This document shows, one piece after another, positions 1 to 64,000 of a stretch of DNA of 64,000 bases. The first letter of the stretch is position 1; the number at the start of each line of letters is the position of its first letter. A program made the translations under genes and the position numbers. The stretch is from Serratia plymuthica (GTDB lineage: Bacteria; Pseudomonadota; Gammaproteobacteria; Enterobacterales; Enterobacteriaceae): NCBI RefSeq assembly GCF_018336935.1, contig NZ_CP068771.1, forward strand, positions 1,860,001-1,924,000, in the 5' to 3' direction. The notes beneath the pieces are model-generated. The model ran no database searches. It saw only the letters and a program-made list of their open reading frames with translations, and was not told the origin of the DNA.

Positions 1-16
1 GTGCAGTTATTTAAGT

Positions 17-424
17 CTAAACGGATTTTCCCGTTGGTACGCCTCGTGAAATATTGGTCGCGATACCCTGCAGAAAGGCGACGCGGGATCCGCTTTTTGC
101 ACGGGCGTCGGGGTTTATCAAACCCGAGGCGGGTTTTGCCTTGGCGAACAGGCGGCAGCCAAACCAAATCAGATAGCCGGCTCCGGCGATTTTGACCGCC
201 ATCGCCAGCCAGGGGAACAGGGCAAAAATCAGGTCGATGCCGAGAATTGCGCCGCTGGCCCAGAACAGATTGACCAGCACTATGCCGGCTACCAGAGCGA
301 AGGCTTCCGTTCGGCGGGCAGAGACGGCTTTATGCGCTACGGCGACAAAATTGGGGCCAGGCACGACTACGCCGACGACATACAGGGTGAAGACGGCGAT
401 TACTGCGGGCATATCGATCATCAT
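17..424 (-). pseudogene. Truncated LysE/RhtB-family amino-acid exporter
   Basis: The 135-residue product has the N-terminal part of a LysE/RhtB exporter: a first membrane segment, the VVPGPNFVAVAHKAVS signature near residues 20-35 and two more hydrophobic segments. Family members are usually about 200 residues. Here the family match stops at FLQGIATNIS, where relatives continue into NPKSV and three more helices. The sequence instead runs through an unrelated hexapeptide, then KSV and a TAG stop. The last helices are missing, so transport activity is doubtful. Two adjacent ATGs (424 and 421) can serve as start. It is either a decayed gene or a sequencing frameshift; the first 16 bases do not restore the reading frame. 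Confidence 0.6.
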
Positions 425-608
425 GTTACGGCCGATTCAGAAAGGAACATACCGGCAGTTTTATAATGAATCGCGGCCATAATCCATCCTGATAACGTGC
501 GGAGCGAAAATTTGTCTTCCGTCTGTATGTCGCCTTTCTCGGCGGTGAGTTTTCCGCGGGGGAGCGTAATAAATTCATCGTGTAAGTAAATATAATTATA
601 AATATCCC

Positions 609-638
609 TTGATTAAATAATTCAGCTGTGTGTAAATA
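609..638 (+). promoter_or_regulatory. Putative promoter of the cold-shock gene
   Basis: A TTGATT -35 box (609-614) and a TAAATA -10 box (633-638) are 18 bases apart. They lie just upstream of a cspA-like leader, whose 5' end would fall near 644 by alignment with the E. coli cspA transcript recalled from memory. The start site is inferred. Confidence 0.55.
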
Positions 639-643
639 GCGTC

Positions 644-818
644 ATCGGTTTGTAGTACAGACCTTATGAAAGCAGTTTTAGTAAAGCAGTTCTCAGTATT
701 AGTGATATCCCATAGATACCTCTTCTTCCGCGAATTACCTTCTCTAGTGCCCAATAAGTTTCCAACAAAAACAGACCTCTATCGCCGTATGGCGTCTCAA
801 AATATAAAGGAAATATCT
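644..818 (+). promoter_or_regulatory. cspA-type cold-shock 5' UTR with cold box
   Basis: About 175 bases of untranslated leader precede the cold-shock ORF. The 5' end (CGGTTTGTAGTACAGACC, 646-663) closely resembles the E. coli cspA cold-box region, followed by a matching AAAGCAGT. Near the 3' end, ATCGCCGTATGGCG (781-794) resembles the upstream-box hairpin that precedes the cspA Shine-Dalgarno. In E. coli this leader acts as an RNA thermometer that favours translation in the cold. An open frame runs through the leader from 666, but it is not coding. Confidence 0.7.
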
Positions 819-1031
819 ATGTCTACTAAAATGACTGGTTTGGTAAAATGGTTTGATGCGGGTAAAGGTTTTGGTTTTATCTCTCCGGCAGACGGCAGCA
901 AAGACGTGTTCGTGCACTTCTCTGCCATTCAGAGCAATGATTTCAAAACTCTTGATGAAGGCCAGCGCGTTGAGTTCACCATCGAAAGTGGTGCAAAAGG
1001 CCCTTCAGCAGGCAACGTAGTGGTTTTATAA
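819..1031 (+). CDS. cspA: CspA-family cold-shock RNA chaperone
   Basis: This 70-residue single cold-shock domain has the RNP1 motif KGFGFI (residues 16-21) and RNP2 motif VFVHF. It is very close to enterobacterial CspA/CspB/CspG. It binds single-stranded nucleic acid in the cytoplasm and melts mRNA structure at low temperature. The ATG at 819 is chosen because AAAGGA (806-811) lies 7 bases upstream and the protein then starts [12 protein letters not shown], as in homologues. The cspA-type leader upstream points to a cold-inducible paralogue rather than the constitutive CspC/CspE type. Which of the several csp paralogues it is cannot be fixed from sequence alone. A strong terminator follows. 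Confidence 0.93.
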
Positions 1032-1108
1032 TTTTAAGGTAATGTTTTATTTCTTGCGATAGCGATGATGGCTTGAGCCGGAGCGGATGAGAAATAAAAA
1101 GTTGCCCG

Positions 1109-1140
1109 AATAAACTCCGGGGTTACCCGGAGTTTATTTA
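1109..1140 (+). terminator. Rho-independent terminator after the cold-shock gene
   Basis: A perfect 13-bp stem (AATAAACTCCGGG / CCCGGAGTTTATT) with a GTTA loop lies about 80 bases after the csp stop codon. The stem ends in an AT-rich tract. Confidence 0.8.
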
Positions 1141-1314
1141 AAGCTGAATATTTCGCTCTGTTTTAGTTGCGGTAAATATTCTCAACAGAAAAACAGATTG
1201 GCGTCGCCACGTTAATAACGACACTGATTCAGTCTTTTTTTCTGTTGTGAAAAAGTTGTGCTTAGGCTGCGTAACGTTGGAGTGTTCGATGGACGCTTAC
1301 GCCATAACATGACA

Positions 1315-1370
1315 GCCGGGAAAGTAACCGGCAAACATTGATGACCCTGGCTAAACGCCGGGGTTTTTTT
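1315..1370 (+). terminator. Hairpin plus terminator in a 500-bp gap; possible small RNA end
   Basis: The 1032-1531 gap holds no convincing protein gene. At its centre lies a small hairpin (GCCGG / CCGGC, about 1315-1333) and then a terminator: CCCTGGC-TAAAC-GCCGGGG followed by seven T (1344-1370). No annotated gene ends just before it, so it could terminate a small RNA starting somewhere in 1200-1290. I do not recognise a known sRNA. Confidence 0.5.
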
Positions 1371-1531
1371 ATGCCTGTCGGTCAGAGTGCATCGTTCCAT
1401 GGCCAGAACCGCCGGGGCCCGATAAGCGGTAATCCTGGCGCTGAACTAAACTTGAACTGTAGAGGAAACGAGTGAAAAGCCCCTGTCGGGGCGCCATTTC
1501 TGTTCATCAGCGCAATGTGGAGGGCAGCATC

Positions 1532-1960
1532 ATGGCTTATCAACATATCGTTGTCGCAACCGATCTCAGCGAAGACGCGGAGTTTCTGCTCGGTAAAGGC
1601 GCCAGGCTGGCCGGCGCTCTCAATGCCAGGCTATCCCTGATCTATATCGATATCCACCGTACCGGCTATTACGCCGAACTGGGCGTGGGTGAATACAACT
1701 ACACCGACTCTACTTTTTCGGAACGCGTGAAAAATACGCTGAACGCGATCAAGGGCCAGTCCTCCTATCCGGTTGAAGAGGTGATTATTGGGCGCGGCGA
1801 ATTGACGCAAGAGCTGAATAGGGCGGTGAAAGCGAAGGGCATTGATTTGGTGATTTTTGGCCATCACCAGGATATCTGGAGCCGGCTGATGTCATCGGCG
1901 CGACAGGCCATCAACCATCTGCAGGTTGATCTGCTGGTGGTCCCCATCGACAAGAAATAA
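1532..1960 (+). CDS. Universal stress protein, UspA type
   Basis: The 142-residue single Usp domain starts MAYQHIVVATDLSEDAEFLL. Its C-terminal half (GHHQDIWSRLMSSARQAINHLQVDLLVVPI) is nearly that of E. coli UspA (GHHQDFWSKLMSSARQLIN). UspA proteins are small cytoplasmic dimers induced in stasis and stress; their biochemical role is only partly known. The ATG at 1532 is preferred over an in-frame start at 1472 because GGAGGG (1519-1523) is well spaced and the family begins with this Met. It is a UspA/UspC/UspD-class paralogue, so no symbol is given. A hairpin follows the stop. Confidence 0.88.
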   Translation: MAYQHIVVATDLSEDAEFLLGKGARLAGALNARLSLIYIDIHRTGYYAELGVGEYNYTDSTFSERVKNTLNAIKGQSSYPVEEVIIGRGELTQELNRAVKAKGIDLVIFGHHQDIWSRLMSSARQAINHLQVDLLVVPIDKK

Positions 1961-1969
1961 ATCTGCTTA

Positions 1970-1998
1970 TCGCCGTCGCTAAACGGGACGGCGATGAT
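1970..1998 (+). terminator. Hairpin after the usp gene
   Basis: TCGCCGTC (1970-1977) pairs with GACGGCGA (1987-1994), followed by TGATTTT. The T-run is imperfect, so this is a probable rather than certain intrinsic terminator. Confidence 0.5.
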
Positions 1999-2280
1999 TT
2001 TCCATTACCGTCCCTTATCTTACCAGTGGCGCTATAGGGCAGTTGTTGAACTTATAGAACGCTGATAATCCCTCGATAAAACAGTTTCACGTCTTTATTT
2101 TATCAATTCTATCAATGTATTGGCTTAATTCCGATAATGCAGGGCCTGTCGCATTGAATTGGCAGGAGATACCTCTTTATGGTTAATAAACCGCACGTTT
2201 TGACTGGCCCTTGCCCTTCATGAGTTTTATCCTTGAGCCTCAGCAGGATTTGTATGATTTATAGAAATACATTCACATGG
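1999..2280. other. Gene-free stretch upstream of an SDR gene
   Basis: No ORF with a credible ribosome site is seen in this AT-richer gap. It probably holds the promoter of the SDR gene. A GATAAT element at 2064-2069 is -10-like, but no properly spaced -35 box is clear. Confidence 0.4.
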
Positions 2281-2290
2281 AGGAGGTTTC

Positions 2291-3046
2291 ATGCGTTTCG
2301 ACAATAAAGTGGTAGTGATCACCGGCGCAGGCAATGGGATGGGAGAGGCGGCGGCACGCCGATTTTCCGCCGAGGGCGCTGTGGTGGTGCTGGCGGACTG
2401 GGCGAAGGACGCGGTAGATACCGTTGCCGCTTCGCTGCCGAAAGGCAGGGCGATGGCGGTGCACATCGACGTTTCCGACCCGGTTGCGGTTGAAAAGATG
2501 ATGAAAGAGGTGGCGGAAAAACTGGGCCGTATCGACGTGTTGCTGAACAATGCCGGCGTGCACGTGGCGGGTACAGTGCTGGAAACCAGCGTGGCCGACT
2601 GGCGGCGCATCGCCGGGGTGGATATCGACGGCGTAGTGTTCTGTTCCAAATTCGCCATGCCTTATCTGCTGAAAACCAAGGGCTGTATCGTTAACACCGC
2701 CTCGGTATCCGGCCTGGGTGGCGACTGGGGCGCGGCATATTACTGCGCGGCGAAAGGGGCGGTGGTCAACCTGACGCGCGCCATGGCGCTGGATCACGGC
2801 GGCGACGGCGTACGCGTGAACTCGGTGTGCCCGAGCCTGGTGAAAACCAATATGACCAATGGCTGGCCGCAGGAGATCCGCGACAAGTTCAACGAGCGTA
2901 TTGCGTTGGGGCGTGCGGCAGAGCCGGAAGAAGTGGCGGCGGTGATGGCGTTTCTGGCCAGCGACGACGCCAGCTTTATCAACGGCGCCAACATCCCGGT
3001 TGACGGCGGCGCGACCGCATCAGACGGCCAACCGAAGATCGTTTGA
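2291..3046 (+). CDS. SDR-family NAD(P)-dependent oxidoreductase
   Basis: This 251-residue classical short-chain dehydrogenase has TGAGNGMG at residues 11-18 for dinucleotide binding, NNAG at 86-89, a serine near 138 and Y151-x3-K155 (YCAAK) as catalytic residues. The C-terminal PVDGG motif is typical of FabG-like members. AGGAGG (2281-2286) supports the start. The substrate cannot be told: the family covers sugars, polyols, steroids and acyl chains. It converges on puuB and is not obviously part of the putrescine pathway, although it occupies the place where puuE would be expected from E. coli. Confidence 0.85.
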   Translation: MRFDNKVVVITGAGNGMGEAAARRFSAEGAVVVLADWAKDAVDTVAASLPKGRAMAVHIDVSDPVAVEKMMKEVAEKLGRIDVLLNNAGVHVAGTVLETSVADWRRIAGVDIDGVVFCSKFAMPYLLKTKGCIVNTASVSGLGGDWGAAYYCAAKGAVVNLTRAMALDHGGDGVRVNSVCPSLVKTNMTNGWPQEIRDKFNERIALGRAAEPEEVAAVMAFLASDDASFINGANIPVDGGATASDGQPKIV

Positions 3047-3059
3047 TCCTTGGCATAAA

Positions 3060-3079
3060 GGGCCCAGCATGCTGGGCCC
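3060..3079. terminator. Palindromic bidirectional terminator
   Basis: A perfect palindrome of ten-base arms (GGGCCCAGCA / TGCTGGGCCC) sits between the convergent SDR and puuB genes. It lacks a long T-run on either side but is well placed to end both transcripts. Confidence 0.55.
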
Positions 3080-3085
3080 CTGGCA

Positions 3086-4366
3086 TCACACCCCCATCCG
3101 GTCCCGCAGCGTGTAGTAGGCCGCGCCAATCGCGGTGAACGGGATTTGCAGGTTGCGGCCACCGAAAAACGGCAGGTGCGGCAGCTTGGCAAAGGCATCG
3201 AAACGTTCCGCATCGCCGCGCATCAGCTCGGCAATCAGCTTGCCCGCCAGATGGGAACAGGTCACGCCGTGGCCGCTGTAGCCCTGCATGTAATACACAT
3301 TATTTTCCAGCCGGCCGAATTGCGGCATGCGTGACAGCGTGAGCAGGAAGTTGCCGGTCCAGCGGTAGTCGATGCGTATGCCTTTCAACTGCGGGAAAGT
3401 TTTCAACAGTTTTGGCCGGATCAAATTATCGATATCGTCCGGATCGCGTGCGCCATACACCACGCCCCCGCCGTACAGCAGGCGGTTATCGCCGGTAATG
3501 CGGTAATAATCCAGCAGGTAGTTGCAGTCTTCCACGCAGTAATTTTGCGGGATCAGCGACTGCGCCACTTCCGGCGCCAGCGGTTCGGTAGCGACCACCT
3601 GCGTGCCGCACGGCATGCTTCGTTTCGCCAACCGGGGCTCCAGCTTGTCGCCCAGATAAGCATTGCCGGCCACAATCACATAGCGGGCCTTCACCTGGCC
3701 ACCGGCGGTGCTGACCAGCGCAGGTTCGCCGTGGCGGATGTCGGTCACCGCGGACTGCTCGAAGATGCGCCCGCCCTGCAGGCGAATAGCCTCGGCTTCT
3801 CCGAGCGCCAGATTCAGCGGATGAATATGGCCGCCGCTGTGATCCAGCAGAGCGCCGACGTAGCGTTCGCTGTTCACTTCCTCACGGATGCGCCCGGCGT
3901 CCAACAGCTCCAACTGGGTATTGCCGTAGCGCTCCCAATTCTGTTTCTGCTCGATCAGCGCATGATATTGCCGGTTGTTCAGCGCGGCGAAGATGCCGCC
4001 GGGGCGATAGTCGCATTCGATGGCGTATCGCTTGATACGGCTGCGAATGATCTCTGCGCCTTCGAACATCATGCTGCCGAGCACCCGGGCGCTTTCTGCG
4101 CCATAGCGCTCTTCGATGACGTCTATGTCGCGGCTGTAGGAATTCACCAACTGCCCGCCGTTACGGCCGCTGGCGCCAAAGCCGATGCGGGCGGATTCCA
4201 GCACCACCACGTTGTAGCCGGCCTCTACCAGGAACAGCGCCGAAGACAGACCTGTGTAGCCGCCGCCGACGATACAAACGTCGCATTCAATGGATTCATT
4301 CAGTTGCGGGTAGGGCTGATGGCTGTTGGCCGAAGCCGCATAATAGCTTTTTACGTGTTCAGTCAT
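3086..4366 (-). CDS. puuB: Gamma-glutamylputrescine oxidase PuuB
   Basis: The 426-residue protein matches E. coli PuuB along its length, with identical blocks such as SYSRDIDVIE, LDHSGGHIHPLNLA and YYMQGYSGHGVTC. It is a DAO-type FAD oxidoreductase; CDVCIVGGGYTGLSSA near residues 28-43 is the FAD-binding GxGxxG region. It oxidises gamma-glutamylputrescine to gamma-glutamyl-aminobutyraldehyde, H2O2 and ammonia, the second step of the Puu pathway. It lies 11 bases after puuC in the puuDRCB operon. In E. coli puuE (GABA transaminase) comes next; here the operon ends with puuB. Confidence 0.97.
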   Translation of the reverse strand: MTEHVKSYYAASANSHQPYPQLNESIECDVCIVGGGYTGLSSALFLVEAGYNVVVLESARIGFGASGRNGGQLVNSYSRDIDVIEERYGAESARVLGSMMFEGAEIIRSRIKRYAIECDYRPGGIFAALNNRQYHALIEQKQNWERYGNTQLELLDAGRIREEVNSERYVGALLDHSGGHIHPLNLALGEAEAIRLQGGRIFEQSAVTDIRHGEPALVSTAGGQVKARYVIVAGNAYLGDKLEPRLAKRSMPCGTQVVATEPLAPEVAQSLIPQNYCVEDCNYLLDYYRITGDNRLLYGGGVVYGARDPDDIDNLIRPKLLKTFPQLKGIRIDYRWTGNFLLTLSRMPQFGRLENNVYYMQGYSGHGVTCSHLAGKLIAELMRGDAERFDAFAKLPHLPFFGGRNLQIPFTAIGAAYYTLRDRMGV

Positions 4367-4377
4367 GATGGGGGCCC

Positions 4378-5874
4378 TTATTCCAGCGAAATCCAGGTGG
4401 TTTTCAGTTCGGTGAATTTATCCAGCGCGTGCAGCGATTTGTCGCGGCCATTGCCGCTTTGCTTGTAGCCGCCGAACGGCACGGTCATGTCTCCGTCGTT
4501 GTAGTTATTGACGAAAACCGAACCGGCTTTCAACTGGCGAGCCATGCGGTGGGCGCGGGACAGGTCGCGCGTCCAGACGGCGGCGCCCAGGCCGTATTCG
4601 CTGTCGTTGGCCAACTGCAATGCCTGCCGTTCGTCGTTAAAGGACGTCACCGCCAGCACCGGGCCGAAAATCTCATCGCGCGCCACGCTCATGGCGTTAT
4701 CCACCAGGGTAAGAATGGTGGGGCCGAGATAACCGGCATGGCCGCTACGCGGGTGATCACGGCCGTCAAGGAACAGCGCTGCGCCCTGGCTCAACCCTTG
4801 TTCGATATAACCGGCCACTTTTTCGCAGTGGGCCTGATCGATCAGCGTGCCCATCACCGTGGCAGGATCGAGCGGATCCCCCGGCACGAAGGCTGCCGCA
4901 TGCTTGCGCAGGGCTTGCAAGAATTCCTGCTGAATGCTCTCTTCCACCAGCAGCCGGGTGCCGGCGATGCACACTTGCCCCTGGTTGTAGAAGATACCCG
5001 CCGCCGCGCTCTGTGCCGCTTTGTCCAGATCCGGGCAGTCGGCAAAAATGATATTGGCGCTTTTGCCGCCGGCTTCCAGCCATACCCGTTTCATATTGGA
5101 TTGACCGGCGTAGATCATCAGCTGTTTGGCAACCAGGGTGGAGCCGGTGAAGGCGAGGGCATCGACGTCGTTATGCAGCGCCAACGCCTTGCCTGCATCG
5201 TGGCCGTAACCGGGGACGATGTTCAGCACGCCGTCCGGCAACCCGGCCTGTTGCGCCAGCTTGCCCAGATAGATCGCGCTCAGCGGGGATTTCTCCGAAG
5301 GTTTGAGGATCACGCTGTTGCCGGTGGCCAACGCCGGGCCGAGCTTCCAGCAGGCCAGCAGCAGCGGGAAGTTCCAGGGTACGATAGCGCCAACCACCCC
5401 GATCGGCTCGCGTTCGATCAACGCCAGCGCGTCGCTGCCGGTGGGGGCGATTTCGCCGTAGACTTTGTCGACGGCTTCGGCGTACCAGCGCAGACAGCGG
5501 ATAGCGCCGGGCACGTCGTCGCGCAGGCTGTGGAGGATCGGCTTGCCGGTATCCAGCGTTTCCAGCAACGCCAGCTCTTCGTGATGCTGCTCCATCAATG
5601 CCGCCAGTCGCAGCAGGGTAGCCTTGCGTTGCGCCGGTGCGGCCCGTGACCACTCGCCGCGCTCAAACACCTCGCGCGCCGCGCTGACCGCCAGATCGAT
5701 ATCGGCGCTGCTCGCCCGCGCCACCTGCGTCAATTCGCGTTGCGCGGCCGGATCCTCCACGGTAAAGGTTTCGCCTTCAGCGGCCTGTTGATAACGGCCA
5801 TTAATAAACAGTCGGTTTTCAATATTCAGGGCTTGCGCCCGGTGTTGCCAATACTGCAGGTGATGGAAGTCCAT
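4378..5874 (-). CDS. puuC: Gamma-glutamyl-aminobutyraldehyde dehydrogenase PuuC
   Basis: This 498-residue NAD(P)-dependent aldehyde dehydrogenase matches PuuC. The catalytic glutamate is in WLEAGGKSANI and the nucleophilic cysteine in NQGQVCIAGTR; PWNFPLLLACWKLGPAL is the coenzyme-binding region. It oxidises gamma-glutamyl-gamma-aminobutyraldehyde to gamma-glutamyl-GABA. It sits between puuR (15-base gap) and puuB (11-base gap), so it is cotranscribed and under PuuR control. The length is normal for the family. Confidence 0.97.
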   Translation of the reverse strand: MDFHHLQYWQHRAQALNIENRLFINGRYQQAAEGETFTVEDPAAQRELTQVARASSADIDLAVSAAREVFERGEWSRAAPAQRKATLLRLAALMEQHHEELALLETLDTGKPILHSLRDDVPGAIRCLRWYAEAVDKVYGEIAPTGSDALALIEREPIGVVGAIVPWNFPLLLACWKLGPALATGNSVILKPSEKSPLSAIYLGKLAQQAGLPDGVLNIVPGYGHDAGKALALHNDVDALAFTGSTLVAKQLMIYAGQSNMKRVWLEAGGKSANIIFADCPDLDKAAQSAAAGIFYNQGQVCIAGTRLLVEESIQQEFLQALRKHAAAFVPGDPLDPATVMGTLIDQAHCEKVAGYIEQGLSQGAALFLDGRDHPRSGHAGYLGPTILTLVDNAMSVARDEIFGPVLAVTSFNDERQALQLANDSEYGLGAAVWTRDLSRAHRMARQLKAGSVFVNNYNDGDMTVPFGGYKQSGNGRDKSLHALDKFTELKTTWISLE

Positions 5875-5889
5875 GCCTTGCTCCGTTGA

Positions 5890-6447
5890 TCAGAATGTCG
5901 TCGGCGTATGGGCGCTGATAATCCGGCAAATCCGCGCCGACGTGTTGCTGAAACTGTGGGGAATGCCGGTGTTGATGGCGTAGCTCTGGCCGGCCAACAG
6001 GTGATAGTTCTGCCCGTTGACCTGCAGCAGCACTTCGCCTTCCAGCAGGGTGCCGATCTCTTCCCCCTGATGTTTGATGCGTTCGCCGGTGGTGGTGCCC
6101 GGCTCGTAGGTTTCGATCATCATCGCCAGCGTGCGGTTGGGGTCGCCGTTGTGAATCAGCTTCATCGACACCCCCTGGCTGCCAATCTCGATCAGGTCTT
6201 CATGATCGATGACAATCCGCGTCTCATCCGGTTTTTCCGGCTCGGCGAAAAACGCCGACAGCGACAGCCCATACACCGTCAGCAGTTTTTGCAGCGTGCT
6301 GATGGCCGGGCTGACCTTGTCCTGCTCGATAGTGCTGATGGCGCTGTGGGTTAATCCAGACAGTTCGGCGGCGCGGCGCTGTGACAACCCTAATTGCTGG
6401 CGGATCTGCGACAGACGTTTTCCCGGTGCCAAGCTGACATCGCTCAT
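5890..6447 (-). CDS. puuR: Putrescine-responsive repressor PuuR
   Basis: The 185-residue protein has an N-terminal XRE-type helix-turn-helix (RLSQIRQQLGLSQRRAAELS) and a C-terminal cupin domain, nearly identical in layout to E. coli PuuR. It represses puu genes and is released by putrescine. The ATG at 6447 gives MSDVSLAPGKRLSQ, as in E. coli; an in-frame ATG ten codons upstream is not conserved. It overlaps the puuD stop by 4 bases, so the two are translationally coupled. Its likely operators are the boxes between puuD and puuA. Confidence 0.96.
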   Translation of the reverse strand: MSDVSLAPGKRLSQIRQQLGLSQRRAAELSGLTHSAISTIEQDKVSPAISTLQKLLTVYGLSLSAFFAEPEKPDETRIVIDHEDLIEIGSQGVSMKLIHNGDPNRTLAMMIETYEPGTTTGERIKHQGEEIGTLLEGEVLLQVNGQNYHLLAGQSYAINTGIPHSFSNTSARICRIISAHTPTTF

Positions 6448-7205
6448 AGGCGTTTTTCCTTTTGGTAGTGCCGGCAAGCGGTAATGAAGCCATCAAACAA
6501 CAGGCGCGACAGGGCGTACTCCTCACTGTTCCATTCCGGGTGCCATTGCACGCCCAGCGCGAAGGGCTGGTCACGCAGGCTGATCGCCTCCACCAGCCCA
6601 TCGGCGGCGTGGGCTTCGATGCGGACGTTGGGGCCGAGGGTTTTTGCCCCTTGCCCGTGCAGTGAGTTGACCCAGAATCTGTTGCAATCCGGTATCAGTT
6701 GCGAAAGTAGCCCACCTTCCTGAACGATGACTTCGTGGGCGGGGGCGTATTGTTGATCCAGCGGCAGGTCGTGGTCTTCACGGTGTTCGAGCAGTTCGGG
6801 CAGTTCGAACAATCGGCGATGCAAAGCGCCTCGGGTGGCAACCACCATCTCTTGCATGCCGCGGCAAATGGCGAAAAGGGGAATGCGCCTGTCGAGCGCA
6901 TGGCGAATCAGCGCCAGGCTCAATTCATCTCGCCCGGGATCGGCGTCAGGCTCATCGCCGTTTTCACCATAAAGGTGCGGCTGCACGTTACTGGGGCTGC
7001 CGGGCAGCAAAATGCCGTCGAGGTGCGGCAGCAATTCTTCCAGCAGTGCGGGCTCCGCCAGCGCGTGTGGCAGGGCGATCGGCAACCCTCCGGCGGTGAT
7101 GACTGCATTCAGGTACTTTTCTTGCAAGGTCTGAGTGAGATGCTCGTTTAACCTATACCTGCACATCACTACGCCGACCATCGGTCTGTTAAATATATTG
7201 CCCAT
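6444..7205 (-). CDS. puuD: Gamma-glutamyl-GABA hydrolase PuuD
   Basis: This 253-residue class-I glutamine-amidotransferase-like (peptidase C26) hydrolase has the nucleophile Cys in FAICRGMQE and the His/Glu pair in GVQWHPEWN. It matches E. coli PuuD throughout (LPGSPSNVQPHLYGENGDEPDADPGRD in pieces). It releases glutamate and GABA from gamma-glutamyl-GABA, the last glutamylated step. It is the first gene of the leftward puuDRCB operon, facing puuA across a 239-bp regulatory region. Confidence 0.97.
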   Translation of the reverse strand: MGNIFNRPMVGVVMCRYRLNEHLTQTLQEKYLNAVITAGGLPIALPHALAEPALLEELLPHLDGILLPGSPSNVQPHLYGENGDEPDADPGRDELSLALIRHALDRRIPLFAICRGMQEMVVATRGALHRRLFELPELLEHREDHDLPLDQQYAPAHEVIVQEGGLLSQLIPDCNRFWVNSLHGQGAKTLGPNVRIEAHAADGLVEAISLRDQPFALGVQWHPEWNSEEYALSRLLFDGFITACRHYQKEKRL

Positions 7206-7223
7206 ACTGTCCCCTTGGGTTGT

Positions 7224-7238
7224 TCGAAATTATGAACG
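7224..7238 (+). promoter_or_regulatory. Putative PuuR box 1
   Basis: TCGAAATTATGAACG shares 9 of 15 positions with the published PuuR site AAAATATAATGAACA (recalled), including the ATGAAC core. It lies about 20 bp upstream of the puuD start. Confidence 0.5.
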
Positions 7239-7261
7239 ATAAGCTTCTCCAGTACCATTTT

Positions 7262-7276
7262 CGTTCAATATTTTAT
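7262..7276 (-). promoter_or_regulatory. Putative PuuR box 2
   Basis: On the minus strand ATAAAATATTGAACG matches 11 of 15 positions of the recalled PuuR site, the best of the three boxes. It shares the TTGAACG end with box 3. Confidence 0.6.
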
Positions 7277-7359
7277 AAATCTAGCAGTCAAATGGGCAAT
7301 ATTCAAACTCAAATTAACACTTGCAAAACAAAATTGTTGCAACTATGTTTCATTGGTGG

Positions 7360-7374
7360 GCATTATATTGAACG
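7360..7374 (+). promoter_or_regulatory. Putative PuuR box 3
   Basis: GCATTATATTGAACG matches 10 of 15 positions of the PuuR site and lies about 70 bp upstream of puuA. With boxes 1 and 2 it would let one repressor control both divergent operons. Confidence 0.55.
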
Positions 7375-7444
7375 CGATGGTCAAAAAATATCGACGGCAA
7401 TAGGTGTGGGAACCACTGACAAAAACATAAATGGCGGGTGAATC

Positions 7445-8863
7445 ATGCAGACCAACATAGTAGAAGTGGAAAACTTTGTTCAGCACAACGAAGAAAGGCG
7501 AAGTAGCGCGTTCCAGCGTGAAGTGAAGCAGTACCTGGAACGTTATCCATTGACTCAGCACGTTGACGTTCTGCTGACCGATCTCAACGGCAGCTTCCGC
7601 GGCAAACGCATACCTGTCGGTGGCCTGAGCAAGCTGGAGAAGGGCTGTTACTTCCCGGCCTCGGTGTTTGCGATGGATATTCTCGGTAACGTAGTAGAAG
7701 AAGCCGGGCTGGGGCAGGAACTGGGTGAGCCGGATCATATCTGTGTGCCGGTGCCAGGCACGCTGACGCCGTCGGCGGCGGATCCGCAATATATCGGCCA
7801 GGTACTGCTCACCATGCTGGATGAAGATGGTACTCCCTTTGACGTTGAACCGCGTAATGTGCTGAACCGAGTGTGGCAGCGTTTGCGTCAGCGCGGGCTT
7901 TCCCCCGTAGTAGCGGTAGAGTTGGAGTTCTATCTCATCGATCGCCAGCGCGACTCGGAGGGCTATCTTCAGCCGCCGTGCGCGCCGGGTACTCAGGAGC
8001 GCAATACCCAGAGCCAGGTGTATTCCGTCGACAACCTTAATCACTTCGCCGACGTGCTGAGCGACATCGACGAGCTGGCGCGTTTGCAGGGCATCCCGGC
8101 GGACGGGGCGGTGGCGGAAGCCTCTCCCGGCCAGTTTGAGGTAAACCTGCATCATACCGATAACGTTCTGCAAGCCTGCGATCACGCGTTGGCGCTGAAG
8201 CGCCTGATCCGCATGGTGGCGGAAAATCACAACATGCACGCCACCTTTATGGCCAAGCCCTATGAAGAACACGCCGGCAGCGGCATGCACGTGCATATCA
8301 GCATGCTCGACAAACAGGGCAACAACGTATTGGCCGATGACGACGGCGAGGACTCCGTGCTGCTGAAGCAGGCGCTGGCGGGGATGATCGCCCTGATGCC
8401 TTCTTCTATTGCGCTGTTGGCGCCCAACGTTAACGCCTATCGCCGCTTCCAGCCGGGCATGTACGTGCCGACCCAGGCTTCCTGGGGCCATAACAACCGC
8501 ACCGTGGCGCTGCGCATCCCCTGTGGCGATCGCGACAATCACCGCGTGGAGTACCGCGTTGCCGGTGCCGATGCCAACCCTTATCTGGTGATGGCGACCA
8601 TTTTGGCGGGCATTGTTTACGGGCTGGAAACGCCGCTGCCGCTGCAAGAGCCGGTGACCGGCAACGGATTGGAGCAGGAAGGACTGGCGTTCCCGATCCG
8701 CCAGAGCGATGCGCTGTACGAGTTCGAGCACCAGCCGGTGTTGAATGCGCTGCTCGGCGAAAGGTTCAGCCATGTTTACCTGGCCTGCAAAACGGATGAA
8801 ATGGTGCAGTTCGAGCGCCTGATCACCGAGACCGAAATCGAGTGGATGCTGAAAAACGCCTGA
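7445..8863 (+). CDS. puuA: Glutamate-putrescine ligase PuuA
   Basis: The 472-residue glutamine-synthetase-fold enzyme matches E. coli PuuA from MQTNIVEVENFVQ to ETEIEWMLKNA. The GS catalytic domain shows VVAVELEFYL, the AEASPGQFEVNL block, the GSGMHVHISM histidine motif and NNRTVALRIP. It joins glutamate to putrescine with ATP, the first step of putrescine degradation. It is divergent from puuD, with PuuR boxes between, and upstream of puuP on the same strand. Confidence 0.97.
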   Translation: MQTNIVEVENFVQHNEERRSSAFQREVKQYLERYPLTQHVDVLLTDLNGSFRGKRIPVGGLSKLEKGCYFPASVFAMDILGNVVEEAGLGQELGEPDHICVPVPGTLTPSAADPQYIGQVLLTMLDEDGTPFDVEPRNVLNRVWQRLRQRGLSPVVAVELEFYLIDRQRDSEGYLQPPCAPGTQERNTQSQVYSVDNLNHFADVLSDIDELARLQGIPADGAVAEASPGQFEVNLHHTDNVLQACDHALALKRLIRMVAENHNMHATFMAKPYEEHAGSGMHVHISMLDKQGNNVLADDDGEDSVLLKQALAGMIALMPSSIALLAPNVNAYRRFQPGMYVPTQASWGHNNRTVALRIPCGDRDNHRVEYRVAGADANPYLVMATILAGIVYGLETPLPLQEPVTGNGLEQEGLAFPIRQSDALYEFEHQPVLNALLGERFSHVYLACKTDEMVQFERLITETEIEWMLKNA

Positions 8864-8994
8864 CACCGCTCAATCCGAACCTACCGCGCGCGTCTGGCGC
8901 ATTTGCGCCGGCTATCCTGTGGCCTGCGAAGCTGCGCGTCGCGGTACCGCATTTCTTCCATACAGGCGTACAGGACGCCGGCGAGGAAATAATC

Positions 8995-9192
8995 ATGACA
9001 GCCATTACCCTTCCGTCAGTCAGCGCGGGCGTTTGCCCGTGCCGCAGTGAATACGGGCCATTCGCTGGCCGAGCTCGTTTACTTTCGTATCGCTTTTCCC
9101 GCCGCCCGAGCAGCAGTTCCCCCGCGGCCTCTCTGAATGACGTTAAACGGTTACCAGCAGAGGACAACGAGGGGAAGCGCTATGACGATTAA
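8995..9192 (+). CDS. Doubtful 65-residue leader ORF before puuP
   Basis: The 8864-9181 gap between puuA and puuP holds one ORF with a good ribosome site (GAGGA at 8982-8986, 8 bases before ATG 8995). The product is Arg/Ser-rich, matches no family I know, and its stop overlaps the puuP start by 11 bases. It may be a leader peptide coupling puuP translation, or chance. Nothing else is seen in the gap. Confidence 0.25.
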
Positions 9193-10552
9193 TGCCACTG
9201 ACCGTAATCCGGCGGCCAAGCCGCAACTGCGCAAAACCCTCAAGCTGTGGCAGGTGGTGATGATGGGCCTGGCGTATCTGACGCCGATGACGGTGTTCGA
9301 TACTTTCGGCATCGTGTCCGGCGTCACCGACGGCCATGTGCCTTCTTCCTACCTGTTTGCGCTGGCCGGGGTGCTGTTTACCGCCATCAGCTACGGCAAG
9401 CTGGTACGCCAGTTCCCGACCGCAGGTTCTGCTTACACCTATGCGCAGAAAGCAATCAACCCGCACGTCGGCTTTCTGGTCGGCTGGTCCTCGCTGCTGG
9501 ATTATCTGTTCCTGCCGATGATCAACACGCTGCTGGCGAAAATTTACCTGACCGCGCTGTTTCCCGAGGTGCCGCCCTGGATTTGGGTCGTGGGGTTCGT
9601 GATCATCATGACGGCGATTAACCTGAAAAGCGTCAATCTGGTGGCGAACTTCAATACGTTGTTCGTACTGGCCCAGGTGGCGATTATTCTGGTGTTTATC
9701 TACCTGGTGGTGCACGGCCTGCACAGCGGCGAAGGGGTAGGAACGGTATGGAGTTTGCAGCCGTTCATCAGCGAGAATGCGCATTTGTTGCCGATTATCA
9801 CCGGCGCTACCATCCTGTGCTTCTCGTTCCTCGGTTTTGATGCGGTCACCACCCTGTGTGAAGAAACGCCCAATGCCGCCAAGGTGATCCCGCGCGCAAT
9901 TTTCCTGACAGCGCTGTACGGCGGGGTGATCTTTATCAGCGTGTCGTTCTTTATCCAGCTGTTTTTCCCGTCCATTCAGCGTTTTCACCAGCCGGATGCG
10001 GCGCTGCCGGAAATCGCGCTGTACGTGGGCGGCAAGCTGTTCCAGGCCATCTTCCTGTGCACCACCTTCATCAACACGCTGGCTTCCGGCCTGGCTTCGC
10101 ACGCCAGCGTTTCACGGCTGCTGTATGTGATGGGGCGCGATAACGTGTTTCCGGAAAAGTTCTTCGGCTATATCCACCCGAAATGGCGCACGCCGGCATT
10201 GAACGTGCTGATGGTCGGGCTGGTGGCGCTGTCCGCGCTGTCTTTTGATCTGGTCACCGCCACGGCGCTGATCAACTTCGGCGCGCTGGTGGCCTTCACC
10301 TTCGTGAATCTGTCGGTTATCAGCCATTTCTTTATTCGCGAGGGGCGCAACAAAAGCTGGAAGGACCGGTTCAACTACCTGATCCTGCCGCTGATTGGTG
10401 CGCTGACGGTGGCGGTACTGTGGTTGAACCTGGAAAAAAGTTCTCTGACTATGGGGCTGATCTGGGCAGCGCTGGGCTTTGGATATCTGGTGTACCTCAC
10501 CCGGCGTTTCCGCCAGCCACCGCCGCAGTTTGAGCGGCAGCCGCAGCAATAA
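9182..10552 (+). CDS. puuP: Putrescine importer PuuP
   Basis: The 456-residue amino-acid/polyamine/organocation (APC) permease has about 12 hydrophobic segments and matches E. coli PuuP closely ([53 protein letters not shown]). It is an inner-membrane, proton-driven putrescine uptake system. The ATG at 9182 has GAGGGGAAG just upstream and fits the family N-terminus; an in-frame ATG at 9137 is rejected. It follows puuA after 318 bp and ends at a strong terminator. Confidence 0.96.
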
Positions 10553-10559
10553 CGAAATC

Positions 10560-10585
10560 AGGCGGGGTTTCCCGCCTTTCTTTTT
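10560..10585 (+). terminator. Rho-independent terminator after puuP
   Basis: AGGCGGG (10560-10566) pairs with CCCGCCT (10571-10577) over a GTTT loop, followed by TTCTTTTT. Confidence 0.85.
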
Positions 10586-10643
10586 CTGCCGCCCGGCAGT
10601 AGAGTGAAAATTCTGATAAAAAATAATCCATTGGACCCTCTTC

Positions 10644-11537
10644 ATGTTTCCTTTACCCATCCAGCATAAAGCCACGCTGTTCGGTTTATTGGCGATCCTG
10701 CTGTGGAGCAGCGTCGTCGGTCTGATACGCAGCGTCAGCGAAGGGCTGGGGCCGATTGGCGGCGCGGCGATGATCTACAGCGTCAGCGCGGTGTTTCTGC
10801 TGCTGGTGCTGCGTTTGCCGAATTTGCGCCATTTTCCCCGTCTTTATCTGATCCTCGGCAGCCTGCTGTTCGTCAGCTATGAGATCTGCCTGTCGCTGTC
10901 GCTGGGCTATGCCAATACCCGTCTGCAGGCGATAGAAGTGGGGATGATCAACTATCTCTGGCCCTGTTTTACCGTGCTGATGGCGCTGGTGTTCAACGGG
11001 CAGAAAGCCAAATGGTGGCTGTTGCCCGGGCTGTTGCTGTCGCTGTTCGGCATTGGCTGGATCATGAGCGGCGAGGGCGGATGGTCGCCGGCGCAGATGC
11101 TGGCGAATGTACGCAGTAACCCGCTGAGTTATTCGCTGGCTTTTGGCGGCGCAGTGATTTGGGCGCTGTATTGCAACCTGACCAAAAAAATTGCGCAGGG
11201 CAGCAACGGCGTGGTGCTGTTTATTACGCTGACCGCCGTGGCGCTGTGGCTGAAATATGCCTTCAGCGACGAAAGCGGCATGCAGTTTACCTGGCCGGTG
11301 ACCCTGACGCTGCTGTGTGCCGGTATGGCGATGGGGGCCGGCTACGCGGCGTGGAACGTCGGTATTTTGCACGGCAACATGACGCTGCTGGCGACGGTAT
11401 CCTATTTTACGCCGGTGCTGTCGGCGGTATTTGCCGCGCTGGTGCTCGATACGTCGCTGACGGTCACTTTCTGGCAGGGCGTGGCGATGGTCACGCTCGG
11501 TTCGCTGATCTGCTGGCGGGCAACCCGTGGAAAGTAA
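10644..11537 (+). CDS. yddG: Aromatic amino-acid exporter YddG (DMT superfamily)
   Basis: The 297-residue, ten-helix EamA/DMT protein matches E. coli YddG in blocks such as ATLFGLLAILLWSSVVGLIR, GSLLFVSYEICL and YAAWNVGILHGN. E. coli YddG exports phenylalanine, tyrosine, tryptophan and some toxic compounds across the inner membrane. It stands alone between the puuP terminator and a small unknown gene. The ribosome site is weak, but the start agrees with homologues. The export role is inherited from E. coli. Confidence 0.9.
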   Translation: MFPLPIQHKATLFGLLAILLWSSVVGLIRSVSEGLGPIGGAAMIYSVSAVFLLLVLRLPNLRHFPRLYLILGSLLFVSYEICLSLSLGYANTRLQAIEVGMINYLWPCFTVLMALVFNGQKAKWWLLPGLLLSLFGIGWIMSGEGGWSPAQMLANVRSNPLSYSLAFGGAVIWALYCNLTKKIAQGSNGVVLFITLTAVALWLKYAFSDESGMQFTWPVTLTLLCAGMAMGAGYAAWNVGILHGNMTLLATVSYFTPVLSAVFAALVLDTSLTVTFWQGVAMVTLGSLICWRATRGK

Positions 11538-11609
11538 CGGAAATTTTCAGTCGACCCTGGGATAGTGGGCTAGAATTTAACTATCGATTGTGCCTGAAGG
11601 AACATAAAA

Positions 11610-11882
11610 ATGAGAGACGATATCCAATTCATTCAGCAGCCAGTGATTGACGATGAAAACTATATGCGCGGTGATACTGTGCGCCTGACCACCGCTAACT
11701 TGCGCCATGAGTACCAGCTTGATGTCGGCATTCTGCGCCGGGAAGGCAAGTTGATTTTCGGCTCCGTGGTTGCCGCTGCGCCGAAGGTGGACATTCCCCC
11801 TAAAGAGTGGGAGGTGGCTCCGGGGCAGGAAGTGGTCTTCCGCCAGGAAAATATTGCCAAAGCGGTGCCGGGGGCACGCTGA
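11610..11882 (+). CDS. Conserved-looking 90-residue protein of unknown function
   Basis: The product has 90 residues, no signal peptide and no membrane segment. It is acidic at the N-terminus and predicted beta-rich (YQLDVGILRREGKLIFGSVVAAAPKVDIPP). AAGGAA lies 9 bases before the ATG, and coding character matches the neighbours, so it is probably real. I recognise no domain. It stands alone after yddG. A weak GC hairpin (GGGCGGGCACGCCC, about 11918-11931) follows the stop. Confidence 0.6.
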   Translation: MRDDIQFIQQPVIDDENYMRGDTVRLTTANLRHEYQLDVGILRREGKLIFGSVVAAAPKVDIPPKEWEVAPGQEVVFRQENIAKAVPGAR

Positions 11883-12090
11883 AGAGTGAGCATCCGTTCT
11901 GTATTTTCTCAAAATAAGGGCGGGCACGCCCGATTGATTTGGTTATTTGTTTTTAAAATTCAATGGATTGCGTAAAATTATTGTTTTCTGACCTTAAAGG
12001 GAATGATAAGGGTTTCTATTCGCCATTAGAATATTCTGATAGTTGTTGTTAATATTACAGAATGATGTGGCTTATAGGGATGTTGACTGA

Positions 12091-12969
12091 ATGACCATGA
12101 CTCAACCGGCAAATACCGCGCTTGTTTTTATTGGTTGTGATCCGAATGATTGCGATCTGGAACAGATGATGGTTCTGGAATATAGCCTGCGCAAACATGC
12201 ATCCATTCCCGTCCATATCGAATGGATGAGGCTTTCGCGGGATCCTGCCAGTTTCTGGCACTCCAACGGCGCCGGCGCGGGTTGGAATACGGAATGCTGG
12301 GCTACCCCTTTTTCGGCGTTCCGCTGGGGGATTCCTGCATTCTGTAATTTTCAGGGGCGCGCATTCTATTCGGATGCCGATGTTTTGTATCTCAGCGACA
12401 TTGCGGAGATTTGGCATCATCCAATGGAAGAGGGGAAAGCCGTATTAGCGTCGGGCATCGGCAAGGATTTACGGCTGGGGGAAATGCTGTGGGATTGCGA
12501 AGCCGCGGCGCATTTTCTGCCGCCGCTCGAAGAATTGCGCCGTGATCGGCATGGCCATAAAAAGATGCAGCAGTTCTTTGAACAACATCCTGAATATGTT
12601 GAACCCCTGGCGCCGGAGTATAGCAATCTCGACGGTGACGACTTGCCGCTGGAAGCGTTAAAGGCATTGCATTACTCAGACATGGGGAGCCAGTTTTCTC
12701 ACCGCTTCTCGCTGCCACGCCTGCAATCCGAAAACCGTTGTCATTGGTTTGACGGCAAAATTTACAGCCATTACCGCGACGATCTGCGTGAACTGTTTGA
12801 GCAGTACTATCACGAAGCGCTGGCGGCGGGTTACACCCTGGAGCAGTACCGCAATCCGCAGCTTTTCGGTCACTTTAACAAGCAATCGCAAAAGCGGTAT
12901 GACGGCAATACCATTACCCGCAAGAAGAAACCCTTTCTGCAGCGTATGTTCAGCACTATGTTCGGTTAA
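12091..12969 (+). CDS. GT8-like glycosyltransferase, orphan
   Basis: The 292-residue cytoplasmic protein has features of a GT-A glycosyltransferase of family 8 type. FIGCDPNDCD is near the N-terminus, and a metal/nucleotide-sugar DxD motif follows in FYSDADVLYLSDIAEIW (about residues 90-106). A later HYSDMGSQFSHRF resembles the C-terminal His motif of the family. No other surface-polysaccharide gene is near. The promoter region (11950-12090) is AT-rich. Donor and acceptor are unknown; the family assignment is from motifs only. Confidence 0.6.
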   Translation: MTMTQPANTALVFIGCDPNDCDLEQMMVLEYSLRKHASIPVHIEWMRLSRDPASFWHSNGAGAGWNTECWATPFSAFRWGIPAFCNFQGRAFYSDADVLYLSDIAEIWHHPMEEGKAVLASGIGKDLRLGEMLWDCEAAAHFLPPLEELRRDRHGHKKMQQFFEQHPEYVEPLAPEYSNLDGDDLPLEALKALHYSDMGSQFSHRFSLPRLQSENRCHWFDGKIYSHYRDDLRELFEQYYHEALAAGYTLEQYRNPQLFGHFNKQSQKRYDGNTITRKKKPFLQRMFSTMFG

Positions 12970-13170
12970 CGCTGCCGGTGCTTTCCATCGCCAACGCTCT
13001 CATCTTGCCTGTCCCTCCCTCTCTGCCGGTCAATTCGTTCCGGCTTTTTAACCTCGAAAATGTCATCTGCATTTATTTTGGGTGTCGTACACAATTGGCA
13101 CAAAAACTGCTTTATAAATCGCCGTGCATGACAAAAATCACATCGATCGTGAATTTGCATGAAACATAAT

Positions 13171-13226
13171 TTGACAAATGTGAACGCAATCGATTACCTA
13201 TTCGCAAAATGCATAACTGGATCACA
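13171..13226 (+). promoter_or_regulatory. Probable regulatory region of tsx
   Basis: The 394-bp gap before tsx (12970-13363) has no gene. It carries a CRP-like half site TGTGA (13179-13183) and a second half site TCACA (13222-13226), about 40 bp apart, with AT-rich sequence and a TTGCAT/ATGCAT pair around them. E. coli tsx is controlled by CRP, CytR and DeoR; the half sites fit this but are not full matches. No DeoR palindrome is seen. Confidence 0.3.
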
Positions 13227-13363
13227 GATTATTACACTCAGTGATTTCTATAATGCGCGCGTCGCCGAGAAACAGTCAGCGGGGGCAACGCCAGGTGTCG
13301 TCAGACTCATTGTCATCTTTTCTAACGGGCAGGAAATGGCCCTTTAAGCATGTGGTAATAAAA

Positions 13364-14245
13364 ATGAAAAAAATAGCTCTAGCAGCAGGCGTATTGCTCG
13401 CAACGTCTTACAGTGCATCATCAATGGCTGATAGCAAAGACAGCCAATTCGTCTCGGATTGGTGGCATCAAAGCGTTAACGTGGTGGGCAGCTACCACAC
13501 CCGTTTCGGGCCGCAGTTGAACAACGATCTGTATCTTGAATACGAAGCCTTCGCCAAAAAAGATTGGTTCGATTTCTATGGTTACGTCGATGTGCCTAAG
13601 TTCTTCGGTGTCGGCAACACGCCGGACCGCGGGATTTGGGACAAGGGTTCACCGCTGTTTATGGAGATTGAGCCGCGCTTCTCCATCGACAAGCTGACCG
13701 GCACCGATCTGAGCTTCGGGCCGTTCAAAGAATGGTACTTCGCCAACAACTATATCTATGACCTGGGCCATAACGCCGACGGCCGCCAGAATACCTGGTA
13801 CATGGGCCTGGGTACGGACATCGATACCGGCCTGCCGATGAGCCTGTCGATGAACATCTATGCCAAATACCAGTGGGAAAACTATCAGGCTGCCAACGAG
13901 AACAGCTGGGATGGTTACCGCTTCAAGGTGAAATACTTTGTGCCGTTGACCCAACTGTGGGGCGGAAACCTGAGCTACATCGGCTTCACCAACTTTGACT
14001 TCGGTTCCGATTTGGGCAAAGACAGTCACTGGACCGACGGCACCGGCAAACAGGTTCGCACCAGCAACTCGATTGCTTCCAGCCACATTCTGGCGCTGAA
14101 TTACGATCACTGGCACTACTCGTTCGTGGCCCGTTACTTCCATAACGGCGGCCAGTGGCAAGATGGCTCGGAGATCGGTACGCCGCAGGGCCCAATCAAA
14201 TCTACTGGCTGGGCCTATTACCTCGTGGCCGGTTATAACTTCTGA
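13364..14245 (+). CDS. tsx: Nucleoside-specific outer-membrane channel Tsx
   Basis: The 293-residue precursor has a signal peptide ([22 protein letters not shown]) and a mature 12-strand beta-barrel that ends in a terminal Phe (AGYNF), typical of outer-membrane proteins. Blocks such as [22 protein letters not shown] and [14 protein letters not shown] are characteristic of Tsx. It lets nucleosides and deoxynucleosides diffuse into the periplasm, and serves some phages and colicins as receptor. The ATG at 13364 is chosen for the signal peptide; an upstream in-frame ATG at 13241 would add 41 residues lacking family support. A strong terminator follows. Confidence 0.95.
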
Positions 14246-14267
14246 TTTTCCGTGGTATCAGAAACAG

Positions 14268-14293
14268 AAAACCCCGCTTTGCGGGGTTTTTTT
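14268..14293 (+). terminator. Rho-independent terminator after tsx
   Basis: AAAACCCCGC (14268-14277) pairs with GCGGGGTTTT (14281-14290) over a TTT loop, running into seven T. The complementary A-run makes it usable also for the small leftward gene that ends at 14298. Confidence 0.9.
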
Positions 14294-14297
14294 GTTA

Positions 14298-14477
14298 TCA
14301 CTGCGCTTGTTCACCCGGTAAATGTCTCACCGGCATAAATAATCGTCCTTTGATTACATGGCATTCATTATCGATCCAATGGATAATTTGTTCACTGCTC
14401 ACGCCTTCGGATTGAGCGTAGCGGTGAAGATCGCCGTTAAAGTGCTGAGTGATATATTCCATGAGGGTCATTTGCAT
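14298..14477 (-). CDS. Small HTH-like protein of unknown function
   Basis: The 59-residue product (MQMTLMEYITQHFNGDLHRY...) has a pattern like small Cro-type or YdaS-like proteins. A helix pair around RYAQSEGVSSEQIIHWI resembles a helix-turn-helix, followed by a short strand VIKGRLFMPVR. AGGAG (complement of 14486-14490) lies 8 bases before the ATG at 14477, which decides against the upstream ATG at 14510. It faces a rightward ORF whose start codon overlaps its own. A DNA-binding role is a guess from shape. Confidence 0.5.
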   Translation of the reverse strand: MQMTLMEYITQHFNGDLHRYAQSEGVSSEQIIHWIDNECHVIKGRLFMPVRHLPGEQAQ

Positions 14478-14712
14478 GTCTTTTGCTCCTGAACGCCCAC
14501 CCGTTGCCAACTGGCCACCGCGGGAGGTTAAGGTTTCTCAGACGCTGAATTTAAAGTATTGGCTACCAAATCTCAACATAAAGCACCAGGACGGTGCGAC
14601 AGACGTCAAATTTAGTAAAAAAAGAATCCCGCACGGAGAGGCGGGAAGCATTCAGTTTATCATTCTGGACGATAAAATAAGATTTGAGGTGCGACGAAAA
14701 AGAGCAAACTAA
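14476..14712 (+). CDS. Hypothetical 78-residue protein overlapping a divergent start
   Basis: This ORF starts at ATG 14476, with GAGGG (14463-14467) 8 bases upstream, and overlaps the start codon of the leftward small gene by two bases. The product is basic at its C-terminus (KIRFEVRRKRAN) and has a short strand-rich stretch. I know no family for it. Base composition is more AT-rich than the neighbours. It could be a small acquired gene or a chance ORF. Confidence 0.35.
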   Translation: MSFAPERPPVANWPPREVKVSQTLNLKYWLPNLNIKHQDGATDVKFSKKRIPHGEAGSIQFIILDDKIRFEVRRKRAN

Positions 14713-14944
14713 CTCTTTTTGTTACCTTTCCAAACTACTGGAAGGCTTATTTCGCTGCAAGAAAAATTTCGTCGCGAAGCTCGGTTTTTTCGAATTGTTT
14801 TGGCCGGAACAATCTCTCATCGCTCTCCTTGCTCTGGCCGGCCCGGCCGCCTTTTCACTGCTCACAATCTCGGAGTTTTCCTTATCCTTTATGGGGGGAA
14901 TTACCGCTATAGTTAATGTAATACCCCAGGCAGGAAGTTATGAC

Positions 14945-15454
14945 ATGAACAAAAAACGTACTACTCTCACGGCGCTGGCGCTGATTGTTTCGCTGGGTTT
15001 GTCTTCTGCGCCGGCGTTCGCCGATAAGGGCGGCAATGGCCACGGTAATGGCAATGGCGGCGGTCACGGGAATAGTCAGGGCAACGGCAACGGCAATGGT
15101 CACGGCAATGGCAAGAGCGGCGATCACGTCAAGGGCAATAAAGACGACGGCTACAGAGCCAAAGGTAACGAACACGATCTGGTGTCGGTGAATATCTCTC
15201 ACGAGCGGGTGCGTTCGCTGGCGCTGAATTACGGCCTGACCGGTTATCGTTCTCTGCCGCCGGGCATTGCCAAGAACCTGGCACGCGGCAAACCGCTGCC
15301 TCCAGGCATCGCCAAGAAAATGGTGCCGTCTTCAATGCTGCGCGATCTGCCGTCCTATCCGGGTTACGAATGGCGCATTGCCGGTGACGACCTGGTGTTG
15401 GTGGCGTTGAGCACCGCCATTGTAGCCTCGGTGATTAACGGCGTGTTTGACTAA
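14945..15454 (+). CDS. CigR/RcnB-like secreted protein
   Basis: The 169-residue precursor has a clear signal peptide (MNKKRTTLTALALIVSLGLSSAPAFA). A Gly/Asn/His-rich low-complexity stretch follows (about residues 28-60), then a small C-terminal domain with the repeated phrase LPPGIAKNLARGKPLPPGIAKK and a final hydrophobic segment (LVLVALSTAIVASVING). This layout is that of the CigR anti-virulence/RcnB-like family; Salmonella CigR is an inner-membrane protein that restrains SPI-2 virulence. The role here is unknown. AGGAAG precedes the ATG at 14945; longer in-frame starts lack a signal peptide. A terminator follows. Confidence 0.75.
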   Translation: MNKKRTTLTALALIVSLGLSSAPAFADKGGNGHGNGNGGGHGNSQGNGNGNGHGNGKSGDHVKGNKDDGYRAKGNEHDLVSVNISHERVRSLALNYGLTGYRSLPPGIAKNLARGKPLPPGIAKKMVPSSMLRDLPSYPGYEWRIAGDDLVLVALSTAIVASVINGVFD

Positions 15455-15473
15455 CGTCCGGCGTTTTCGACTT

Positions 15474-15500
15474 AAAGCCTCGCTTCGGCGGGGCTTTTTT
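15474..15500 (+). terminator. Rho-independent terminator with TTCG tetraloop
   Basis: AAAGCCTCGC (15474-15483) pairs with GCGGGGCTTT (15488-15497) over a TTCG loop and runs into six T. It ends the CigR-like gene. Confidence 0.9.
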
Positions 15501-15583
15501 CTTTCCGAGGGAGAGTTGCCTGAGCGGCGGCGATTGTGATGAACTCTGCTTTCTTTATTTGGGCAAACAAAAAGGAAAGGGTT

Positions 15584-16114
15584 ATGTTCAGAGCGTTAGT
15601 GTTCGTCTGCTGTCTGGCCAGTTTTTCCGCGCTGGCAGGCGACGGGACGCCGCTTGGCGAATTGGTCAACCAGCGTCTGTCTTATATGAAAGATGTCGCC
15701 GGTTACAAAGCTCGGCAGCACTTGCCGATCGAGGATCTTACGCAGGAAGCCAAGGTGCTGGCCAGTACAGAGGCGGAGGCGGGCAGATTAGGGTTGGACC
15801 CGCGCTCGGTGCGGCCGTTTATCGTGGCGCAGATGGACGCCGCCAAGGCGATTCAGTACCGCTATCGCGCAGACTGGCTGGCGACGCCGGAAAGCGGTTG
15901 GCAACCGCGCCCGCTGGACAGCGTGCGGCCGCAGATCGCCGAGTTAAGCAACCGCATTCTGCAACGGCTGGCGCAGCAATTAAAAGGCGGCCCCTTGACG
16001 GAACAGGCGCGTGGCGCTTTTGTCGGCGCCCTCAATCAGGCTAATCTCAGCGACGCCGACAAGCAGCGGTTGTTCACCGCCTTGCTGGCAGTCAGGGCCG
16101 GCAAGACGGGGTGA
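15584..16114 (+). CDS. aroQ: Periplasmic chorismate mutase (AroQ gamma class)
   Basis: The 176-residue precursor has a signal peptide (MFRALVFVCCLASFSALA) and an all-helical AroQ domain: GELVNQRLSYMKDVAGYKARQHLPIED carries the Arg/Lys active-site positions, and FIVAQMDAAKAIQYRYRADW is the second active-site helix. Exported mutases of this class are known in Pantoea, Salmonella and Pseudomonas. The enzyme converts chorismate to prephenate; why it is needed in the periplasm is not settled. The ATG at 15584 follows AAAGG and starts the signal peptide. It converges tightly (9 bp) with the leftward serine hydrolase. Confidence 0.85.
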   Translation: MFRALVFVCCLASFSALAGDGTPLGELVNQRLSYMKDVAGYKARQHLPIEDLTQEAKVLASTEAEAGRLGLDPRSVRPFIVAQMDAAKAIQYRYRADWLATPESGWQPRPLDSVRPQIAELSNRILQRLAQQLKGGPLTEQARGAFVGALNQANLSDADKQRLFTALLAVRAGKTG

Positions 16115-16123
16115 GCGGCGTAG

Positions 16124-17659
16124 TTAATCGTGGCCGGCGCTGCCGCGCTGAAAGGTCAGCACCCGGCTGCGGTTGGCGATCAGATCCACGCTGTAACCGC
16201 GAAAATACAGACAAAAGCGCTTTAGCCACGGGCCGTCGCTGCTTTCTACCAGCATGCGGCCGTGGCCGAGCGAACTGATGGTGCCGGTCTGCGCCGCCGG
16301 ACCCACGCCCATGAGCACCCGATCGCCGCAAATCTCGAAGGCAGTGCGGTACTGCGGATGATACCAGAGACCCTGCACGTGCTTCAGGCAGTCACCGTTG
16401 GGCGTTACCGGCAGGAAGCTGCGCGTCACGTGGCCCACTTCGCCTTCAACCGCTTCACCGGTCCATTTCAGCCGCATTGGCATATGGGCAGAAAGCGACA
16501 CCGCATAGCCGTCATCGGCGCGGTAAAGCGGCTCGCCGATCCCCAAATAGCTCAGGTTACCGTCCTCCACCTCCAGCCAGTAAGGCTCTGCCACCGTGGC
16601 GTAAATGCCGTCGGGAATGGCGGTGCTGCGCTGCGGCAGCGCCTCATCGAGCAGGGCGGCCATCACCTGTAGCGCCATGCCAAAGCTGTCGCAATCCTCG
16701 CGGTTGGCCACCAGCGCCACCCCAGCCTGCCGATCGGGCGTCAGCAGAAAATAGCTTTTGTAACCGGCATGCGAGCCGCCGTGGCCCAGTAACCGATGTG
16801 CGCCGAGCGAGGTTTGCGCCAACCCCAGACCGTAAGCGCTGAGCTGGCCCTGATTGAGCCGCCGTGGGGCGCCAAGCTGCGCCAGCACGCCGTGGCCCGG
16901 GCCTTCATCAGCCAGCAGCGTTTGCAGCCAACGGGTGAGGGCATTGGCGCTGCCGGTCAGGCTGCCGGAGGCGGACAGGTGCAGGCCGGCGCTGGCCAGT
17001 TGCCAACCTTGCCGTGAACGCCAGTAGCCGGGTGCCAGCCCAGGCACCACGTCAAACCAGCTTTCCGGTGCCCGCAGCTGAACCTGCAGCGGCTCGGCAA
17101 TATGCCGTTGCACCAGTTGATCGAAGTCATGGCCTTTGGCTTTTAGCGCCGCTTCAACCAGCCGGTATCCGGTATTGGTGTAGGCCACTTCGCTGCCGGC
17201 AGGATAGTTTAGCCCGCGCAGCCCCTGCAGAAACTGCATCACCGGCTGTGCATCGCTGCGGGTATGTACCGAGATACCGAGCAGCCCCAGGGTTTCACGC
17301 ACGTCGGGCAGCCCGCTGGTCATGTCCAGCGCCTGGCCGACGGTCACGTCCGCCAGCGGGGCATGCAGCTCAGGCAGTAAATCGCCGAGGCGATCGTGCA
17401 GACTGAGGGCATTGTCGGTGGCGTTCAGCGCCAGTGCGGCGAAGATGTGCTTGGTGATCGAGGCGTAGCGCACCACGCTGTCGGCGGTAAAGGGTGTATT
17501 TTGCGCCAGGTCGGCCAGGCCGGCGCTGGCGGTCGCCCGTATCTGCCCGGCGTCGAACAGGGTTATTGCCCCACCGGGTTCGCCATCGGAGCGCCAATTC
17601 GCCAACAGACGATCGGCAACGGCCTGTGCGGCGCGCCAGTTTAACGGGGTTTCAGACAT
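16124..17659 (-). CDS. Serine hydrolase, D-aminopeptidase (DmpB/DAP) type
   Basis: The 511-residue protein has an N-terminal penicillin-binding/class C beta-lactamase-like domain. The SxxK motif is in ASITKHIF, the YxN motif in YTNTGYRL, and a His-x-Gly motif in GHGGSHAGYKS. The C-terminal 170 residues form a beta-rich part. This two-part layout and length fit D-stereospecific aminopeptidases of the Ochrobactrum DAP kind, which release N-terminal D-residues from peptides. No signal peptide is evident. It is monocistronic. A generic beta-lactamase-family esterase is the alternative. Confidence 0.75.
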   Translation of the reverse strand: MSETPLNWRAAQAVADRLLANWRSDGEPGGAITLFDAGQIRATASAGLADLAQNTPFTADSVVRYASITKHIFAALALNATDNALSLHDRLGDLLPELHAPLADVTVGQALDMTSGLPDVRETLGLLGISVHTRSDAQPVMQFLQGLRGLNYPAGSEVAYTNTGYRLVEAALKAKGHDFDQLVQRHIAEPLQVQLRAPESWFDVVPGLAPGYWRSRQGWQLASAGLHLSASGSLTGSANALTRWLQTLLADEGPGHGVLAQLGAPRRLNQGQLSAYGLGLAQTSLGAHRLLGHGGSHAGYKSYFLLTPDRQAGVALVANREDCDSFGMALQVMAALLDEALPQRSTAIPDGIYATVAEPYWLEVEDGNLSYLGIGEPLYRADDGYAVSLSAHMPMRLKWTGEAVEGEVGHVTRSFLPVTPNGDCLKHVQGLWYHPQYRTAFEICGDRVLMGVGPAAQTGTISSLGHGRMLVESSDGPWLKRFCLYFRGYSVDLIANRSRVLTFQRGSAGHD

Positions 17660-17994
17660 GGTAGCCTCCAGAGTGGGGGATCAATTTTGGGCTTTGGACC
17701 GCGCACCCGGAACCCTGGCAGCCAAGGTTGCCGGGGAGAGGTTGACGGGATTTATTCCCGGGCAATGGCCGGGCTTTTCGGCAGATTGTGGCGCACCCTG
17801 GGATCCCTATGCCGCTGTTTTGTGCGCTGTTCCGACCAGATTCAAGGGTTTTCATTCAAACTGCGATGCAGCACGCAAATTGAGGCGGGAGCCGGAAAGG
17901 AGGCATGCTTTATGCCGCAAAATCAGGAGACGAAGCGACGTCCTGGTGACGCCGGGGCGAGAGGAGCCGCCCCGGCCAGGGCATAAGCGCTGGG
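17660..17994. other. Gene-free interval between serine hydrolase and hutG
   Basis: No ORF with a sensible ribosome site and coding pattern is seen in these 335 bp, and no HutC-type site. It presumably carries the promoter of the serine hydrolase on the minus strand and the 3' end of the hutIG transcript. Confidence 0.4.
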
Positions 17995-18795
17995 TTAACG
18001 CGGTAGTTCGCAGGACAGCAGGCTATCGATCATTTGCTTCAGCAGGCGCTGCAAAGCGGCCGCCCGCTGCGGCTCGAAGGCAAAAGGATACTGTTCGGAC
18101 ATGTAGTTGACCTGCGCCAGCTCCAGTTGAATCGCATGCTGCTGTTGTTGCGGCTGGCCATAAGCACGGGTGATATACCCGCCTTTAAAACGGCCGTTAA
18201 GCACGTGCGTAAACTGCTGTTGTTGTTCGCAGCAGGCCACCAGGCGATCGCTCAGCGCCGGGGCGCAGCTTTCACCGCCGTTGGTGCCCAGGTTGAGATC
18301 CGGCAGCTTACCGTCGAACAGCCGCGGGATCACCGAGGCGATGGAGTGCGCGTCGAACAATAGCGCGTAGCCGTGTTTGGCTTTCAGTCGCGCCAGTTCA
18401 TCCTGCAGTTGCTGGTGGTAGGGCTGCCAGACTTGCTGTAAATAACCGGCCCGCTCTTCGTCCGACGGCGCTTTGCCTGGCAAAAAACTCGGGCGGCCGT
18501 CAAACAGCACGTCAGGGTACAGGCCGGTGGTCGCGGTGGTATACAGCGGCTTATCGTCCGCCGGGCGGTTAAGGTCGATGACGAAGCGCGAGTAGTTGCC
18601 GACCAGCACGCTGGCACCCATAGCGCGAGCAAAATCATACAGCTGCGGAATGTGCCAGTCGGTATCGGGCAGCGGCCGCGCCTCTTCGGTCAAACCGGCT
18701 TCGACCGCAGGCGTCAATCGGGTGCCGGCATGGGGAATGCTGATCAGCAGCGGCAGGCTGCCGGCCTGGAAATCATAGGGATCGCGAATGGTCAT
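17995..18795 (-). CDS. hutG: N-formylglutamate deformylase HutG
   Basis: The 266-residue FGase-family hydrolase matches Pseudomonas-type Hut[13 protein letters not shown] at the N-terminus, [28 protein letters not shown] and LLFDAHSI are the conserved metal and substrate blocks. It splits N-formylglutamate into glutamate and formate. This is the last step of the five-step histidine route and pairs with HutF, which is also present. It overlaps hutI by 4 bases (ATGA), so the two are translationally coupled in one operon. Confidence 0.95.
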
Positions 18796-20015
18796 TGACG
18801 TACTTCTCCTCGGAAAATCACCGTACAGGGCAGTTGTCCACCCAACCAGTAAGCCAGTTCAGCCGGCCGGGAAAGTGGCCAGTGCACAAAATCCGCCACC
18901 TTGCCGGTTTCCAGCGTGCCGTGGCTGTCCTGCAGGCCCAGCGCTTTGGCCGCATGAACCGTGACGCCCGCCAGCGCTTCTTCCGGCGTCAGACGGAACA
19001 GCGTGCAGGCCATGTTGATCATCAGGCGCAGCGACAACGCCGGGGAGGTGCCCGGGTTGGCGTCGCTGGCGATCGCCATTGCCACCCGGTGCTTGCGGAA
19101 CAGATCCACCGGCGGGCACTGGGTTTCGCGCAGCAGGTAATAAGCGCCGGGCAGCAGCACCGCAACGGTACCGGCATCGCCCATCGCCCGTGCATCTTGC
19201 TCGGTGGCATATTCCAGGTGATCGGCGGAGAGCGCATGGTGATGCGCCGCCAACTCGCTGCCGCCGAGGGCGGAAAGCTGTTCGGCGTGCAGCTTCACCG
19301 GCAGGCCGGCGGCTTCGGCGGCGGCGAACACCCGCTCAACCTGCGCCGGCGAGAACGCCAGATGCTCGCAGAAGGCGTCAACCGCATCCGCCAGCCCGGC
19401 GGCAGCGGCCTGAGGAATAATGGTGTTGCACACCAGATCGATATAATCGTCGGCGCGGTTGGCGTATTCCGGCGGCAGCGCGTGGGCCGCCAGGCAGGTG
19501 GTTTTCACCTCTACCGGCAGCGTTTCGCCAAGCCGGCGCGCCACGCGCAGCATTTTCAGCTCGCTTTCCGGCGTCAGCCCATAACCGGATTTGATCTCCA
19601 CGCAGGTCACGCCTTCCGCCAGCAGCGGCCGCAAACGGAACAGCGCTTGCTCGAACAGCGCCTCTTCGTCGGCATCGCGCGTGGCTTTGACCGTGGAAAT
19701 GATGCCGCCGCCCTGGGCGGCGATCTCGGCATAACTCGCGCCGTTCAGGCGCTGTTCGAATTCACCGCTGCGGTTGCCGCCGAACACCAGATGGGTATGG
19801 CAGTCGACAAAGCCCGGCGTGATGATGCCGCCGTCGAATTTCACCCTTTCATCGGCGATCAGCCCCGCAGGCAGCGCGGCATATTCGCCCACCCAGACGA
19901 TTTTCCCTGCGCGCACGGCGATCGCGCCATCGCTGAGGGTGTGATACTTGCCGTCGCGCATGGTGACGATGTCGGCCCCGTGCCACAGGCTGTCGCAGTG
20001 AATCTCAGACGTCAT
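18792..20015 (-). CDS. hutI: Imidazolonepropionase HutI
   Basis: This 407-residue amidohydrolase has the metal-binding motif in [15 protein letters not shown], and the conserved blocks [29 protein letters not shown] and [13 protein letters not shown]. It opens the ring of imidazolone-5-propionate to formiminoglutamate, the third step of histidine breakdown. The ATG at 20015 gives [13 protein letters not shown], like the family; the longer frame from 20072 would run over the operator. A HutC-type palindrome lies 36 bp upstream. Confidence 0.95.
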
Positions 20016-20050
20016 TGCTTTCCTCCGCCGGAGCCTTGGCTCCCACATGG

Positions 20051-20062
20051 TTGTATATACAA
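20051..20062. promoter_or_regulatory. HutC operator upstream of hutI
   Basis: The perfect palindrome TTGTATATACAA resembles the HutC site CTTGTATGTACAAG described in Pseudomonas. It lies 36 bp before the hutI start, in the 160-bp gap between hutC and hutI. Confidence 0.8.
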
Positions 20063-20175
20063 TTAAAAACAACCTAGCGCATTCACCGGTTTGTCACAAG
20101 AGGCGGGGTAAAAATTTGTTATCGGGGTGTGATCGCGCAGAGAAGGCGGGCGCAAAGGCTGCACCCGCAGAGGGA

Positions 20176-20931
20176 TTAAACGTCGCTGGTGAAACGGCCG
20201 AACAGCTGATAGCGGCTGCCGGGGTACAGCAGGCGCGCCGAGGTGACGACGTTTTTGCCGGACCAGGTGCGGCGGTGAATCAACAGCCCCGGTTCGTGAT
20301 CTTCCAGTTGCAGCAGGTCGCGCTCCTGGCGGGTCGGCACTACCGCTTCCACGATGTGCTCGCCGGCGGTCAGCGGGGCGGCTTGCGTCAGGTAGATATA
20401 CGGCGTCACGCGGTCGAAATCCTGCTTCATGTAATCGGGCGCCACTGCCGGATTGACGCAGCGGTCTTCCACCTGCACCGGCAGGTCGTTTTCGTAATGC
20501 ACGATCTGCGAATAGAACAGCTGTTGGCCGGGTTGGATACCCAGCGCCAGCGCTTCTTCTTCGCTGGCCGGGCGCGCTTTCAGCTGCAGGATCTTGCTGC
20601 TGTGACGATGGCCGCGAGCGGCGATTTCGTCGGCGATGTTATGCACTTCCAGCAGCGCGGTATGCGCCTTAGCCTCGGCGACGAAGGTGCCGACGCCCTG
20701 CATGCGGATCAGGAAACCTTCGCTGGTCAGCTCGCGCAGCGCGCGGTTGATGGTCATGCGGCTGACGCCCAGTTCCGCCACCAGTTCACTTTCAGAGGGC
20801 ACGCGCTGGTGCGGCAGCCAATGGCCCGCACGGATTTGGTTTACGATCGCCTGCTTGACCCGTTGGTAGATCGGGGCGGGGGTATCGCTCATTGCAGCAG
20901 CCAGTTGTAACAGGGTCTGTTGATCCACCAC
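20176..20931 (-). CDS. hutC: Histidine utilization repressor HutC (GntR/UTRA)
   Basis: The 251-residue regulator has an N-terminal GntR winged helix (YQRVKQAIVNQIRAGHW, then ELGVSRMTINRALRELTSEGFL, about residues 22-80) and a C-terminal UTRA effector domain. In known hut systems HutC represses hut genes and is released by urocanate. The start is a GTG at 20931, with GAGG 8 bases upstream; an internal ATG at 20892 lacks a ribosome site. Operators flank the gene on both sides, so autoregulation is likely. Four candidate sites in the window suggest a wide regulon. Confidence 0.93.
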   Translation of the reverse strand: MVDQQTLLQLAAAMSDTPAPIYQRVKQAIVNQIRAGHWLPHQRVPSESELVAELGVSRMTINRALRELTSEGFLIRMQGVGTFVAEAKAHTALLEVHNIADEIAARGHRHSSKILQLKARPASEEEALALGIQPGQQLFYSQIVHYENDLPVQVEDRCVNPAVAPDYMKQDFDRVTPYIYLTQAAPLTAGEHIVEAVVPTRQERDLLQLEDHEPGLLIHRRTWSGKNVVTSARLLYPGSRYQLFGRFTSDV

Positions 20932-20995
20932 GACGTTAACCTCGTCAAATAAAAAAATAATAACACCAGTTTACTGTTGATGTCGGCGTATGTAT

Positions 20996-21007
20996 ATGTA
21001 TATACAA
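20996..21007. promoter_or_regulatory. HutC operator between hutC and hutF
   Basis: ATGTATATACAA differs by one base from the site at 20051 and is identical to the one at 39783. It lies 64 bp upstream of the hutC GTG, and 224 bp upstream of hutF across a repeat. Confidence 0.75.
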
Positions 21008-21008
21008 C

Positions 21009-21134
21009 TATACCCATCATACTTGAAATTGCCGCTGTGTTGGCTGCGCTCACTTACCCGAATCGCTGACTTCAGTAAGCTCATCGGATAAGCGCTCTTG
21101 CCGCCGTGATGCAACTCCAATTATCCAGGGTATA
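21009..21134. repeat. 126-bp palindromic intergenic repeat (MITE-like)
   Basis: The element is bounded by the inverted ends TATACCC (21009-21015) and GGGTATA (21128-21134). Inside are blocks such as CATACTTGAAATTGCCGCTG, GTGTTGGCTGCGCTC and GCAACTCCAATTATCCAGGGT. I recognise this as a short dispersed palindromic repeat common in Serratia, Yersinia, Photorhabdus and Pectobacterium intergenic regions (from memory). It begins one base after the HutC operator. Only one copy is in the window. Confidence 0.7.
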
Positions 21135-21231
21135 AGGCCCGGTTCGCCACAGCAATGCGATCGGCCTGTGCATTTTCGGATGCGTGATCCTCGCGCGTTA
21201 TTAGCCGTTACACTAACAGTGGAATACTGCC

Positions 21232-22602
21232 ATGCCTGCTTATTTTGCCTCACGCGCTCTGCTCCCTGAGGGGTGGGCGCATAACGTCCGTCTGGACGTC
21301 GATGCGCACGGTCACCTGGCTCAGGTGATTGCCGATTCAGATCCCGAAGGCTGCATTCGCCTGCACGGCGATGTGGTGCCGGGCATGCCGAACCTGCATT
21401 CCCACGCCTTTCAACGTGCGATGGCCGGGCTGGCAGAGGTCGCGGGCAACCCGCAGGACAGCTTCTGGACCTGGCGCGATCTGATGTATCGCCTGGTGCA
21501 GCGGCTGACCCCGGAGCAGGTGGAAGTTATCGCCCGACAACTGTATATCGAAATGCTGAAGGGGGGATATACCCAGGTTGCCGAGTTCCACTATCTGCAT
21601 CATGGCGCCGACGGCAATCCTTACGCCGATCGCGGTGAAATGACCGGCCGGCTCAGCCAGGCGGCGCAGCAGGCCGGGATCGGCATGACCCTGCTGCCGG
21701 TGCTGTACAGCTACGCCGGTTTTGGCGCCCAGCCCGCCCAGCCGGGGCAGAAACGTTTTATTCAGGACGCGGACAGCTACCTGCAACAGCAGCAGGTGAT
21801 AGCTCGCCAATTGGCGGACCAACCGCTGCAAAACCAAGGCCTGTGCTTCCACTCCTTGCGTGCGGTGGAACTGAGCCAGATGCAGCAAATCCTGGCGGCG
21901 TCGGACAGCGCCTTGCCGGTGCATATTCATATCGCCGAGCAGCAAAAAGAGGTCAACGATTGCCTGGCCTGGAGCGGCCAACGCCCGGTGGCCTGGCTGT
22001 ATGAGCACATGCCGGTTGACTCGCGTTGGTGCCTGGTGCACGCCACCCATCTCGATCGCGCAGAGCTGGAGCAATTGGCGCGCAGCGAGGCGGTGGCCGG
22101 CCTGTGTCTGACCACCGAGGCCAACCTGGGCGACGGCATTTTCCCCGGTGACGCGTATCTGCACCATCAGGGCCGCTGGGGCATAGGTTCCGACAGCCAC
22201 GTGTCGCTCAACGTCGTGGAAGAACTGCGCTGGTTCGAATACGGCCAGCGGCTGCGCGATCAGCGCCGTAACCGCCTGACCACGCCGCAACAACCGGCGG
22301 TGGCGGATGTGCTGTACCAGCAGGCATTGCAGGGCGGGGCGCAGGCCTGCGGCGCGCCAATCGGCCGTTTGCAGAGCGGCTACCGTGCAGACTGGCTGGT
22401 ACTGGATGGCGACGATCCTTATCTGGCCGCCGCACCCGATGCCTCGATCCTCAATCGCTGGCTGTTCGCCGGCGGCAAAGAGCAAATCCGCGACGTCTTC
22501 GTTGGCGGCCGTCAGGTAATCGAACAGGGGCGCCACGCGTTGCAACAGCAAAGCAGTGCGGAATTCCTGCAAGTACTGAAAACTTTCCAGCAGGAGGCGT
22601 GA
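21232..22602 (+). CDS. hutF: Formimidoylglutamate deiminase HutF
   Basis: The 456-residue amidohydrolase has the HxH metal motif in MPNLHSHAFQRAMAG, further ligands in HIHIAEQQKEVND and HATHLDRAEL, and the metal aspartate in GSDSHVSLNVVEELR. It converts formiminoglutamate to N-formylglutamate and ammonia, feeding HutG; this marks the Pseudomonas-type five-step route. It is the first gene of a rightward unit with hutD (one-base overlap TGATG). The HutC operator upstream is separated from it by the 126-bp repeat. Confidence 0.95.
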   Translation: MPAYFASRALLPEGWAHNVRLDVDAHGHLAQVIADSDPEGCIRLHGDVVPGMPNLHSHAFQRAMAGLAEVAGNPQDSFWTWRDLMYRLVQRLTPEQVEVIARQLYIEMLKGGYTQVAEFHYLHHGADGNPYADRGEMTGRLSQAAQQAGIGMTLLPVLYSYAGFGAQPAQPGQKRFIQDADSYLQQQQVIARQLADQPLQNQGLCFHSLRAVELSQMQQILAASDSALPVHIHIAEQQKEVNDCLAWSGQRPVAWLYEHMPVDSRWCLVHATHLDRAELEQLARSEAVAGLCLTTEANLGDGIFPGDAYLHHQGRWGIGSDSHVSLNVVEELRWFEYGQRLRDQRRNRLTTPQQPAVADVLYQQALQGGAQACGAPIGRLQSGYRADWLVLDGDDPYLAAAPDASILNRWLFAGGKEQIRDVFVGGRQVIEQGRHALQQQSSAEFLQVLKTFQQEA

Positions 22603-23165
22603 TGAACCTGACCCGTTTTGATTTTGATTCCCTGCCGGTGACGCCTTGGCGCAATGGCGGCGGCGAAACCCGCGAGATCGCCTGCTGGCCGGCGGGCGCG
22701 CCAGACTTTGACTGGCGCGCCAGCATCGCCACCATTGCGCAGGACGGCCCATTTTCGGCATTTGACGGCATCGACCGCTCGATTACCCTGCTGGAGGGCG
22801 ACGGCGTGCATTTGTTCAGCGCCGGGCAAATCGATCACCGATTGTCGCAGGTCGGTGAACCGTTCGCCTTTTCCGGCGACGTGGCGTTGAACGCCACGCT
22901 GCTGGGCTGCGCCAGCCAGGATTTCAACATCATGACCCGGCGCGGGCGCTGGGCGGCCAAGGTGCAGCGCATCACCGCCGGCATGGCATTGCCGGCAGGC
23001 CACGCCGGTGTGCTGTATGTGTTGCAGGGAACCTGGTCGCTGGCGGGCGGTGTTACGCTGTCGGCGCGTCAGGGCGGCTGGTGGCCGGCCGAACATCACG
23101 GCGGGCAGTTGACGCCGCTGGCGAAAGAGAGTCTGGCCCTGTGGGCCGATATTCACCCGGTTTAA
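22602..23165 (+). CDS. hutD: HutD-family cupin protein
   Basis: The 187-residue HutD/Ves-type double-stranded beta-helix protein shows the family phrase TPWRNGGGETREIACWP near the start and DWRASIATIAQDGPFSAFDGIDR. HutD has no settled enzyme activity; in Pseudomonas it is thought to limit hut expression, possibly by binding a pathway intermediate. The ATG at 22602 overlaps the hutF stop and follows AGGAGG, so it is cotranslated with hutF. Confidence 0.9.
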   Translation: MNLTRFDFDSLPVTPWRNGGGETREIACWPAGAPDFDWRASIATIAQDGPFSAFDGIDRSITLLEGDGVHLFSAGQIDHRLSQVGEPFAFSGDVALNATLLGCASQDFNIMTRRGRWAAKVQRITAGMALPAGHAGVLYVLQGTWSLAGGVTLSARQGGWWPAEHHGGQLTPLAKESLALWADIHPV

Positions 23166-23319
23166 TCCGCTTACCCGGCAAGCGGCGCCCTTGCTCCAAT
23201 TAGGTGCGCCGCCTGCGCCATCATGATTCACCCGCACCTGCCATCACCCTGCTGAAACCCGTTTCTCCGCCGCCCACGCCGCTTGCGCGTTTGGCACAGT
23301 CTTTGCTCCAGTCACCTCT

Positions 23320-23333
23320 CTTGTATAGACAAG
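23320..23333. promoter_or_regulatory. HutC operator upstream of an ABC-transporter operon
   Basis: CTTGTATAGACAAG is a 14-base near-palindrome matching, as I recall it, the core of the classical Klebsiella hut operator. It lies 63 bp before the periplasmic-binding-protein start, in the 230-bp gap after hutD, and so ties the transporter operon to HutC. Confidence 0.8.
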
Positions 23334-23395
23334 ACTATACAGAGTCATTCTGGCGCCCGCGATGGGGCGCTTTATCGGCAAGACAGGAGCACAGC

Positions 23396-24376
23396 ATGAG
23401 CAAGGGTTTTTCCGTGAAAACGGCTATGGGGACACTTTCGATCCTGGCGGCAGCGACAGGGTTTTGCGGTTTGACGGCGGCGCAGGCGGCCGATACGCCG
23501 GTGGCGATTGGCATCTCCGGCTGGACCGGCTTCGCCCCGTTAACGCTGGCAGACAAGGCCGGGATTTTCAAAAAGCATGGCCTGGATGTCGATCTGAAAA
23601 TGATCCCGCAGAAAGACCGCCATCTGGCGATCGCCTCCGGTGCGGTGCAGTGCGCCGCCACCACGGTGGAAACCTACGTCGCCTGGAACGCCAACGGCGT
23701 GCCAATCACTCAAATCGTGCAGTTGGATAAATCCTACGGGGCCGACGGGCTGGCGGTGCGCAACGGTATCAGCAGCGTGGCGCAGTTGAAGGGCAAGACG
23801 GTGGGCGTCGATGCGCCCGGCACGTCCTCCTATTTTGCGCTGGCGTGGATCCTGGACAAAAACCACATGACGCTGAAAGACGTCAAGCTGGCCACCTTGT
23901 CGCCGCAGGCCGCGGCGCAGGCTTTCAATGCCGGGCAGAACGACGCGGCGATGACCTATGAACCTTACCTGTCGACGGTTCGCGACAACCCCAAGCAGGG
24001 CAAAATCCTGGCCACCACGCTGGATTACCCGATGGTGATGGATACGCTGGGTTGCACGCCGGACTGGTTGAAGAAAAACCCGCAGGCGGCGAAAGCGCTG
24101 GTGGAGAGCTATTTCGACGCGCTGGACATGATCAAGGCGCAGCCGGATAAATCTTACGAAATCATGGGCGCCGCAGTGAAGTCGAGCGGCAAGCAGTTTG
24201 CCGAGTCCGCCGGCTATCTGCGTTGGCAGGATCGCGAGCAGAACCGCAAGTTCTTCAGCGGCGAAATCGCCGATTTCAGCAAAGAGGCCGCGGCGCTGCT
24301 GCTGGAAATGCGCGTGATCCGCAAACTGCCGGACATCGGCACGCTGTATGACGCCAGCTACGTAAACCAGCCATGA
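23396..24376 (+). CDS. NitT/TauT-type ABC transporter substrate-binding protein
   Basis: The 326-residue precursor has a signal peptide ending near TAAQA-ADTP and an NMT1/SsuA-like periplasmic binding fold (ISGWTGFAPLTLADKAGIFKKHG; TSSYFALAWILDKNHM). The family takes up taurine, sulfonates, nitrate, thiamine precursors and other small organics. The ATG at 23396 follows AGGAGC; the longer frame from 23204 includes the operator and is rejected. The HutC site suggests an imidazole or histidine-related ligand. This differs from the ProX-type HutX transporter of other hut loci. Confidence 0.88.
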   Translation: MSKGFSVKTAMGTLSILAAATGFCGLTAAQAADTPVAIGISGWTGFAPLTLADKAGIFKKHGLDVDLKMIPQKDRHLAIASGAVQCAATTVETYVAWNANGVPITQIVQLDKSYGADGLAVRNGISSVAQLKGKTVGVDAPGTSSYFALAWILDKNHMTLKDVKLATLSPQAAAQAFNAGQNDAAMTYEPYLSTVRDNPKQGKILATTLDYPMVMDTLGCTPDWLKKNPQAAKALVESYFDALDMIKAQPDKSYEIMGAAVKSSGKQFAESAGYLRWQDREQNRKFFSGEIADFSKEAAALLLEMRVIRKLPDIGTLYDASYVNQP

Positions 24377-24387
24377 AGGAGTCCGAA

Positions 24388-25251
24388 ATGAATTCACCCC
24401 TCAGTCCGGTTGCGGAACTGGAACGGGAGCCTGCGGCGCTGCCGCCCGCCAAACCGCACTGGCATAACCCGATGATGGTGCCGCTGCGGCCGGTTACCGG
24501 ACGGCTGCGTGGGTTTCTCGGCCTGGCCTTCTTTGCGCTGTTTGTGGCGCTGTGGGGGCTGGTGACCTTCACCGGGCTGGTGTCGCCGACGTTTCTGGCC
24601 GATCCGCTCACCATGCTGCGCGAAGGCGTACTGTTGTTCACCGAGTACGATTTCTCGCTGGATATCGGCATGACGGTGTTCCGGGTGCTGAGCGGTTTCC
24701 TGCTGGCGGCGGCCATTGCGGTGCCGCTCGGCATCATGATGGGTTCGTACAAACTGGTGGAGGCGTTTCTCGAACCCTTCGTCTCGTTTTGCCGCTATCT
24801 GCCGGCATCGGCGTTTGTGCCGTTGTTGATCCTGTGGGCCGGTATCGGCGAGATGCAGAAAATCCTGGTGATCTTTATCGGGTCGTTCTTCCAGATAGTG
24901 CTGATGGTGGCGGTGACCGTCGGCGCCGCCCGGCGCGATCTGGTGGAGGCGGCCTATACCCTGGGCGCTTCCAACCGCAGCGTGGTGCGAAGGGTGCTGA
25001 TCCCCGGCGCGGCCCCGGAGATTGCCGAACTGCTGCGTCTGGTGCTCGGCTGGGCCTGGACCTACGTGATTGTCGCCGAGCTGATCGGCTCTTCCAGCGG
25101 TATCGGCCACATGATTGTCGACAGCCAGGCGCTGTTGAACACCGGGCAGATTATCTTCGGCATTATCGTCATCGGCTGTATCGGTCTGCTGTCCGATCTG
25201 CTGTTCAAGGCGGCTAACAAGCGCCTGTTTATCTGGAGTTCTCTGCGATGA
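24388..25251 (+). CDS. ABC transporter permease (NitT/TauT type)
   Basis: This 287-residue inner-membrane protein has about six hydrophobic segments and a BPD-transport domain; the coupling loop is in EAAYTLGASNRSVVRRVLIPGAAPEIAELL. It forms the channel for the binding protein just upstream. The ATG at 24388 is preferred because AAGGAG (24376-24381) lies 6 bases before it; an ATG at 24373 would overlap the upstream stop but has no clear ribosome site. It overlaps the ATPase gene by 4 bases. Confidence 0.88.
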   Translation: MNSPLSPVAELEREPAALPPAKPHWHNPMMVPLRPVTGRLRGFLGLAFFALFVALWGLVTFTGLVSPTFLADPLTMLREGVLLFTEYDFSLDIGMTVFRVLSGFLLAAAIAVPLGIMMGSYKLVEAFLEPFVSFCRYLPASAFVPLLILWAGIGEMQKILVIFIGSFFQIVLMVAVTVGAARRDLVEAAYTLGASNRSVVRRVLIPGAAPEIAELLRLVLGWAWTYVIVAELIGSSSGIGHMIVDSQALLNTGQIIFGIIVIGCIGLLSDLLFKAANKRLFIWSSLR

Positions 25252-26030
25252 AAGCCGACAAGCTCAACGTCAGAAAGGTATCGCGGATCTTTACCGGGCC
25301 GCATGGCGAGCAGACGCAGGCGCTGCTGCCGGTCGATTACCAGGTGCAGGAGAATGATTTCATCACCATTCTTGGGCCTTCCGGCTGCGGCAAATCGACG
25401 CTGCTGCGCATCATTGCCGGGCTGGATAGCCCGACGCAGGGGGAGGTGTGGCTGGATGGCCAGCGGGTAGAGGGGCCGGGCGCCGATCGCGGCATGGTAT
25501 TCCAGAGCTATACGCTGTTCCCGTGGCTCACGGTGGAGCAGAACATCCGGTTTGGCCTGCAGGAACGCGGCGTGGGCGCGGCGCAGCAGAAAGAACGCAG
25601 CGATTATTTCATCAACAAGGTCGGGTTGCGCGGTTTTGAACGGCATTTCCCGCGCCAGCTTTCCGGCGGCATGCAGCAGCGCACCGCCATCGCCCGCGCG
25701 CTGGCCAACGATCCGAAAATCCTGCTGATGGACGAACCTTTCGGCGCGCTGGATAACCAGACCCGGGTGATGATGCAAGAGCTGTTGCTCAACATCTGGG
25801 AGGCTTCGCGCAAGACGGTGCTGTTCGTCACGCACGACATCGATGAAGCGATTTTTATGGCCAACAAGGTGGCGATTTTCAGTGCGCGGCCGGGGCGGAT
25901 CAAAACCGAAATACCGGTCAATTTCCCGCATCCGCGTGATTACACCCTGAAAACGTCGCCGGAGTTTATGGCCATCAAGGCGCAGGTCACGGAAGAGATC
26001 CGCAGTGAAACGCTGCAAAGCCTGCACTGA
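25248..26030 (+). CDS. ABC transporter ATP-binding protein (NitT/TauT type)
   Basis: This 260-residue ATPase has Walker [10 protein letters not shown], signature LSGGMQQR and Walker B ILLMDEPF, followed by the H-loop FVTHDIDEA. It energises the importer encoded by the two preceding genes. An ATGA overlap with the permease shows coupling. The next gene begins 50 bp downstream on the same strand. Confidence 0.9.
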
Positions 26031-26079
26031 AATCCGGCAGGCCATTTGACTTTACCGATACTCAATCCGCGAGGTGAGG

Positions 26080-27222
26080 ATGCAAGCCATTTCTTCCGCA
26101 GCACAGGCGGTGCGCCGGCTGGCGCGCCAACAGGCGAGTTCGCTGGGCGCCTATAACGCCGGATTATCCAGCGAGGCGGTGCGCAATCGTTACGGCGTCA
26201 CTGAAATTGCCCGCCTGGCGAGCAACGAAAACCCGCTTGGCGCCAGCCCTCTGGTGCAACAGGCGCTGAGCGATTTGGCTCAGCATAGCGGCATTTACCC
26301 CGACCCAAACAGCCAGGCGCTGCGGGCGGAAATCGCCGCGTTGACCGGCATTGCGCCGCCGCAGGTGGTGATTGGCAACGGGTCTGAAAACATCCTCGAA
26401 ATGCTGTGTCTGGCGTTTATTAATCCGGGTGATCGGGTGGTGACCCTGCTGCCGTCGTTTGGGTTGCATGAAATCTACCCGCGCATGATGGGGGCGGAGG
26501 TGACGCTGGTGGCGGTCAATCAGGCGCTGGAATTCGATCTGGCCGCCTGGCAGTTGGCATTGCAACGGCCGGCCAAGATGGTGGTATTCAGCAACCCGTC
26601 GAACCCGGTCGGCTGCATGCTCGGGCGTGATGACTTTCTGCAACTGATCGCCGCAGTGCCGCAAGACTGTCTGCTGGTGATCGACGAGGCGTATTACGAA
26701 TACTGCGCCAACCAGGCGGATTACCCGGACAGCCTGGCGCTGTTGCCGTTACAGGACCGCCCGTGGATTGTGCTGCGCACCTGCTCCAAAGCTTACGGGC
26801 TGGCCGGGCTACGCGTCGGTTACGGCCTGGCCTGTGATGCCGAGCTGGTGGCGCTGCTAGACCGGGTGCGCACACCGTTCAACATTAACCGGGCGGCGCA
26901 AAATGCGGCGTTGGCGGCATTGCGCGATCGGCAGCATGTGGCCGACAGCGTCGCCTGGGTCAGTGAAGCGCGTGCGGCGATGGCGGCGGCGTTGCGTACG
27001 CTGGGGTTGCAGGTGGCGCCTTCCAGCGCCAACTTCCTGTTCTTTGATTGCGGCTACCCGAGCGTGCAGATCGCCGAGGCGTTGCTGGCGCACGGCATCA
27101 TCGTCAAACCCTGGCGCGAAGCCGGTTATCAGCGGTTCATCCGGGTTTCGATCGGCAGCGCGGCAGATAACCGGCGTTTCCTCCACGCATTGCGACAGGT
27201 GCTGGCGGAGGCGGCACGCTGA
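26080..27222 (+). CDS. HisC-like PLP aminotransferase
   Basis: This 380-residue fold-type I aminotransferase is close to histidinol-phosphate aminotransferases: ARLASNENPLGASPL at the N-terminus, GNGSENILEMLCLAF for cofactor binding, SNPSNPVG, IDEAYYEY, and the PLP lysine in TCSKAYGLAGLRVGY. Its place in a transporter operon under a HutC site argues for a catabolic or salvage transaminase rather than the biosynthetic HisC, which belongs in the his operon. A plausible reaction is imidazole-pyruvate with histidine; aromatic amino acids are the alternative. GAGGTGAGG precedes the ATG. The next gene starts at its stop (TGATG). Confidence 0.82.
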   Translation: MQAISSAAQAVRRLARQQASSLGAYNAGLSSEAVRNRYGVTEIARLASNENPLGASPLVQQALSDLAQHSGIYPDPNSQALRAEIAALTGIAPPQVVIGNGSENILEMLCLAFINPGDRVVTLLPSFGLHEIYPRMMGAEVTLVAVNQALEFDLAAWQLALQRPAKMVVFSNPSNPVGCMLGRDDFLQLIAAVPQDCLLVIDEAYYEYCANQADYPDSLALLPLQDRPWIVLRTCSKAYGLAGLRVGYGLACDAELVALLDRVRTPFNINRAAQNAALAALRDRQHVADSVAWVSEARAAMAAALRTLGLQVAPSSANFLFFDCGYPSVQIAEALLAHGIIVKPWREAGYQRFIRVSIGSAADNRRFLHALRQVLAEAAR

Positions 27223-28379
27223 TGAGCGGGGCGATACTCAACGCGGCGGATTTACAGCGTGCGGCGCGGCGTTATCTGCCGCGTTTCGCTTACCGTTACC
27301 TGGCGGGCGGCGCGGAAGACGAACACACGCTGCGCGGTAATCGGGTGGCGTTCGACCAATGGCAGTTTGTGCCGCCGGTACTGCGTGACGCCAGCCGCCG
27401 CACGCTCAACATCCGGCTTTGGCAGCAGGAACTGGCGGCGCCGCTGCTGATTGCGCCCACCGGCTACAACGGCATGCTGCGCTATCAGGCGGATCTGATG
27501 CTGGCGCGCAGCGCCCGGGCGTTCGGCATTCCCTATATTCAGAGCACGGTGTCGACCGCCTCATTGGAGGAGATTGCCGCCGACGGCCAGGGGCAGCACT
27601 GGTTTCAGCTGTATGTGCTGCGCGATCGGCAGGTGACCGCCGGGCTGTTGCAACGCGCCCTGGCTGCCGGCTGCGGCACCCTGGTGCTGTCGGTGGATGC
27701 GGTGCATTTCGGCAACCGCGAGCGCGATCGGCGCAGTTACCGGCAGCCAATGAAACTCTCCCTCGCCAGCCTGTGCGACGTGGCGCTGCACCCTCGCTGG
27801 CTGTGGCATACCTTGCGCCCGGCGGGCATGCCCGGTTTCGGCAATCTGCAACCTTATCTGCCGGCGCAGCGGCAGCGGGGCCTGAGTGGGGCCGCTTATT
27901 TTGCCCGCGAAATGGACGCCGCGCTGAACTGGCAAACGCTGGATTGGGTACGGCAATGCTGGCCGGGCAAGCTGCTGGTGAAAGGCATTCTGCACCCGCA
28001 GGATGCCCGTCAGGCGCTCGATGCCGGGGCGGATGGCATAGTGCTGTCCAACCACGGCGGCCGCCAGCTCGACGGCAGCGTTGCCCCCGTCAGCCTGTTG
28101 CCGGCGGTGCGTGCTGCCTGTGGGCCGACGGCGACGATCCTGATCGACAGCGGCTTTCGGCGCGGCACCGACGTGGTGAAAGCGCTGGCGCTGGGCGCCA
28201 ATGCCGTGTTGCTCGGCCGCCCGTTGTTGTACGGCGTGGCGCTGGCCGGGCAGGCAGGCGCGACTCGGGCGCTGCGGATTTTCAGCGAGGAAATCGACCG
28301 CACGTTGGCGCAACTGGGTTGTTGCAGCGTGCAAGAGTTGGGGCCGCACTTGCTGCGGCCGGTGAATGAACGAGGATAA
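27222..28379 (+). CDS. FMN-dependent alpha-hydroxy-acid oxidase/dehydrogenase
   Basis: The 385-residue TIM-barrel flavoenzyme is of the lactate/mandelate dehydrogenase and glycolate oxidase family. It has the N-terminal RYLPRFAYRYLAGGAEDE, PTGYNGMLRYQADLMLARSARAFGIPYI, the catalytic His region LSNHGGRQLDGS, and DSGFRRGTDVVKALALGA for FMN phosphate. It oxidises an L-2-hydroxy acid to a 2-oxo acid. Adjacent to a HisC-like aminotransferase, imidazole-lactate to imidazole-pyruvate would fit, but mandelate- or lactate-like substrates cannot be excluded. It overlaps the upstream gene by one base. Confidence 0.85.
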   Translation: MSGAILNAADLQRAARRYLPRFAYRYLAGGAEDEHTLRGNRVAFDQWQFVPPVLRDASRRTLNIRLWQQELAAPLLIAPTGYNGMLRYQADLMLARSARAFGIPYIQSTVSTASLEEIAADGQGQHWFQLYVLRDRQVTAGLLQRALAAGCGTLVLSVDAVHFGNRERDRRSYRQPMKLSLASLCDVALHPRWLWHTLRPAGMPGFGNLQPYLPAQRQRGLSGAAYFAREMDAALNWQTLDWVRQCWPGKLLVKGILHPQDARQALDAGADGIVLSNHGGRQLDGSVAPVSLLPAVRAACGPTATILIDSGFRRGTDVVKALALGANAVLLGRPLLYGVALAGQAGATRALRIFSEEIDRTLAQLGCCSVQELGPHLLRPVNERG

Positions 28380-28389
28380 GGAACCTGAG

Positions 28390-29484
28390 ATGTCTTTAGC
28401 GCAAATCGCTTTCCCGGCGCGTGTGGTGCGCGGTGTCGGAGCATTGGAGAAGATCGGCCCGCTGTGCGCCGGTTATGGTTCAAGGGCGATGTTGATCGGC
28501 GGCGCGCGTGGGCTGGCGGTTACCGAGACGCGCATAGGCAACGGCCTGCGTGCGGCGGCGGTGGAGCTGGTTGGCTGCGAGCAGTATGGCGGCGAATGCA
28601 GTGAAACCCAGATTGCGCGGCTGGTCGCATTGGCGCATTCGGCAGCGGCGCAGATGCTGATCGTCGCGGGTGGGGGTAAAGCCATTGACACCGGCAAGGC
28701 GGTGGGGGCAGCCTGCGGATTGCCGGTCATCACCGTACCGACCATTGCTGCCACTTGCGCTGCCGTTACGCCGTTGACCATCCGCTATCATGACGATGGC
28801 CACTTTCGCGACATGCTGCACCTGCCGCATGCCCCGGCGGCGGTGGTGATTGACAGCCCGTTGTTGGCTGCGGCACCGGTCCGCTGGTTGGCTGCCGGGT
28901 TGGGCGATACGTTGGCGAAATGGTATGAGTATCGCGCTATCGCCCACCCGCAGGCGCTGAACGGCATGGCACTGGCGGCTCAGGCCAACAGCCGTATCTG
29001 TTACCAATTGATTGAGGAATACGGGGCTGCGGCTTGTCAGGCGGCGGAGCGATGCCAGGCCGATACCGCGCTGGAGCAGGTGCTGGATGCCATCTTCCTG
29101 TTCGCGGGGCTGACGTCGGTGATGGGCAGCGGGGCGCATGCGGCGGCGGCCCATGCGCTGTTTGAAGGTTTTACCGTCTGCGACAAGACGCGCAACTTTG
29201 GTCATGGTCTGTTGGTGGGGTACGGTAATCTGTGTCTGCTGGCGCTGGAACAGCGCAGTGATGAGGAACTGCTGGCGGCGCTGCGGTTGGCGCAGGACTG
29301 CCGGATACCGCTGCATCTGGCGGATATCGCCGACGATCTGGACAACCAAGCCATCAACGCCATTATGGCGGCGGCGGTAGAGGCACCGGATATGGCCAAT
29401 ATGTCGCAGCCGGTCACCGTCACCCAGTTGACGCAAGCCATGCAGCGGGTACATGAACTGGCCGACAGAGTGCGCAAGGGGTAG
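28390..29484 (+). CDS. Iron-containing alcohol dehydrogenase, HcxA/GldA-like
   Basis: The 364-residue group III dehydrogenase has GGGKAIDTGKAVG for cofactor binding, VPTIAATCAAVTPL, and metal ligands in LAAGLGDTLAKWYEY, GSGAHAAAAHALFEGF and NFGHGLLVGYG. The sequence is close to E. coli HcxA (YbdH), a hydroxycarboxylate dehydrogenase that reduces 2-oxo acids, and to glycerol dehydrogenase. AAGGA upstream supports ATG 28390 over 28366. With the aminotransferase and FMN enzyme it completes a set that interconverts amino, oxo and hydroxy acids. Confidence 0.8.
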   Translation: MSLAQIAFPARVVRGVGALEKIGPLCAGYGSRAMLIGGARGLAVTETRIGNGLRAAAVELVGCEQYGGECSETQIARLVALAHSAAAQMLIVAGGGKAIDTGKAVGAACGLPVITVPTIAATCAAVTPLTIRYHDDGHFRDMLHLPHAPAAVVIDSPLLAAAPVRWLAAGLGDTLAKWYEYRAIAHPQALNGMALAAQANSRICYQLIEEYGAAACQAAERCQADTALEQVLDAIFLFAGLTSVMGSGAHAAAAHALFEGFTVCDKTRNFGHGLLVGYGNLCLLALEQRSDEELLAALRLAQDCRIPLHLADIADDLDNQAINAIMAAAVEAPDMANMSQPVTVTQLTQAMQRVHELADRVRKG

Positions 29485-29541
29485 AGTCCGGCGTTAAGTT
29501 GTGGGATTATTTGGTTTTCTATCCTACACAGAGAAGGGCGC

Positions 29542-30543
29542 ATGGCCTCGCTGAAAGACGTTGCAAAACTTGCCGGGGTGTCGCTGATGACGGTTTCCCG
29601 CGCCATCAACGAGCCAGGCAAACTGCGGCCAGACACCTACCAGCGCGTCAAGCTGGCGATTGACCAACTGGATTACGTGCCCGATCTCTCGGCGCGGCGC
29701 ATTCGCGGCGACAGCAACCGGGTGCAGACGCTTGGCGTGCTGGCGCTGGACACCGCCACCACACCGTTCTCGGTGGAAATGATCCTGTCGATCGAAAAAA
29801 CCGCGCGCGAACACGGCTGGAACAGCTTTGTCGTCAACCTGTTCGCCGACGACAGCGCCGAACACACCATAGATTTGCTGCTGGCGCACCGGCCGGATGG
29901 GGTGATTTTCACCACCATGGGGCTGCGTCAGGTCAGAGTGCCGCCCAAGTTACTGGATAAAAAGCTGGTGCTGGCCAACTGCGTCAGCCAGGGAAACCCC
30001 GTTGCCAGCTACATTCCGGATGACGAACAGGGCCAGTACGACGCCATACGCGCGTTGATCGCCAAAGGTTACCGGGCGCCGCTGTGCATTCACCTGCCGG
30101 AAAATACGCTGGCAGCCGGGCTGCGCCGCCGCGGGCTGGAGCGCGCCTGGCGTGACGCGGGCGGCGACGTCGACCAACTCAAGCAATATCACCTGGATCT
30201 GAGCGACGGCGACGAGCGCTACCGCGATTGCGTGGCACTGCTGGAGCGGCATTTCGCTCCGGGGCGGCGCGATTGCGATGTGGTGGTGTGCGGCAACGAT
30301 CGGGTGGCGTTTATGGTGTATCAGGTGCTGTTGGCGCAGGGCTGGCAGATCCCGCAGCAGGTGGGGGTGCTGGGTTATGACAACATGGTCGGCATCGGTC
30401 AGCTGTTCCTGCCGCCGCTGACCACGGTGCAACTGCCGCATTACGAACTGGGCCGTCAGGCGGCGCTGCATCTGATTAACCAGTTGGATCACTGCGAGAC
30501 GGTGAAGGTTGCCTGCCCGCTGTTGCTGCGCGAATCGATGTGA
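29542..30543 (+). CDS. cscR: Sucrose operon repressor CscR (LacI family)
   Basis: This 333-residue LacI-type regulator has the N-terminal helix-turn-helix and hinge (SLKDVAKLAGVSLMTVSRAIN) and a periplasmic-binding-like effector domain. It matches E. coli CscR in blocks such as LDTATTPFSVEM and LLAHRPDGVIFTTMGLR. It represses csc genes and is released by sucrose-derived sugar (fructose or sucrose). It converges on cscA. The two GTTAACGTTAAC palindromes before cscB are its likely operators. Confidence 0.92.
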   Translation: MASLKDVAKLAGVSLMTVSRAINEPGKLRPDTYQRVKLAIDQLDYVPDLSARRIRGDSNRVQTLGVLALDTATTPFSVEMILSIEKTAREHGWNSFVVNLFADDSAEHTIDLLLAHRPDGVIFTTMGLRQVRVPPKLLDKKLVLANCVSQGNPVASYIPDDEQGQYDAIRALIAKGYRAPLCIHLPENTLAAGLRRRGLERAWRDAGGDVDQLKQYHLDLSDGDERYRDCVALLERHFAPGRRDCDVVVCGNDRVAFMVYQVLLAQGWQIPQQVGVLGYDNMVGIGQLFLPPLTTVQLPHYELGRQAALHLINQLDHCETVKVACPLLLRESM

Positions 30544-30549
30544 ATGAAA

Positions 30550-30572
30550 CAGGGCACGACAAGCGTGCCCTG
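30550..30572. terminator. Hairpin between convergent cscR and cscA
   Basis: CAGGGCACG pairs perfectly with CGTGCCCTG over a 5-base loop. On the minus strand it is followed by TTTCATTC, so it may serve cscA better than cscR. Confidence 0.55.
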
Positions 30573-30593
30573 CCAGTCCGGTATCGAGGGCTA

Positions 30594-32036
30594 TCAGGCC
30601 CAGATGCTTTTCAGTTCCCACCCCTGTAGTGCGCCAAAATGCGCCTGGCCGCTTTCGGCAAACAGGCTCACGCCGCGCTGGCCATCGGCCGGGTAGATGC
30701 GGCTGGTCAGGCAGGCAACGCCCTGATTGACGAACACTTCCAGCGATGAACGGTCGATAAACAGGCGCAGCGACAATGTGTCGCCCGCCGGCAGCGGCAC
30801 GCTGCGGCAACCGCACAGCCCCGGCTCTTCACTGAAACGCTCCAACACCAGCCTGTGGGCCTGGTTGTCCACGTACAGCCGCGCGGCGTTGCCAATGGCG
30901 ATACCGTAGCGTTCGGCATCGCTGGCGGCCAGATCCAGCGACAGCGTCAGCTCTTGCAGGTTCTCCGCCAGAAGCTGGCGTTGGTTGCGCAACTGCGCTG
31001 CGGCAAACGTCTGCGGCATGCTGCGCAGCGCCGCCAACTCCCGCGCCGGGTTCATCAGCACATCGCCTTCGGCATTCAGCGACAGTTCGCGGGGTAGGGT
31101 GAGCGCGCCGGCCCAGCCGTGCGCCTTGCTCGGCATCGGCGATTCCCACATGTCCATCCAGGCGAACAGCAGGCGGCGACCGTCGGCGGCGGTGAAGGTT
31201 TGCGGCGCATAAAAATCATGCCCGGCGTCCAGTTCGCAGAAAGGTTGAGTGACGTTGAAATCAGCGCCCGGCTGCCAGTGACCGAGCAAATAGCCGCTCT
31301 GGAAACGGTTGCGGTGGCGGTAGCCCTGCGCCGCCAGCCCCTGCGGCGAGAACAGCAGCACCTGTTTTTCGCCGAGCGGGAAGAAATCCGGACATTCCCA
31401 CATATAGCCCTGATGCAGCGTCTGCGCGCCGTCCAGCACGCGGTCAAACTGCCAGTCGCGCAGATCTGTTGAACGATAAAGCCGTGCCTGCCCGAGGCCG
31501 TTTTGTTTGGCGCCGACCACCATCCACCAGCCGTCATTCTCGCGCCAGACCTTGGGATCGCGGAAATGCTGAATGCCTTCCGGCGGCGCCAGCACCGGCC
31601 CGTGTTTGACGAAATGTACGCCGTCCTCGCTGGTGGCCAGGCACTGTACTTCGCGCACCTGATCGTCATCGCCCACTTTGTCCAGCCAGACGTGGCCGGT
31701 GTAGATCAGCGTCAGCACGCCGTTATCGTCTACCGCGCAGCCGGAGAAACAGCCGTCCTTGTCGTAGTCGTCGCCGGGCGCCAGGGCGATCGGCTGGTGC
31801 TGCCAGTGCGCCAGATCCCGGCTGATGGCGTGGCCCCAGTGCATCGGCCCCCAGTTTTCGTCGTAGGGGTGGTGCTGATAGAACGCATGATAAACGCCGT
31901 CAATGCACACCAGCCCATTGGGATCGTTGATCCAGCCGGCGGCCGGCGCCAGATGAAACTGCGGGTAGTAATCGTCCTGACGCTGTGCGCGCAGGGTTTC
32001 GACCGCCTGGTCGGCTTGAGCTAAGGCATTGTTCAT
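30594..32036 (-). CDS. cscA: Sucrose hydrolase (invertase) CscA
   Basis: This 480-residue GH32 enzyme has the nucleophile motif WINDPNG, the transition-state motif RDP in FRDPKVW, and the acid/base glutamate in WECPDFF, in the usual five-bladed propeller plus C-terminal beta-sandwich layout. It splits sucrose into glucose and fructose in the cytoplasm. It overlaps cscB by 4 bases, so both are made from the leftward csc promoter. No signal peptide is present. Confidence 0.93.
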   Translation of the reverse strand: MNNALAQADQAVETLRAQRQDDYYPQFHLAPAAGWINDPNGLVCIDGVYHAFYQHHPYDENWGPMHWGHAISRDLAHWQHQPIALAPGDDYDKDGCFSGCAVDDNGVLTLIYTGHVWLDKVGDDDQVREVQCLATSEDGVHFVKHGPVLAPPEGIQHFRDPKVWRENDGWWMVVGAKQNGLGQARLYRSTDLRDWQFDRVLDGAQTLHQGYMWECPDFFPLGEKQVLLFSPQGLAAQGYRHRNRFQSGYLLGHWQPGADFNVTQPFCELDAGHDFYAPQTFTAADGRRLLFAWMDMWESPMPSKAHGWAGALTLPRELSLNAEGDVLMNPARELAALRSMPQTFAAAQLRNQRQLLAENLQELTLSLDLAASDAERYGIAIGNAARLYVDNQAHRLVLERFSEEPGLCGCRSVPLPAGDTLSLRLFIDRSSLEVFVNQGVACLTSRIYPADGQRGVSLFAESGQAHFGALQGWELKSIWA

Positions 32037-33292
32037 TGGATTGGCTCACTTGATTTTATCGTGGATTGAAATTGAGGTGCGCGGGTAGGTGTCTCGCCGC
32101 GCAGCAGAAAACAGGAAACCAGCGTGGTGCCGGTGACGGCGCAGCCCATCAGCAAATAGGTGTCGGCAAAGCCGATGCGGTCGTAACCGAGGCCGGCCAG
32201 CGGCGCCAGAATGCCGGCGACGATCTGGCTGATAAACTGGAAGCCCACCAGGTACAGCGTGGAGGACAGGCGGCTGTCAAAGCGGGTGGTGATGTATTTG
32301 AACATGGCTACCAGCAGAATCGGCAGCTCCACGGCATGCAGCAGTTTCATGGCGGAAATCATCAGCGCGCCATTGGCGAAGCCGGAGCCGAACATGCGAA
32401 ACGCCATCACGCTGCTGGCCAGCAGCAGGCTTTGTTTGATACCGATGCGGTTGACCAGCAGCGGCGCCAGGAACATGCCGCCGGCCTCCAGAAACACTTG
32501 CAGCGAATTCAGGAAACCGTACATGCGGTTGCCTTCTTCGTGGGTCGCGAACTGCGAAGCGAAGTACACCGGGAACTGCTGGTCGAAGACGCCGTAGATG
32601 CTGGTGCCGAGCACGAACACCACCAATGCCCAGAACCCCGGCAGGCGCAGCAACGCCAGGGCGTCCTGCAACTTCAGGTTTTCCGGTTTGCCGTATTCCA
32701 GCCCGGCCATGGCGTTGGGTTTCAGCTCTCGTACCTGCCACAGCAACAGCAGGAATACCGCCGCCGAGGCCGAGGCAATCCAGAAATTGATGTTCGGGTT
32801 GATGTTATAGATAAAGCCGGCAAAGAAGGTGGCGCTGGCCCAGCCCAGCGAGCCCCACATGCGCGCCCGGCCGAACTCGAAGCCGACGATGCGGCTGACG
32901 CGCTCGGTATAGGATTCCAGCGCGCCAATGCCGGCGTTGAACGCCAGGCTGACGAACAGGCCACCAACCAGCGCGCCGATCACCAGATTGGTTTGCAGCA
33001 GCGGGGCGTAAACATAGATAAAGAACGGCCCGGTGAGCAGCAGCAGCACGCCGACAAACAGCAACAGATGCTTACGCAACCCGAGTTTGTCCTGAATAAA
33101 CCCATACAGTGGCTGCACGCACAGCGCCATGATCGACATGGCCGAGAAGATCAGGCCGGTTTCGGTGCCTTTCAGACCGATTTTCTGGTTTAGCCAGATG
33201 GAGATCAGTGAAAAGCTGGCCGACCAGGTAAAGAAGAAGAAAAACAACAGGCCGCTTAGAAGCACATAATATTTTTTTGTTTCGCGGTTCAT
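32033..33292 (-). CDS. cscB: Sucrose:H+ symporter CscB
   Basis: The 419-residue major facilitator of the LacY/CscB family has 12 predicted helices and the N-terminal YYVLLSGLLFFFFFTWSASFSLISIWL segment typical of oligosaccharide symporters. It brings sucrose in unphosphorylated, which suits the hydrolase CscA. The ATG at 33292 (MNRETKKYY) is chosen over an upstream frame from 33361 that would cross an operator. There is no fructokinase gene (cscK) in the cluster, so fructose must be phosphorylated by an enzyme encoded elsewhere. Confidence 0.92.
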   Translation of the reverse strand: MNRETKKYYVLLSGLLFFFFFTWSASFSLISIWLNQKIGLKGTETGLIFSAMSIMALCVQPLYGFIQDKLGLRKHLLLFVGVLLLLTGPFFIYVYAPLLQTNLVIGALVGGLFVSLAFNAGIGALESYTERVSRIVGFEFGRARMWGSLGWASATFFAGFIYNINPNINFWIASASAAVFLLLLWQVRELKPNAMAGLEYGKPENLKLQDALALLRLPGFWALVVFVLGTSIYGVFDQQFPVYFASQFATHEEGNRMYGFLNSLQVFLEAGGMFLAPLLVNRIGIKQSLLLASSVMAFRMFGSGFANGALMISAMKLLHAVELPILLVAMFKYITTRFDSRLSSTLYLVGFQFISQIVAGILAPLAGLGYDRIGFADTYLLMGCAVTGTTLVSCFLLRGETPTRAPQFQSTIKSSEPIQ

Positions 33293-33326
33293 GTGAGATG
33301 CCCTGATGGATGATGTCAGCCTTATT

Positions 33327-33338
33327 GTTAACGTTAAC
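33327..33338. promoter_or_regulatory. CscR operator O1
   Basis: The perfect palindrome GTTAACGTTAAC lies 35 bp upstream of cscB. It is a LacI-family type site and is repeated identically at 33391. Confidence 0.75.
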
Positions 33339-33368
33339 CTTTCGTCAAATAAAGCCACCAACGTCAGG

Positions 33369-33390
33369 GATTGCGATGTTAATCACAAAA
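33369..33390 (-). promoter_or_regulatory. CRP site between the two csc operators
   Basis: TGCGA-TGTTAA-TCACA (33372-33387) matches the CRP consensus TGTGA-N6-TCACA at 9 of 10 positions. It abuts operator O2, as expected for a catabolite-controlled sugar operon. Confidence 0.65.
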
Positions 33391-33402
33391 GTTAACGTTA
33401 AC
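33391..33402. promoter_or_regulatory. CscR operator O2
   Basis: A second identical GTTAACGTTAAC palindrome lies 64 bp from O1 (start to start). Two sites six turns apart would allow DNA looping by a tetrameric or paired-dimer repressor. Confidence 0.75.
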
Positions 33403-33489
33403 ATATTTGCGTTGTGATCGTCATCACTGGATGGATGCAAGGCGCTGAAGAGTGGGCGGGGGTGGGATATCGCTCCCGCCTGCGGTTAT

Positions 33490-34272
33490 TCAGATACTGG
33501 CCAGATAGCCGCCGTCGACATACAGGATCTGGCCGGTGATGTAGGCTGCCGCCGGCCCGGCGAGGAAAATGGCCGCACCGGTAAGGTCGCTCAGCTTGCC
33601 AAAGCGGCCTAGCGGGATTTTATCCTGCATGGACTCGCACCAACCCTTGTCCCGGTAAAACACCTCGGTCATCGCGGTCTGAAAATAGCCTGGCCCGATG
33701 CCGTTGACCCGGATCCCGTGGGCCGCCCATTCGCTGGCCAGCGCACGCGTCATGCCCGCCAGCCCGGATTTTGACGCGCCGTAGGCGGTAGCCCCCGGCA
33801 CGCCGACTTCGCTGGTCAATGAGCACAGGTTGATGATGCTGCCGCCGCCCTGTTTGACCATCAGGCGCGCCGCCGCCTGCGCGCAGAAGAAAGCGCCTTT
33901 CAGGTTGGTGCCGACGATGCTGTCCCACAGCGTTTCATCCACCTCCAGCGACGGGCACAGGCGTTCGATACCGGCGTTGTTGATCAGGATATCCAGCGGT
34001 TTGCCCGCCAGTGCGGCAAAGGCGGTTTCAATCGACGCCGAGTCCTGGACATCCAACAGCAACATTTCCGGGTGTTCTCCCCAATTATTCAGCTGTTGTA
34101 CCACCTCTTGCAGCGCGGCGCGTTGTCGCCCGGCGACGATCACCTGCGCGCCGGCCTGCGCCAGCCCGATCGCCAGCGCCTGACCAATCCCCCGCGTAGC
34201 GCCGGTGATCAGTGCGCGCTTGCCGAGCAGTGAAAAGGGGGCCAGGCCCGGCGGTAAATAGGTGTTTTGCAT
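33490..34272 (-). CDS. SDR-family oxidoreductase, gluconate 5-dehydrogenase-like
   Basis: The 260-residue classical SDR has TGATRGIG near residue 24, NNAG, and the Y-x3-K pair in AYGASKSGLAG, ending with the family motif YVDGGYLASI. Similar proteins oxidise sugar acids and polyols. It is the last gene of the leftward operon that starts with a binding protein at 39720, 44 bp after the kinase gene. Its substrate is unknown; in this context it may act on an alcohol group of the imported compound. Confidence 0.8.
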   Translation of the reverse strand: MQNTYLPPGLAPFSLLGKRALITGATRGIGQALAIGLAQAGAQVIVAGRQRAALQEVVQQLNNWGEHPEMLLLDVQDSASIETAFAALAGKPLDILINNAGIERLCPSLEVDETLWDSIVGTNLKGAFFCAQAAARLMVKQGGGSIINLCSLTSEVGVPGATAYGASKSGLAGMTRALASEWAAHGIRVNGIGPGYFQTAMTEVFYRDKGWCESMQDKIPLGRFGKLSDLTGAAIFLAGPAAAYITGQILYVDGGYLASI

Positions 34273-34316
34273 ACATTCTCCTCAGGGAACCACCAGGGTT
34301 TCAGCAGGACTCTGCC

Positions 34317-35657
34317 CTAAAACGCGCGTTCACCGCCGAACTGCGGATCGATGGCGGTGAACCAGCGGCTGGCCACGTCCTTGCCGTCGACAGGTTCGCT
34401 GCCCAGCATCATGGCGATGGCGAAGCCCAGCGCTGAGCTTGCCGGTGTATGGCCGCTGCCGCCACCGGCACGCAGATCGAGCACCAACGTCGGGCAGCAG
34501 AACAGCGCCAGCCTCATCAGCCGCCGCCAGTTATGCGGCAGCCAGCCGCGCGTCGTCAGTTCGCTGAGCAATGGCCGCCAGTACAGCGTACCTTTGTCCT
34601 GCAGGAAGGCGGCGCGCAATGGCGTCAGTTGCCAGTCATGCTCGACGATCAGCCGTTGCCCCTCCAGCCGGGCAGCCACCCGGTAATGCGTCGCGCAGCG
34701 CTGCGGTTCGTACAGCCAGAACGGGTGAGCGAAAATATTGTGGAAAGTCGCTTTGATCTCCGCCAGCAGCGCCGGGATATTACGCCCGGCGAAGGCCGGA
34801 TCGAAGCTGACCAACTGCGGCGGCGGGCGATCGGTTTCGTACCATACGTTGGCGTTGTGCGCGTCGCCGTGGGCGATCACCACGCCGTGCTGCGCCAGTT
34901 CGGCCGGGGCCAGCAGTTCACCGGCCTGCAACAGCAGTTCACCCAGCGTATGGCGATAGCGCACGCCGTTGATTTCCCACTGGAGGTCTTGCAATTGCGT
35001 CCAGCTCAACTCCAACTGCGCCAGCTGGAAGGTTTTGCCGACGTAGAACTGCGCCACCCGGCCACCCAATCCCGGTGTGGCGCCAGGGCTAACCAACCGG
35101 TGATGAAACAGCTGGTGGATTGGCTCGCGCGCCACCGCCGCCGACTGGCCGATTTTTAACGTCGGCAGCGTCATCCGCAAGATCTCCGCATCGGCGCGGT
35201 GCTGTGCATCGACCACCGGGGCCATCTGCGGCCAGCTCTGTTGCAGTTCAATCTCACGGCACACGTCGGCCAGCCGCCGATCGTGGCGCAACCGGTACAG
35301 CAGGATCTGCCGCCCCGGTTCACCGCAGGCATACAGCGGCACGTCGACGCGAAAACCGTTATTGCGCAACAGCTCGGCGTTGTAATATTCCTCGATGGTG
35401 TGGTCTTCGCCTTCCTCGTGGTGATATTTAAAGAACAGGCCGCGGCCGTCGGCCAATTGCAACTGGCCGTTCAGCGAGTTCAGGCTGTACTGATCGCGGT
35501 TGATGGTCAACTCGCCCACCGCCACCCCGGTGATCTCCAGCACCAGTTGGCGCAGTTTGTCTGCCGCCTGCTGCCATTCGCCGGCGTGGGTCAGCGCTCT
35601 GGCCTGCGCCGCCAAGGGTTCGCCCCGGGCGCTGCGGGGAATAGGATTATCGGTCAT
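34317..35657 (-). CDS. APH/choline-kinase-fold small-molecule kinase, unassigned
   Basis: The 446-residue protein has an aminoglycoside phosphotransferase-like fold. The Brenner motif is HGDAHNANVWY (H263 to N270), followed by the metal aspartate in VSFDPAF (D286); a candidate ATP lysine is K77 in LFFKYHH. It therefore phosphorylates a small hydroxyl compound, not a protein. It lies between the HisD-like and SDR genes of the second HutC-marked operon, so the substrate is probably the imported alcohol or a derivative. I know no characterised close relative. Confidence 0.65.
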   Translation of the reverse strand: MTDNPIPRSARGEPLAAQARALTHAGEWQQAADKLRQLVLEITGVAVGELTINRDQYSLNSLNGQLQLADGRGLFFKYHHEEGEDHTIEEYYNAELLRNNGFRVDVPLYACGEPGRQILLYRLRHDRRLADVCREIELQQSWPQMAPVVDAQHRADAEILRMTLPTLKIGQSAAVAREPIHQLFHHRLVSPGATPGLGGRVAQFYVGKTFQLAQLELSWTQLQDLQWEINGVRYRHTLGELLLQAGELLAPAELAQHGVVIAHGDAHNANVWYETDRPPPQLVSFDPAFAGRNIPALLAEIKATFHNIFAHPFWLYEPQRCATHYRVAARLEGQRLIVEHDWQLTPLRAAFLQDKGTLYWRPLLSELTTRGWLPHNWRRLMRLALFCCPTLVLDLRAGGGSGHTPASSALGFAIAMMLGSEPVDGKDVASRWFTAIDPQFGGERAF

Positions 35658-35675
35658 CGTAACCTCACTGCCTGT

Positions 35676-37004
35676 TCAGGACTGACGATCGAGCAGGGTT
35701 TTACGCAACGGTGACACCGCCAGCGCGTGTGCGGGGAAGCCTTCATACAGGGCAAACCCGTGCGCCTTTTCCGCCAAGGCGTCGTAGCCGCTGCGGGTGA
35801 CATAACCCACCGAAATACGCTTCATGTAGTCGAATACCGACAGCGGCCCGGCCACCTTGGCGGCGGCATTGGTCGGCAGCACCGCATTGGGGCCGAGCAC
35901 AAAGTTGCCTAAGGTTACCGGGGTGTAATTGCCCAGCAGGATTTCACCGGCGTTGCGAATTTGGCCCATCACCGCCAGCGGTTCTTCCGCCAGGATCTCC
36001 AGATGCTCCGGTGCGTAACCGTTAACAAACTCCACTGCGGCGGCGAAGTCCTGCGTCAGCACCACGCCGCCGTGGGCGCTGCACAGCACGCTTTGCGAGA
36101 AGCCGGCGCGTTTCTCGTCCAGTTGCGCCCAGTAACCCGGCAGCGCGGCGATCGCCTGTTCGGCTACCCGGCGGCTGGAGGTCACCAGCCAGGCGGAGGA
36201 GTCCGGGCCATGTTCCGATTCAATGATCAGGTCCAACGCCGCCAGCGCACCGTTGGCGCTGTCATCGGCCAAAATAATGCTTTCGCTGGGGCCAGCCGGC
36301 ACGCCGGGATCGATCAATTGCGCCAACTGGCGTTTGGCGGCCACCACCCAGGGGCTGCCGGGGCCGACGATCTTCAGGCACTTTGGCACTGTTTCAGTGC
36401 CATAAGCCACGGCCGCGACCCCCTGCGCGCCGCCGCACTTGTAAATTTCGCGAATGCCGACCAGCTGCGCCGCCACCAGCGTGGCATCATCGACTCTGCC
36501 ATCCGGGCCGGGCGGAGTGATCACCACCGGCCGGGGGACGCCCGCCACCAGCGCCGGGATCGTCGTCATCAGCAGCACGCTGGGGAACGAACCTTTGCCG
36601 CGCGGCACATAGCAGGCCACGGAATCGATCGGCAGGTGGCGATCGCCGGCAAAAGCGCCGGGCTGCATCTCTTTCAACCACATTTCTTCCGGTTTTTGCG
36701 CTTCGTGAAACGCGCGGATATTGCCGGCGGCATAGGCGATTGCGGCGGTGACGGCAGGATCCAGCCGCGCCATGGCGTCGTCGAACTCGCTCTGCTCGAC
36801 GCGAATCGACATCCGTTCGGCCTGCACGCCATCGAATTCCCGTGCGAAGCGCTGTAGCGCGGCATCGCCTTCACTGCGTACCGCCGCGATAATCGGCTGC
36901 ACCCGTTCGATAAAGAACGACAAGTCGGCTTCGGTGCGTTGGAACAGGGCTTCCGGCAATTGCCGGCTGTGGCTGAGATCGTGAAAGGTCACTGTGTGCG
37001 ACAT
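35676..37004 (-). CDS. Histidinol-dehydrogenase-family enzyme, catabolic paralogue
   Basis: This 442-residue protein is of the HisD family: VACYVPRGKGSFPS, KCGGAQGVAAVAYGTETVP, AGPSESIILAD, catalytic Glu333-His334 in YAPEHLEI, and His426 in EGFPAHALAV. Compared with E. coli HisD (ligands Gln259, His262, Asp360, His419, recalled), the Gln position is Glu262 and the Asp position is Asn367 (TLGNF), so two metal ligands are exchanged. It lies in a transporter operon with a kinase and an SDR, so it is not the biosynthetic HisD. Relatives such as HpsN oxidise other alcohols to acids. Histidinol or another amino alcohol is possible here. Confidence 0.8.
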   Translation of the reverse strand: MSHTVTFHDLSHSRQLPEALFQRTEADLSFFIERVQPIIAAVRSEGDAALQRFAREFDGVQAERMSIRVEQSEFDDAMARLDPAVTAAIAYAAGNIRAFHEAQKPEEMWLKEMQPGAFAGDRHLPIDSVACYVPRGKGSFPSVLLMTTIPALVAGVPRPVVITPPGPDGRVDDATLVAAQLVGIREIYKCGGAQGVAAVAYGTETVPKCLKIVGPGSPWVVAAKRQLAQLIDPGVPAGPSESIILADDSANGALAALDLIIESEHGPDSSAWLVTSSRRVAEQAIAALPGYWAQLDEKRAGFSQSVLCSAHGGVVLTQDFAAAVEFVNGYAPEHLEILAEEPLAVMGQIRNAGEILLGNYTPVTLGNFVLGPNAVLPTNAAAKVAGPLSVFDYMKRISVGYVTRSGYDALAEKAHGFALYEGFPAHALAVSPLRKTLLDRQS

Positions 37005-37013
37005 GTGGCGCTC

Positions 37014-37784
37014 CTAAGCTAATTCGTGTTGGGAAGCCTGTTCCCGGATAGATTTCAGAACCTGACGGTGCAGATCGATATAGCGTGCGTCGCCGCTCAC
37101 TTCTTCGCTGCGCGGGCGCGGCAGATCGACCTGAAAGGTGGTATTGATTTTGCCCGGCCCCATCACCACGATGCGGTCCGACAGGTACACCGCCTCTTCG
37201 ATATCGTGGGTGACAAACATTACCGTCAGACGATGGGTTTCCCAGATGCGCGTCAGCAACAGCTGCATCTGGTGGCGAGTCATGGCGTCGAGCGCGCCGA
37301 AGGGTTCATCCATCAGCAGGATTTTCGGCCGGTAGGACAACGCACGGGCAATCGCCACCCGCTGTTTCATGCCGCCGGACAGTTCGTTGGGGTAGGCGTC
37401 GGCGAATTCGGTCAGCTTGACCAGCGCCAGGTGGTCGCCGGCGATGTCACGGCATTCGCCGCGGCCATAGCCTGCCGCCTTCAGGGCGAATTCAATATTC
37501 TGGCGGGCGGTCAGCCACGGCAGCAGGGTATAAGACTGGAACACCACGCCGCGATCGATACCCGGCCCGCGGATGTCCACGCCGTCGACGCGCACGCTGC
37601 CGCTGTCGAAATCCTCCAGCCCGGCGGCGATCGACAGCAGGGTACTTTTGCCGCAGCCGGAGCTGCCGACCACAGAGACAAACTCGTTGTCGTGCAGCGT
37701 CAGATCGATGTCATGCAATACCTGACGTGCGCGCTTGCCGACCTGAAAGCTTTTGTTCAGACCATTGAGGGTGAGGGTTGCCAT
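37014..37784 (-). CDS. ABC transporter ATP-binding protein (second NitT/TauT system)
   Basis: The 256-residue ATPase has Walker A GSSGCGKST, signature LSGGMKQR, Walker B ILLMDEPF and the H-loop FVTHDIEEAVY. It pairs with the permease whose stop overlaps its start by one base (TAATG). It is separated by 9 bases from the HisD-like gene, so transport and metabolism are cotranscribed. Confidence 0.9.
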   Translation of the reverse strand: MATLTLNGLNKSFQVGKRARQVLHDIDLTLHDNEFVSVVGSSGCGKSTLLSIAAGLEDFDSGSVRVDGVDIRGPGIDRGVVFQSYTLLPWLTARQNIEFALKAAGYGRGECRDIAGDHLALVKLTEFADAYPNELSGGMKQRVAIARALSYRPKILLMDEPFGALDAMTRHQMQLLLTRIWETHRLTVMFVTHDIEEAVYLSDRIVVMGPGKINTTFQVDLPRPRSEEVSGDARYIDLHRQVLKSIREQASQHELA

Positions 37785-38656
37785 TATTTACGCCTCGCGT
37801 TGTAGCGGAACAATACGCGCTCGGCGGCGCGCATCAGTTGATCGGTGATCAGCCCAAGCAGCCCCAGCAGCAGGATGTAGCCGATAATGGTGTCGGTCTG
37901 GAAAAAGCGCTGCGACACCACGATGCGGTAGCCCAGCCCTGAGGTGGAGGCTACCAGTTCCGCCAGCACCAGCCAGGTCCAGGCCCAACCGAGGCTGATG
38001 CGCAACGCATCCCAGATGCCCGGCAGCGCGCTGGGCAGCACGATCTTGAACAGGATATTGCGGTCCGGCATGCCGAGCGTGCGGCCCAGGCCGACAAAAT
38101 CCCCCGGCACGCGCTTTACGGTATCGATCACCATCAGCACCTGTTGAAAGAAGGTGCCGATCCAGATGATCAGGAATTTCTGTACGTCATCGGTGCCGGT
38201 CCACAAAATGGTCAGCGGCACAAAGGCCACCACCGGCATATAGCGGACAAAATCCACCAGCGGTTCGGTGACCGCTTTGAAAAAACCGTAACAGCCGGCC
38301 AATACGCCGATGACAATGGACATCACCGACGAAATCAGGAAGGCCACCGAAATGCGGTACAGGCTGCTGCGAATATCGCTCCACAGCGTGCCGTCCTGCG
38401 CCAGGCTGGCCATGCGGCGCCATACGCCGTCCAGCGTGGGCATAAAAATCGCCGGGACCGCACCGCTGCGGGTCGCCAGCCACCAACTCAGCAGCAGCAG
38501 CGCGAACACGGCCACGGCGATAGCGACGAACAGCCCGCGCGACGGCGTTTTACCGATCACCATCAGCCCAAGCGGCTGGCGCTTGCGCCGCCCAGGCGGT
38601 GGGACGTTGTTCAGATGAGTGCGCGCGTCAGGCGCATCCAGTTTTATCGAGCTCAT
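37784..38656 (-). CDS. ABC transporter permease (second NitT/TauT system)
   Basis: The 290-residue inner-membrane protein has a cytoplasmic N-terminus and about six helices; the coupling loop is around FVGLGRTLGMPDRNILFKIVLPSALPGIWDALRI. It belongs to the taurine/nitrate/sulfonate permease family. It is only distantly similar in sequence to the permease at 24388, so the two systems are not recent duplicates. The binding protein gene lies 62 bp upstream. Confidence 0.88.
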   Translation of the reverse strand: MSSIKLDAPDARTHLNNVPPPGRRKRQPLGLMVIGKTPSRGLFVAIAVAVFALLLLSWWLATRSGAVPAIFMPTLDGVWRRMASLAQDGTLWSDIRSSLYRISVAFLISSVMSIVIGVLAGCYGFFKAVTEPLVDFVRYMPVVAFVPLTILWTGTDDVQKFLIIWIGTFFQQVLMVIDTVKRVPGDFVGLGRTLGMPDRNILFKIVLPSALPGIWDALRISLGWAWTWLVLAELVASTSGLGYRIVVSQRFFQTDTIIGYILLLGLLGLITDQLMRAAERVLFRYNARRK

Positions 38657-38718
38657 CGGGTCTTTCCTCTGATGGGGAGTTACGCCGGCAACAAACCGCC
38701 GACCGGCGCTAATCCGGC

Positions 38719-39720
38719 TTACAGACCGTTAACGAATCGCGCGTCGATGAGGTTTTCCGGCGTAACCGGTTTGCTCACCAGCTTGGCTTCTGTGGCCGCT
38801 TTCAGCACGTGGGCGAAGGTGTGTTTGGCAAAGTGCTCGCTCAGGACCTGCTTGTTTTCCGCCAGCGAGTAGTACTTCACGCCGTCAAACGCGCTGGCCA
38901 GATCGGCCGGGCTGGCGCCAACCTGTTTGGCGATGATGGCCCGATCCGCCGCGGTGTTGTGCTGATAATGCTGTAACGCGGCATCCCAGCTTTTAATCAT
39001 GGCGGCGACCTGGCCTGGTTTGGTCTTGATCACCTCGTCGCGCACCACCAGCACGTCGCCGATCAGGCCCGGATCGGACTCGCCGCTGTACAGCATTTTC
39101 ACGGCGGCATCCTGTTTCTTCGCCATGCTCAGGTAAGGTTCGTAGGTGACGGCGGCGCTGACGCGCTTGGCGATCAGCGCGCTGCCTGCGGCGTCGGCCG
39201 GCATCGGCACCGGCACGATGTCACTCCATTTCATTCCGGCGGAGGCGAGGGCGCTGTGCAGCAGGATGTCGCTGGTGGTGCCTTCTTCGTACGCCACCTG
39301 TTTGCCTTTCAGATCGCTCAGCGTTTTGATGCCTGGGCCGACAATCAGCGCGTCGGCGGTTTGGCTTTGATCAAGCAGCAACACGATTTTGACCGGCAGT
39401 CCGGCGGACACCATGCCCATGGCGGTGTGGGTGGCGATATTGGCGGCATCGATCTGGCCGCTGGCCAGTGCGGCGTTGATGTCTTTGTCTTCGGCGAAGT
39501 TGATGATATCCACCTTGTCCAGCCCCTGTTGTTTGAACAGGTCCAGGCTATTGGCTACGTGCCACTGGCCGTAGCCCAACCAGGGTTCAATGCCCATTTT
39601 GAAGGTGCCGGCCTCCGGCTTGGTCAGCGGTGCCTCGGCGGCGAATGCCGGGGCGGCAAGCATGCTGAGGCAGCAGGCGGTGGCGAGCACTTTTTGCAGC
39701 GTTTTTATGGGTTGCTTCAT
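38719..39720 (-). CDS. ABC transporter substrate-binding protein (second NitT/TauT system)
   Basis: The 333-residue precursor has a signal peptide ending near APAFA-AEAPL and an NMT1/taurine-type binding fold (FKMGIEPWLGYGQWHVANSLDLFKQQGL; ADALIVGPGIKTLSDLKGKQVAYEEGT). The ATG at 39720 starts the signal peptide; the frame from 39846 would run across the operator. It is the first gene of a six-gene leftward operon (binding protein, permease, ATPase, HisD-like, kinase, SDR). A HutC-type site 62 bp upstream suggests a ligand connected with histidine metabolism. Confidence 0.87.
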   Translation of the reverse strand: MKQPIKTLQKVLATACCLSMLAAPAFAAEAPLTKPEAGTFKMGIEPWLGYGQWHVANSLDLFKQQGLDKVDIINFAEDKDINAALASGQIDAANIATHTAMGMVSAGLPVKIVLLLDQSQTADALIVGPGIKTLSDLKGKQVAYEEGTTSDILLHSALASAGMKWSDIVPVPMPADAAGSALIAKRVSAAVTYEPYLSMAKKQDAAVKMLYSGESDPGLIGDVLVVRDEVIKTKPGQVAAMIKSWDAALQHYQHNTAADRAIIAKQVGASPADLASAFDGVKYYSLAENKQVLSEHFAKHTFAHVLKAATEAKLVSKPVTPENLIDARFVNGL

Positions 39721-39782
39721 GGTGGAACCTCGTCTTTCGCACTGGTGAGTAAGAGTGATGTCCGTGTCGGTAATGTCCGTCC

Positions 39783-39794
39783 ATGTATATACAA
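39783..39794. promoter_or_regulatory. HutC-type operator before the second transporter operon
   Basis: ATGTATATACAA (followed by G) is identical over 12 bases to the site between hutC and hutF. It lies 62 bp upstream of the binding-protein start, a spacing like that at 23320. It is the best evidence that this operon, 19 kb from hutC, belongs to the HutC regulon. Confidence 0.7.
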
Positions 39795-39962
39795 GGTGGA
39801 GCAAGTTAAGGGCCAACTGCGAATAGCGGCGGGAATTATTTTTCAACTTATTAATAATTATAAATAATCAGGCATTTTGCCGACGAGGCGAGAGGGGCGT
39901 TGAAACGGGGGATGGGGGAATGCACCAGAACGGCGCACAAAAATTGCGCAGCGGTTCGAACT

Positions 39963-39981
39963 TGGGGCGCAATGCGCCCCA
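39963..39981 (-). terminator. GC hairpin after the MHS transporter gene
   Basis: GGGGCGC pairs with GCGCCCC over a 3-base loop 7 bp after the leftward MFS stop. There is no T-run, so it may be a weak terminator or an mRNA-stabilising stem. Confidence 0.4.
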
Positions 39982-39987
39982 TCAGGA

Positions 39988-41298
39988 TTAACGCGAGTTC
40001 AGCGAGCGCAGATGATCGTCGCGCCGCAGGGTCATCAGCGCGAACAGGCTGACCACCGAGGTGGCGACCACGTAATAAGCCGGGATATCGAGGTTACCGG
40101 TCTGCTTGATCAAACCGGTGATGATTAACCCCGCTGAACCGGAAAATACCGCGTTGGAAAGCGAATAGGCCAGCCCCAGACCGGTGTAGCGCACGTTGGT
40201 CGGGAACATCTCTGCCAGCATCGCCGGGCCGGGGCCGGCCAGCATGCCGACCACCGCACCGGCGATCAATACCGCGACGCCTTTGAGCAGCAGCGAGCTT
40301 TGCGGATCTTGCAACACGTGCAGCAGCGGGAAGGTGAACAGGATCACCGCGCTGACCGCCGCCAGCATCACTGTTTTGCGCCCCAGCTTATCGCTGAGAA
40401 CGCCGGCGGGCAGAATGGTCAGGGCGAAGCCGACGTTGGCCAGCACCGTCGCCACCAGCGCCTGCTGGAAGGTGGCGTGCAGCGAGGTTTGCAGGTAGGA
40501 CGGCATCACCACCAGGAAGGTGTAACCGGCGGCGGACCAGCCCATCATGCGGCCAATGCCGATCAGAATGGTTTTCAGCATGCCGCCCAGCGTCACTTCC
40601 GCTACTTGGGCCGTTTCGCCGCCGTGTTGTTGCGCCTGTTTAAAGGTCGGCGTTTCCTGCAGTTTCAGCCGCAGCCACAGCGCCACCGCGCCCATCGGCA
40701 ACGCCAACAGGAAGGGAATGCGCCAGCCCCAGTCATGTAACTGTTCCGGCGTCAACAGCGCGGCCAGCAACGCTACCAGCCCGGCGCCGGCCAACAGCCC
40801 GAACGCCACGGTCAGCGATTGCCAGGCACCGTACAGCCCACGTTTTCCCTTGGGGGCGAACTCGGTCATCAGCGATACCGCGCCGCCGAACTCACCGCCG
40901 GCGAACAACCCCTGAAACATGCGCAGCAGGGTCAACAGCAGCGGGGCGGCGACGCCGATAGAGGCATAGGTCGGCATCACGCCGATCAGGGCGGTTGCCA
41001 GGGTCATCAGCAGCAATACCGCAATCAGCGTCGGGCGGCGGCCAATCCTGTCGCCGATGCGGCCGAAAATCACCGCGCCGATCGGGCGGCAGAAAAATGC
41101 CAGTGCGAAGGCGGCGTAGGTGAGGATCAGACTGGTGATTTCACTTTCACCCTGCAGGGTGAAAAAATTGGCGGCGATGACGGTGGCGAGAAAACCGTAA
41201 ACGCCGAATTCATACCATTCGATAAAATTGCCGACCGATCCGGCCAGCAATGCCTGGCGTGACTGGCGTGCGTCGATAACCGTCGTTTGTGCGTCCAT
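39988..41298 (-). CDS. MFS transporter, metabolite:H+ symporter (MHS) family
   Basis: The 436-residue protein has 12 predicted helices. It carries the MHS signatures SVGNFIEWYEFGVYGFLA at helix 1, FGRIGDRIGRRPTL between helices 2 and 3, and FQGLFAGGEFGGAVSLMTEFAPKGKRG around helix 4 and the next loop. The family includes ProP, KgtP and ShiA and imports organic acids, betaines or shikimate. The substrate is not deducible. It is monocistronic, with its promoter in 41299-41390, next to but opposite in sense from nothing obviously related. Confidence 0.85.
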   Translation of the reverse strand: MDAQTTVIDARQSRQALLAGSVGNFIEWYEFGVYGFLATVIAANFFTLQGESEITSLILTYAAFALAFFCRPIGAVIFGRIGDRIGRRPTLIAVLLLMTLATALIGVMPTYASIGVAAPLLLTLLRMFQGLFAGGEFGGAVSLMTEFAPKGKRGLYGAWQSLTVAFGLLAGAGLVALLAALLTPEQLHDWGWRIPFLLALPMGAVALWLRLKLQETPTFKQAQQHGGETAQVAEVTLGGMLKTILIGIGRMMGWSAAGYTFLVVMPSYLQTSLHATFQQALVATVLANVGFALTILPAGVLSDKLGRKTVMLAAVSAVILFTFPLLHVLQDPQSSLLLKGVAVLIAGAVVGMLAGPGPAMLAEMFPTNVRYTGLGLAYSLSNAVFSGSAGLIITGLIKQTGNLDIPAYYVVATSVVSLFALMTLRRDDHLRSLNSR

Positions 41299-41390
41299 TC
41301 CCGTTCCCGTGTGTTTGAATTGTTGTCATCCACTTCTAAATTCATATGACAAAACAATCAATTATTTTCAACGGGAAGTGTGAAGGGGGT

Positions 41391-42089
41391 TCACCAGGGT
41401 AACGGCGCCGCCTCACGACCATTTTCGGCGTAGTACAATGACGGCAGGAACTGCGCCAGATAGCTGAATTCGTTGTAACAGTGGCGCATCAGATTAAAGC
41501 CAATCTCGTCCGGCAGCTCGTCATGCGCGTTCGCACAGGATTTACCCAGCAGGAAGCGGCTGCGCAGCACGCAGCCGTAAGGCGTGTCGCGTACCAAATG
41601 CAGCATTTCACCGTCGCGAGGGTCGCCATTGTCGTCCAGCGCCACCTGCTCGCCGAAGCCGATACGGGCGCAAATGGCGGCAGACAGCGCCTGAGTGTCG
41701 CGCGCCTGTTGCAGCGGTTGCGCGGCAAAAAAATCTTCGGCGGCGTGAAACTTGAGGCGGGCAGGCACCGGCGGCAGCTCCGCCAGCCATTCAACCGCAT
41801 CGATGCTGGCGCCAATGTAGCTTTCGCCTTTTTTCCAGTGCCGGTCCCAGCCACGGTGTTCAACGTGATCGTGCGGATGCCACCAGCGAATGTGCTGGGT
41901 GGTCTCAAAAAAGGTAAACCACCAGTCCAGCATGTGGCCCTTGCAGCCGTGCAGGTCGGTGCGGATCGCGACGGTCAGCAAGCCGTCGGTGCTGCGCGTC
42001 AGCCCCATCTCCAGCAGCAGCGGTTCCGGTTTAAGCAACGCGTTGATATCATTCACGCCCCAAGGGAGCATCAGCGATTGATGTGTCAT
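41391..42089 (-). CDS. PhlG-like (DAPG hydrolase family) zinc hydrolase
   Basis: The 232-residue protein resembles the 2,4-diacetylphloroglucinol hydrolase PhlG family. It has GHMLDWWFTFFETTQHIRWWHPHDHVEH, where the clustered His and the Asp suit a zinc site, and a C-terminal FNLMRHCYNEFSYLAQFLP with a further His and Glu. PhlG breaks the C-C bond between acetyl group and phloroglucinol ring. Here the substrate is unknown. MTHQSL at 42089 is chosen as the start because AAGG lies 9 bases before it. It is divergent from a TetR gene, with a perfect inverted repeat between. Confidence 0.68.
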   Translation of the reverse strand: MTHQSLMLPWGVNDINALLKPEPLLLEMGLTRSTDGLLTVAIRTDLHGCKGHMLDWWFTFFETTQHIRWWHPHDHVEHRGWDRHWKKGESYIGASIDAVEWLAELPPVPARLKFHAAEDFFAAQPLQQARDTQALSAAICARIGFGEQVALDDNGDPRDGEMLHLVRDTPYGCVLRSRFLLGKSCANAHDELPDEIGFNLMRHCYNEFSYLAQFLPSLYYAENGREAAPLPW

Positions 42090-42105
42090 GGCGGTCATCC
42101 TTATA

Positions 42106-42134
42106 AATTAGGAAACGATATTGGTTTCCTAATT
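42106..42134. promoter_or_regulatory. Perfect inverted repeat, probable TetR operator
   Basis: AATTAGGAAAC (42106-42116) and GTTTCCTAATT (42124-42134) are perfect 11-bp inverted arms around a 7-base centre. The site lies between the divergent hydrolase and TetR genes, 16 bp from the hydrolase start, and would let the regulator repress both. Confidence 0.75.
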
Positions 42135-42182
42135 AAGGCTATGCCGGTATGCTGTCTCTGTCAACGATTTCGAGGAACCATC

Positions 42183-42824
42183 ATGGCAAATGAGAAGGAT
42201 GCCGCACCGCGCTCGCGTGGAAGGCCTTCGGCCCCGGAGGCGGAACTGCGCGCGGCGGCGGTCGAGGCCACCCTGGCGCTGTTGCTGACGCAGGGTTATG
42301 CCGCCACCACCGTGGACGCGGTGGCGAAACGGGCCGGCATGGCCAAGAAGACCCTGTACCGTTTCGCCGAGAACCGCGATGCGCTGGTGATGCAGGCGAT
42401 AGCCAGTTGGACCGACGCTTTTCGGCCGGCGTTTGAACAGGATGCGCAGCGGGCGACAGAGGTGCAGCCATTGCTTGAGCAGGGTCTGCGCGCCATTGCG
42501 CACCACGTGCTGAGCGTGCAGGCGGTGGGAGTCTTTCGCCTGTTGCAGAGCGAATTCCCTGGGCGGGAAGCCTTGCTGACGGCCTATCAGCGTAACGGCA
42601 TTGAACGCGGGCGAGCCATTGTGGCGGACTGGCTGCAACGCCAACAGCGGCACGGCTGGTTGCGTGAGTTGGACTGCGCGCAGACCAGCGATCTGCTGCT
42701 GGCGATGGTGATGGCCGAACCCTTGCGCCAGATGGCGCTGGGATTGTTGCCGCCGGGCAGCGACATCGACACTCGCATTACGGCGGCGCTGACGCTGGTG
42801 CTGCCGGGCTTGGTACGGGATTAG
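42183..42824 (+). CDS. TetR-family transcriptional regulator
   Basis: The 213-residue protein has an N-terminal TetR helix-turn-helix (LLTQGYAATTVDAVAKRAGMAKKTLYRFAENRDALV, about residues 35-70) and a helical ligand-binding C-terminus (AefR/AcrR-like). The ATG at 42183 follows GAGGAAC; an open frame extends far upstream from 41481 but lies antisense to the hydrolase. Its divergent partner and the shared inverted repeat suggest it represses the PhlG-like gene and itself, with an aromatic or phenolic inducer likely. Confidence 0.88.
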   Translation: MANEKDAAPRSRGRPSAPEAELRAAAVEATLALLLTQGYAATTVDAVAKRAGMAKKTLYRFAENRDALVMQAIASWTDAFRPAFEQDAQRATEVQPLLEQGLRAIAHHVLSVQAVGVFRLLQSEFPGREALLTAYQRNGIERGRAIVADWLQRQQRHGWLRELDCAQTSDLLLAMVMAEPLRQMALGLLPPGSDIDTRITAALTLVLPGLVRD

Positions 42825-42908
42825 GGAGGGAGCCTCGCATCGTTGTGGCTTTTGCTGAAATATGGCATGTTCATTATTGATATGATCTCACTATTTTCGG
42901 CCAGCAAA

Positions 42909-43829
42909 ATGAACAACGCTCACCAATTTAAAAATGGCGATCTGTTTGCCCTGACTGTTTTCCTCGCCGTCGCGACGCATCGCAGTTTTCATGCGGCGGC
43001 GGTGGAACTTGAGGTGACGCCATCGGCGATCAGTCATTCAGTGAAAAATCTGGAGCGACGCCTTGCCGTTCGATTGTTCAATCGCACAACGCGCAGCGTA
43101 TCGCTGACCGACGCGGGAGAGCAGCTTGCGGCTAAACTGCGCCCCGCATTGTCCTCCATCAGCAATGCGTTGCAAGAGGTGGACGATTTTCGCGGGACAC
43201 CCAGCGGCACTGTGCGGATCAACGCCAGCGAAGGCGCGGTCCGTATGGTTTTACGCCCGCTGTTGGCCCGCTTTCTGGCTGCATACCCGCAGATCCACCT
43301 TGATATCGTCTGTGACGGCAAACTCAGCGATATCATTGCCGATGGCTTTGATGCCGGGATCCGTCTGGCCGACGCTGTACCGCAGGATATGGTCGCAATA
43401 CGCGTCAGCGAACCCGTACGCTTTGCCGTCATCGCCGCGCCCGAGTATTTCGCCGCGCACGGGCGCCCGAAAGTGCCGCAAGATCTGCTGCGCCATCACT
43501 GTATCCGCTTCCGTTTCGACAGCGGGGCCATTTATCGCTGGGAGTTCGAACGCCATGGCTTCGTGGAATCGATAAATGTGACCGGCCCACTCACCCTGAC
43601 CGATCAACCTTTAATGGTCGATGCTGCCATCGACGGTATTGGCATCGCCTTTGTGCCCGATCATTTGGCCATCGAAGCGCTGCGGGAAGGGCGCCTTGAG
43701 CGCGTGTTGGATGAGTGGTGCCCGTCATACCCGGGATTGTGCCTCTATTATTCCGGTCATCGTCATGTGTCGAGCGGGCTGAAGGCGTTGATAAGCTGCA
43801 TTCGCGGCGCGCAACAACAGCCGTCATAA
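42909..43829 (+). CDS. LysR-family transcriptional regulator
   Basis: The 306-residue regulator has an N-terminal winged helix (FHAAAVELEVTPSAISHSVKNLERRLAVRLFNRTTRSVSLTDAG, split here over residues 28-70) and a periplasmic-binding-like effector domain. MNNAHQFKNGD at 42909 fits the family start. It lies in the same direction as, and 167 bp before, a zinc alcohol dehydrogenase gene, which may be its target; LysR targets are more often divergent, so this is unsure. Confidence 0.88.
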   Translation: MNNAHQFKNGDLFALTVFLAVATHRSFHAAAVELEVTPSAISHSVKNLERRLAVRLFNRTTRSVSLTDAGEQLAAKLRPALSSISNALQEVDDFRGTPSGTVRINASEGAVRMVLRPLLARFLAAYPQIHLDIVCDGKLSDIIADGFDAGIRLADAVPQDMVAIRVSEPVRFAVIAAPEYFAAHGRPKVPQDLLRHHCIRFRFDSGAIYRWEFERHGFVESINVTGPLTLTDQPLMVDAAIDGIGIAFVPDHLAIEALREGRLERVLDEWCPSYPGLCLYYSGHRHVSSGLKALISCIRGAQQQPS

Positions 43830-43996
43830 CTCGCCTGCGTACTTTTCCTCTGTCCCTTGGATTGATGAATATCATTCACTTTAACAGTGAGACTGGCCTG
43901 CATTGTTGCGCTAAGGGGAGTGTTTTACGCTTGCATGGCAAGGCGTCGGAGCATATCGGCGCCTATTAACCGCCATCGCAAAGCAAGGAACCCGCA

Positions 43997-45022
43997 ATGG
44001 AAAAGAAGATGAAGGCCGTCGTCATGACGGGCGCCAATCGCCCGTGGGAAGTTTGGCAAGTGCCGATGCCCAAGGCTGAGCCAGGTCAGGTATTGGTAAA
44101 AGTGCGTGCTTCAGGAATGTGTTACACCGATGTATGGTCTACGCAAGGCTACGGCGGGGATATCTATCCGCAGACCCCCGGCCATGAAGTGGTGGGCGAC
44201 GTGGTTGAAGTCGGCGCCGGCGTGCATTCGCGTCAGATTGGCGATCGCGTCGGTACGACATGGGTGCAGTCATCTTGTGGGCGTTGCGCCTATTGTCGCG
44301 AGAACCGTCCTTTAACGGGGCAAACTGCGATGAACTGCGTTTCACCGCGTACCACGGGTTTCGTCGCGCAGGGTGGGCATGCCGAATATATCGCCATTGC
44401 TGCCGAAGGCACGGTGTTGCTGCCGGATGGACTGCCCTATGTGGATGCCGCGCCTATGATGTGCGCCGGTTATACCACCTGGAGCGGGCTTCGCGACGCC
44501 GCGCCGCAACCCCACGAGAAGGTGGCCATTTTGGGCATCGGCGGTCTGGGACACGTCGCGTTGCAGCTATCGAAAGCCTGCGGTTTCGAGACGATCGCCA
44601 TCACTCATTCACCGGATAAGCACCCTCTGGCGTTGCAACTGGGTGCCGATCGGGTCGTCGAGTCTGGGAAGGCCTTGTTGGAGAGTGGCGGCGCAGATAT
44701 TTTGCTGGTGACAACCAATGATTTCGATTCCGCTCAGGAAGCGATGACGGGATTGCGAGTTGACGGCCGCGTCGTTCTTTGCGGGTTGGATTTCAGTAAA
44801 CCCTTTGCTATCTCGTCCGACGGCGTGCCATTCCATATGATGCGCCAAAGGATCATAGGTTCGACGCACGGTGGGCAGCAGTATCTGAGCGAGGTTCTCA
44901 ATCTCGCGGCGAAAGGTAAAGTGAAACCGATCGTCGAGACTTTCTCGCTGGATCAAGCGCAGGAAGCCTACACGCGGCTGGCCTCTGGGAAAATGCGTTT
45001 CCGCGGCGTGTTCGTGCCTTAA
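43997..45022 (+). CDS. Zinc-dependent alcohol dehydrogenase (MDR superfamily)
   Basis: This 341-residue medium-chain dehydrogenase has the catalytic zinc Cys in SGMCYTDVW and GHEVVGDVVEVG, a structural-zinc cysteine cluster beginning CGRCAYC, and the NAD-binding turn LGIGGLGHVALQLSKA. In the structural lobe the fourth Cys comes 13 residues after the third rather than the usual 7 (CRENRPLTGQTAMNC), so this lobe is enlarged. The substrate is unknown. AAGGAAC precedes the ATG. A terminator-like hairpin follows. Confidence 0.87.
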   Translation: MEKKMKAVVMTGANRPWEVWQVPMPKAEPGQVLVKVRASGMCYTDVWSTQGYGGDIYPQTPGHEVVGDVVEVGAGVHSRQIGDRVGTTWVQSSCGRCAYCRENRPLTGQTAMNCVSPRTTGFVAQGGHAEYIAIAAEGTVLLPDGLPYVDAAPMMCAGYTTWSGLRDAAPQPHEKVAILGIGGLGHVALQLSKACGFETIAITHSPDKHPLALQLGADRVVESGKALLESGGADILLVTTNDFDSAQEAMTGLRVDGRVVLCGLDFSKPFAISSDGVPFHMMRQRIIGSTHGGQQYLSEVLNLAAKGKVKPIVETFSLDQAQEAYTRLASGKMRFRGVFVP

Positions 45023-45052
45023 GCGGCGCAGACAAGGTGCAATGGACCTGCC

Positions 45053-45084
45053 AACGCCCGATGAACGTCATTGGGCGTTTTGTA
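45053..45084 (+). terminator. Terminator-like hairpin after the zinc dehydrogenase
   Basis: AACGCCC (45053-45059) pairs with GGGCGTT (45073-45079), followed by TTGTATTTT. A second small hairpin (GGGCG / CGCCC, 45165-45182) nearer pckA may end the leftward pckA transcript. Confidence 0.55.
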
Positions 45085-45200
45085 TTTTAGCGGCATCTGC
45101 GGTCGCCTTGTGTTGCAGATGCCTATCCGTTCCCTGACCCGTTTTTTTGCCTTTGCCATAACAAGGGCGCCTGAAGACGCCCGGATAAAACAGGGCGTGT

Positions 45201-46820
45201 TTACAGTTTGGGGCCGGCGCTCACCAGCTTTTCGCCTGCCGGCGTCACGGTGTATTTGGCGAAGTTATCGATAAAGCGCTGCGCCAAATCCTGTGCCTTT
45301 TCCTGCCATAGCGATTCGTCGGCGTAGGTTTTGCGCGGGTCGAGGATCGAAGGATCGACACCCGGCAGTGCCGTCGGGACCGCCAGGCCGAAAATCGGCA
45401 GGGTGAAGGTCTCGGCGTGCTCAATCTCACCGTTCAAAATCGAGTCGATAATGCCGCGCGTGTCCTTGATGGAGATGCGCTTGCCGCTGCCGTTCCAACC
45501 GGTATTCACCAGATAGGCCTGGGCACCGGCCGCCTCCATGCGTTTCACCAGCACTTCGGCGTACTGCGTCGGGTGCAGCGTCAGGAACGCGGCGCCGAAA
45601 CAGGCGGAGAAGGTGGGGGTTGGCGTGGTGATGCCGCGTTCGGTACCGGCCAGCTTGGCGGTAAAGCCGGACAGGAAGTGATACTGGGTTTGTTCCGGCG
45701 TCAGGCGAGAAACCGGCGGCAACACCCCGAAGGCATCCGCCGTCAGGAAGATGATCTTCCTGGCATGGCCGGCCTTGGACACCGGCTTGACGATGTTTTC
45801 GATGTGGTCGATCGGGTAGGACACGCGGGTATTTTCGGTCTTGCCGGCGTCATCGAAATCAATGCTGCCGTCTGCCAGCACCTGCACGTTTTCCAGCAGC
45901 GCATCGCGACGAATGGCCTGATAAATTTCCGGCTCGGCCTGCTGCGAGAGCTTGATGGTCTTCGCATAACAGCCGCCTTCAAAGTTGAACACGCCGTCGT
46001 CATCCCAACCGTGTTCGTCGTCACCGATCAACTGGCGCTTGGGATCGGTGGAGAGGGTGGTTTTGCCGGTGCCGGACAGGCCAAAGAATATCGCCACGTC
46101 ACCCTGTTCGCCGACGTTGGCCGAGCAGTGCATGGAGGCGATGCCTTGCAGCGGCAGCAGGTAGTTCATGATGGAGAACAGACCCTTTTTCATCTCGCCG
46201 CCGTACCAGGTGCCGCCGATCAACTGAATGCGTTCGGTCAGGTTGAAGGCGACGAAGTTCTCGGAATGCAGCCCCTGCTGTTGCCAGTCCGGATTGGTGC
46301 ATTTGGCGCCGTTCATCACCACGAAGTCCGGTTCGAAATCCGCCAGTTCGGCGTCGCTCGGGCGGATAAACATGTTCTTGACGAAGTGCGCCTGCCAGGC
46401 CACTTCGGTAATGAAACGCACCTTCAGGCGGGTATCGGCATTGGCGCCGCAGAAGGCGTCCACCACAAACAGGCGTTTGCCGGAGAGCTGATTGCCCACC
46501 AGGGTTTTCAGGTGCTGCCAGACTTCCGGCGACAGCGGTTGGTTGTCGTTTTTGCCGGTGCCGTTATCGGACCACCAGACGGTATCGCGCGTGGTGTCGT
46601 CACGAACGATGTATTTGTCTTTCGGGGAACGGCCGGTGAATTCGCCGGTATCGACGTTGACCGCGCCAAGCCGGGTCAGCGTACCGCGCTCCAGCGCCGG
46701 CAGATCGGCGCGGGTTTCCTCGGTAAACAGTTGTTCGTAACTTGGGTTATAGACGATCTCGGTAGCCTGATGGATACCGTAGCGGGCCAGCGTTTGTGGG
46801 GTAACAGCGATTGAAGACAT
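45201..46820 (-). CDS. pckA: Phosphoenolpyruvate carboxykinase (ATP) PckA
   Basis: The 539-residue enzyme matches E. coli PckA (540 residues). The kinase-1a P-loop is [13 protein letters not shown], kinase-2 and metal residues lie in [24 protein letters not shown], and the substrate Arg region is [10 protein letters not shown]. It converts oxaloacetate and ATP to phosphoenolpyruvate and CO2, the first committed step of gluconeogenesis. The ATG at 46820 ([11 protein letters not shown]) fits the family; an in-frame extension to 46898 is not conserved. It is divergent from a 2-hydroxycarboxylate transporter. Confidence 0.97.
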
Positions 46821-47311
46821 ATCTACTTCCTTATCGGTTCTATGTCCGTAGCCTTTCAAGCCGTGGGGGCATTGGCAAGGATGAAAGTCATACGGCATAT
46901 ATTATGTGCCTCACTCCCGCACGGTGCCGCGTGCAGAGAAGAGGCTCGGGTACAGCTGACCGGATTCAGCTAATTACTGCTCCGGTTCTCATTAATAAAC
47001 GCGCGGATTTTTACTTCCATCTATAGCATAGCAGCGAATTTTCACCTGCTTAATTTAATTACAAAACGCTGACGATAATTAATTAAAATCAACATTGGCT
47101 GGGGCTCACAATATTGAATTAACGCAGCGCAATTTAGTTTTGTATTTTTATTTTTTATCATATTGTCTGAGCTGTCTACTGTTTTTTCCATTATTAAAAA
47201 ACGAAAATACGTAATGAAATTTATGATAAGCAGTTGTTTTTGTTTAATAACGTTCTTCGCATGTGGTTAGGCGAACCGTTCCGCACCGAACACTTGTCAG
47301 CAGGGTGAATA
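46821..47311. other. AT-rich divergent intergenic region between pckA and a carrier gene
   Basis: No ORF is supported in these 491 bp. The part from about 47020 to 47230 is strongly AT-rich and should hold both promoters. I looked for CRP sites because both genes serve gluconeogenic carbon sources, and found only an isolated TCACAAT half site near 47106. Confidence 0.4.
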
Positions 47312-48655
47312 ATGAAACAGATAAATGCAGAAATAGCCTGTGAGAAAGATACGCCGCTACCTGATTCATCAGGCGTAATTAACCAAATTCGACAAATGGA
47401 TATCGGCGCGGTTCCGGTCGCGTTGTTTATCACCATTTGCGCCATTGTTACCGTGTCGGCCTACGCCAACTTCTTGCCAAAGAATATGATCGGCGGCCTG
47501 GCGGTGATTATGACGCTGGGTTTTGCGCTGGCGCATTTAGGTAAAAGCATTCCCGTATTGCGGGATATTGGCGGCCCGGCCATTTTGTGCCTGATGGTGC
47601 CTTCGGTTCTGGTTTACTTCAACGTCTTCCAGCCCAACGTGATGGGCACCGTCCATCTGCTGATGAAAGAAGCCAATCTGCTGTACTTCGTTATCGCCAG
47701 TCTGGTGGTGGGCAGCATACTCGGCATGAACCGGGTGATTCTGATCCAAGGCATGATCCGCATGTTCGTGCCTTTGGTGGTCGGGACGGTAACGGCGGTG
47801 GCCACCGGGTTGCTGGTAGGCAAGCTGTTTGGCTTTACCTTCTATCACACCTTCTTCTTTATCATCGTGCCGATCATCGGTGGTGGCATAGGTGAAGGCA
47901 TTTTGCCGCTGTCGCTGGCGTATTCCGCCATTTTGGGATCGACGCCGGACGTTTACGTGGCGCAACTGGCGCCGGCGGCGGTGCTGGGCAATATCTTCGC
48001 TATCGTCGCGGCAGGGGTGTTGGCGCGTATCGGCCTGCAACGCAAGGCGTTGAGCGGTGACGGCATGCTGATCCGTTCGGCGCAGGAAAATGCGGTGTTC
48101 GCCATCAAGGAAACCAACGGCAATGTCGATTTCCAACTGATGGGCGGCGGGCTGCTGGTGATCTGCGCCTTCTTTATCGTCGGCGGCCTGTTTGAACATA
48201 TTGTGCATATTCCCGGCCCGGTGCTGATGATTCTGTTTGCCGTGCTGTGCAAATATTGCCGGGTGATCCCGGTCTCGATGGAAACCGGTGCGCACAGTTT
48301 TTACAAGTTCGTTTCTACCGCGTTGGTGTGGCCGCTGATGATTGGCCTGGGCATGCTGTATGTGCCGCTGGAAAGCGTGGTGGCGGTGTTCTCCGTGGGC
48401 TATGTGGTGGTCTGCGGTTCGGTGGTGTTGTCGATGGGCGTGGTGAGTTTCCTGATTGCGCCTTACCTGAAAATGTACCCGATTGAAGCGGCGATCGTCA
48501 CCTGCTGCCACAGCGGGCTGGGCGGTACCGGCGACGTGGCGATCCTCTCTGCGTCCAACCGCATGGGGCTGATGCCGTTCGCGCAAATCGCCACGCGGAT
48601 TGGCGGCGCCTCTACCGTGATTGGCGCGACATTATTGCTGGGTTGGTTAAGGTAG
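47312..48655 (+). CDS. 2-hydroxycarboxylate transporter (CitS family)
   Basis: This 447-residue inner-membrane symporter of the 2HCT family (CitS, MaeN, CimH) has two GGxG re-entrant-loop motifs: GGGIGEGILPLS near residue 190 and GLGGTGDVAILSASNRM near the C-terminus, where the conserved Arg follows. It imports citrate and/or malate with sodium or protons. No citrate lyase or CitAB-type sensor genes are adjacent. Placement opposite pckA suits use of C4/C6 acids as carbon source. Which acid it prefers cannot be told. Confidence 0.87.
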   Translation: MKQINAEIACEKDTPLPDSSGVINQIRQMDIGAVPVALFITICAIVTVSAYANFLPKNMIGGLAVIMTLGFALAHLGKSIPVLRDIGGPAILCLMVPSVLVYFNVFQPNVMGTVHLLMKEANLLYFVIASLVVGSILGMNRVILIQGMIRMFVPLVVGTVTAVATGLLVGKLFGFTFYHTFFFIIVPIIGGGIGEGILPLSLAYSAILGSTPDVYVAQLAPAAVLGNIFAIVAAGVLARIGLQRKALSGDGMLIRSAQENAVFAIKETNGNVDFQLMGGGLLVICAFFIVGGLFEHIVHIPGPVLMILFAVLCKYCRVIPVSMETGAHSFYKFVSTALVWPLMIGLGMLYVPLESVVAVFSVGYVVVCGSVVLSMGVVSFLIAPYLKMYPIEAAIVTCCHSGLGGTGDVAILSASNRMGLMPFAQIATRIGGASTVIGATLLLGWLR

Positions 48656-48833
48656 CTTTTCACATCATTGAAAATCTATTAAGCTGGCGTAAGTTTTATG
48701 GCGTCAGCTTTGGTTTTGCTTTAAAGCAAAGATACTGCACTTAATGGGTTTTATCTGAAAGTTGATTTATTACTTGATTTATTGACGCCATTTATCTAAA
48801 ACCGTGTGTTAATTGAATGTATGGTGATAAGTC

Positions 48834-49859
48834 ATGGAACGTAATAACAATCTTGAGCTTCTACGGGTATGCGCATGCGTAATGGTTGTTTTTGTTCATG
48901 TATCGAAGTGGGTGATGCCGAGGAGTACATCAGATTCTGAATTTATAATTGGTAATTTAATTAATAGTTTTAGTGTGATTTGCGTTCCTTTGTTTGTTAT
49001 GATATCTGGGTATTTTGTTCTTAACAATTCACGAAATACAGATGTTAAAGCTTTTTACACTAAAACATTTCTCAATATTGTCGTTCCTGTTCTGGCTTAT
49101 TCTGTTTTTTATGTGGCATTCTCATTTTTCAAAGTGAAAACCCTGCACGAAGGTTCGGCAAAGGATATCTTATACTCATTGGCAATGGGAAGGCCTTATT
49201 ACCATCTATGGTATATGTACATGCTTGTTGGATTGTATCTTCTGGTACCTTTTGTTATTAAAGCATTTGATGGTTATGAAAATAAGGTGATTTTGTATGT
49301 CTCGGGCTATTTCCTTGCCATGGCAGCGGTTTCATCTGTTTGGTATTATGTTTTTGAAGTTAAAAAGTTTTGGCCGTTGGATTTTGTAACCTATCTTGGG
49401 TACTTTTTCTTGGGTATGTACTTAGCCAGGAAGCCTGAGCCGACTGGTCGATACTTTAATCTGGTTGTTTATATTTTAACCTCGGCGTGTATTCTGATAC
49501 TATCATCAAAAACTTATCACCAATCTACTAATAGTTCTTATTTTTTCTCTTACGTTTCCATCTTGGCTATTATTTCTGCAGTAAGCTTCTTTAATTTTAT
49601 TAGGTCATTAAAAGTTAATGCCAGTCTAGTGTTATCCTTTTTGTCAAAACACTCTTTCCGAGTTTACCTTATTCATGCCCTCTTCTTGGAAATTGTTTTT
49701 TCGATATTTGGTGATGAAACATGGATTCATTCTATTCCTTTGTTTTTCATTCTTGGGATAGCGGGTGCGACCTTGGTTTTATCTTATACATATTCATGGC
49801 TAGTAGATCTAATAGGAAAAAATTCCTCATTGGGAGGTAAAGTGGCAAAATTATTGTAA
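48834..49859 (+). CDS. Acyltransferase-3 family membrane protein, AT-rich
   Basis: The 341-residue protein has about ten hydrophobic segments. It starts with the family hallmark NNLELLRVCACVMVVFVHVSKW, containing the conserved Arg and His. It resembles WecH/OafA-type O-acetyltransferases, which acetylate surface polysaccharides such as enterobacterial common antigen or O-antigen. Its DNA is far more AT-rich than the rest of the window (for example 15 of 60 bases G+C in 49021-49080) and its codon use follows. Transfer from a low-GC source is likely. No polysaccharide genes are adjacent. Confidence 0.8.
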   Translation: MERNNNLELLRVCACVMVVFVHVSKWVMPRSTSDSEFIIGNLINSFSVICVPLFVMISGYFVLNNSRNTDVKAFYTKTFLNIVVPVLAYSVFYVAFSFFKVKTLHEGSAKDILYSLAMGRPYYHLWYMYMLVGLYLLVPFVIKAFDGYENKVILYVSGYFLAMAAVSSVWYYVFEVKKFWPLDFVTYLGYFFLGMYLARKPEPTGRYFNLVVYILTSACILILSSKTYHQSTNSSYFFSYVSILAIISAVSFFNFIRSLKVNASLVLSFLSKHSFRVYLIHALFLEIVFSIFGDETWIHSIPLFFILGIAGATLVLSYTYSWLVDLIGKNSSLGGKVAKLL

Positions 49860-50119
49860 CGTCAATGAAAACATATTGAGGCCTTTATAGATTTACGTGA
49901 TTGGCCTTTAATTTTTACACCTAGTTAATGTGGTGGTTTTTCATCCAATTCATATGCTCTGCTACATTACAGCAGGCCATGGCACTTCTATCGCTAGGTG
50001 AAATACAATAAGAACATGTCTTTTTCGAGAAAAACGCGATAATTCCTATTAATTTCATCGGGTCAGCCTGACATAGTAGCGCTCAGAAGGCCGGGCTTGC
50101 ATACCTCGGGCTTCTGCCG

Positions 50120-50146
50120 AATCGCCAACCATTCCGGTTGGCGATT
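50120..50146. terminator. Perfect 11-bp hairpin downstream of a small leftward gene
   Basis: AATCGCCAACC pairs with GGTTGGCGATT over an ATTCC loop. It touches the stop codon of the leftward gene at 50146 and is followed on the plus strand by CATTTTCC. It closes an AT-rich gap (49860-50119) that otherwise shows no gene. Confidence 0.6.
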
Positions 50147-50355
50147 CATTTTCCATCTTTCAGCATGTTGATCGCCGCACCGATCAGGATCCGGCGTTCG
50201 ATGTCGTTGCTTTCAGCCAACTGCCGCGCCAGGTGTTTCGCCAGCGTTTCTACCGATAACACCTCGCCGCGATGGCGCAGTTGCATCACGCTGTCACCAA
50301 TCAAACGGGCGACCTCATCCCACACGGGTTTTATCTCCTGCTCCGAGAACATCAT
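50146..50355 (-). CDS. Small protein, possibly YmgB/AriR-like
   Basis: The 69-residue, probably all-helical protein (MMFSEQEIKPVWDEVARLIG...) has a layout like the YmgB/AriR/YcgZ small regulators: one helix, then RGEVLSVETLAKHLARQLAESNDIERRILIGAAINML. That resemblance is weak. It has a normal coding pattern and ends in a hairpin. The function is unknown. Confidence 0.5.
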   Translation of the reverse strand: MMFSEQEIKPVWDEVARLIGDSVMQLRHRGEVLSVETLAKHLARQLAESNDIERRILIGAAINMLKDGK

Positions 50356-50523
50356 CGTTTACCTCGGCTGGGTGATTTTTGGTCAATGTAGCAGTTGGGC
50401 CTGGCGTTCGCCACTGCACCGGTCGCACAACGCTAAAACCGGAAGCATAAAAAATAAGGCATCAGTGTTTCTTCTGGTTTTTTCGCCCAATACTGACTCT
50501 GTCGAATATCTGGAGGGTAGGTG

Positions 50524-50688
50524 ATGAAACTGGTCGATCAACTGGCGGAATATTATCGCCTGAGCCGGCGGGCAGAAGTGCAAAATCGGTTATGCCGTCT
50601 GTGGTTGCCGCAGGGGGAGGCGCGAATAACCTATTTGCGGGAGTTGCTGGAGCCGGTGGCTAAAACACCGGGCGAACGGCACAACTGA
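50524..50688 (+). CDS. Small 54-residue protein of unknown function
   Basis: The ORF MKLVDQLAEYYRLSRRAEVQ... has a strong ribosome site (GGAGGG at 50512-50517, 6 bases before ATG 50524). It encodes an amphipathic, arginine-rich helical peptide with no membrane segment. No family is recognised. It is divergent from the 69-residue gene at 50146-50355. The good start signal and steady codon use suggest it is real. Confidence 0.5.
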   Translation: MKLVDQLAEYYRLSRRAEVQNRLCRLWLPQGEARITYLRELLEPVAKTPGERHN

Positions 50689-50718
50689 AACCGGCGCCGG
50701 GGTTCGGCCGGGCCGGCG

Positions 50719-50826
50719 TTAACCGAAGACCATTGCCGCCCAACGCAATAACAACAGGGCGAGGCAGATCAGCAACAGAATCAAAAACATCTTCCAGTGC
50801 TTGGTGCGCATGCGTTTGGTGGCCAA
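50719..50826 (-). CDS. yniD: Small membrane protein YniD
   Basis: The 35-residue peptide has one transmembrane helix and ends LLLRWAAMVFG. It matches E. coli YniD (35 residues, recalled), sharing the KHWKM and LLLRWAAM phrases. The start is a TTG at 50826, preceded by AGGAG; an ATG five codons on would remove conserved residues. Its role is unknown beyond inner-membrane location. It lies 21 bp after another tiny membrane-protein gene. Confidence 0.75.
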   Translation of the reverse strand: MATKRMRTKHWKMFLILLLICLALLLLRWAAMVFG

Positions 50827-50847
50827 GGTGATCTCCTGTTTTGTTGA

Positions 50848-50955
50848 TCAGCTGAAGTACCAGCCGCCGATAACAAAGAGAGCAATCACGACCAGCGCGA
50901 TGACTTTTAATAAGTCACTGAAGGTGTCATCGGGATCTTTGTCGTCTTCTTTCAT
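50848..50955 (-). CDS. Small single-helix membrane protein, unknown
   Basis: The 35-residue peptide starts with an acidic cytoplasmic-like tail (MKEDDKDPDDTFSDLLK), continues with a hydrophobic helix (VIALVVIALFVIGG) and ends WYFS. A GGCGG element precedes the ATG. It is 21 bp upstream of yniD on the same strand, so both may form a two-gene small-protein operon. I do not recognise a named homologue. Confidence 0.6.
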   Translation of the reverse strand: MKEDDKDPDDTFSDLLKVIALVVIALFVIGGWYFS

Positions 50956-51156
50956 TTTACCGCCTGGCTGAGAGCCATGGTGTGAATATCGCTCACAGTA
51001 TGCCTGTTGTCCTGGGGCAGGCACAGAGATTTACCGTAAAAAACCTGTAAATAGTATGGGTTTGCGCCGCGATGCGGCGAATTCGGCAGGTGCAGGCGGC
51101 GGGGAATACGTTGTACTATTCTGTCTGCACAATGATTCATTCAATAAGGTAAGGCA

Positions 51157-51549
51157 ATGGCAGACGCAATTCCGAAGAAATATGAGAACACCGAGCGTTG
51201 GGCGTTCGGCAACACCGAGCAGCAGGCTGATGATGTGGTCAAGCTGATCCTCAACGGCACCAAGACCGCCACCTGCTCCAATCTCGACGGGGAAGGCATT
51301 CCGCTGGCCGGCGACGTGTTTGTGGTCGTTGACGGTAAAAATGTTCCGGTCTGTGCGGTAGAGCTGACCTCGGTGGAGATGAAAACCTACGATCAGGTTG
51401 ATGAAGCTCATGCCTATGCCGAAGGGGAAGGCGATCGTTCATTGGCGTACTGGCGTAAAGAGCTGCAGAGTTTCTTTGAAGAGTACGAACTGTTTTCGCC
51501 GGATATGACGCTGGTGCTGATGAATTTCAAAGTGATTGAGACTTTCTGA
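51157..51549 (+). CDS. ASCH-domain protein
   Basis: The 130-residue protein consists of a single ASCH (PUA-like) fold: ERWAFGNTEQQADDVVKLILNGTKTATCSNL, where Gly-x-Lys-x-x-Thr is the ASCH hallmark, then VDGKNVPVCAVELTSVEM and a C-terminal FFEEYELFSPDMTLVLMNFKVIE. ASCH proteins are thought to bind RNA or modified nucleosides; YqfB hydrolyses N4-acetylcytidine. AAGGTAAGG precedes the ATG. The next gene starts just after its stop. Confidence 0.8.
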   Translation: MADAIPKKYENTERWAFGNTEQQADDVVKLILNGTKTATCSNLDGEGIPLAGDVFVVVDGKNVPVCAVELTSVEMKTYDQVDEAHAYAEGEGDRSLAYWRKELQSFFEEYELFSPDMTLVLMNFKVIETF

Positions 51550-51550
51550 T

Positions 51551-52153
51551 TTGACGAGCGCAGTCCCCTACGTTTGCCAATGGGCGACGCCTGAACTGGC
51601 GGCCGATCTGATTGCCGGGCGTGCGACCTTGGCAGATGACGCCAACTGGGCGTGCAGCGGGGCGCGCGATCGGGCGGAATATATCGAATGGGCCAATCAC
51701 GTTTGCGGTATGGCCTGCCTGAAAATGGTGCTGAGCCACCGTGACGGCGATGCGCCGCCGGTGTTGGAGCTGGCGCGTCGTAGCCTGCCGTACGGCGCCT
51801 ATGTCCATGAGAGTGAGAACATCAAAGGGCTGATCTACGCGCCTTTTGTCGACTATGTGCGTGAGCAGTTTGCGTTGGACGCCGAGGTGCGGGTCGGCCT
51901 CGATGCGGAGGCGTTGCCGCAATTGCTGGCGCAGCGGCGTTATTTCATGGCCTCGGTGCACCCGGGCATTCGTCGTCCCGATCGGGCACCGCCGCAGCGG
52001 GGCGGCCACCTGGTGCTGGTCACCGCCGTTGACGCTGATGGCGTAACCTTCCACAATCCTTCCGGCGACAGCCCGGCCACGCGCCAACAGGTGAGGTTGC
52101 CGCTGAACATTTTTGACCGTTTCTTCGCCGGTCGCGGTATCGCCATCGCATAA
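51551..52153 (+). CDS. C39-like cysteine peptidase family protein
   Basis: The 200-residue protein has the papain-fold C39-like pattern: a catalytic Cys in NHVCGMACLKM (about residues 54-60), a His in GGHLVLVTAVD and an Asn/Asp partner in VTFHNPSGD. No signal peptide or transporter partner is seen, so the target is unknown. There is no ATG at the expected N-terminus. A TTG at 51551, one base after the ASCH stop, fits the usual start a few residues before YVCQW; another TTG at 51536 is possible. Coupling to the ASCH gene is likely. Confidence 0.7.
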   Translation: MTSAVPYVCQWATPELAADLIAGRATLADDANWACSGARDRAEYIEWANHVCGMACLKMVLSHRDGDAPPVLELARRSLPYGAYVHESENIKGLIYAPFVDYVREQFALDAEVRVGLDAEALPQLLAQRRYFMASVHPGIRRPDRAPPQRGGHLVLVTAVDADGVTFHNPSGDSPATRQQVRLPLNIFDRFFAGRGIAIA

Positions 52154-52192
52154 AAAACGCGCCGTGTTTCCTGGAACTCACGGCGCGTTTTT
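52153..52192. terminator. Strong bidirectional terminator
   Basis: AAAAACGCGCCGTG (52153-52166) pairs with CACGGCGCGTTTTT (52179-52192). With A- and T-runs on both sides it can end both the peptidase gene and the leftward yebV gene. Confidence 0.9.
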
Positions 52193-52206
52193 CAGTTCAT
52201 CGTTAT

Positions 52207-52446
52207 TCATGCCAGCCGCATCACCCAGGCATCGGATTGCCGATCGTAATGCTGCTTAAACAGCAGCGAATGCTTGCCATCCAGCGTCGCCGGAATGCTG
52301 GTATGTTCATCCCATCCGTCTAATTGCATGCACAAGTCGGGATCCGACTTGCAGGGAATGGTCAGCGTGCTGGCCTGCTCGGACGAGGAGGACAAATGCG
52401 CATCATCAACCTCAAAACTGCCTATTTTCACCACGGTTTTGCCCAT
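52207..52446 (-). CDS. yebV: YebV-family small protein
   Basis: The 79-residue protein shares with E. coli YebV the blocks LTIPCKSDPDLCMQLDGWD and YDRQSDAWVMRLA. The function is unknown. The ATG at 52446 (MGKTVVKIGSFEVDD) follows AAGGAG; the longer frame from 52557 has no such site. In E. coli yebV lies directly next to rsmF (yebU) and letAB (yebST). Here the same neighbours are present, but 6 kb of fimbrial genes separate yebV from rsmF. Confidence 0.85.
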   Translation of the reverse strand: MGKTVVKIGSFEVDDAHLSSSSEQASTLTIPCKSDPDLCMQLDGWDEHTSIPATLDGKHSLLFKQHYDRQSDAWVMRLA

Positions 52447-52583
52447 TGGAACTCCTTGCTCGATCTGCTGGTATGAGGTATGACCAGTTGAGGCCATCTC
52501 TTTGAGCATAGCTAAATGAGCAAAAAATGCCACATAAAAAATACAAACTGGCAACAATCAACGCCAGCGACTAGCGCATGAAG

Positions 52584-53516
52584 CTAATATTCCACGACAA
52601 AGCTGAGATTGTCCTGATAGGTACCGACCGGCCTTTCGGTTTGTGCAGGGTTAATCACCGCCAGATAAGGAATACTTTGCGCCAGCCCCGTTCCTGCGCC
52701 GCTTTGCTTGTTGGTGCTGTCCCAGACGGTAGTGGTGTTGGGCAGGTAAATTTGATACTGCATAAAATTGCTGGTGCCGTTTTTCATCTGCCGCCAGCCG
52801 GTGACCGGGTTGTTGCCGTTGGTAAAATAGGTGTTGTAACCCTCGGTTTTGGTACAGGTGAGGGTGATGCTCTGGTTCACCGGGTTAAACTGGCCCACCA
52901 GCGCCATGCTGCCAAAATTGACGTTCTGCGCGGTGCCAATCAGGCAGTCTTTGGTGATCACGGCGGTAATGGTTACGGTACTGAGCTTGTTGACGCCATC
53001 CCACCAGATGCACAAACCGAGCGCGCCCAGGCCGCAGATGTGGTAGTTCCAGGTCAGGTTAACGGTATCGGTGTAGGTGCCGGAGCGCACGTTAGCCCCG
53101 GCGGTGGTCCTGACATACAGCGGGAAATTGACGTTGGAGGAGATGAGGATCAGCGACAGCAGGTTCAATGAGCTGTAATCGATGGTTTGCCCGACGCTAT
53201 ACGCGTATTGGTAATTCGAATCGGGGTAAATCAGGTAAGGAATCTGATCGCCGGAGCCGTCGGTATTGGCTATCGCCATATTGTGGGTGGTCGAGGTGAT
53301 TTTCACCGTTACGGTGTTTTGCGACAGCAGCGACAGACCGAGGCCGGTGCAGTTCAGCCCGGCGGTGCCCTGGGCGCTGATCTGGCCGTTGTAGACGGTA
53401 AAAGAGCTGCTGCCCGGCAGCGTCACGCTGCCATTGGTGGTCGCGCAGTCAGCCAGCGCCCGCTGGCTTGCCAACAGCATCAGCGTCAGTAATATCGCTT
53501 TGAATCCCCGAATCAT
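52584..53516 (-). CDS. Spore-coat-U domain fimbrial tip adhesin (CsuE-like)
   Basis: The 310-residue precursor has a signal peptide (ending RALA-DCAT) and two SCPU/pilin-like domains, the layout of CsuE, the two-domain tip adhesin of archaic fimbriae. The second domain ends GTYQDNLSFVVEY, the usual donor-accepting fold end. A hydrophobic Cys-flanked run (CGLGALGLCIWW) at the domain joint may be exposed. ATG 53516 is preferred to 53528 because GGAG lies 7 bases before it. It is the last gene of the six-gene operon. Confidence 0.8.
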   Translation of the reverse strand: MIRGFKAILLTLMLLASQRALADCATTNGSVTLPGSSSFTVYNGQISAQGTAGLNCTGLGLSLLSQNTVTVKITSTTHNMAIANTDGSGDQIPYLIYPDSNYQYAYSVGQTIDYSSLNLLSLILISSNVNFPLYVRTTAGANVRSGTYTDTVNLTWNYHICGLGALGLCIWWDGVNKLSTVTITAVITKDCLIGTAQNVNFGSMALVGQFNPVNQSITLTCTKTEGYNTYFTNGNNPVTGWRQMKNGTSNFMQYQIYLPNTTTVWDSTNKQSGAGTGLAQSIPYLAVINPAQTERPVGTYQDNLSFVVEY

Positions 53517-53534
53517 ATCTTTCTCCATAATGGG

Positions 53535-56024
53535 TTACTGGCAAACGATCGGCCCGATGCTCTGGATGCCCTGCGTTTTTGTCAGGCTGAACTGCGCCTG
53601 ACAAGGGGCGCCGCCGTCTGCGGGGATGACGCTCAACCGGTTGTGCTGCTGCACCGGATCCAGATAGGCCATACCGTCCCAGCCCACGTAACTGCGCTGA
53701 CTGCCGCCGATAACCGCCACTTCACTGCCGTTGGCCAGCGGCTTGCCTTGCGCGTCGACCAGTTTGACGTCTGCGGCGGCGATCTGCTGGACCGGAAAAT
53801 CGACCAGGAAACCGCTGTGATCGCGGATCGCCACGGTTTTCTCGACGGTAGGAATGGCAACGTCCGCAGGCAGATTGAGCGGGTCGATCTGGAATTTTGC
53901 GTGGTAATACGAGGTCACGGTCGGCACCAGCAGATAGCCTTTGGCGTTGGTCACGCCGATCAACTGATTTTCATAGCGCACCGGAATGTCTGGGTAGCCC
54001 TGAGTAGAAACCAGCGCGAAGGCGTCGTTGATGGTATTGGTGGCGTACAGATCGCCTTTCATCATGACCAGCGAGCCGCTTATTTCGCCCCAGCGGGTAT
54101 AGTCGTCGCTGTTGCCGTACATTCCGGCGCGGGTCTCGAGCAGGTGGGTGCGCCAGATCACGTCGGCCTGGCGGTAGCTGCCGCCGTTTTGTCCATCCGC
54201 GTAGGCCAGGTTCCAGCCCAGGCCGCCGTCGGTCGGCGCGGCGCGGCTGTAGCTGACGCGTTCGCTCCAGCGGTTGTTGTTGTCGCGGGAGGCGCTGACG
54301 CTGGCGGTGCCCCAACTGTCGAAGGGAATGGAGAGCTGTAACTGGGTGCTGTAGCCGCTGCTGCCGATCTCCCGGTTTACCGAGGCATACAGGCTCATAT
54401 TGCGCCATAACGACAGACTGTAAGAGACGTTGACCAGCCGGGTGCGGGTGCCGATAGCGTCACGCACGTCGAAATAGCCGGCGCCAATGCTGCCGGCGCG
54501 GCCAAGGCCGAGGCTGCCGGTGAGTTGATCGGTACGGCGGCTCAGGCGGTAGTCGCTCTTATAAACCGAGATATCGCCAAAGCCGGCACTGCGCAGGATA
54601 CGCTGGGCGTTGAGGCTGAAATACCGGTTGCTGTAGGTGTAGCCGAAGCTGCTTTGATCGCCCCGGTTGCCGGTGTAGTGGTAGACGGCTTGCGGGTCGG
54701 GCTGCGGCAGTGGTTTGCCGGTCAGCGGATCGTAATAGTTTATCTGTCGCGAAGGGTGATAATCGTTAAACGCGTTGTCGCCGGCCTGGCTGTAGCTGTA
54801 CGACGCATTGAACACGCCCCACTGGCCGAGTTTGATATCGGCGCCTGCGCCACCCACCGCCAGTTCCGCCGCCGCTTCGGCGCGACCCTCCATCGTTAAC
54901 CAGTTCGTGACGCCGTAACGCCCGCTGCCGCTGGCGACCCACTGGCCATAATCGGCTGAATTCAAACCATAATTTCGGCGCAGGACGCCGCTGGAAAGGC
55001 TAAAGTCGCTCATGCCGGCCTGTAACAGGTTGCTGGCGACATAAAACGGCACCAGGGTGCTGACCTGGCGGCCCAGCGCGTCGGTGGTGACCACCCTGGC
55101 TTCGCCGGCGCCGTTGATGTAGGGCACCGTATCCAGGGTAAAGGGGCCAGGATTGACGCTGGTGGTGCTGTTTTTATAGCTGTTGATATACAGATCGACG
55201 CTGCTGGGCACCGCCGCCTGGCCGGAAAATTGCGGCAGCGGGTAAGTGATCAGGTCCGGGCGTGCGGTAAAGTTACGCGCCAGTTGAACGCCGCCAATGC
55301 GCACGGCACTGCTCCAGGGCAGTGAACCTGTGGTGAGATCGCCGGCGGTATAGCTGAGCAGGCGCTCATCATCCGTGTAACGCCACTGGCTGTCGTAGCG
55401 AATATAACGGCTCTCCTGGTTATCGCCGGCGGATCCGTTAAAGCTGCCACGGAAGATGCCGGTGTTGGACACCACGCCAAAACCGTCAAACAGCCGTTGT
55501 TCGCTCCAGGCTGAAAGATAGCCCGGTTGGCCGTTGGCGTTGCTTTGGCTGGCGTAAAGGTCGTAATTGAACAGCAGGCCGAGGCTGCTTTGCGCCGGCA
55601 GGCGATCCAGCGGGTTCTGCGCGTTGAATTTTTGTTTGGGCAGCCAGTCGTTGGGGATGTCGATCAGCAACTGCTGGGTTTCGCCGCTGTAGGTGACATT
55701 CACCTGTTTCAACAGGTCGACCGCAATTTCTTTTGCCTGTTTGTCCGCCACCGGCAGGCCGGCGTCGATCAGTTGCTGCGGCGTGAGGTAATAGTGGCCG
55801 CCACGGTAGTCCACCGGCACCACTTTGCCGGTCTGGCGGCCGTTGACCACCGGCTCCAGATACAGGGTGGTATCCGGCATGCTGATGGCGCTGGGCGGCG
55901 GCGGCAAATCGTCGGCGTGGGCAAGCGGCGCCCACGGGGCGGCCACTGCGCACAGTATGGCGAATGCCAACGGCTTCAGCCCGAATCCGTTGTTCCTGAG
56001 TGACGGCGTCCCTGTTAACCGCAT
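53535..56024 (-). CDS. Outer-membrane fimbrial usher (CsuD-like, archaic class)
   Basis: The 829-residue precursor has a signal peptide and an N-terminal periplasmic domain (DTTLYLEPVVNGRQTGKVVPV). A beta-barrel with plug follows, with usher blocks DGFGVVSNTGIFRGSF, PGPFTLDTVPYINGAGEARVVTTDALGR and NIYINSYKNS-like strands. The C-terminal domain ends in Cys-containing IGPIVCQ. It polymerises pilins delivered by the adjacent chaperone. It is 7 bp downstream of the chaperone gene. The length matches CsuD. Confidence 0.88.
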   Translation of the reverse strand: MRLTGTPSLRNNGFGLKPLAFAILCAVAAPWAPLAHADDLPPPPSAISMPDTTLYLEPVVNGRQTGKVVPVDYRGGHYYLTPQQLIDAGLPVADKQAKEIAVDLLKQVNVTYSGETQQLLIDIPNDWLPKQKFNAQNPLDRLPAQSSLGLLFNYDLYASQSNANGQPGYLSAWSEQRLFDGFGVVSNTGIFRGSFNGSAGDNQESRYIRYDSQWRYTDDERLLSYTAGDLTTGSLPWSSAVRIGGVQLARNFTARPDLITYPLPQFSGQAAVPSSVDLYINSYKNSTTSVNPGPFTLDTVPYINGAGEARVVTTDALGRQVSTLVPFYVASNLLQAGMSDFSLSSGVLRRNYGLNSADYGQWVASGSGRYGVTNWLTMEGRAEAAAELAVGGAGADIKLGQWGVFNASYSYSQAGDNAFNDYHPSRQINYYDPLTGKPLPQPDPQAVYHYTGNRGDQSSFGYTYSNRYFSLNAQRILRSAGFGDISVYKSDYRLSRRTDQLTGSLGLGRAGSIGAGYFDVRDAIGTRTRLVNVSYSLSLWRNMSLYASVNREIGSSGYSTQLQLSIPFDSWGTASVSASRDNNNRWSERVSYSRAAPTDGGLGWNLAYADGQNGGSYRQADVIWRTHLLETRAGMYGNSDDYTRWGEISGSLVMMKGDLYATNTINDAFALVSTQGYPDIPVRYENQLIGVTNAKGYLLVPTVTSYYHAKFQIDPLNLPADVAIPTVEKTVAIRDHSGFLVDFPVQQIAAADVKLVDAQGKPLANGSEVAVIGGSQRSYVGWDGMAYLDPVQQHNRLSVIPADGGAPCQAQFSLTKTQGIQSIGPIVCQ

Positions 56025-56031
56025 GTGAAAC

Positions 56032-56796
56032 TCAGTAAGACGGGAAGGCTATCGGTTGTTTGTTGTCATTGACCGTGGCCTGCAGTTTACCGCTGCTGAA
56101 ACTGCCTGAAGGCGGCACGGCAAAGCGCATTTGCGCACCGGGCAATACGTAACCCATCAGCCCGGCATTGAGCGTTTTTCCCTGTATCGTCACTTTGGAG
56201 ATGCGGGCGTGCACAATGCCCTGATTACGGACTTCCAGCCAGCGTTGGCTGCTTTGCTGCAATAGCCGGTAGCTGAGTTGCGGTTGGCTGGCGGTGGCGT
56301 AGTCGCGCGGCTTTTCAGAATCCGGCTTGGTCCAGATCCCCTGGCCGCTGACAAACAGCGGTACGGAATAACGCATCTGGAATTTCAGCCCCATCTGGGC
56401 ACCGGCGGGCGCGGATGCGCTGTCGTTTTCTTTTACCGGCACTTCATCGATCAGAATGCGGTAGGCACGTTCCTGGCCGGCTGGCGGCGGGGTCTGCTTA
56501 ATCAGCCGGATCAGTTGGCGCTTGCCCGGCGCTATCGACGCGACCGGCGGGCTGGCGATCACCTCGCTCTGGTTACTGTAATCGTCTTTGCCGTCGGTTT
56601 GCCGCCAGCCAAGCACCCGAACCTGCATATAGACCGGTTTAGTGTCGCGGTTTTCCAACCACAGCGCCGTTGCGGGCTGTTGATCTTCAATTACCGGATC
56701 GATGGGCCAAATCAGAATCGACGCTGCAGCCAGTGCCTGTTGCTGGCCGACAAGCAGCAGCGCTGCCGTCAACGGCAGACGGAAGGGAGTACGCAT
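56032..56796 (-). CDS. Periplasmic fimbrial chaperone (CsuC-like)
   Basis: The 254-residue precursor has a signal peptide (ending QQALA-AASI) and two immunoglobulin-like domains. The pilin-donor strand region PVYMQVRVLGWRQ and APGKRQLIRLIKQTPPPAGQERAYRILIDEVPV are the PapD-like chaperone signature. It caps pilin subunits and hands them to the usher. The ATG at 56796 follows AAGGAT; an open frame extends upstream but overlaps a pilin gene in another frame. Confidence 0.87.
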   Translation of the reverse strand: MRTPFRLPLTAALLLVGQQQALAAASILIWPIDPVIEDQQPATALWLENRDTKPVYMQVRVLGWRQTDGKDDYSNQSEVIASPPVASIAPGKRQLIRLIKQTPPPAGQERAYRILIDEVPVKENDSASAPAGAQMGLKFQMRYSVPLFVSGQGIWTKPDSEKPRDYATASQPQLSYRLLQQSSQRWLEVRNQGIVHARISKVTIQGKTLNAGLMGYVLPGAQMRFAVPPSGSFSSGKLQATVNDNKQPIAFPSY

Positions 56797-56819
56797 AGCT
56801 AAATCCTTATTCAAAATAC

Positions 56820-57368
56820 TTAATAAGTTACCGTCAGCAAGACCGTATCGTTGTAAGTGCCACTGGTGGGCAGGGTACTGGCCGAAAACAAACGGGCATA
56901 AACTTTGATTTCCTGGGTACTGCCGGTGGCGGCGATCACCTGCGCGCCGCCGCCGTTGGCGCCATCGCCCCACAGGGTGGCGTAGTTGTTGTCCTGGTAG
57001 AGTTGATAAAGCAGCGTCTCCGTGGTCAGGGTATTTTTTAGTTTGCGCCCTGCGGAGATGGAGCCGGTGACGTTGTTGCCGACGCCGAGCGCCAGCGTGA
57101 CGCTCAGGCCCGGGTTGCAACGCAACAGCACTGAACCGGCCCCGGCGCTGGATACGATATTGATATTGCTGGCCAACGAAGAGATTTGACCAAAGTTGAG
57201 GGTGCCGAAGGTGGTGACATCGCTGTTGCCGCTGCCCAGGACGCAGCCTTTCACTACCGTCGCATTGACGGTAAACGGCGAGCTCTTTTGCAAGTCGTTG
57301 ACGCCGGTGTCACCGATTGCCGGGGCCGCCGTCATCCCGAGCAGTAGACCGCAGGCTGAAATGCGCAT
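56820..57368 (-). CDS. SCPU-domain minor pilin (CsuB-like)
   Basis: The 182-residue precursor has a signal peptide (MRISACGLLLGMTAAPAIG) and one spore-coat-U domain: cysteines in VVKGCVLGSGNS and LLRCNPGLS, and the C-terminal strand GTYNDTVLLTVTY. ATG 57368 is chosen because it starts the signal peptide; a TTG at 57380 is possible. It overlaps the stop of the upstream pilin gene, so the pilins are coupled. It corresponds to the third gene of csuA/BABCDE. Confidence 0.82.
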   Translation of the reverse strand: MRISACGLLLGMTAAPAIGDTGVNDLQKSSPFTVNATVVKGCVLGSGNSDVTTFGTLNFGQISSLASNINIVSSAGAGSVLLRCNPGLSVTLALGVGNNVTGSISAGRKLKNTLTTETLLYQLYQDNNYATLWGDGANGGGAQVIAATGSTQEIKVYARLFSASTLPTSGTYNDTVLLTVTY

Positions 57369-57373
57369 TGCCG

Positions 57374-57877
57374 TTACCAATTGATGGTCACCTGTACGGT
57401 ATCGGTGTAGCTGCCGACCGGCGGGGTGGATTGCACCGGGATCATGCCATACACCGGCAACCAGTTATCCTGGCCGTTAGCGGTTTGCGAGACCCCGGTC
57501 AGGTTATTCCAAATGACGCTGTGGGCGCTATCGATGTACAGGTTGTAGTTTACCCGTTGGTTGGCGGCGCTTTGCAGGTAGCGGGCTGCGGTGTTGCCGC
57601 TTTGCCCGCCGTTGAGCAGCACGTTGTAGCTGGTGCCGTTGTTGCATTTCACGCGGATGGCGCCGGCATTTTGTTGCCCGGCTACGCTGACGGCGGTAGT
57701 GAGAAAATACACCGTACCAAAGTTCAGCGAGCCGAAGCTGACGTTGCCCCCCGAGCTGCTGCCGGCTTCGCACGCATTCAGCAAAGTGGCGCTGACGCCA
57801 ATATTGGCGGTTTTGCTATCGGCATAAACCGCCAGACTTAACGCCAGTAATCCGCAACCGAAAACCGCCTGCCGCAC
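57374..57877 (-). CDS. SCPU-domain minor pilin (CsuA-like)
   Basis: The 167-residue precursor has a short signal peptide and one spore-coat-U domain with cysteines in LLNACEAGSSS and RVKCNNGTSYNV, ending GSYTDTVQVTINW. The start is a GTG at 57877, only 2 bases after the stop of the major pilin gene, which implies translational coupling. It corresponds to the second gene of the csu operon. Confidence 0.8.
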   Translation of the reverse strand: MRQAVFGCGLLALSLAVYADSKTANIGVSATLLNACEAGSSSGGNVSFGSLNFGTVYFLTTAVSVAGQQNAGAIRVKCNNGTSYNVLLNGGQSGNTAARYLQSAANQRVNYNLYIDSAHSVIWNNLTGVSQTANGQDNWLPVYGMIPVQSTPPVGSYTDTVQVTINW

Positions 57878-57879
57878 CC

Positions 57880-58419
57880 TTACCAGGTTACCGTCATCAT
57901 CACGGTATCGTTATAGGTATCGGCTGCCGGCGTGCTGCCCGCAGCCGGGACGCGGCCGTAGACAATCAGAGGAACTGCCACACCGGTGCCTGTGCCGGTC
58001 AGGGCGTTGGCGCCGCTGCCCCAGGCGGTAGCGCGGGCTTGATCCTGATAGAGGTTGTAATTGATAAAGGCGCCGGCGGTGCTGGCCATGCGGCGTTGGC
58101 TGCCGGTGGTTACGTGCAGCCCGTTGTCCAATGCGACGGTATAGTCGGTGCCGTCAGTGCAGGTCAGCGACAGCGTGCCTGCGCCGCCGGAACCGGTTGC
58201 GCTGGCGTCGATAATATTGGCAAGAGAAGAGTAGGTGCCAAAGCTGATGGAGCCAAAATCATTGACTGAGCCGCTGCTGTTGCCGCCACCCACAACACAA
58301 CCTGCGCCTATGGTTAACGTCACTCCCAGGTTGCCCTGAATGGTGCCTGCTGCGTGGGCTGCGCCGTTTGCGCACAGCAGGGTTGCTACCGAGGCCAATG
58401 CCACCAGAGTTTTTTTCAT
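57880..58419 (-). CDS. SCPU-domain major pilin (CsuA/B-like)
   Basis: The 179-residue precursor has a signal peptide (MKKTLVALASVATLLCANGAAHA) and one spore-coat-U domain: cysteines in GAGCVVGGGNS and LSLTCTDGTDYTV, C-terminal strand TYNDTVMMTVTW. It is the first gene and, by comparison with Acinetobacter csuA/B, probably the main shaft subunit. AAGGAAC precedes ATG 58419. The operon promoter should lie in the AT-rich gap 58420-58651, where I see no further gene. Confidence 0.83.
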   Translation of the reverse strand: MKKTLVALASVATLLCANGAAHAAGTIQGNLGVTLTIGAGCVVGGGNSSGSVNDFGSISFGTYSSLANIIDASATGSGGAGTLSLTCTDGTDYTVALDNGLHVTTGSQRRMASTAGAFINYNLYQDQARATAWGSGANALTGTGTGVAVPLIVYGRVPAAGSTPAADTYNDTVMMTVTW

Positions 58420-58651
58420 TTTTTGTTCCTTGCTGTGCCAGAGAGATCCGCAAAGCGCCATCCGGAAAGGCTGAACGCATTAATTTCTTTATAGGTTAAT
58501 TAATAGAATAGGAATTCGGAATTGTCTTGGTGGGGGGCGAAAAATTTTCTTTATTTTGAAAGGTATCAATATTGCGCAGTCTGGGAAGCGGAAAGGCGTA
58601 AATGCAGAATCATTAGAAGGGTAATACTTGCAGTTAGGAATATTATTAACG

Positions 58652-58687
58652 GTATTAATTGGCCGGGGTTTCCCGGCCAATTAATAC
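58652..58687. terminator. Perfect 16-bp hairpin after rsmF
   Basis: A 16-bp perfect stem (58652-58667 with 58672-58687) over a GTTT loop directly follows the rsmF stop on the minus strand. It separates rsmF from the fimbrial operon. The T-run is weak (GTTAATAATATT). Confidence 0.65.
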
Positions 58688-58688
58688 A

Positions 58689-60125
58689 TTATTGATGAAA
58701 ATCCAGTGTACCGTCGCGGACCAGTTCGCGCGGCAGATTGTTTTTGATCCGGCTGCCGATGCGTTTGGCGATACCCAACGGCTGCTGTTGGTAGGTCACT
58801 ATGCATTCATCGCTTTGCGGCGGCGCTTCCGGATACAGATCGCGGCCGTGATACCACTCTTGCGCCAGCGCGGCATCCAACTCGAAACGCTGCTTGCCGT
58901 CGGCGGTGGCCAGCGCGATAACGGCTTCATGCTGCCAGCGGTATCCTTTAGGGAAACTCTCGGCCAGCTTCACCCCAATGCGCGAGAAGCGCACCTTGCT
59001 GACCAGCGCCTCCAGTTCGGCAGGGAACAACCAGATCTCTTTATCGCGCGCCCACAGCCGGCTGGTTTCATCCCAGGCGAGACCGGAAGCCGCGGCGGCC
59101 TGGCAGATAGCGGCCGAATCCTTGCCGGAAAGCGGGGTGAACGGGAATTTACCCAGTTTGTAGCTCGGTTTCGGCAATGGGGTAACAGAATGGTTCTTGC
59201 GCAGCCGCGCCACGAAAAAACCCTCGCTGTCGTAGATCTGCGGGAACACGTGCAGGAAGCCTTCGGCGGTTAGCGCCTTTTCCGCGCCGGGGAACAGCTC
59301 ACCCAGCGGTTCAATGCTCACCGCATCGCCGTAGGCCGCCAGCAGGCCGTTGACGATTTGCTGATTTTCTTGCGCGTTGAGCGTGCAGGTGGAGTAAACC
59401 ATGACGCCGCCGGGGGCCAGCGCATGGAAAGCACTGTCGATCAGTTCGCGTTGGGTGGCGGCAATGGCGGTAACGCTTTCCGGTGACCAGTTGCTCATGG
59501 CGTCCGGATCTTTGCGCACCACACCTTCGCCGGAACAGGGGGCGTCCAGCAAAATGGCATCGAAACTTTCCGGCAGCGCCGCGCCGAACACCCGGCCGTC
59601 AAAGTGGGTCAGCGCCACGTTTTTTACGCCGCAGCGACTGATGTTGGCGTGAAGGACTTTAACCCGGCTGGCGGAGTATTCGTTGGCCACGATACCGCCC
59701 CGATTGTTCATCAGCGCGGCAATCTGGGTGGTTTTGGAACCCGGCGCGGCGGCCACGTCCAGTACCCGACGCGGTTTTTCGCGATCGGCGAACAGGGCGC
59801 TGACCGGCAGCATCGAACTGGCTTCCTGAATGTAAAACAGGCCGCTCAGGTGCTCCGCCGCGCTGCCGAGCCGCAATTCTTCATCCTCACGCTCGATCCA
59901 AAAACCTTCCGCACACCAGGGAATAGGTTCCAATCGCCAGTCATAACCTTGCACCAGCGCCTGAAAGTCGGCAACGCTGATCTTCAACGTATTCACCCGC
60001 AGGCTGCGGCGCAGCGGGCGCTGGCAAGCGGCTATAAAATCGTCCATCGACAGTTCGGCGGGCATGACGGCGCGCGTCGCGTCGAGAAAAGCGGGAGGCA
60101 AAATAACGGAGGCAGGTTTGGCCAC
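58689..60125 (-). CDS. rsmF: 16S rRNA m5C1407 methyltransferase RsmF
   Basis: The 478-residue protein matches E. coli RsmF (479). The N-terminal region [25 protein letters not shown] is followed by the SAM motif [13 protein letters not shown], motif [10 protein letters not shown] and the catalytic Cys in [12 protein letters not shown], with a PUA-like C-terminus. It methylates C1407 of 16S rRNA. The start is taken as GTG 60125, which gives a family-like N-terminus ([15 protein letters not shown]); the upstream ATG at 60212 would add 29 unconserved residues. Confidence 0.95.
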
Positions 60126-60169
60126 GGGGTGAGCTCTCTGGCAGCAATCAAAATAAGGGCGGGATTCTA

Positions 60170-60210
60170 GCATAAAACGGGCCGGCAGGGAGAGGGACGC
60201 CCCTGCCGGC
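60170..60210 (-). terminator. Rho-independent terminator after letB
   Basis: GCCGGCAGGG (60181-60190) pairs with CCCTGCCGGC (60201-60210). On the minus strand the stem is followed by CCGTTTTATG. It lies 15 bp past the letB stop. Confidence 0.7.
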
Positions 60211-60224
60211 ATTGAGTAACGGGT

Positions 60225-62861
60225 TTAATTCCGCGGGATCGCGGTGCCCCATTCCTTCCAGTCTTTCGGCTCTTCCGCATTCAGCATGAAGTGCTTGTTC
60301 GGTGCCGACTGCGGCGCCAGCGGAATGGTTGGCGGGGTGGCGAAGGCAATGCCGCCGCGGATGAACTGCTGGAAGGTGCCGCTCTTGATCACGCCGCCGG
60401 TCAGGCCGAACTGCAAGTTGTAGCCGGAGGCCAGCCAGAACACGCTGTTGTTGCGCACCAGATGCTGATATTTCTTGCTGATGCGCAGCGCAACATGGAC
60501 GCGATCGGACATGGCGCCCAGGTAGAAGCCGGTGATGGTGCCCACTTCCATGCCACGGAACAGCACCGGTGTGCCGACCTGCAGCGAGCCGGTTTCTGCC
60601 GCGTCGAGGATCACGCTCAGGCCGTCCAGATAGCGCGAGTCGGTGATGCTGGCTTCTTGCAGTTCGAAGCTGCGCAGTTCGCGGCCGCGCCCCGGTTCGA
60701 CGTTGATATACGGCTGCAGCAGGGTATCGAGATTACTGACTCCGGCAGCGGAAATTTCCGGCGACACTACGGAGAAACGGCTGCCCAGACGCGCGAAGGT
60801 CTGTACGTATTCCGGGTACAGCACTGCCTTGGCCAGCACTTCATTGCGCTCTGGCGCCAGTTTAAGCGAATCCACCTGGCCGATATCGATGCCGAGATAA
60901 CGCAACGGCATGCCGGGCGACAGCTTGCTGGCATCGTAAGTCCTCAGGACAATCTGGCTGCCCACCGCGCGGGCGGCGGTTTCATTGGCATACAGCACGC
61001 GTTTGGCGCCTTTGCCCAATGTGACGCCCTGCAGATTGTCGAAGCTGATGGCGCCTTTCAGCGCCCGATTGAGCGGCGAAGCTTGCACCGTCAGGCCGCT
61101 GCCGTTCAATTGCACCTTGGCGCCGCCTTCGGCCCAAAAGATGCTCTCGCTGGTCAGCAGCTTGCGGTATTCCGGGCTGATATAGACATCCACCTCAAAC
61201 TCGTTGGCTTTCGGGCGAACATTAACGATCTCGCCTACCTGGAATTTGCGGTACAGCACCACCGAACCTGTCTGCACGTCCGGCAGGCTGTCGGCATTCA
61301 GCGTGAGTGTTGGCGTTGGGCTGTTACCGATAATGCCGGCTTCGGCCTTCTCGGCATTGGCATACAGCGGGTATTGGCCAACCGGCTCGCCCTTGCTGCC
61401 GGGGATGATGCGCACGCCGCCGTCCAGCCACTCTTGCGCACTGGCGCCCAGCACTTCCATGCCGTCGATCCCCAGCTTGACGTCGACGCGGCTGTTGACC
61501 ACGAATTTGCTGTCTTTATGCAGCAGACGGCGGTATTGGGCTTCGACGGCGGCGGTAAATACGACGCCGCTGTCGGTCAGTGCGCGGCTCATCACCTGGC
61601 CGACTTTGACGCCGTGCACAATCAGCGGCTGGCCTACGTCGATACCGTAGCTTTGCGGCGCGTTGAGCGTCACGGTCAGCACGCCCGGCTGTTGCAGCAG
61701 GGTTTCGCTGCTGTCGAGTACGTTGAAATGCTGCTGCGGTTCTCCGTCGCCCGGCACCAGCTCCAGGGTATTGCCGGTCAGCAGTTGGCTGATTTTTGCG
61801 TCGTTAAGGCTGAGGCGCGGGCTGCGCATCACAATGCGCGTGCCGCTGCGCATCAAATCCACCACTGAGGGATCGACGGTCAGTTCGCCGCTGACCTTAC
61901 TGTCCTGCTGCAGCGTCAGCTTGGTCAGGGTGCCCACCTGCAGCCCCTGGTAAATCAGCGGCGTGCGGTTCTCGCTGAGGTTATTGCCGCTCGGCAGATC
62001 CAGCGTAATGTTCACGCCGCGTTGGCTGTGCGCCAGATCCGGGTACAGGTCATAGCTTTGGTCGGCCTTGGCCTGTTGGCCGTCGGGTGGTGAATCAAAG
62101 GCTATCGCGCCGTTGACCAGCGCCGCCAGGCTTTCCATTTGCACCGAGGCGCCCGCCAGGCTGAAATCGCCCTTGAAGCCCGAGACGTTCCAGAAACGGC
62201 TGCTGCCCTTCACCAGATTGGCGAAGCGGCGATCGATCAGCACGTCAATGGTGACGCCTTTATTACCTTCGGAAATGGTGTAGTCGTACACCTTGCCTAC
62301 CGGGATTTTACGGTAGTACACCAGAGAGCCGCTGTTGAGCGAGCCGAGGTCGTCGGCGTGCAGGTGAATCATCAGTTCACCGGTGTTCAGGCGGTATTTG
62401 GGCTGGGTGTCGAGCGCGGTAAAGTGGCTCTGCGGCTGGCCGCTGCCCGGCATCATGCCGATGTAGTTGCCGCCGACCAGCGCATCCAGGCCGGAAACGC
62501 CGGCGAGCGAAGCTTTAGGCGTAACCAGCCAGAATTGGGTACCATCGCGCAGCGAGTCTTCCAGATCGCTCTTGATGCTGGCTTCGACCACAATGCTGCG
62601 CAGATCCTTACTCAGGCTGATGGTCTGCACGGTGCCGACATCCACCCCCTGATAACGCACGGGAGTGCGGCCCGCGACGATACCCGCCGCAGATTGGAAA
62701 TCGATGGTAACCGTGGTGCCGCGCTCCTGGAAGTTGCTATAAACCAACCACCCCGCGATCAGCAGGGCGATAAACGGCAGTAACCAGAATGGCGAAATGC
62801 GGCGCTTGTTTTTGACCCGCGCTTCAGTCGGTGTATTCGGCGTTTCCTGTTGCATGTGCAT
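60225..62861 (-). CDS. letB: Lipid transport MCE tunnel protein LetB (YebT)
   Basis: The 878-residue protein has one N-terminal membrane helix ([23 protein letters not shown]) and seven tandem MCE domains, each with a [10 protein letters not shown] or [14 protein letters not shown] turn, as in E. coli LetB (877). It forms a hexameric periplasmic tunnel that carries phospholipids between inner and outer membranes. The first 38 bases overlap the end of letA, so the two are coupled. The ATGs at 62861 and 62855 are both possible starts. Confidence 0.95.
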
Positions 62862-64000
62862 CCCAAATCAATCGGCTATCCAGCCACTCTACGGCAAGAA
62901 TAGTTAAAATGACCGCAGTGCCAAAATAAAAGGCTGCCGGCCCCATAGTAAAAGATAATAACTGGTCGCGATTCACCAGCGACATCATCAACGCAATGAC
63001 GAACAGATCCAGCATCGACCAGCGGCCGATCCAGGTGACCAGCCGCAGCAGGCGAATACGCGTTTTCAGGCTGTGCGAGGTCTTGAAATGTATGCTGAAC
63101 AGCAGGGTGATCAGCACTATGACTTTGGTAAAGGGCACCAGCACGCTGGCGATAAAAACGATAGCGGCGATCGGTGCGTTGCCGGAGGTCGCCAGCGATA
63201 CGACCCCGGAGAAAATGGTGTCTTCGAGCCGTGCGCCGTTGGCGTAAACGATGGAAATCGGCAGCAGGTTGGCCGGGATCAGCAGGATCATCGCCGCAAT
63301 CAGCGCCGCCCAGGTTTTTTGCAGACTATAGGGCTGGCGGTGACACATGGGAATATGGCAGCGCGGGCAGCGTCCCCGTTCGTCCGGATAACCGGTGAAA
63401 TGGCACGACAGGCAAACATGCAGCGCCGCCGGCGGGCCTTTCGGCTGTTCCTGCGGGTAATAGCGCTCCCACAGCTGTTCCAGATTGAGGTGGATCAGGG
63501 TCAGGATGCTGAGCAGCGTGAGCGACAGATAGGCTATCAACGCGCTGCCGGCCTGGATATCGGCATACTCTTTGACTTTTATCGCCGCTACCGCCATGCC
63601 GATCAGGTAAATATCGAGCATCACCCATTCTTTCAACCGCTCCAGCATCAGCAGTACCGGACGCAAATTCATGCCGATGGCGTGGCCGAAACGCAGGTAA
63701 AGCAGCGACAGCGCCAACGTCAGCGGGGCGCCCAAGGTACAGAATGCCACCATGCTGGCGGTGAGAGGGTCGCCCTGGCGGCTCATTTGCCAGATGCCTT
63801 CCAGCAGGCTGGCGTCAATGCGGGTGCCAAGCAGACGGATGCTGATCAGCGGCTCGCTGAAGGCGAACGGCATCAGCAGCAGCATGGCGACCGCCATGGC
63901 CGTCAGGCGGGTCATCGACCAGTCGCGGCCATGCACCACTTTAGCGTTGCAGCGCGGGCAATAGGCGGCCTGATTGCCGTTCAGCGGCGGCAGCATAAAC
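62824..64000 (-). CDS. letA: Lipid transport inner-membrane protein LetA (YebS), 5' end outside window
   Basis: At least 390 residues are present, with two PqiA-like membrane domains. A zinc-ribbon remnant with CPRC lies near the start, and a second ribbon [19 protein letters not shown] in the middle. The C-terminal [25 protein letters not shown] matches E. coli LetA. By comparison about 35-40 N-terminal residues, including the first CxxC pair, lie beyond base 64000, and the ATG at 63996 is internal. LetA works with LetB in lipid transport. Confidence 0.93.

Follow-up and report, generated by a model that had tools for sequence, protein, structure and literature searches.

In the window analysed here, a stretch of 64,000 nucleotides of Serratia plymuthica DNA, four palindromes probably serve as operators of HutC, which would govern the hut genes and two importer operons, A and B, that would feed imidazole hydroxy compounds via imidazolepyruvate to histidine. 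The sequence-only reading had proposed that HutC controls hutIG, hutC, hutFD and both importer operons; comparison of sequences supports this: footprinting across genomes, the genomic surroundings and the joint occurrence with HutC all point to the HutC reading of the sites.

Putative HutC operators precede hut genes and two importer operons

The hut genes of the window comprise hutG (N-formylglutamate deformylase; 17995..18795, minus strand; TIGR02017 382.6 bits, cut-off 278.75), hutI (imidazolonepropionase; 18792..20015, minus; TIGR01224 518.4 bits, cut-off 298.15), the GntR-family repressor gene hutC (20176..20931, minus; TIGR02018 309 bits, cut-off 220) and hutF (formimidoylglutamate deiminase; 21232..22602, plus; NF006682 864.1 bits, cut-off 637). 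An adjoining gene of HutD/Ves type (22599..23165, plus; NF008488 139.7 bits, below the cut-off of 292) is named hutD because of its place beside hutF. The hutC product is the sole protein of this genome (G000) over the TIGR02018 cut-off. In other bacteria, HutC is an established repressor that is released by urocanate.

Palindromes reported earlier at 20051, 20996, 23320 and 39783 are all present exactly there. The putative operator of hutI(G) (20051..20062) is the perfect palindrome TTGTATATACAA and that between hutC and hutFD (20996..21007) is ATGTATATACAA; both recur at the same place in the relative G087. The putative operator of operon A (23320..23333) is CTTGTATAGACAAG, and that of operon B (39783..39794) is ATGTATATACAA, which reads TTGTATATACAT on the minus strand, where the gene lies. 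The reported spacing of 36-65 bp to the start codons also holds: 36 bp to the hutI ATG (20015), 63 bp to the ATG of each gene for a substrate-binding protein (SBP; 23396 and 39720) and 65 bp to the hutC GTG. An internal ATG, if it is the true hutC start, would make this last distance about 104 bp. The start of hutF lies 225 bp from the 20996 site.

Pseudomonas HutC responds to urocanate and has the consensus TGTA-N2-TACA by DNase I footprinting (PMC12977541); the target genes given there differ from those predicted for Serratia. Three of the four sites fit this consensus exactly, and the operon A site (at 23321) is TGTA-N2-GACA, one base off, a variant also found at hutI of the relatives G189, G067 and G115. 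The A and B sites are similar to those of hutI and hutC. At hutI, hutC/hutF and hutU, the palindromes stand in hut promoters of a genome that encodes the cognate HutC. Since hutUH lies 1.29 Mb away with a site of its own, the regulon is larger than the four sites. The motif alone is no proof of catabolic control, because P. aeruginosa HutC also binds low-affinity sites outside catabolism (PMC12977541).

Placing of the motif, not its number, is informative

With up to two mismatches, the window holds four matches against a shuffle mean of 0.65, and four were reached in 1 of 100 shuffles. The sequence-only reading had suggested a genome-wide motif scan as a check; in the scan made here the count was unremarkable by itself and the placing was non-random. 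Allowing one mismatch to TTGTATATACAA, the whole genome (5.46 Mb) yielded eight places, namely the four window sites, the sites upstream of hutU and of an MHS-type permease gene, which have common flanks, and two without evident hut link (641162 and 3865647). The motif is non-random in its placing here, because six of the eight lie at hut genes, operon A, operon B or the flank-sharing permease. Four of the eight fall within 19.7 kb (Poisson probability about 3e-8, for a stretch picked post hoc).

At two mismatches, 88 places per strand were found in this genome against 64 for the reversed motif, too near the control for the scan to be kept as evidence. For the same reason, a weak site that precedes an aromatic-acid MFS gene (genome position 588155) is suggestive at most. 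In six relatives the one-mismatch scan gave 5-21 places and the reversed control 4-8; two of them did not exceed their control (G196, 8 vs 8; G114, 5 vs 6), and the bare number of such places was discarded as well. The places inside the fetched hut, A and B stretches amount to 5/8 in G087, 4/8 in G196, 4/13 in G141, 2/5 in G114, 3/9 in G189 and 5/21 in G057; G141 has five further places at another HutC-type cluster. A promoter scan showed no excess over shuffles (6 vs 4.6). The footprint and gene linkage described below do not rest on per-genome motif counts.

Sites are kept in place across relatives and accompany HutC

Upstream of the first transporter gene, the motif was present with at most one mismatch in 18 of 22 operon B loci, and in 20 at up to two mismatches; for operon A it was present in 14/14 loci. 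These counts include our own loci and come from related, non-independent ones. Means over 300 shuffles were 0.01 (A) and 0.04 (B), and the reversed motif gave none for either operon. The motif is missing from two B loci, G114 and G048, whose fetched stretches also hold no B enzyme genes. The footprint left out an A fragment of G169 (residues 120-326, start missing) and the B locus of G184, which has a one-mismatch site; the upstream and linkage counts left out locus L117 (3.8 kb). A HutC over the cut-off is encoded in each of the 17 genomes that have A or B orthologs, compared with 81 of the 198 sampled (hypergeometric 8e-8); weaker SBP matches (paralogs, about 30% identity) did not enter the ortholog set.

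The A transporter genes stand beside hut genes in 13/13 close relatives and in 16 of 20 distant regions, taken from 28 distant A orthologs; the other four (L184, L185, L187 and L192) have no hut genes on the fetched stretch. Importers of type A are common in hut clusters. An lldD-like gene shares the stretch with operon B in 15/17 loci, in two Serratia within operon A; at nine of the remaining 13 such loci the motif lies at the lldD-like or adjoining hisC-like gene. A hisC-like gene shares the stretch in 9/17 loci, and a second dehydrogenase gene accompanies operon B in many relatives. The genes of the B module are conserved as one unit, and the presence of a hutC-like gene (41-47% identity) within four of six B clusters outside the class also favours a link to HutC.

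These data bear on who reads the A and B sites. Another GntR regulator with a similar motif might do so in place of HutC, as HutC-family regulators recognise similar palindromes. G141 encodes three HutC-type proteins over the cut-off, one of them beside the lldD of its B cluster, so that the reader of its B site may not be the hut HutC, and the hutC-like genes within B clusters outside the class could likewise be the local regulators. For the genome studied here, we nevertheless consider this quite unlikely, given its single protein over the HutC cut-off and the resemblance of the A and B sites to those of hutI and hutC. It is hardly credible that the palindromes at A and B arose by chance or persist as neutral remnants: two of the eight genome places have no evident hut link and per-genome counts exceed the reversed control by little, but a site recurs in the same place in 14/14 A and 18/22 B loci and the reversed motif in none.

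Enzymes of operons A and B

Operon A, on the plus strand, encodes a NitT/TauT-type SBP (23396..24376; PF09084 NMT1, 6.2e-20), a SaoP/TauC-like permease (24373..25251) and a SaoA/TauB-like ATPase (25248..26030), the latter two below cut-offs. Next come a HisC-like aminotransferase (26074..27222; NF003496 532.8 bits, just under the cut-off of 540, and TIGR01141 292.6 bits, over the cut-off of 276.55), an LldD-like FMN alpha-hydroxyacid dehydrogenase (27222..28379; PF01070, FMN_dh, 4.1e-131) and a GldA-like Fe-ADH (28366..29484; NF006941 257.6 bits, below the cut-off of 336; PF00465 1e-25). The closest PDB relative of the LldD-like protein is (S)-mandelate dehydrogenase (6bfg, 2.4e-100), an enzyme acting on aryl 2-hydroxyacids.

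Operon B, on the minus strand, encodes a NitT/TauT-type SBP (38719..39720; PF09084 1.7e-21), a permease (37784..38656) and an ATPase (37014..37784), both below cut-offs, followed by a HisD-fold dehydrogenase (35676..37004; PF00815 1.2e-136), a predicted small-molecule kinase of APH/protein-kinase-like fold (34317..35657; AF2 model and fold matches) and a short-chain dehydrogenase (SDR; 33490..34272; PF13561 3.3e-62). Each importer has an NMT1-type binding protein, one permease and one ATPase, and scores below the curated cut-offs of the named nitrate, taurine and sulfonate models. No curated model assigns a substrate to any enzyme of A or B.

The kinase matched nothing in Pfam or NCBIfam at E<=0.001, and a PDB search by sequence returned nothing below E 0.58. 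An AF2 model built from 51 sequences reached a pLDDT of 91.9 (45.8 with six sequences, unusable) and has the predicted APH/PKL fold. Among the matches listed, PsiK and methylthioribose kinase were nearest in fold, with low Foldseek TM-scores of about 0.2-0.5 by query length. H263, G264, D265 and N270 of the HGDxxxxN loop and the metal Asp, D286, are invariant in the 51 sequences. The protein would thus have the fold, H-G-D-x4-N loop and later Asp in common with APH, choline kinase and methylthioribose kinase, but differs from them in its low TM-scores and in matching no Pfam family; 1,156 members of its family were found, which has no Pfam model.

The HisD-fold protein bears on the substrate class of operon B. 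It scores 438.1 bits against the HisD profile TIGR00069 (cut-off 243.8), and B-type proteins share with histidinol dehydrogenase the PF00815 fold family and, in 19/19, catalytic Glu326 and His327 (E. coli HisD numbers; alignment of 12 of 18 named loci, the window and six loci outside the class). These features, together with the kept ligands His262 and His419 and with HutC control, which fits histidinol, would suit an ordinary operon for L-histidinol utilisation, in which histidinol is imported and oxidised by HisD to histidine and the other enzymes are accessory. However, at the zinc ligands Gln259/His262/Asp360/His419 all 19 have Glu/His/Asn/His, and His367 is Ala (Q259E, D360N and H367A), whereas the genome's own HisD keeps all four ligands and His367; the kinase, SDR and LldD-like enzyme would moreover be superfluous for histidinol. 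With residues required for histidinol missing from the protein, histidinol utilisation is unlikely.

A sulfonate pathway with a DHPS-3-dehydrogenase of HpsN type and a NitT/TauT sulfonate importer has in its favour the sulfonate/taurine-like family of the importer and HpsN proteins among the PDB matches of the HisD-like protein. HpsN belongs to the HisD family, as the B-type protein does, and acts alongside other oxidoreductases, HpsO and HpsP (PMC11382572). In HpsN, His126 is diagnostic and Asp352 essential, and the enzyme uses NAD and zinc to remove four electrons from a terminal alcohol (PMC11382572), a reaction that the B-type protein may perform too. In 19/19 B-type proteins, His126 is replaced by Phe and Asp352 by Asn, with the His126 column placed via the HisD Leu motif in an alignment that holds no HpsN sequence. 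Sulfolactate lyase is absent among the annotated operon B genes, and the HutC-type sites and the linkage to hut, lldD and hisC also speak against sulfonate, which we judge very unlikely. The active-site residues thus lower both the histidinol and the HpsN-type readings. Such clusters may hold genes that are wrongly labelled histidinol dehydrogenase.

A candidate route from imidazole compounds to histidine

On this reading, HutC would repress hutIG, hutFD, its own gene and both importer operons and, at other loci of the genome, very likely hutUH and a permease gene as well; by analogy, urocanate from histidine breakdown would release it. Operon A may import histidine or a closely related compound, for instance imidazolelactate, which the LldD-like enzyme, perhaps with the GldA-like one, would oxidise to imidazolepyruvate for conversion to histidine by the HisC-like aminotransferase. 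Operon B may take up a different imidazole compound, an imidazolyl alcohol or polyol being the likeliest; the kinase, HisD-fold dehydrogenase and SDR, with the second dehydrogenase in many relatives, would turn it into imidazolelactate, to enter hut through the LldD-like and HisC-like enzymes. Coote and Hassall are said to have found in 1973 that Pseudomonas testosteroni degrades imidazolyl-L-lactate via imidazolepyruvate and transamination into histidine breakdown. The proposed route resembles that one, which is physiology only, whereas candidate genes are named here; we know of no gene assignment for imidazolyl-L-lactate degradation.

A plain imidazolelactate route leaves the kinase unexplained. 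We propose tentatively, at somewhat short of even confidence, that operon B and the lldD-like and hisC-like genes form a new HutC-controlled catabolic pathway whose substrate is an imidazolyl alcohol or polyol, such as dephosphorylated intermediates of histidine biosynthesis. A kinase of an unnamed family would phosphorylate the compound, a third class of HisD-fold enzyme, distinct from histidinol dehydrogenase and HpsN, would act in the pathway, and the product would pass through imidazolelactate and imidazolepyruvate to histidine. One of the two operons may thus provide an undescribed route from some imidazole compound to histidine.

In the HutC regulons of Proteobacteria described by Leyn et al. 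(2016), hut genes and transporter genes are joined in two species by the operon for his biosynthesis; the study also predicted HisXYZ, a novel ABC transporter of Comamonadaceae, Ralstonia and Rhizobiales (PMC5343134). The A importer may be this HisXYZ. Those regulons resemble the one predicted in Serratia in that HutC is linked to several transporters as well as to the hut genes, whereas HisD-like, kinase, LldD-like or HisC-like catabolic enzymes such as those of A and B are not named in the accessible part of that study (PMC5343134). Among the best-ranked literature matches for HutC and imidazole catabolism, in a search mostly outside subscription journals and covering sources in part, there was no account of this regulon.

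If the proposal is true, the hut regulon would be a hub for imidazole compounds beyond histidine and urocanate, spanning several Gammaproteobacteria and some genomes outside that class. It would put concrete genes to an imidazolelactate route known from physiology, and would point to a kinase family without a Pfam model and to a HisD-fold enzyme whose metal ligands are altered.

HutC-type sites in the genome

The four HutC-type operator palindromes reported in the sequence-only reading were all found at window positions 20051, 20996, 23320 and 39783, where hutG, hutI, hutC, hutF and hutD adjoin them. Operon A (23396–29484, + strand) encodes a NitT/TauT-type importer, a HisC-like aminotransferase, an FMN alpha-hydroxyacid dehydrogenase and a GldA-like dehydrogenase, and operon B (39720–33490, − strand) encodes a second NitT/TauT-type importer, a HisD-like dehydrogenase (35676–37004), a protein without Pfam or NCBIfam match and an SDR. 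The unmatched protein has a predicted APH/protein-kinase-like fold and is called the B kinase here. A 129-bp element at 21008–21136 separates the operator at 20996 from hutF; it is repetitive (44 matches in its own genome, itself counted) and resembles a MITE or ERIC-type repeat.

The genome is one contig of 5,455,815 bases, with the window at 1,860,001–1,924,000, and carries one HutC gene. Over the whole genome, a motif scan matched TTGTATATACAA at eight places with one mismatch or none: the four window sites, one directly before hutU (586442), one before an MHS-type symporter gene (1315446), and two without evident hut link (641162 and 3865647). The four sites of the earlier reading therefore cover only part of the regulon, which is larger since hutUH lies outside the window at genome 583–586 kb. 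The hutU and symporter sites also have flanks in common; on account of this close likeness in operator and flanks, the symporter (L208, genome 1314024–1315446) is a likely further regulon member. The hutUH locus (L207, genome 575–588 kb) also contains a ProY-like permease, ABC-transporter genes and a second hutH-like gene; besides the site before hutU, a weak one with two mismatches precedes a PcaK-like aromatic-acid MFS gene.

With two mismatches allowed, 88 places were counted in the genome versus 64 for the reversed motif pattern. One-mismatch counts in relative genomes versus this reversed control were 8 vs 4 (G087), 21 vs 8 (G057), 13 vs 4 (G141), 8 vs 8 (G196), 5 vs 6 (G114) and 9 vs 7 (G189), of which 5, 5, 4, 4, 2 and 3 places, respectively, lay in the fetched hut, A or B stretches. 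Five more of the one-mismatch-or-better places in G141 fell in another HutC-type cluster (L206, C23), which contains a third HutC-type gene of that genome, ABC-transporter genes, a hutH-like gene and, by eye, look-alikes of hydantoinase/oxoprolinase subunits; it is perhaps another HutC-type imidazole module. The motif by itself is not very strong evidence, and the case for the regulon is made by the placing, conservation and linkage of the sites rather than by the motif count.

Conservation of the sites upstream of operons A and B

Conserved sites precede both operons. A search of 198 genomes from the family located A binding-protein orthologs (at least 73% identity) in 14 other genomes, one as a fragment, and B binding-protein orthologs (at least 65% identity) in eight others. 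Further B-kinase loci were taken from named records (n=18: Serratia, Pantoea, Erwinia, Mangrovibacter, Tatumella, Winslowiella, Acerihabitans, Prodigiosinella, Celerinatantimonas, Vibrio salinus, Salinicola and MAGs). With the window's own loci counted, the 260 bp preceding the binding-protein gene held a site with no more than one mismatch at 14/14 A loci and 18/22 B loci, the latter rising to 20/22 at up to two mismatches. The background from 300 dinucleotide shuffles averaged 0.01 (A) and 0.04 (B), and the reversed pattern was absent from the same regions of both; binomial values for this footprint are not literal because the loci are related to each other. The two site-less B loci (G114 and G048) have the transporter but lack the B enzymes on the fetched stretch. 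HutC scored above its curated cut-off in 81/198 genomes and in 17/17 of those with A or B orthologs, own included (hypergeometric 8e-8, ignoring kinship).

Linkage of operons A and B with hut genes

Both operons are linked with hut, hutC-like, lldD-like and hisC-like genes. In all 13 close relatives examined, hut genes lie on the same 16–17-kb stretch as transporter A; hutH comes after the A ATPase gene in 11 of them and is preceded by a site in eight, and six have a hisC-like gene after hutU. In 20 fetched regions out of 28 distant A orthologs, hut genes were beside the transporter in 16 and absent in four. Transporter A is therefore a common hut-cluster transporter, and it may be the HisXYZ transporter predicted by Leyn et al. 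(PMC5343134).

The importer, hisD-like, kinase and SDR genes of operon B stay together across loci, and the window's B proteins share 96–99% identity with their counterparts in Serratia plymuthica and S. inhibens, which makes a Serratia of this group the probable source. At least 13 of 18 B loci, that of S. plymuthica among them, have an additional threonine-dehydrogenase-like MDR gene that the window lacks. In S. plymuthica NBRC 102599 and G087 this MDR gene separates the kinase gene from the SDR gene; it is missing at window 34273–34316 and in S. inhibens. The sucrose genes cscR, cscA and cscB (window 29542–33361) lie between A and B in the window, S. plymuthica, S. inhibens and G087, and were not found there in the remaining B loci inspected. 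Of the 17 loci long enough to tell, 15 have an lldD-like gene on the same stretch as B; in the two Serratia it lies within operon A, and nine of the other 13 have a site at this gene or at the hisC-like gene adjoining it. A hisC-like gene shared the stretch in 9/17. In Vibrio salinus and Salinicola, hutC-like genes adjoin the B genes, in Vibrio together with hutF and hutG.

Outside the window's class, the B kinase (window 34317–35657) was found at 45–49% identity in 6 of 398 genomes drawn from the phylum, near hisD-like (6/6), sdr (6/6), mdr (5/6), B-type importer (5/6) and hisC-like (3/6) genes. A hutC-like gene (41–47% identity) lies inside the B cluster in four of the six, and in three such loci (L203, L204 and L205) two promoters carry a related motif, with forms resembling CTTGTATATGTAAC and CTTGTATATGCATG. 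The kinase-fold family, which is without a Pfam model, yielded 1,156 homologs, some named as Mycetocola, Cryobacterium and other actinobacteria.

Discussion

HutC represses hut genes and responds to urocanate, and its Pseudomonas consensus is TGTA-N2-TACA (PMC12977541). Operon B would convert an imidazolyl alcohol or polyol to a hydroxy acid such as imidazolelactate, from which the LldD-like and HisC-like pair could form histidine. This proposed route is least secure at the kinase step, since a plain imidazolelactate route requires no phosphorylation. The HutC regulon itself is already known; its combination with operon B was not described in the literature searched. It is possible that a new catabolic pathway lies inside the HutC regulon.
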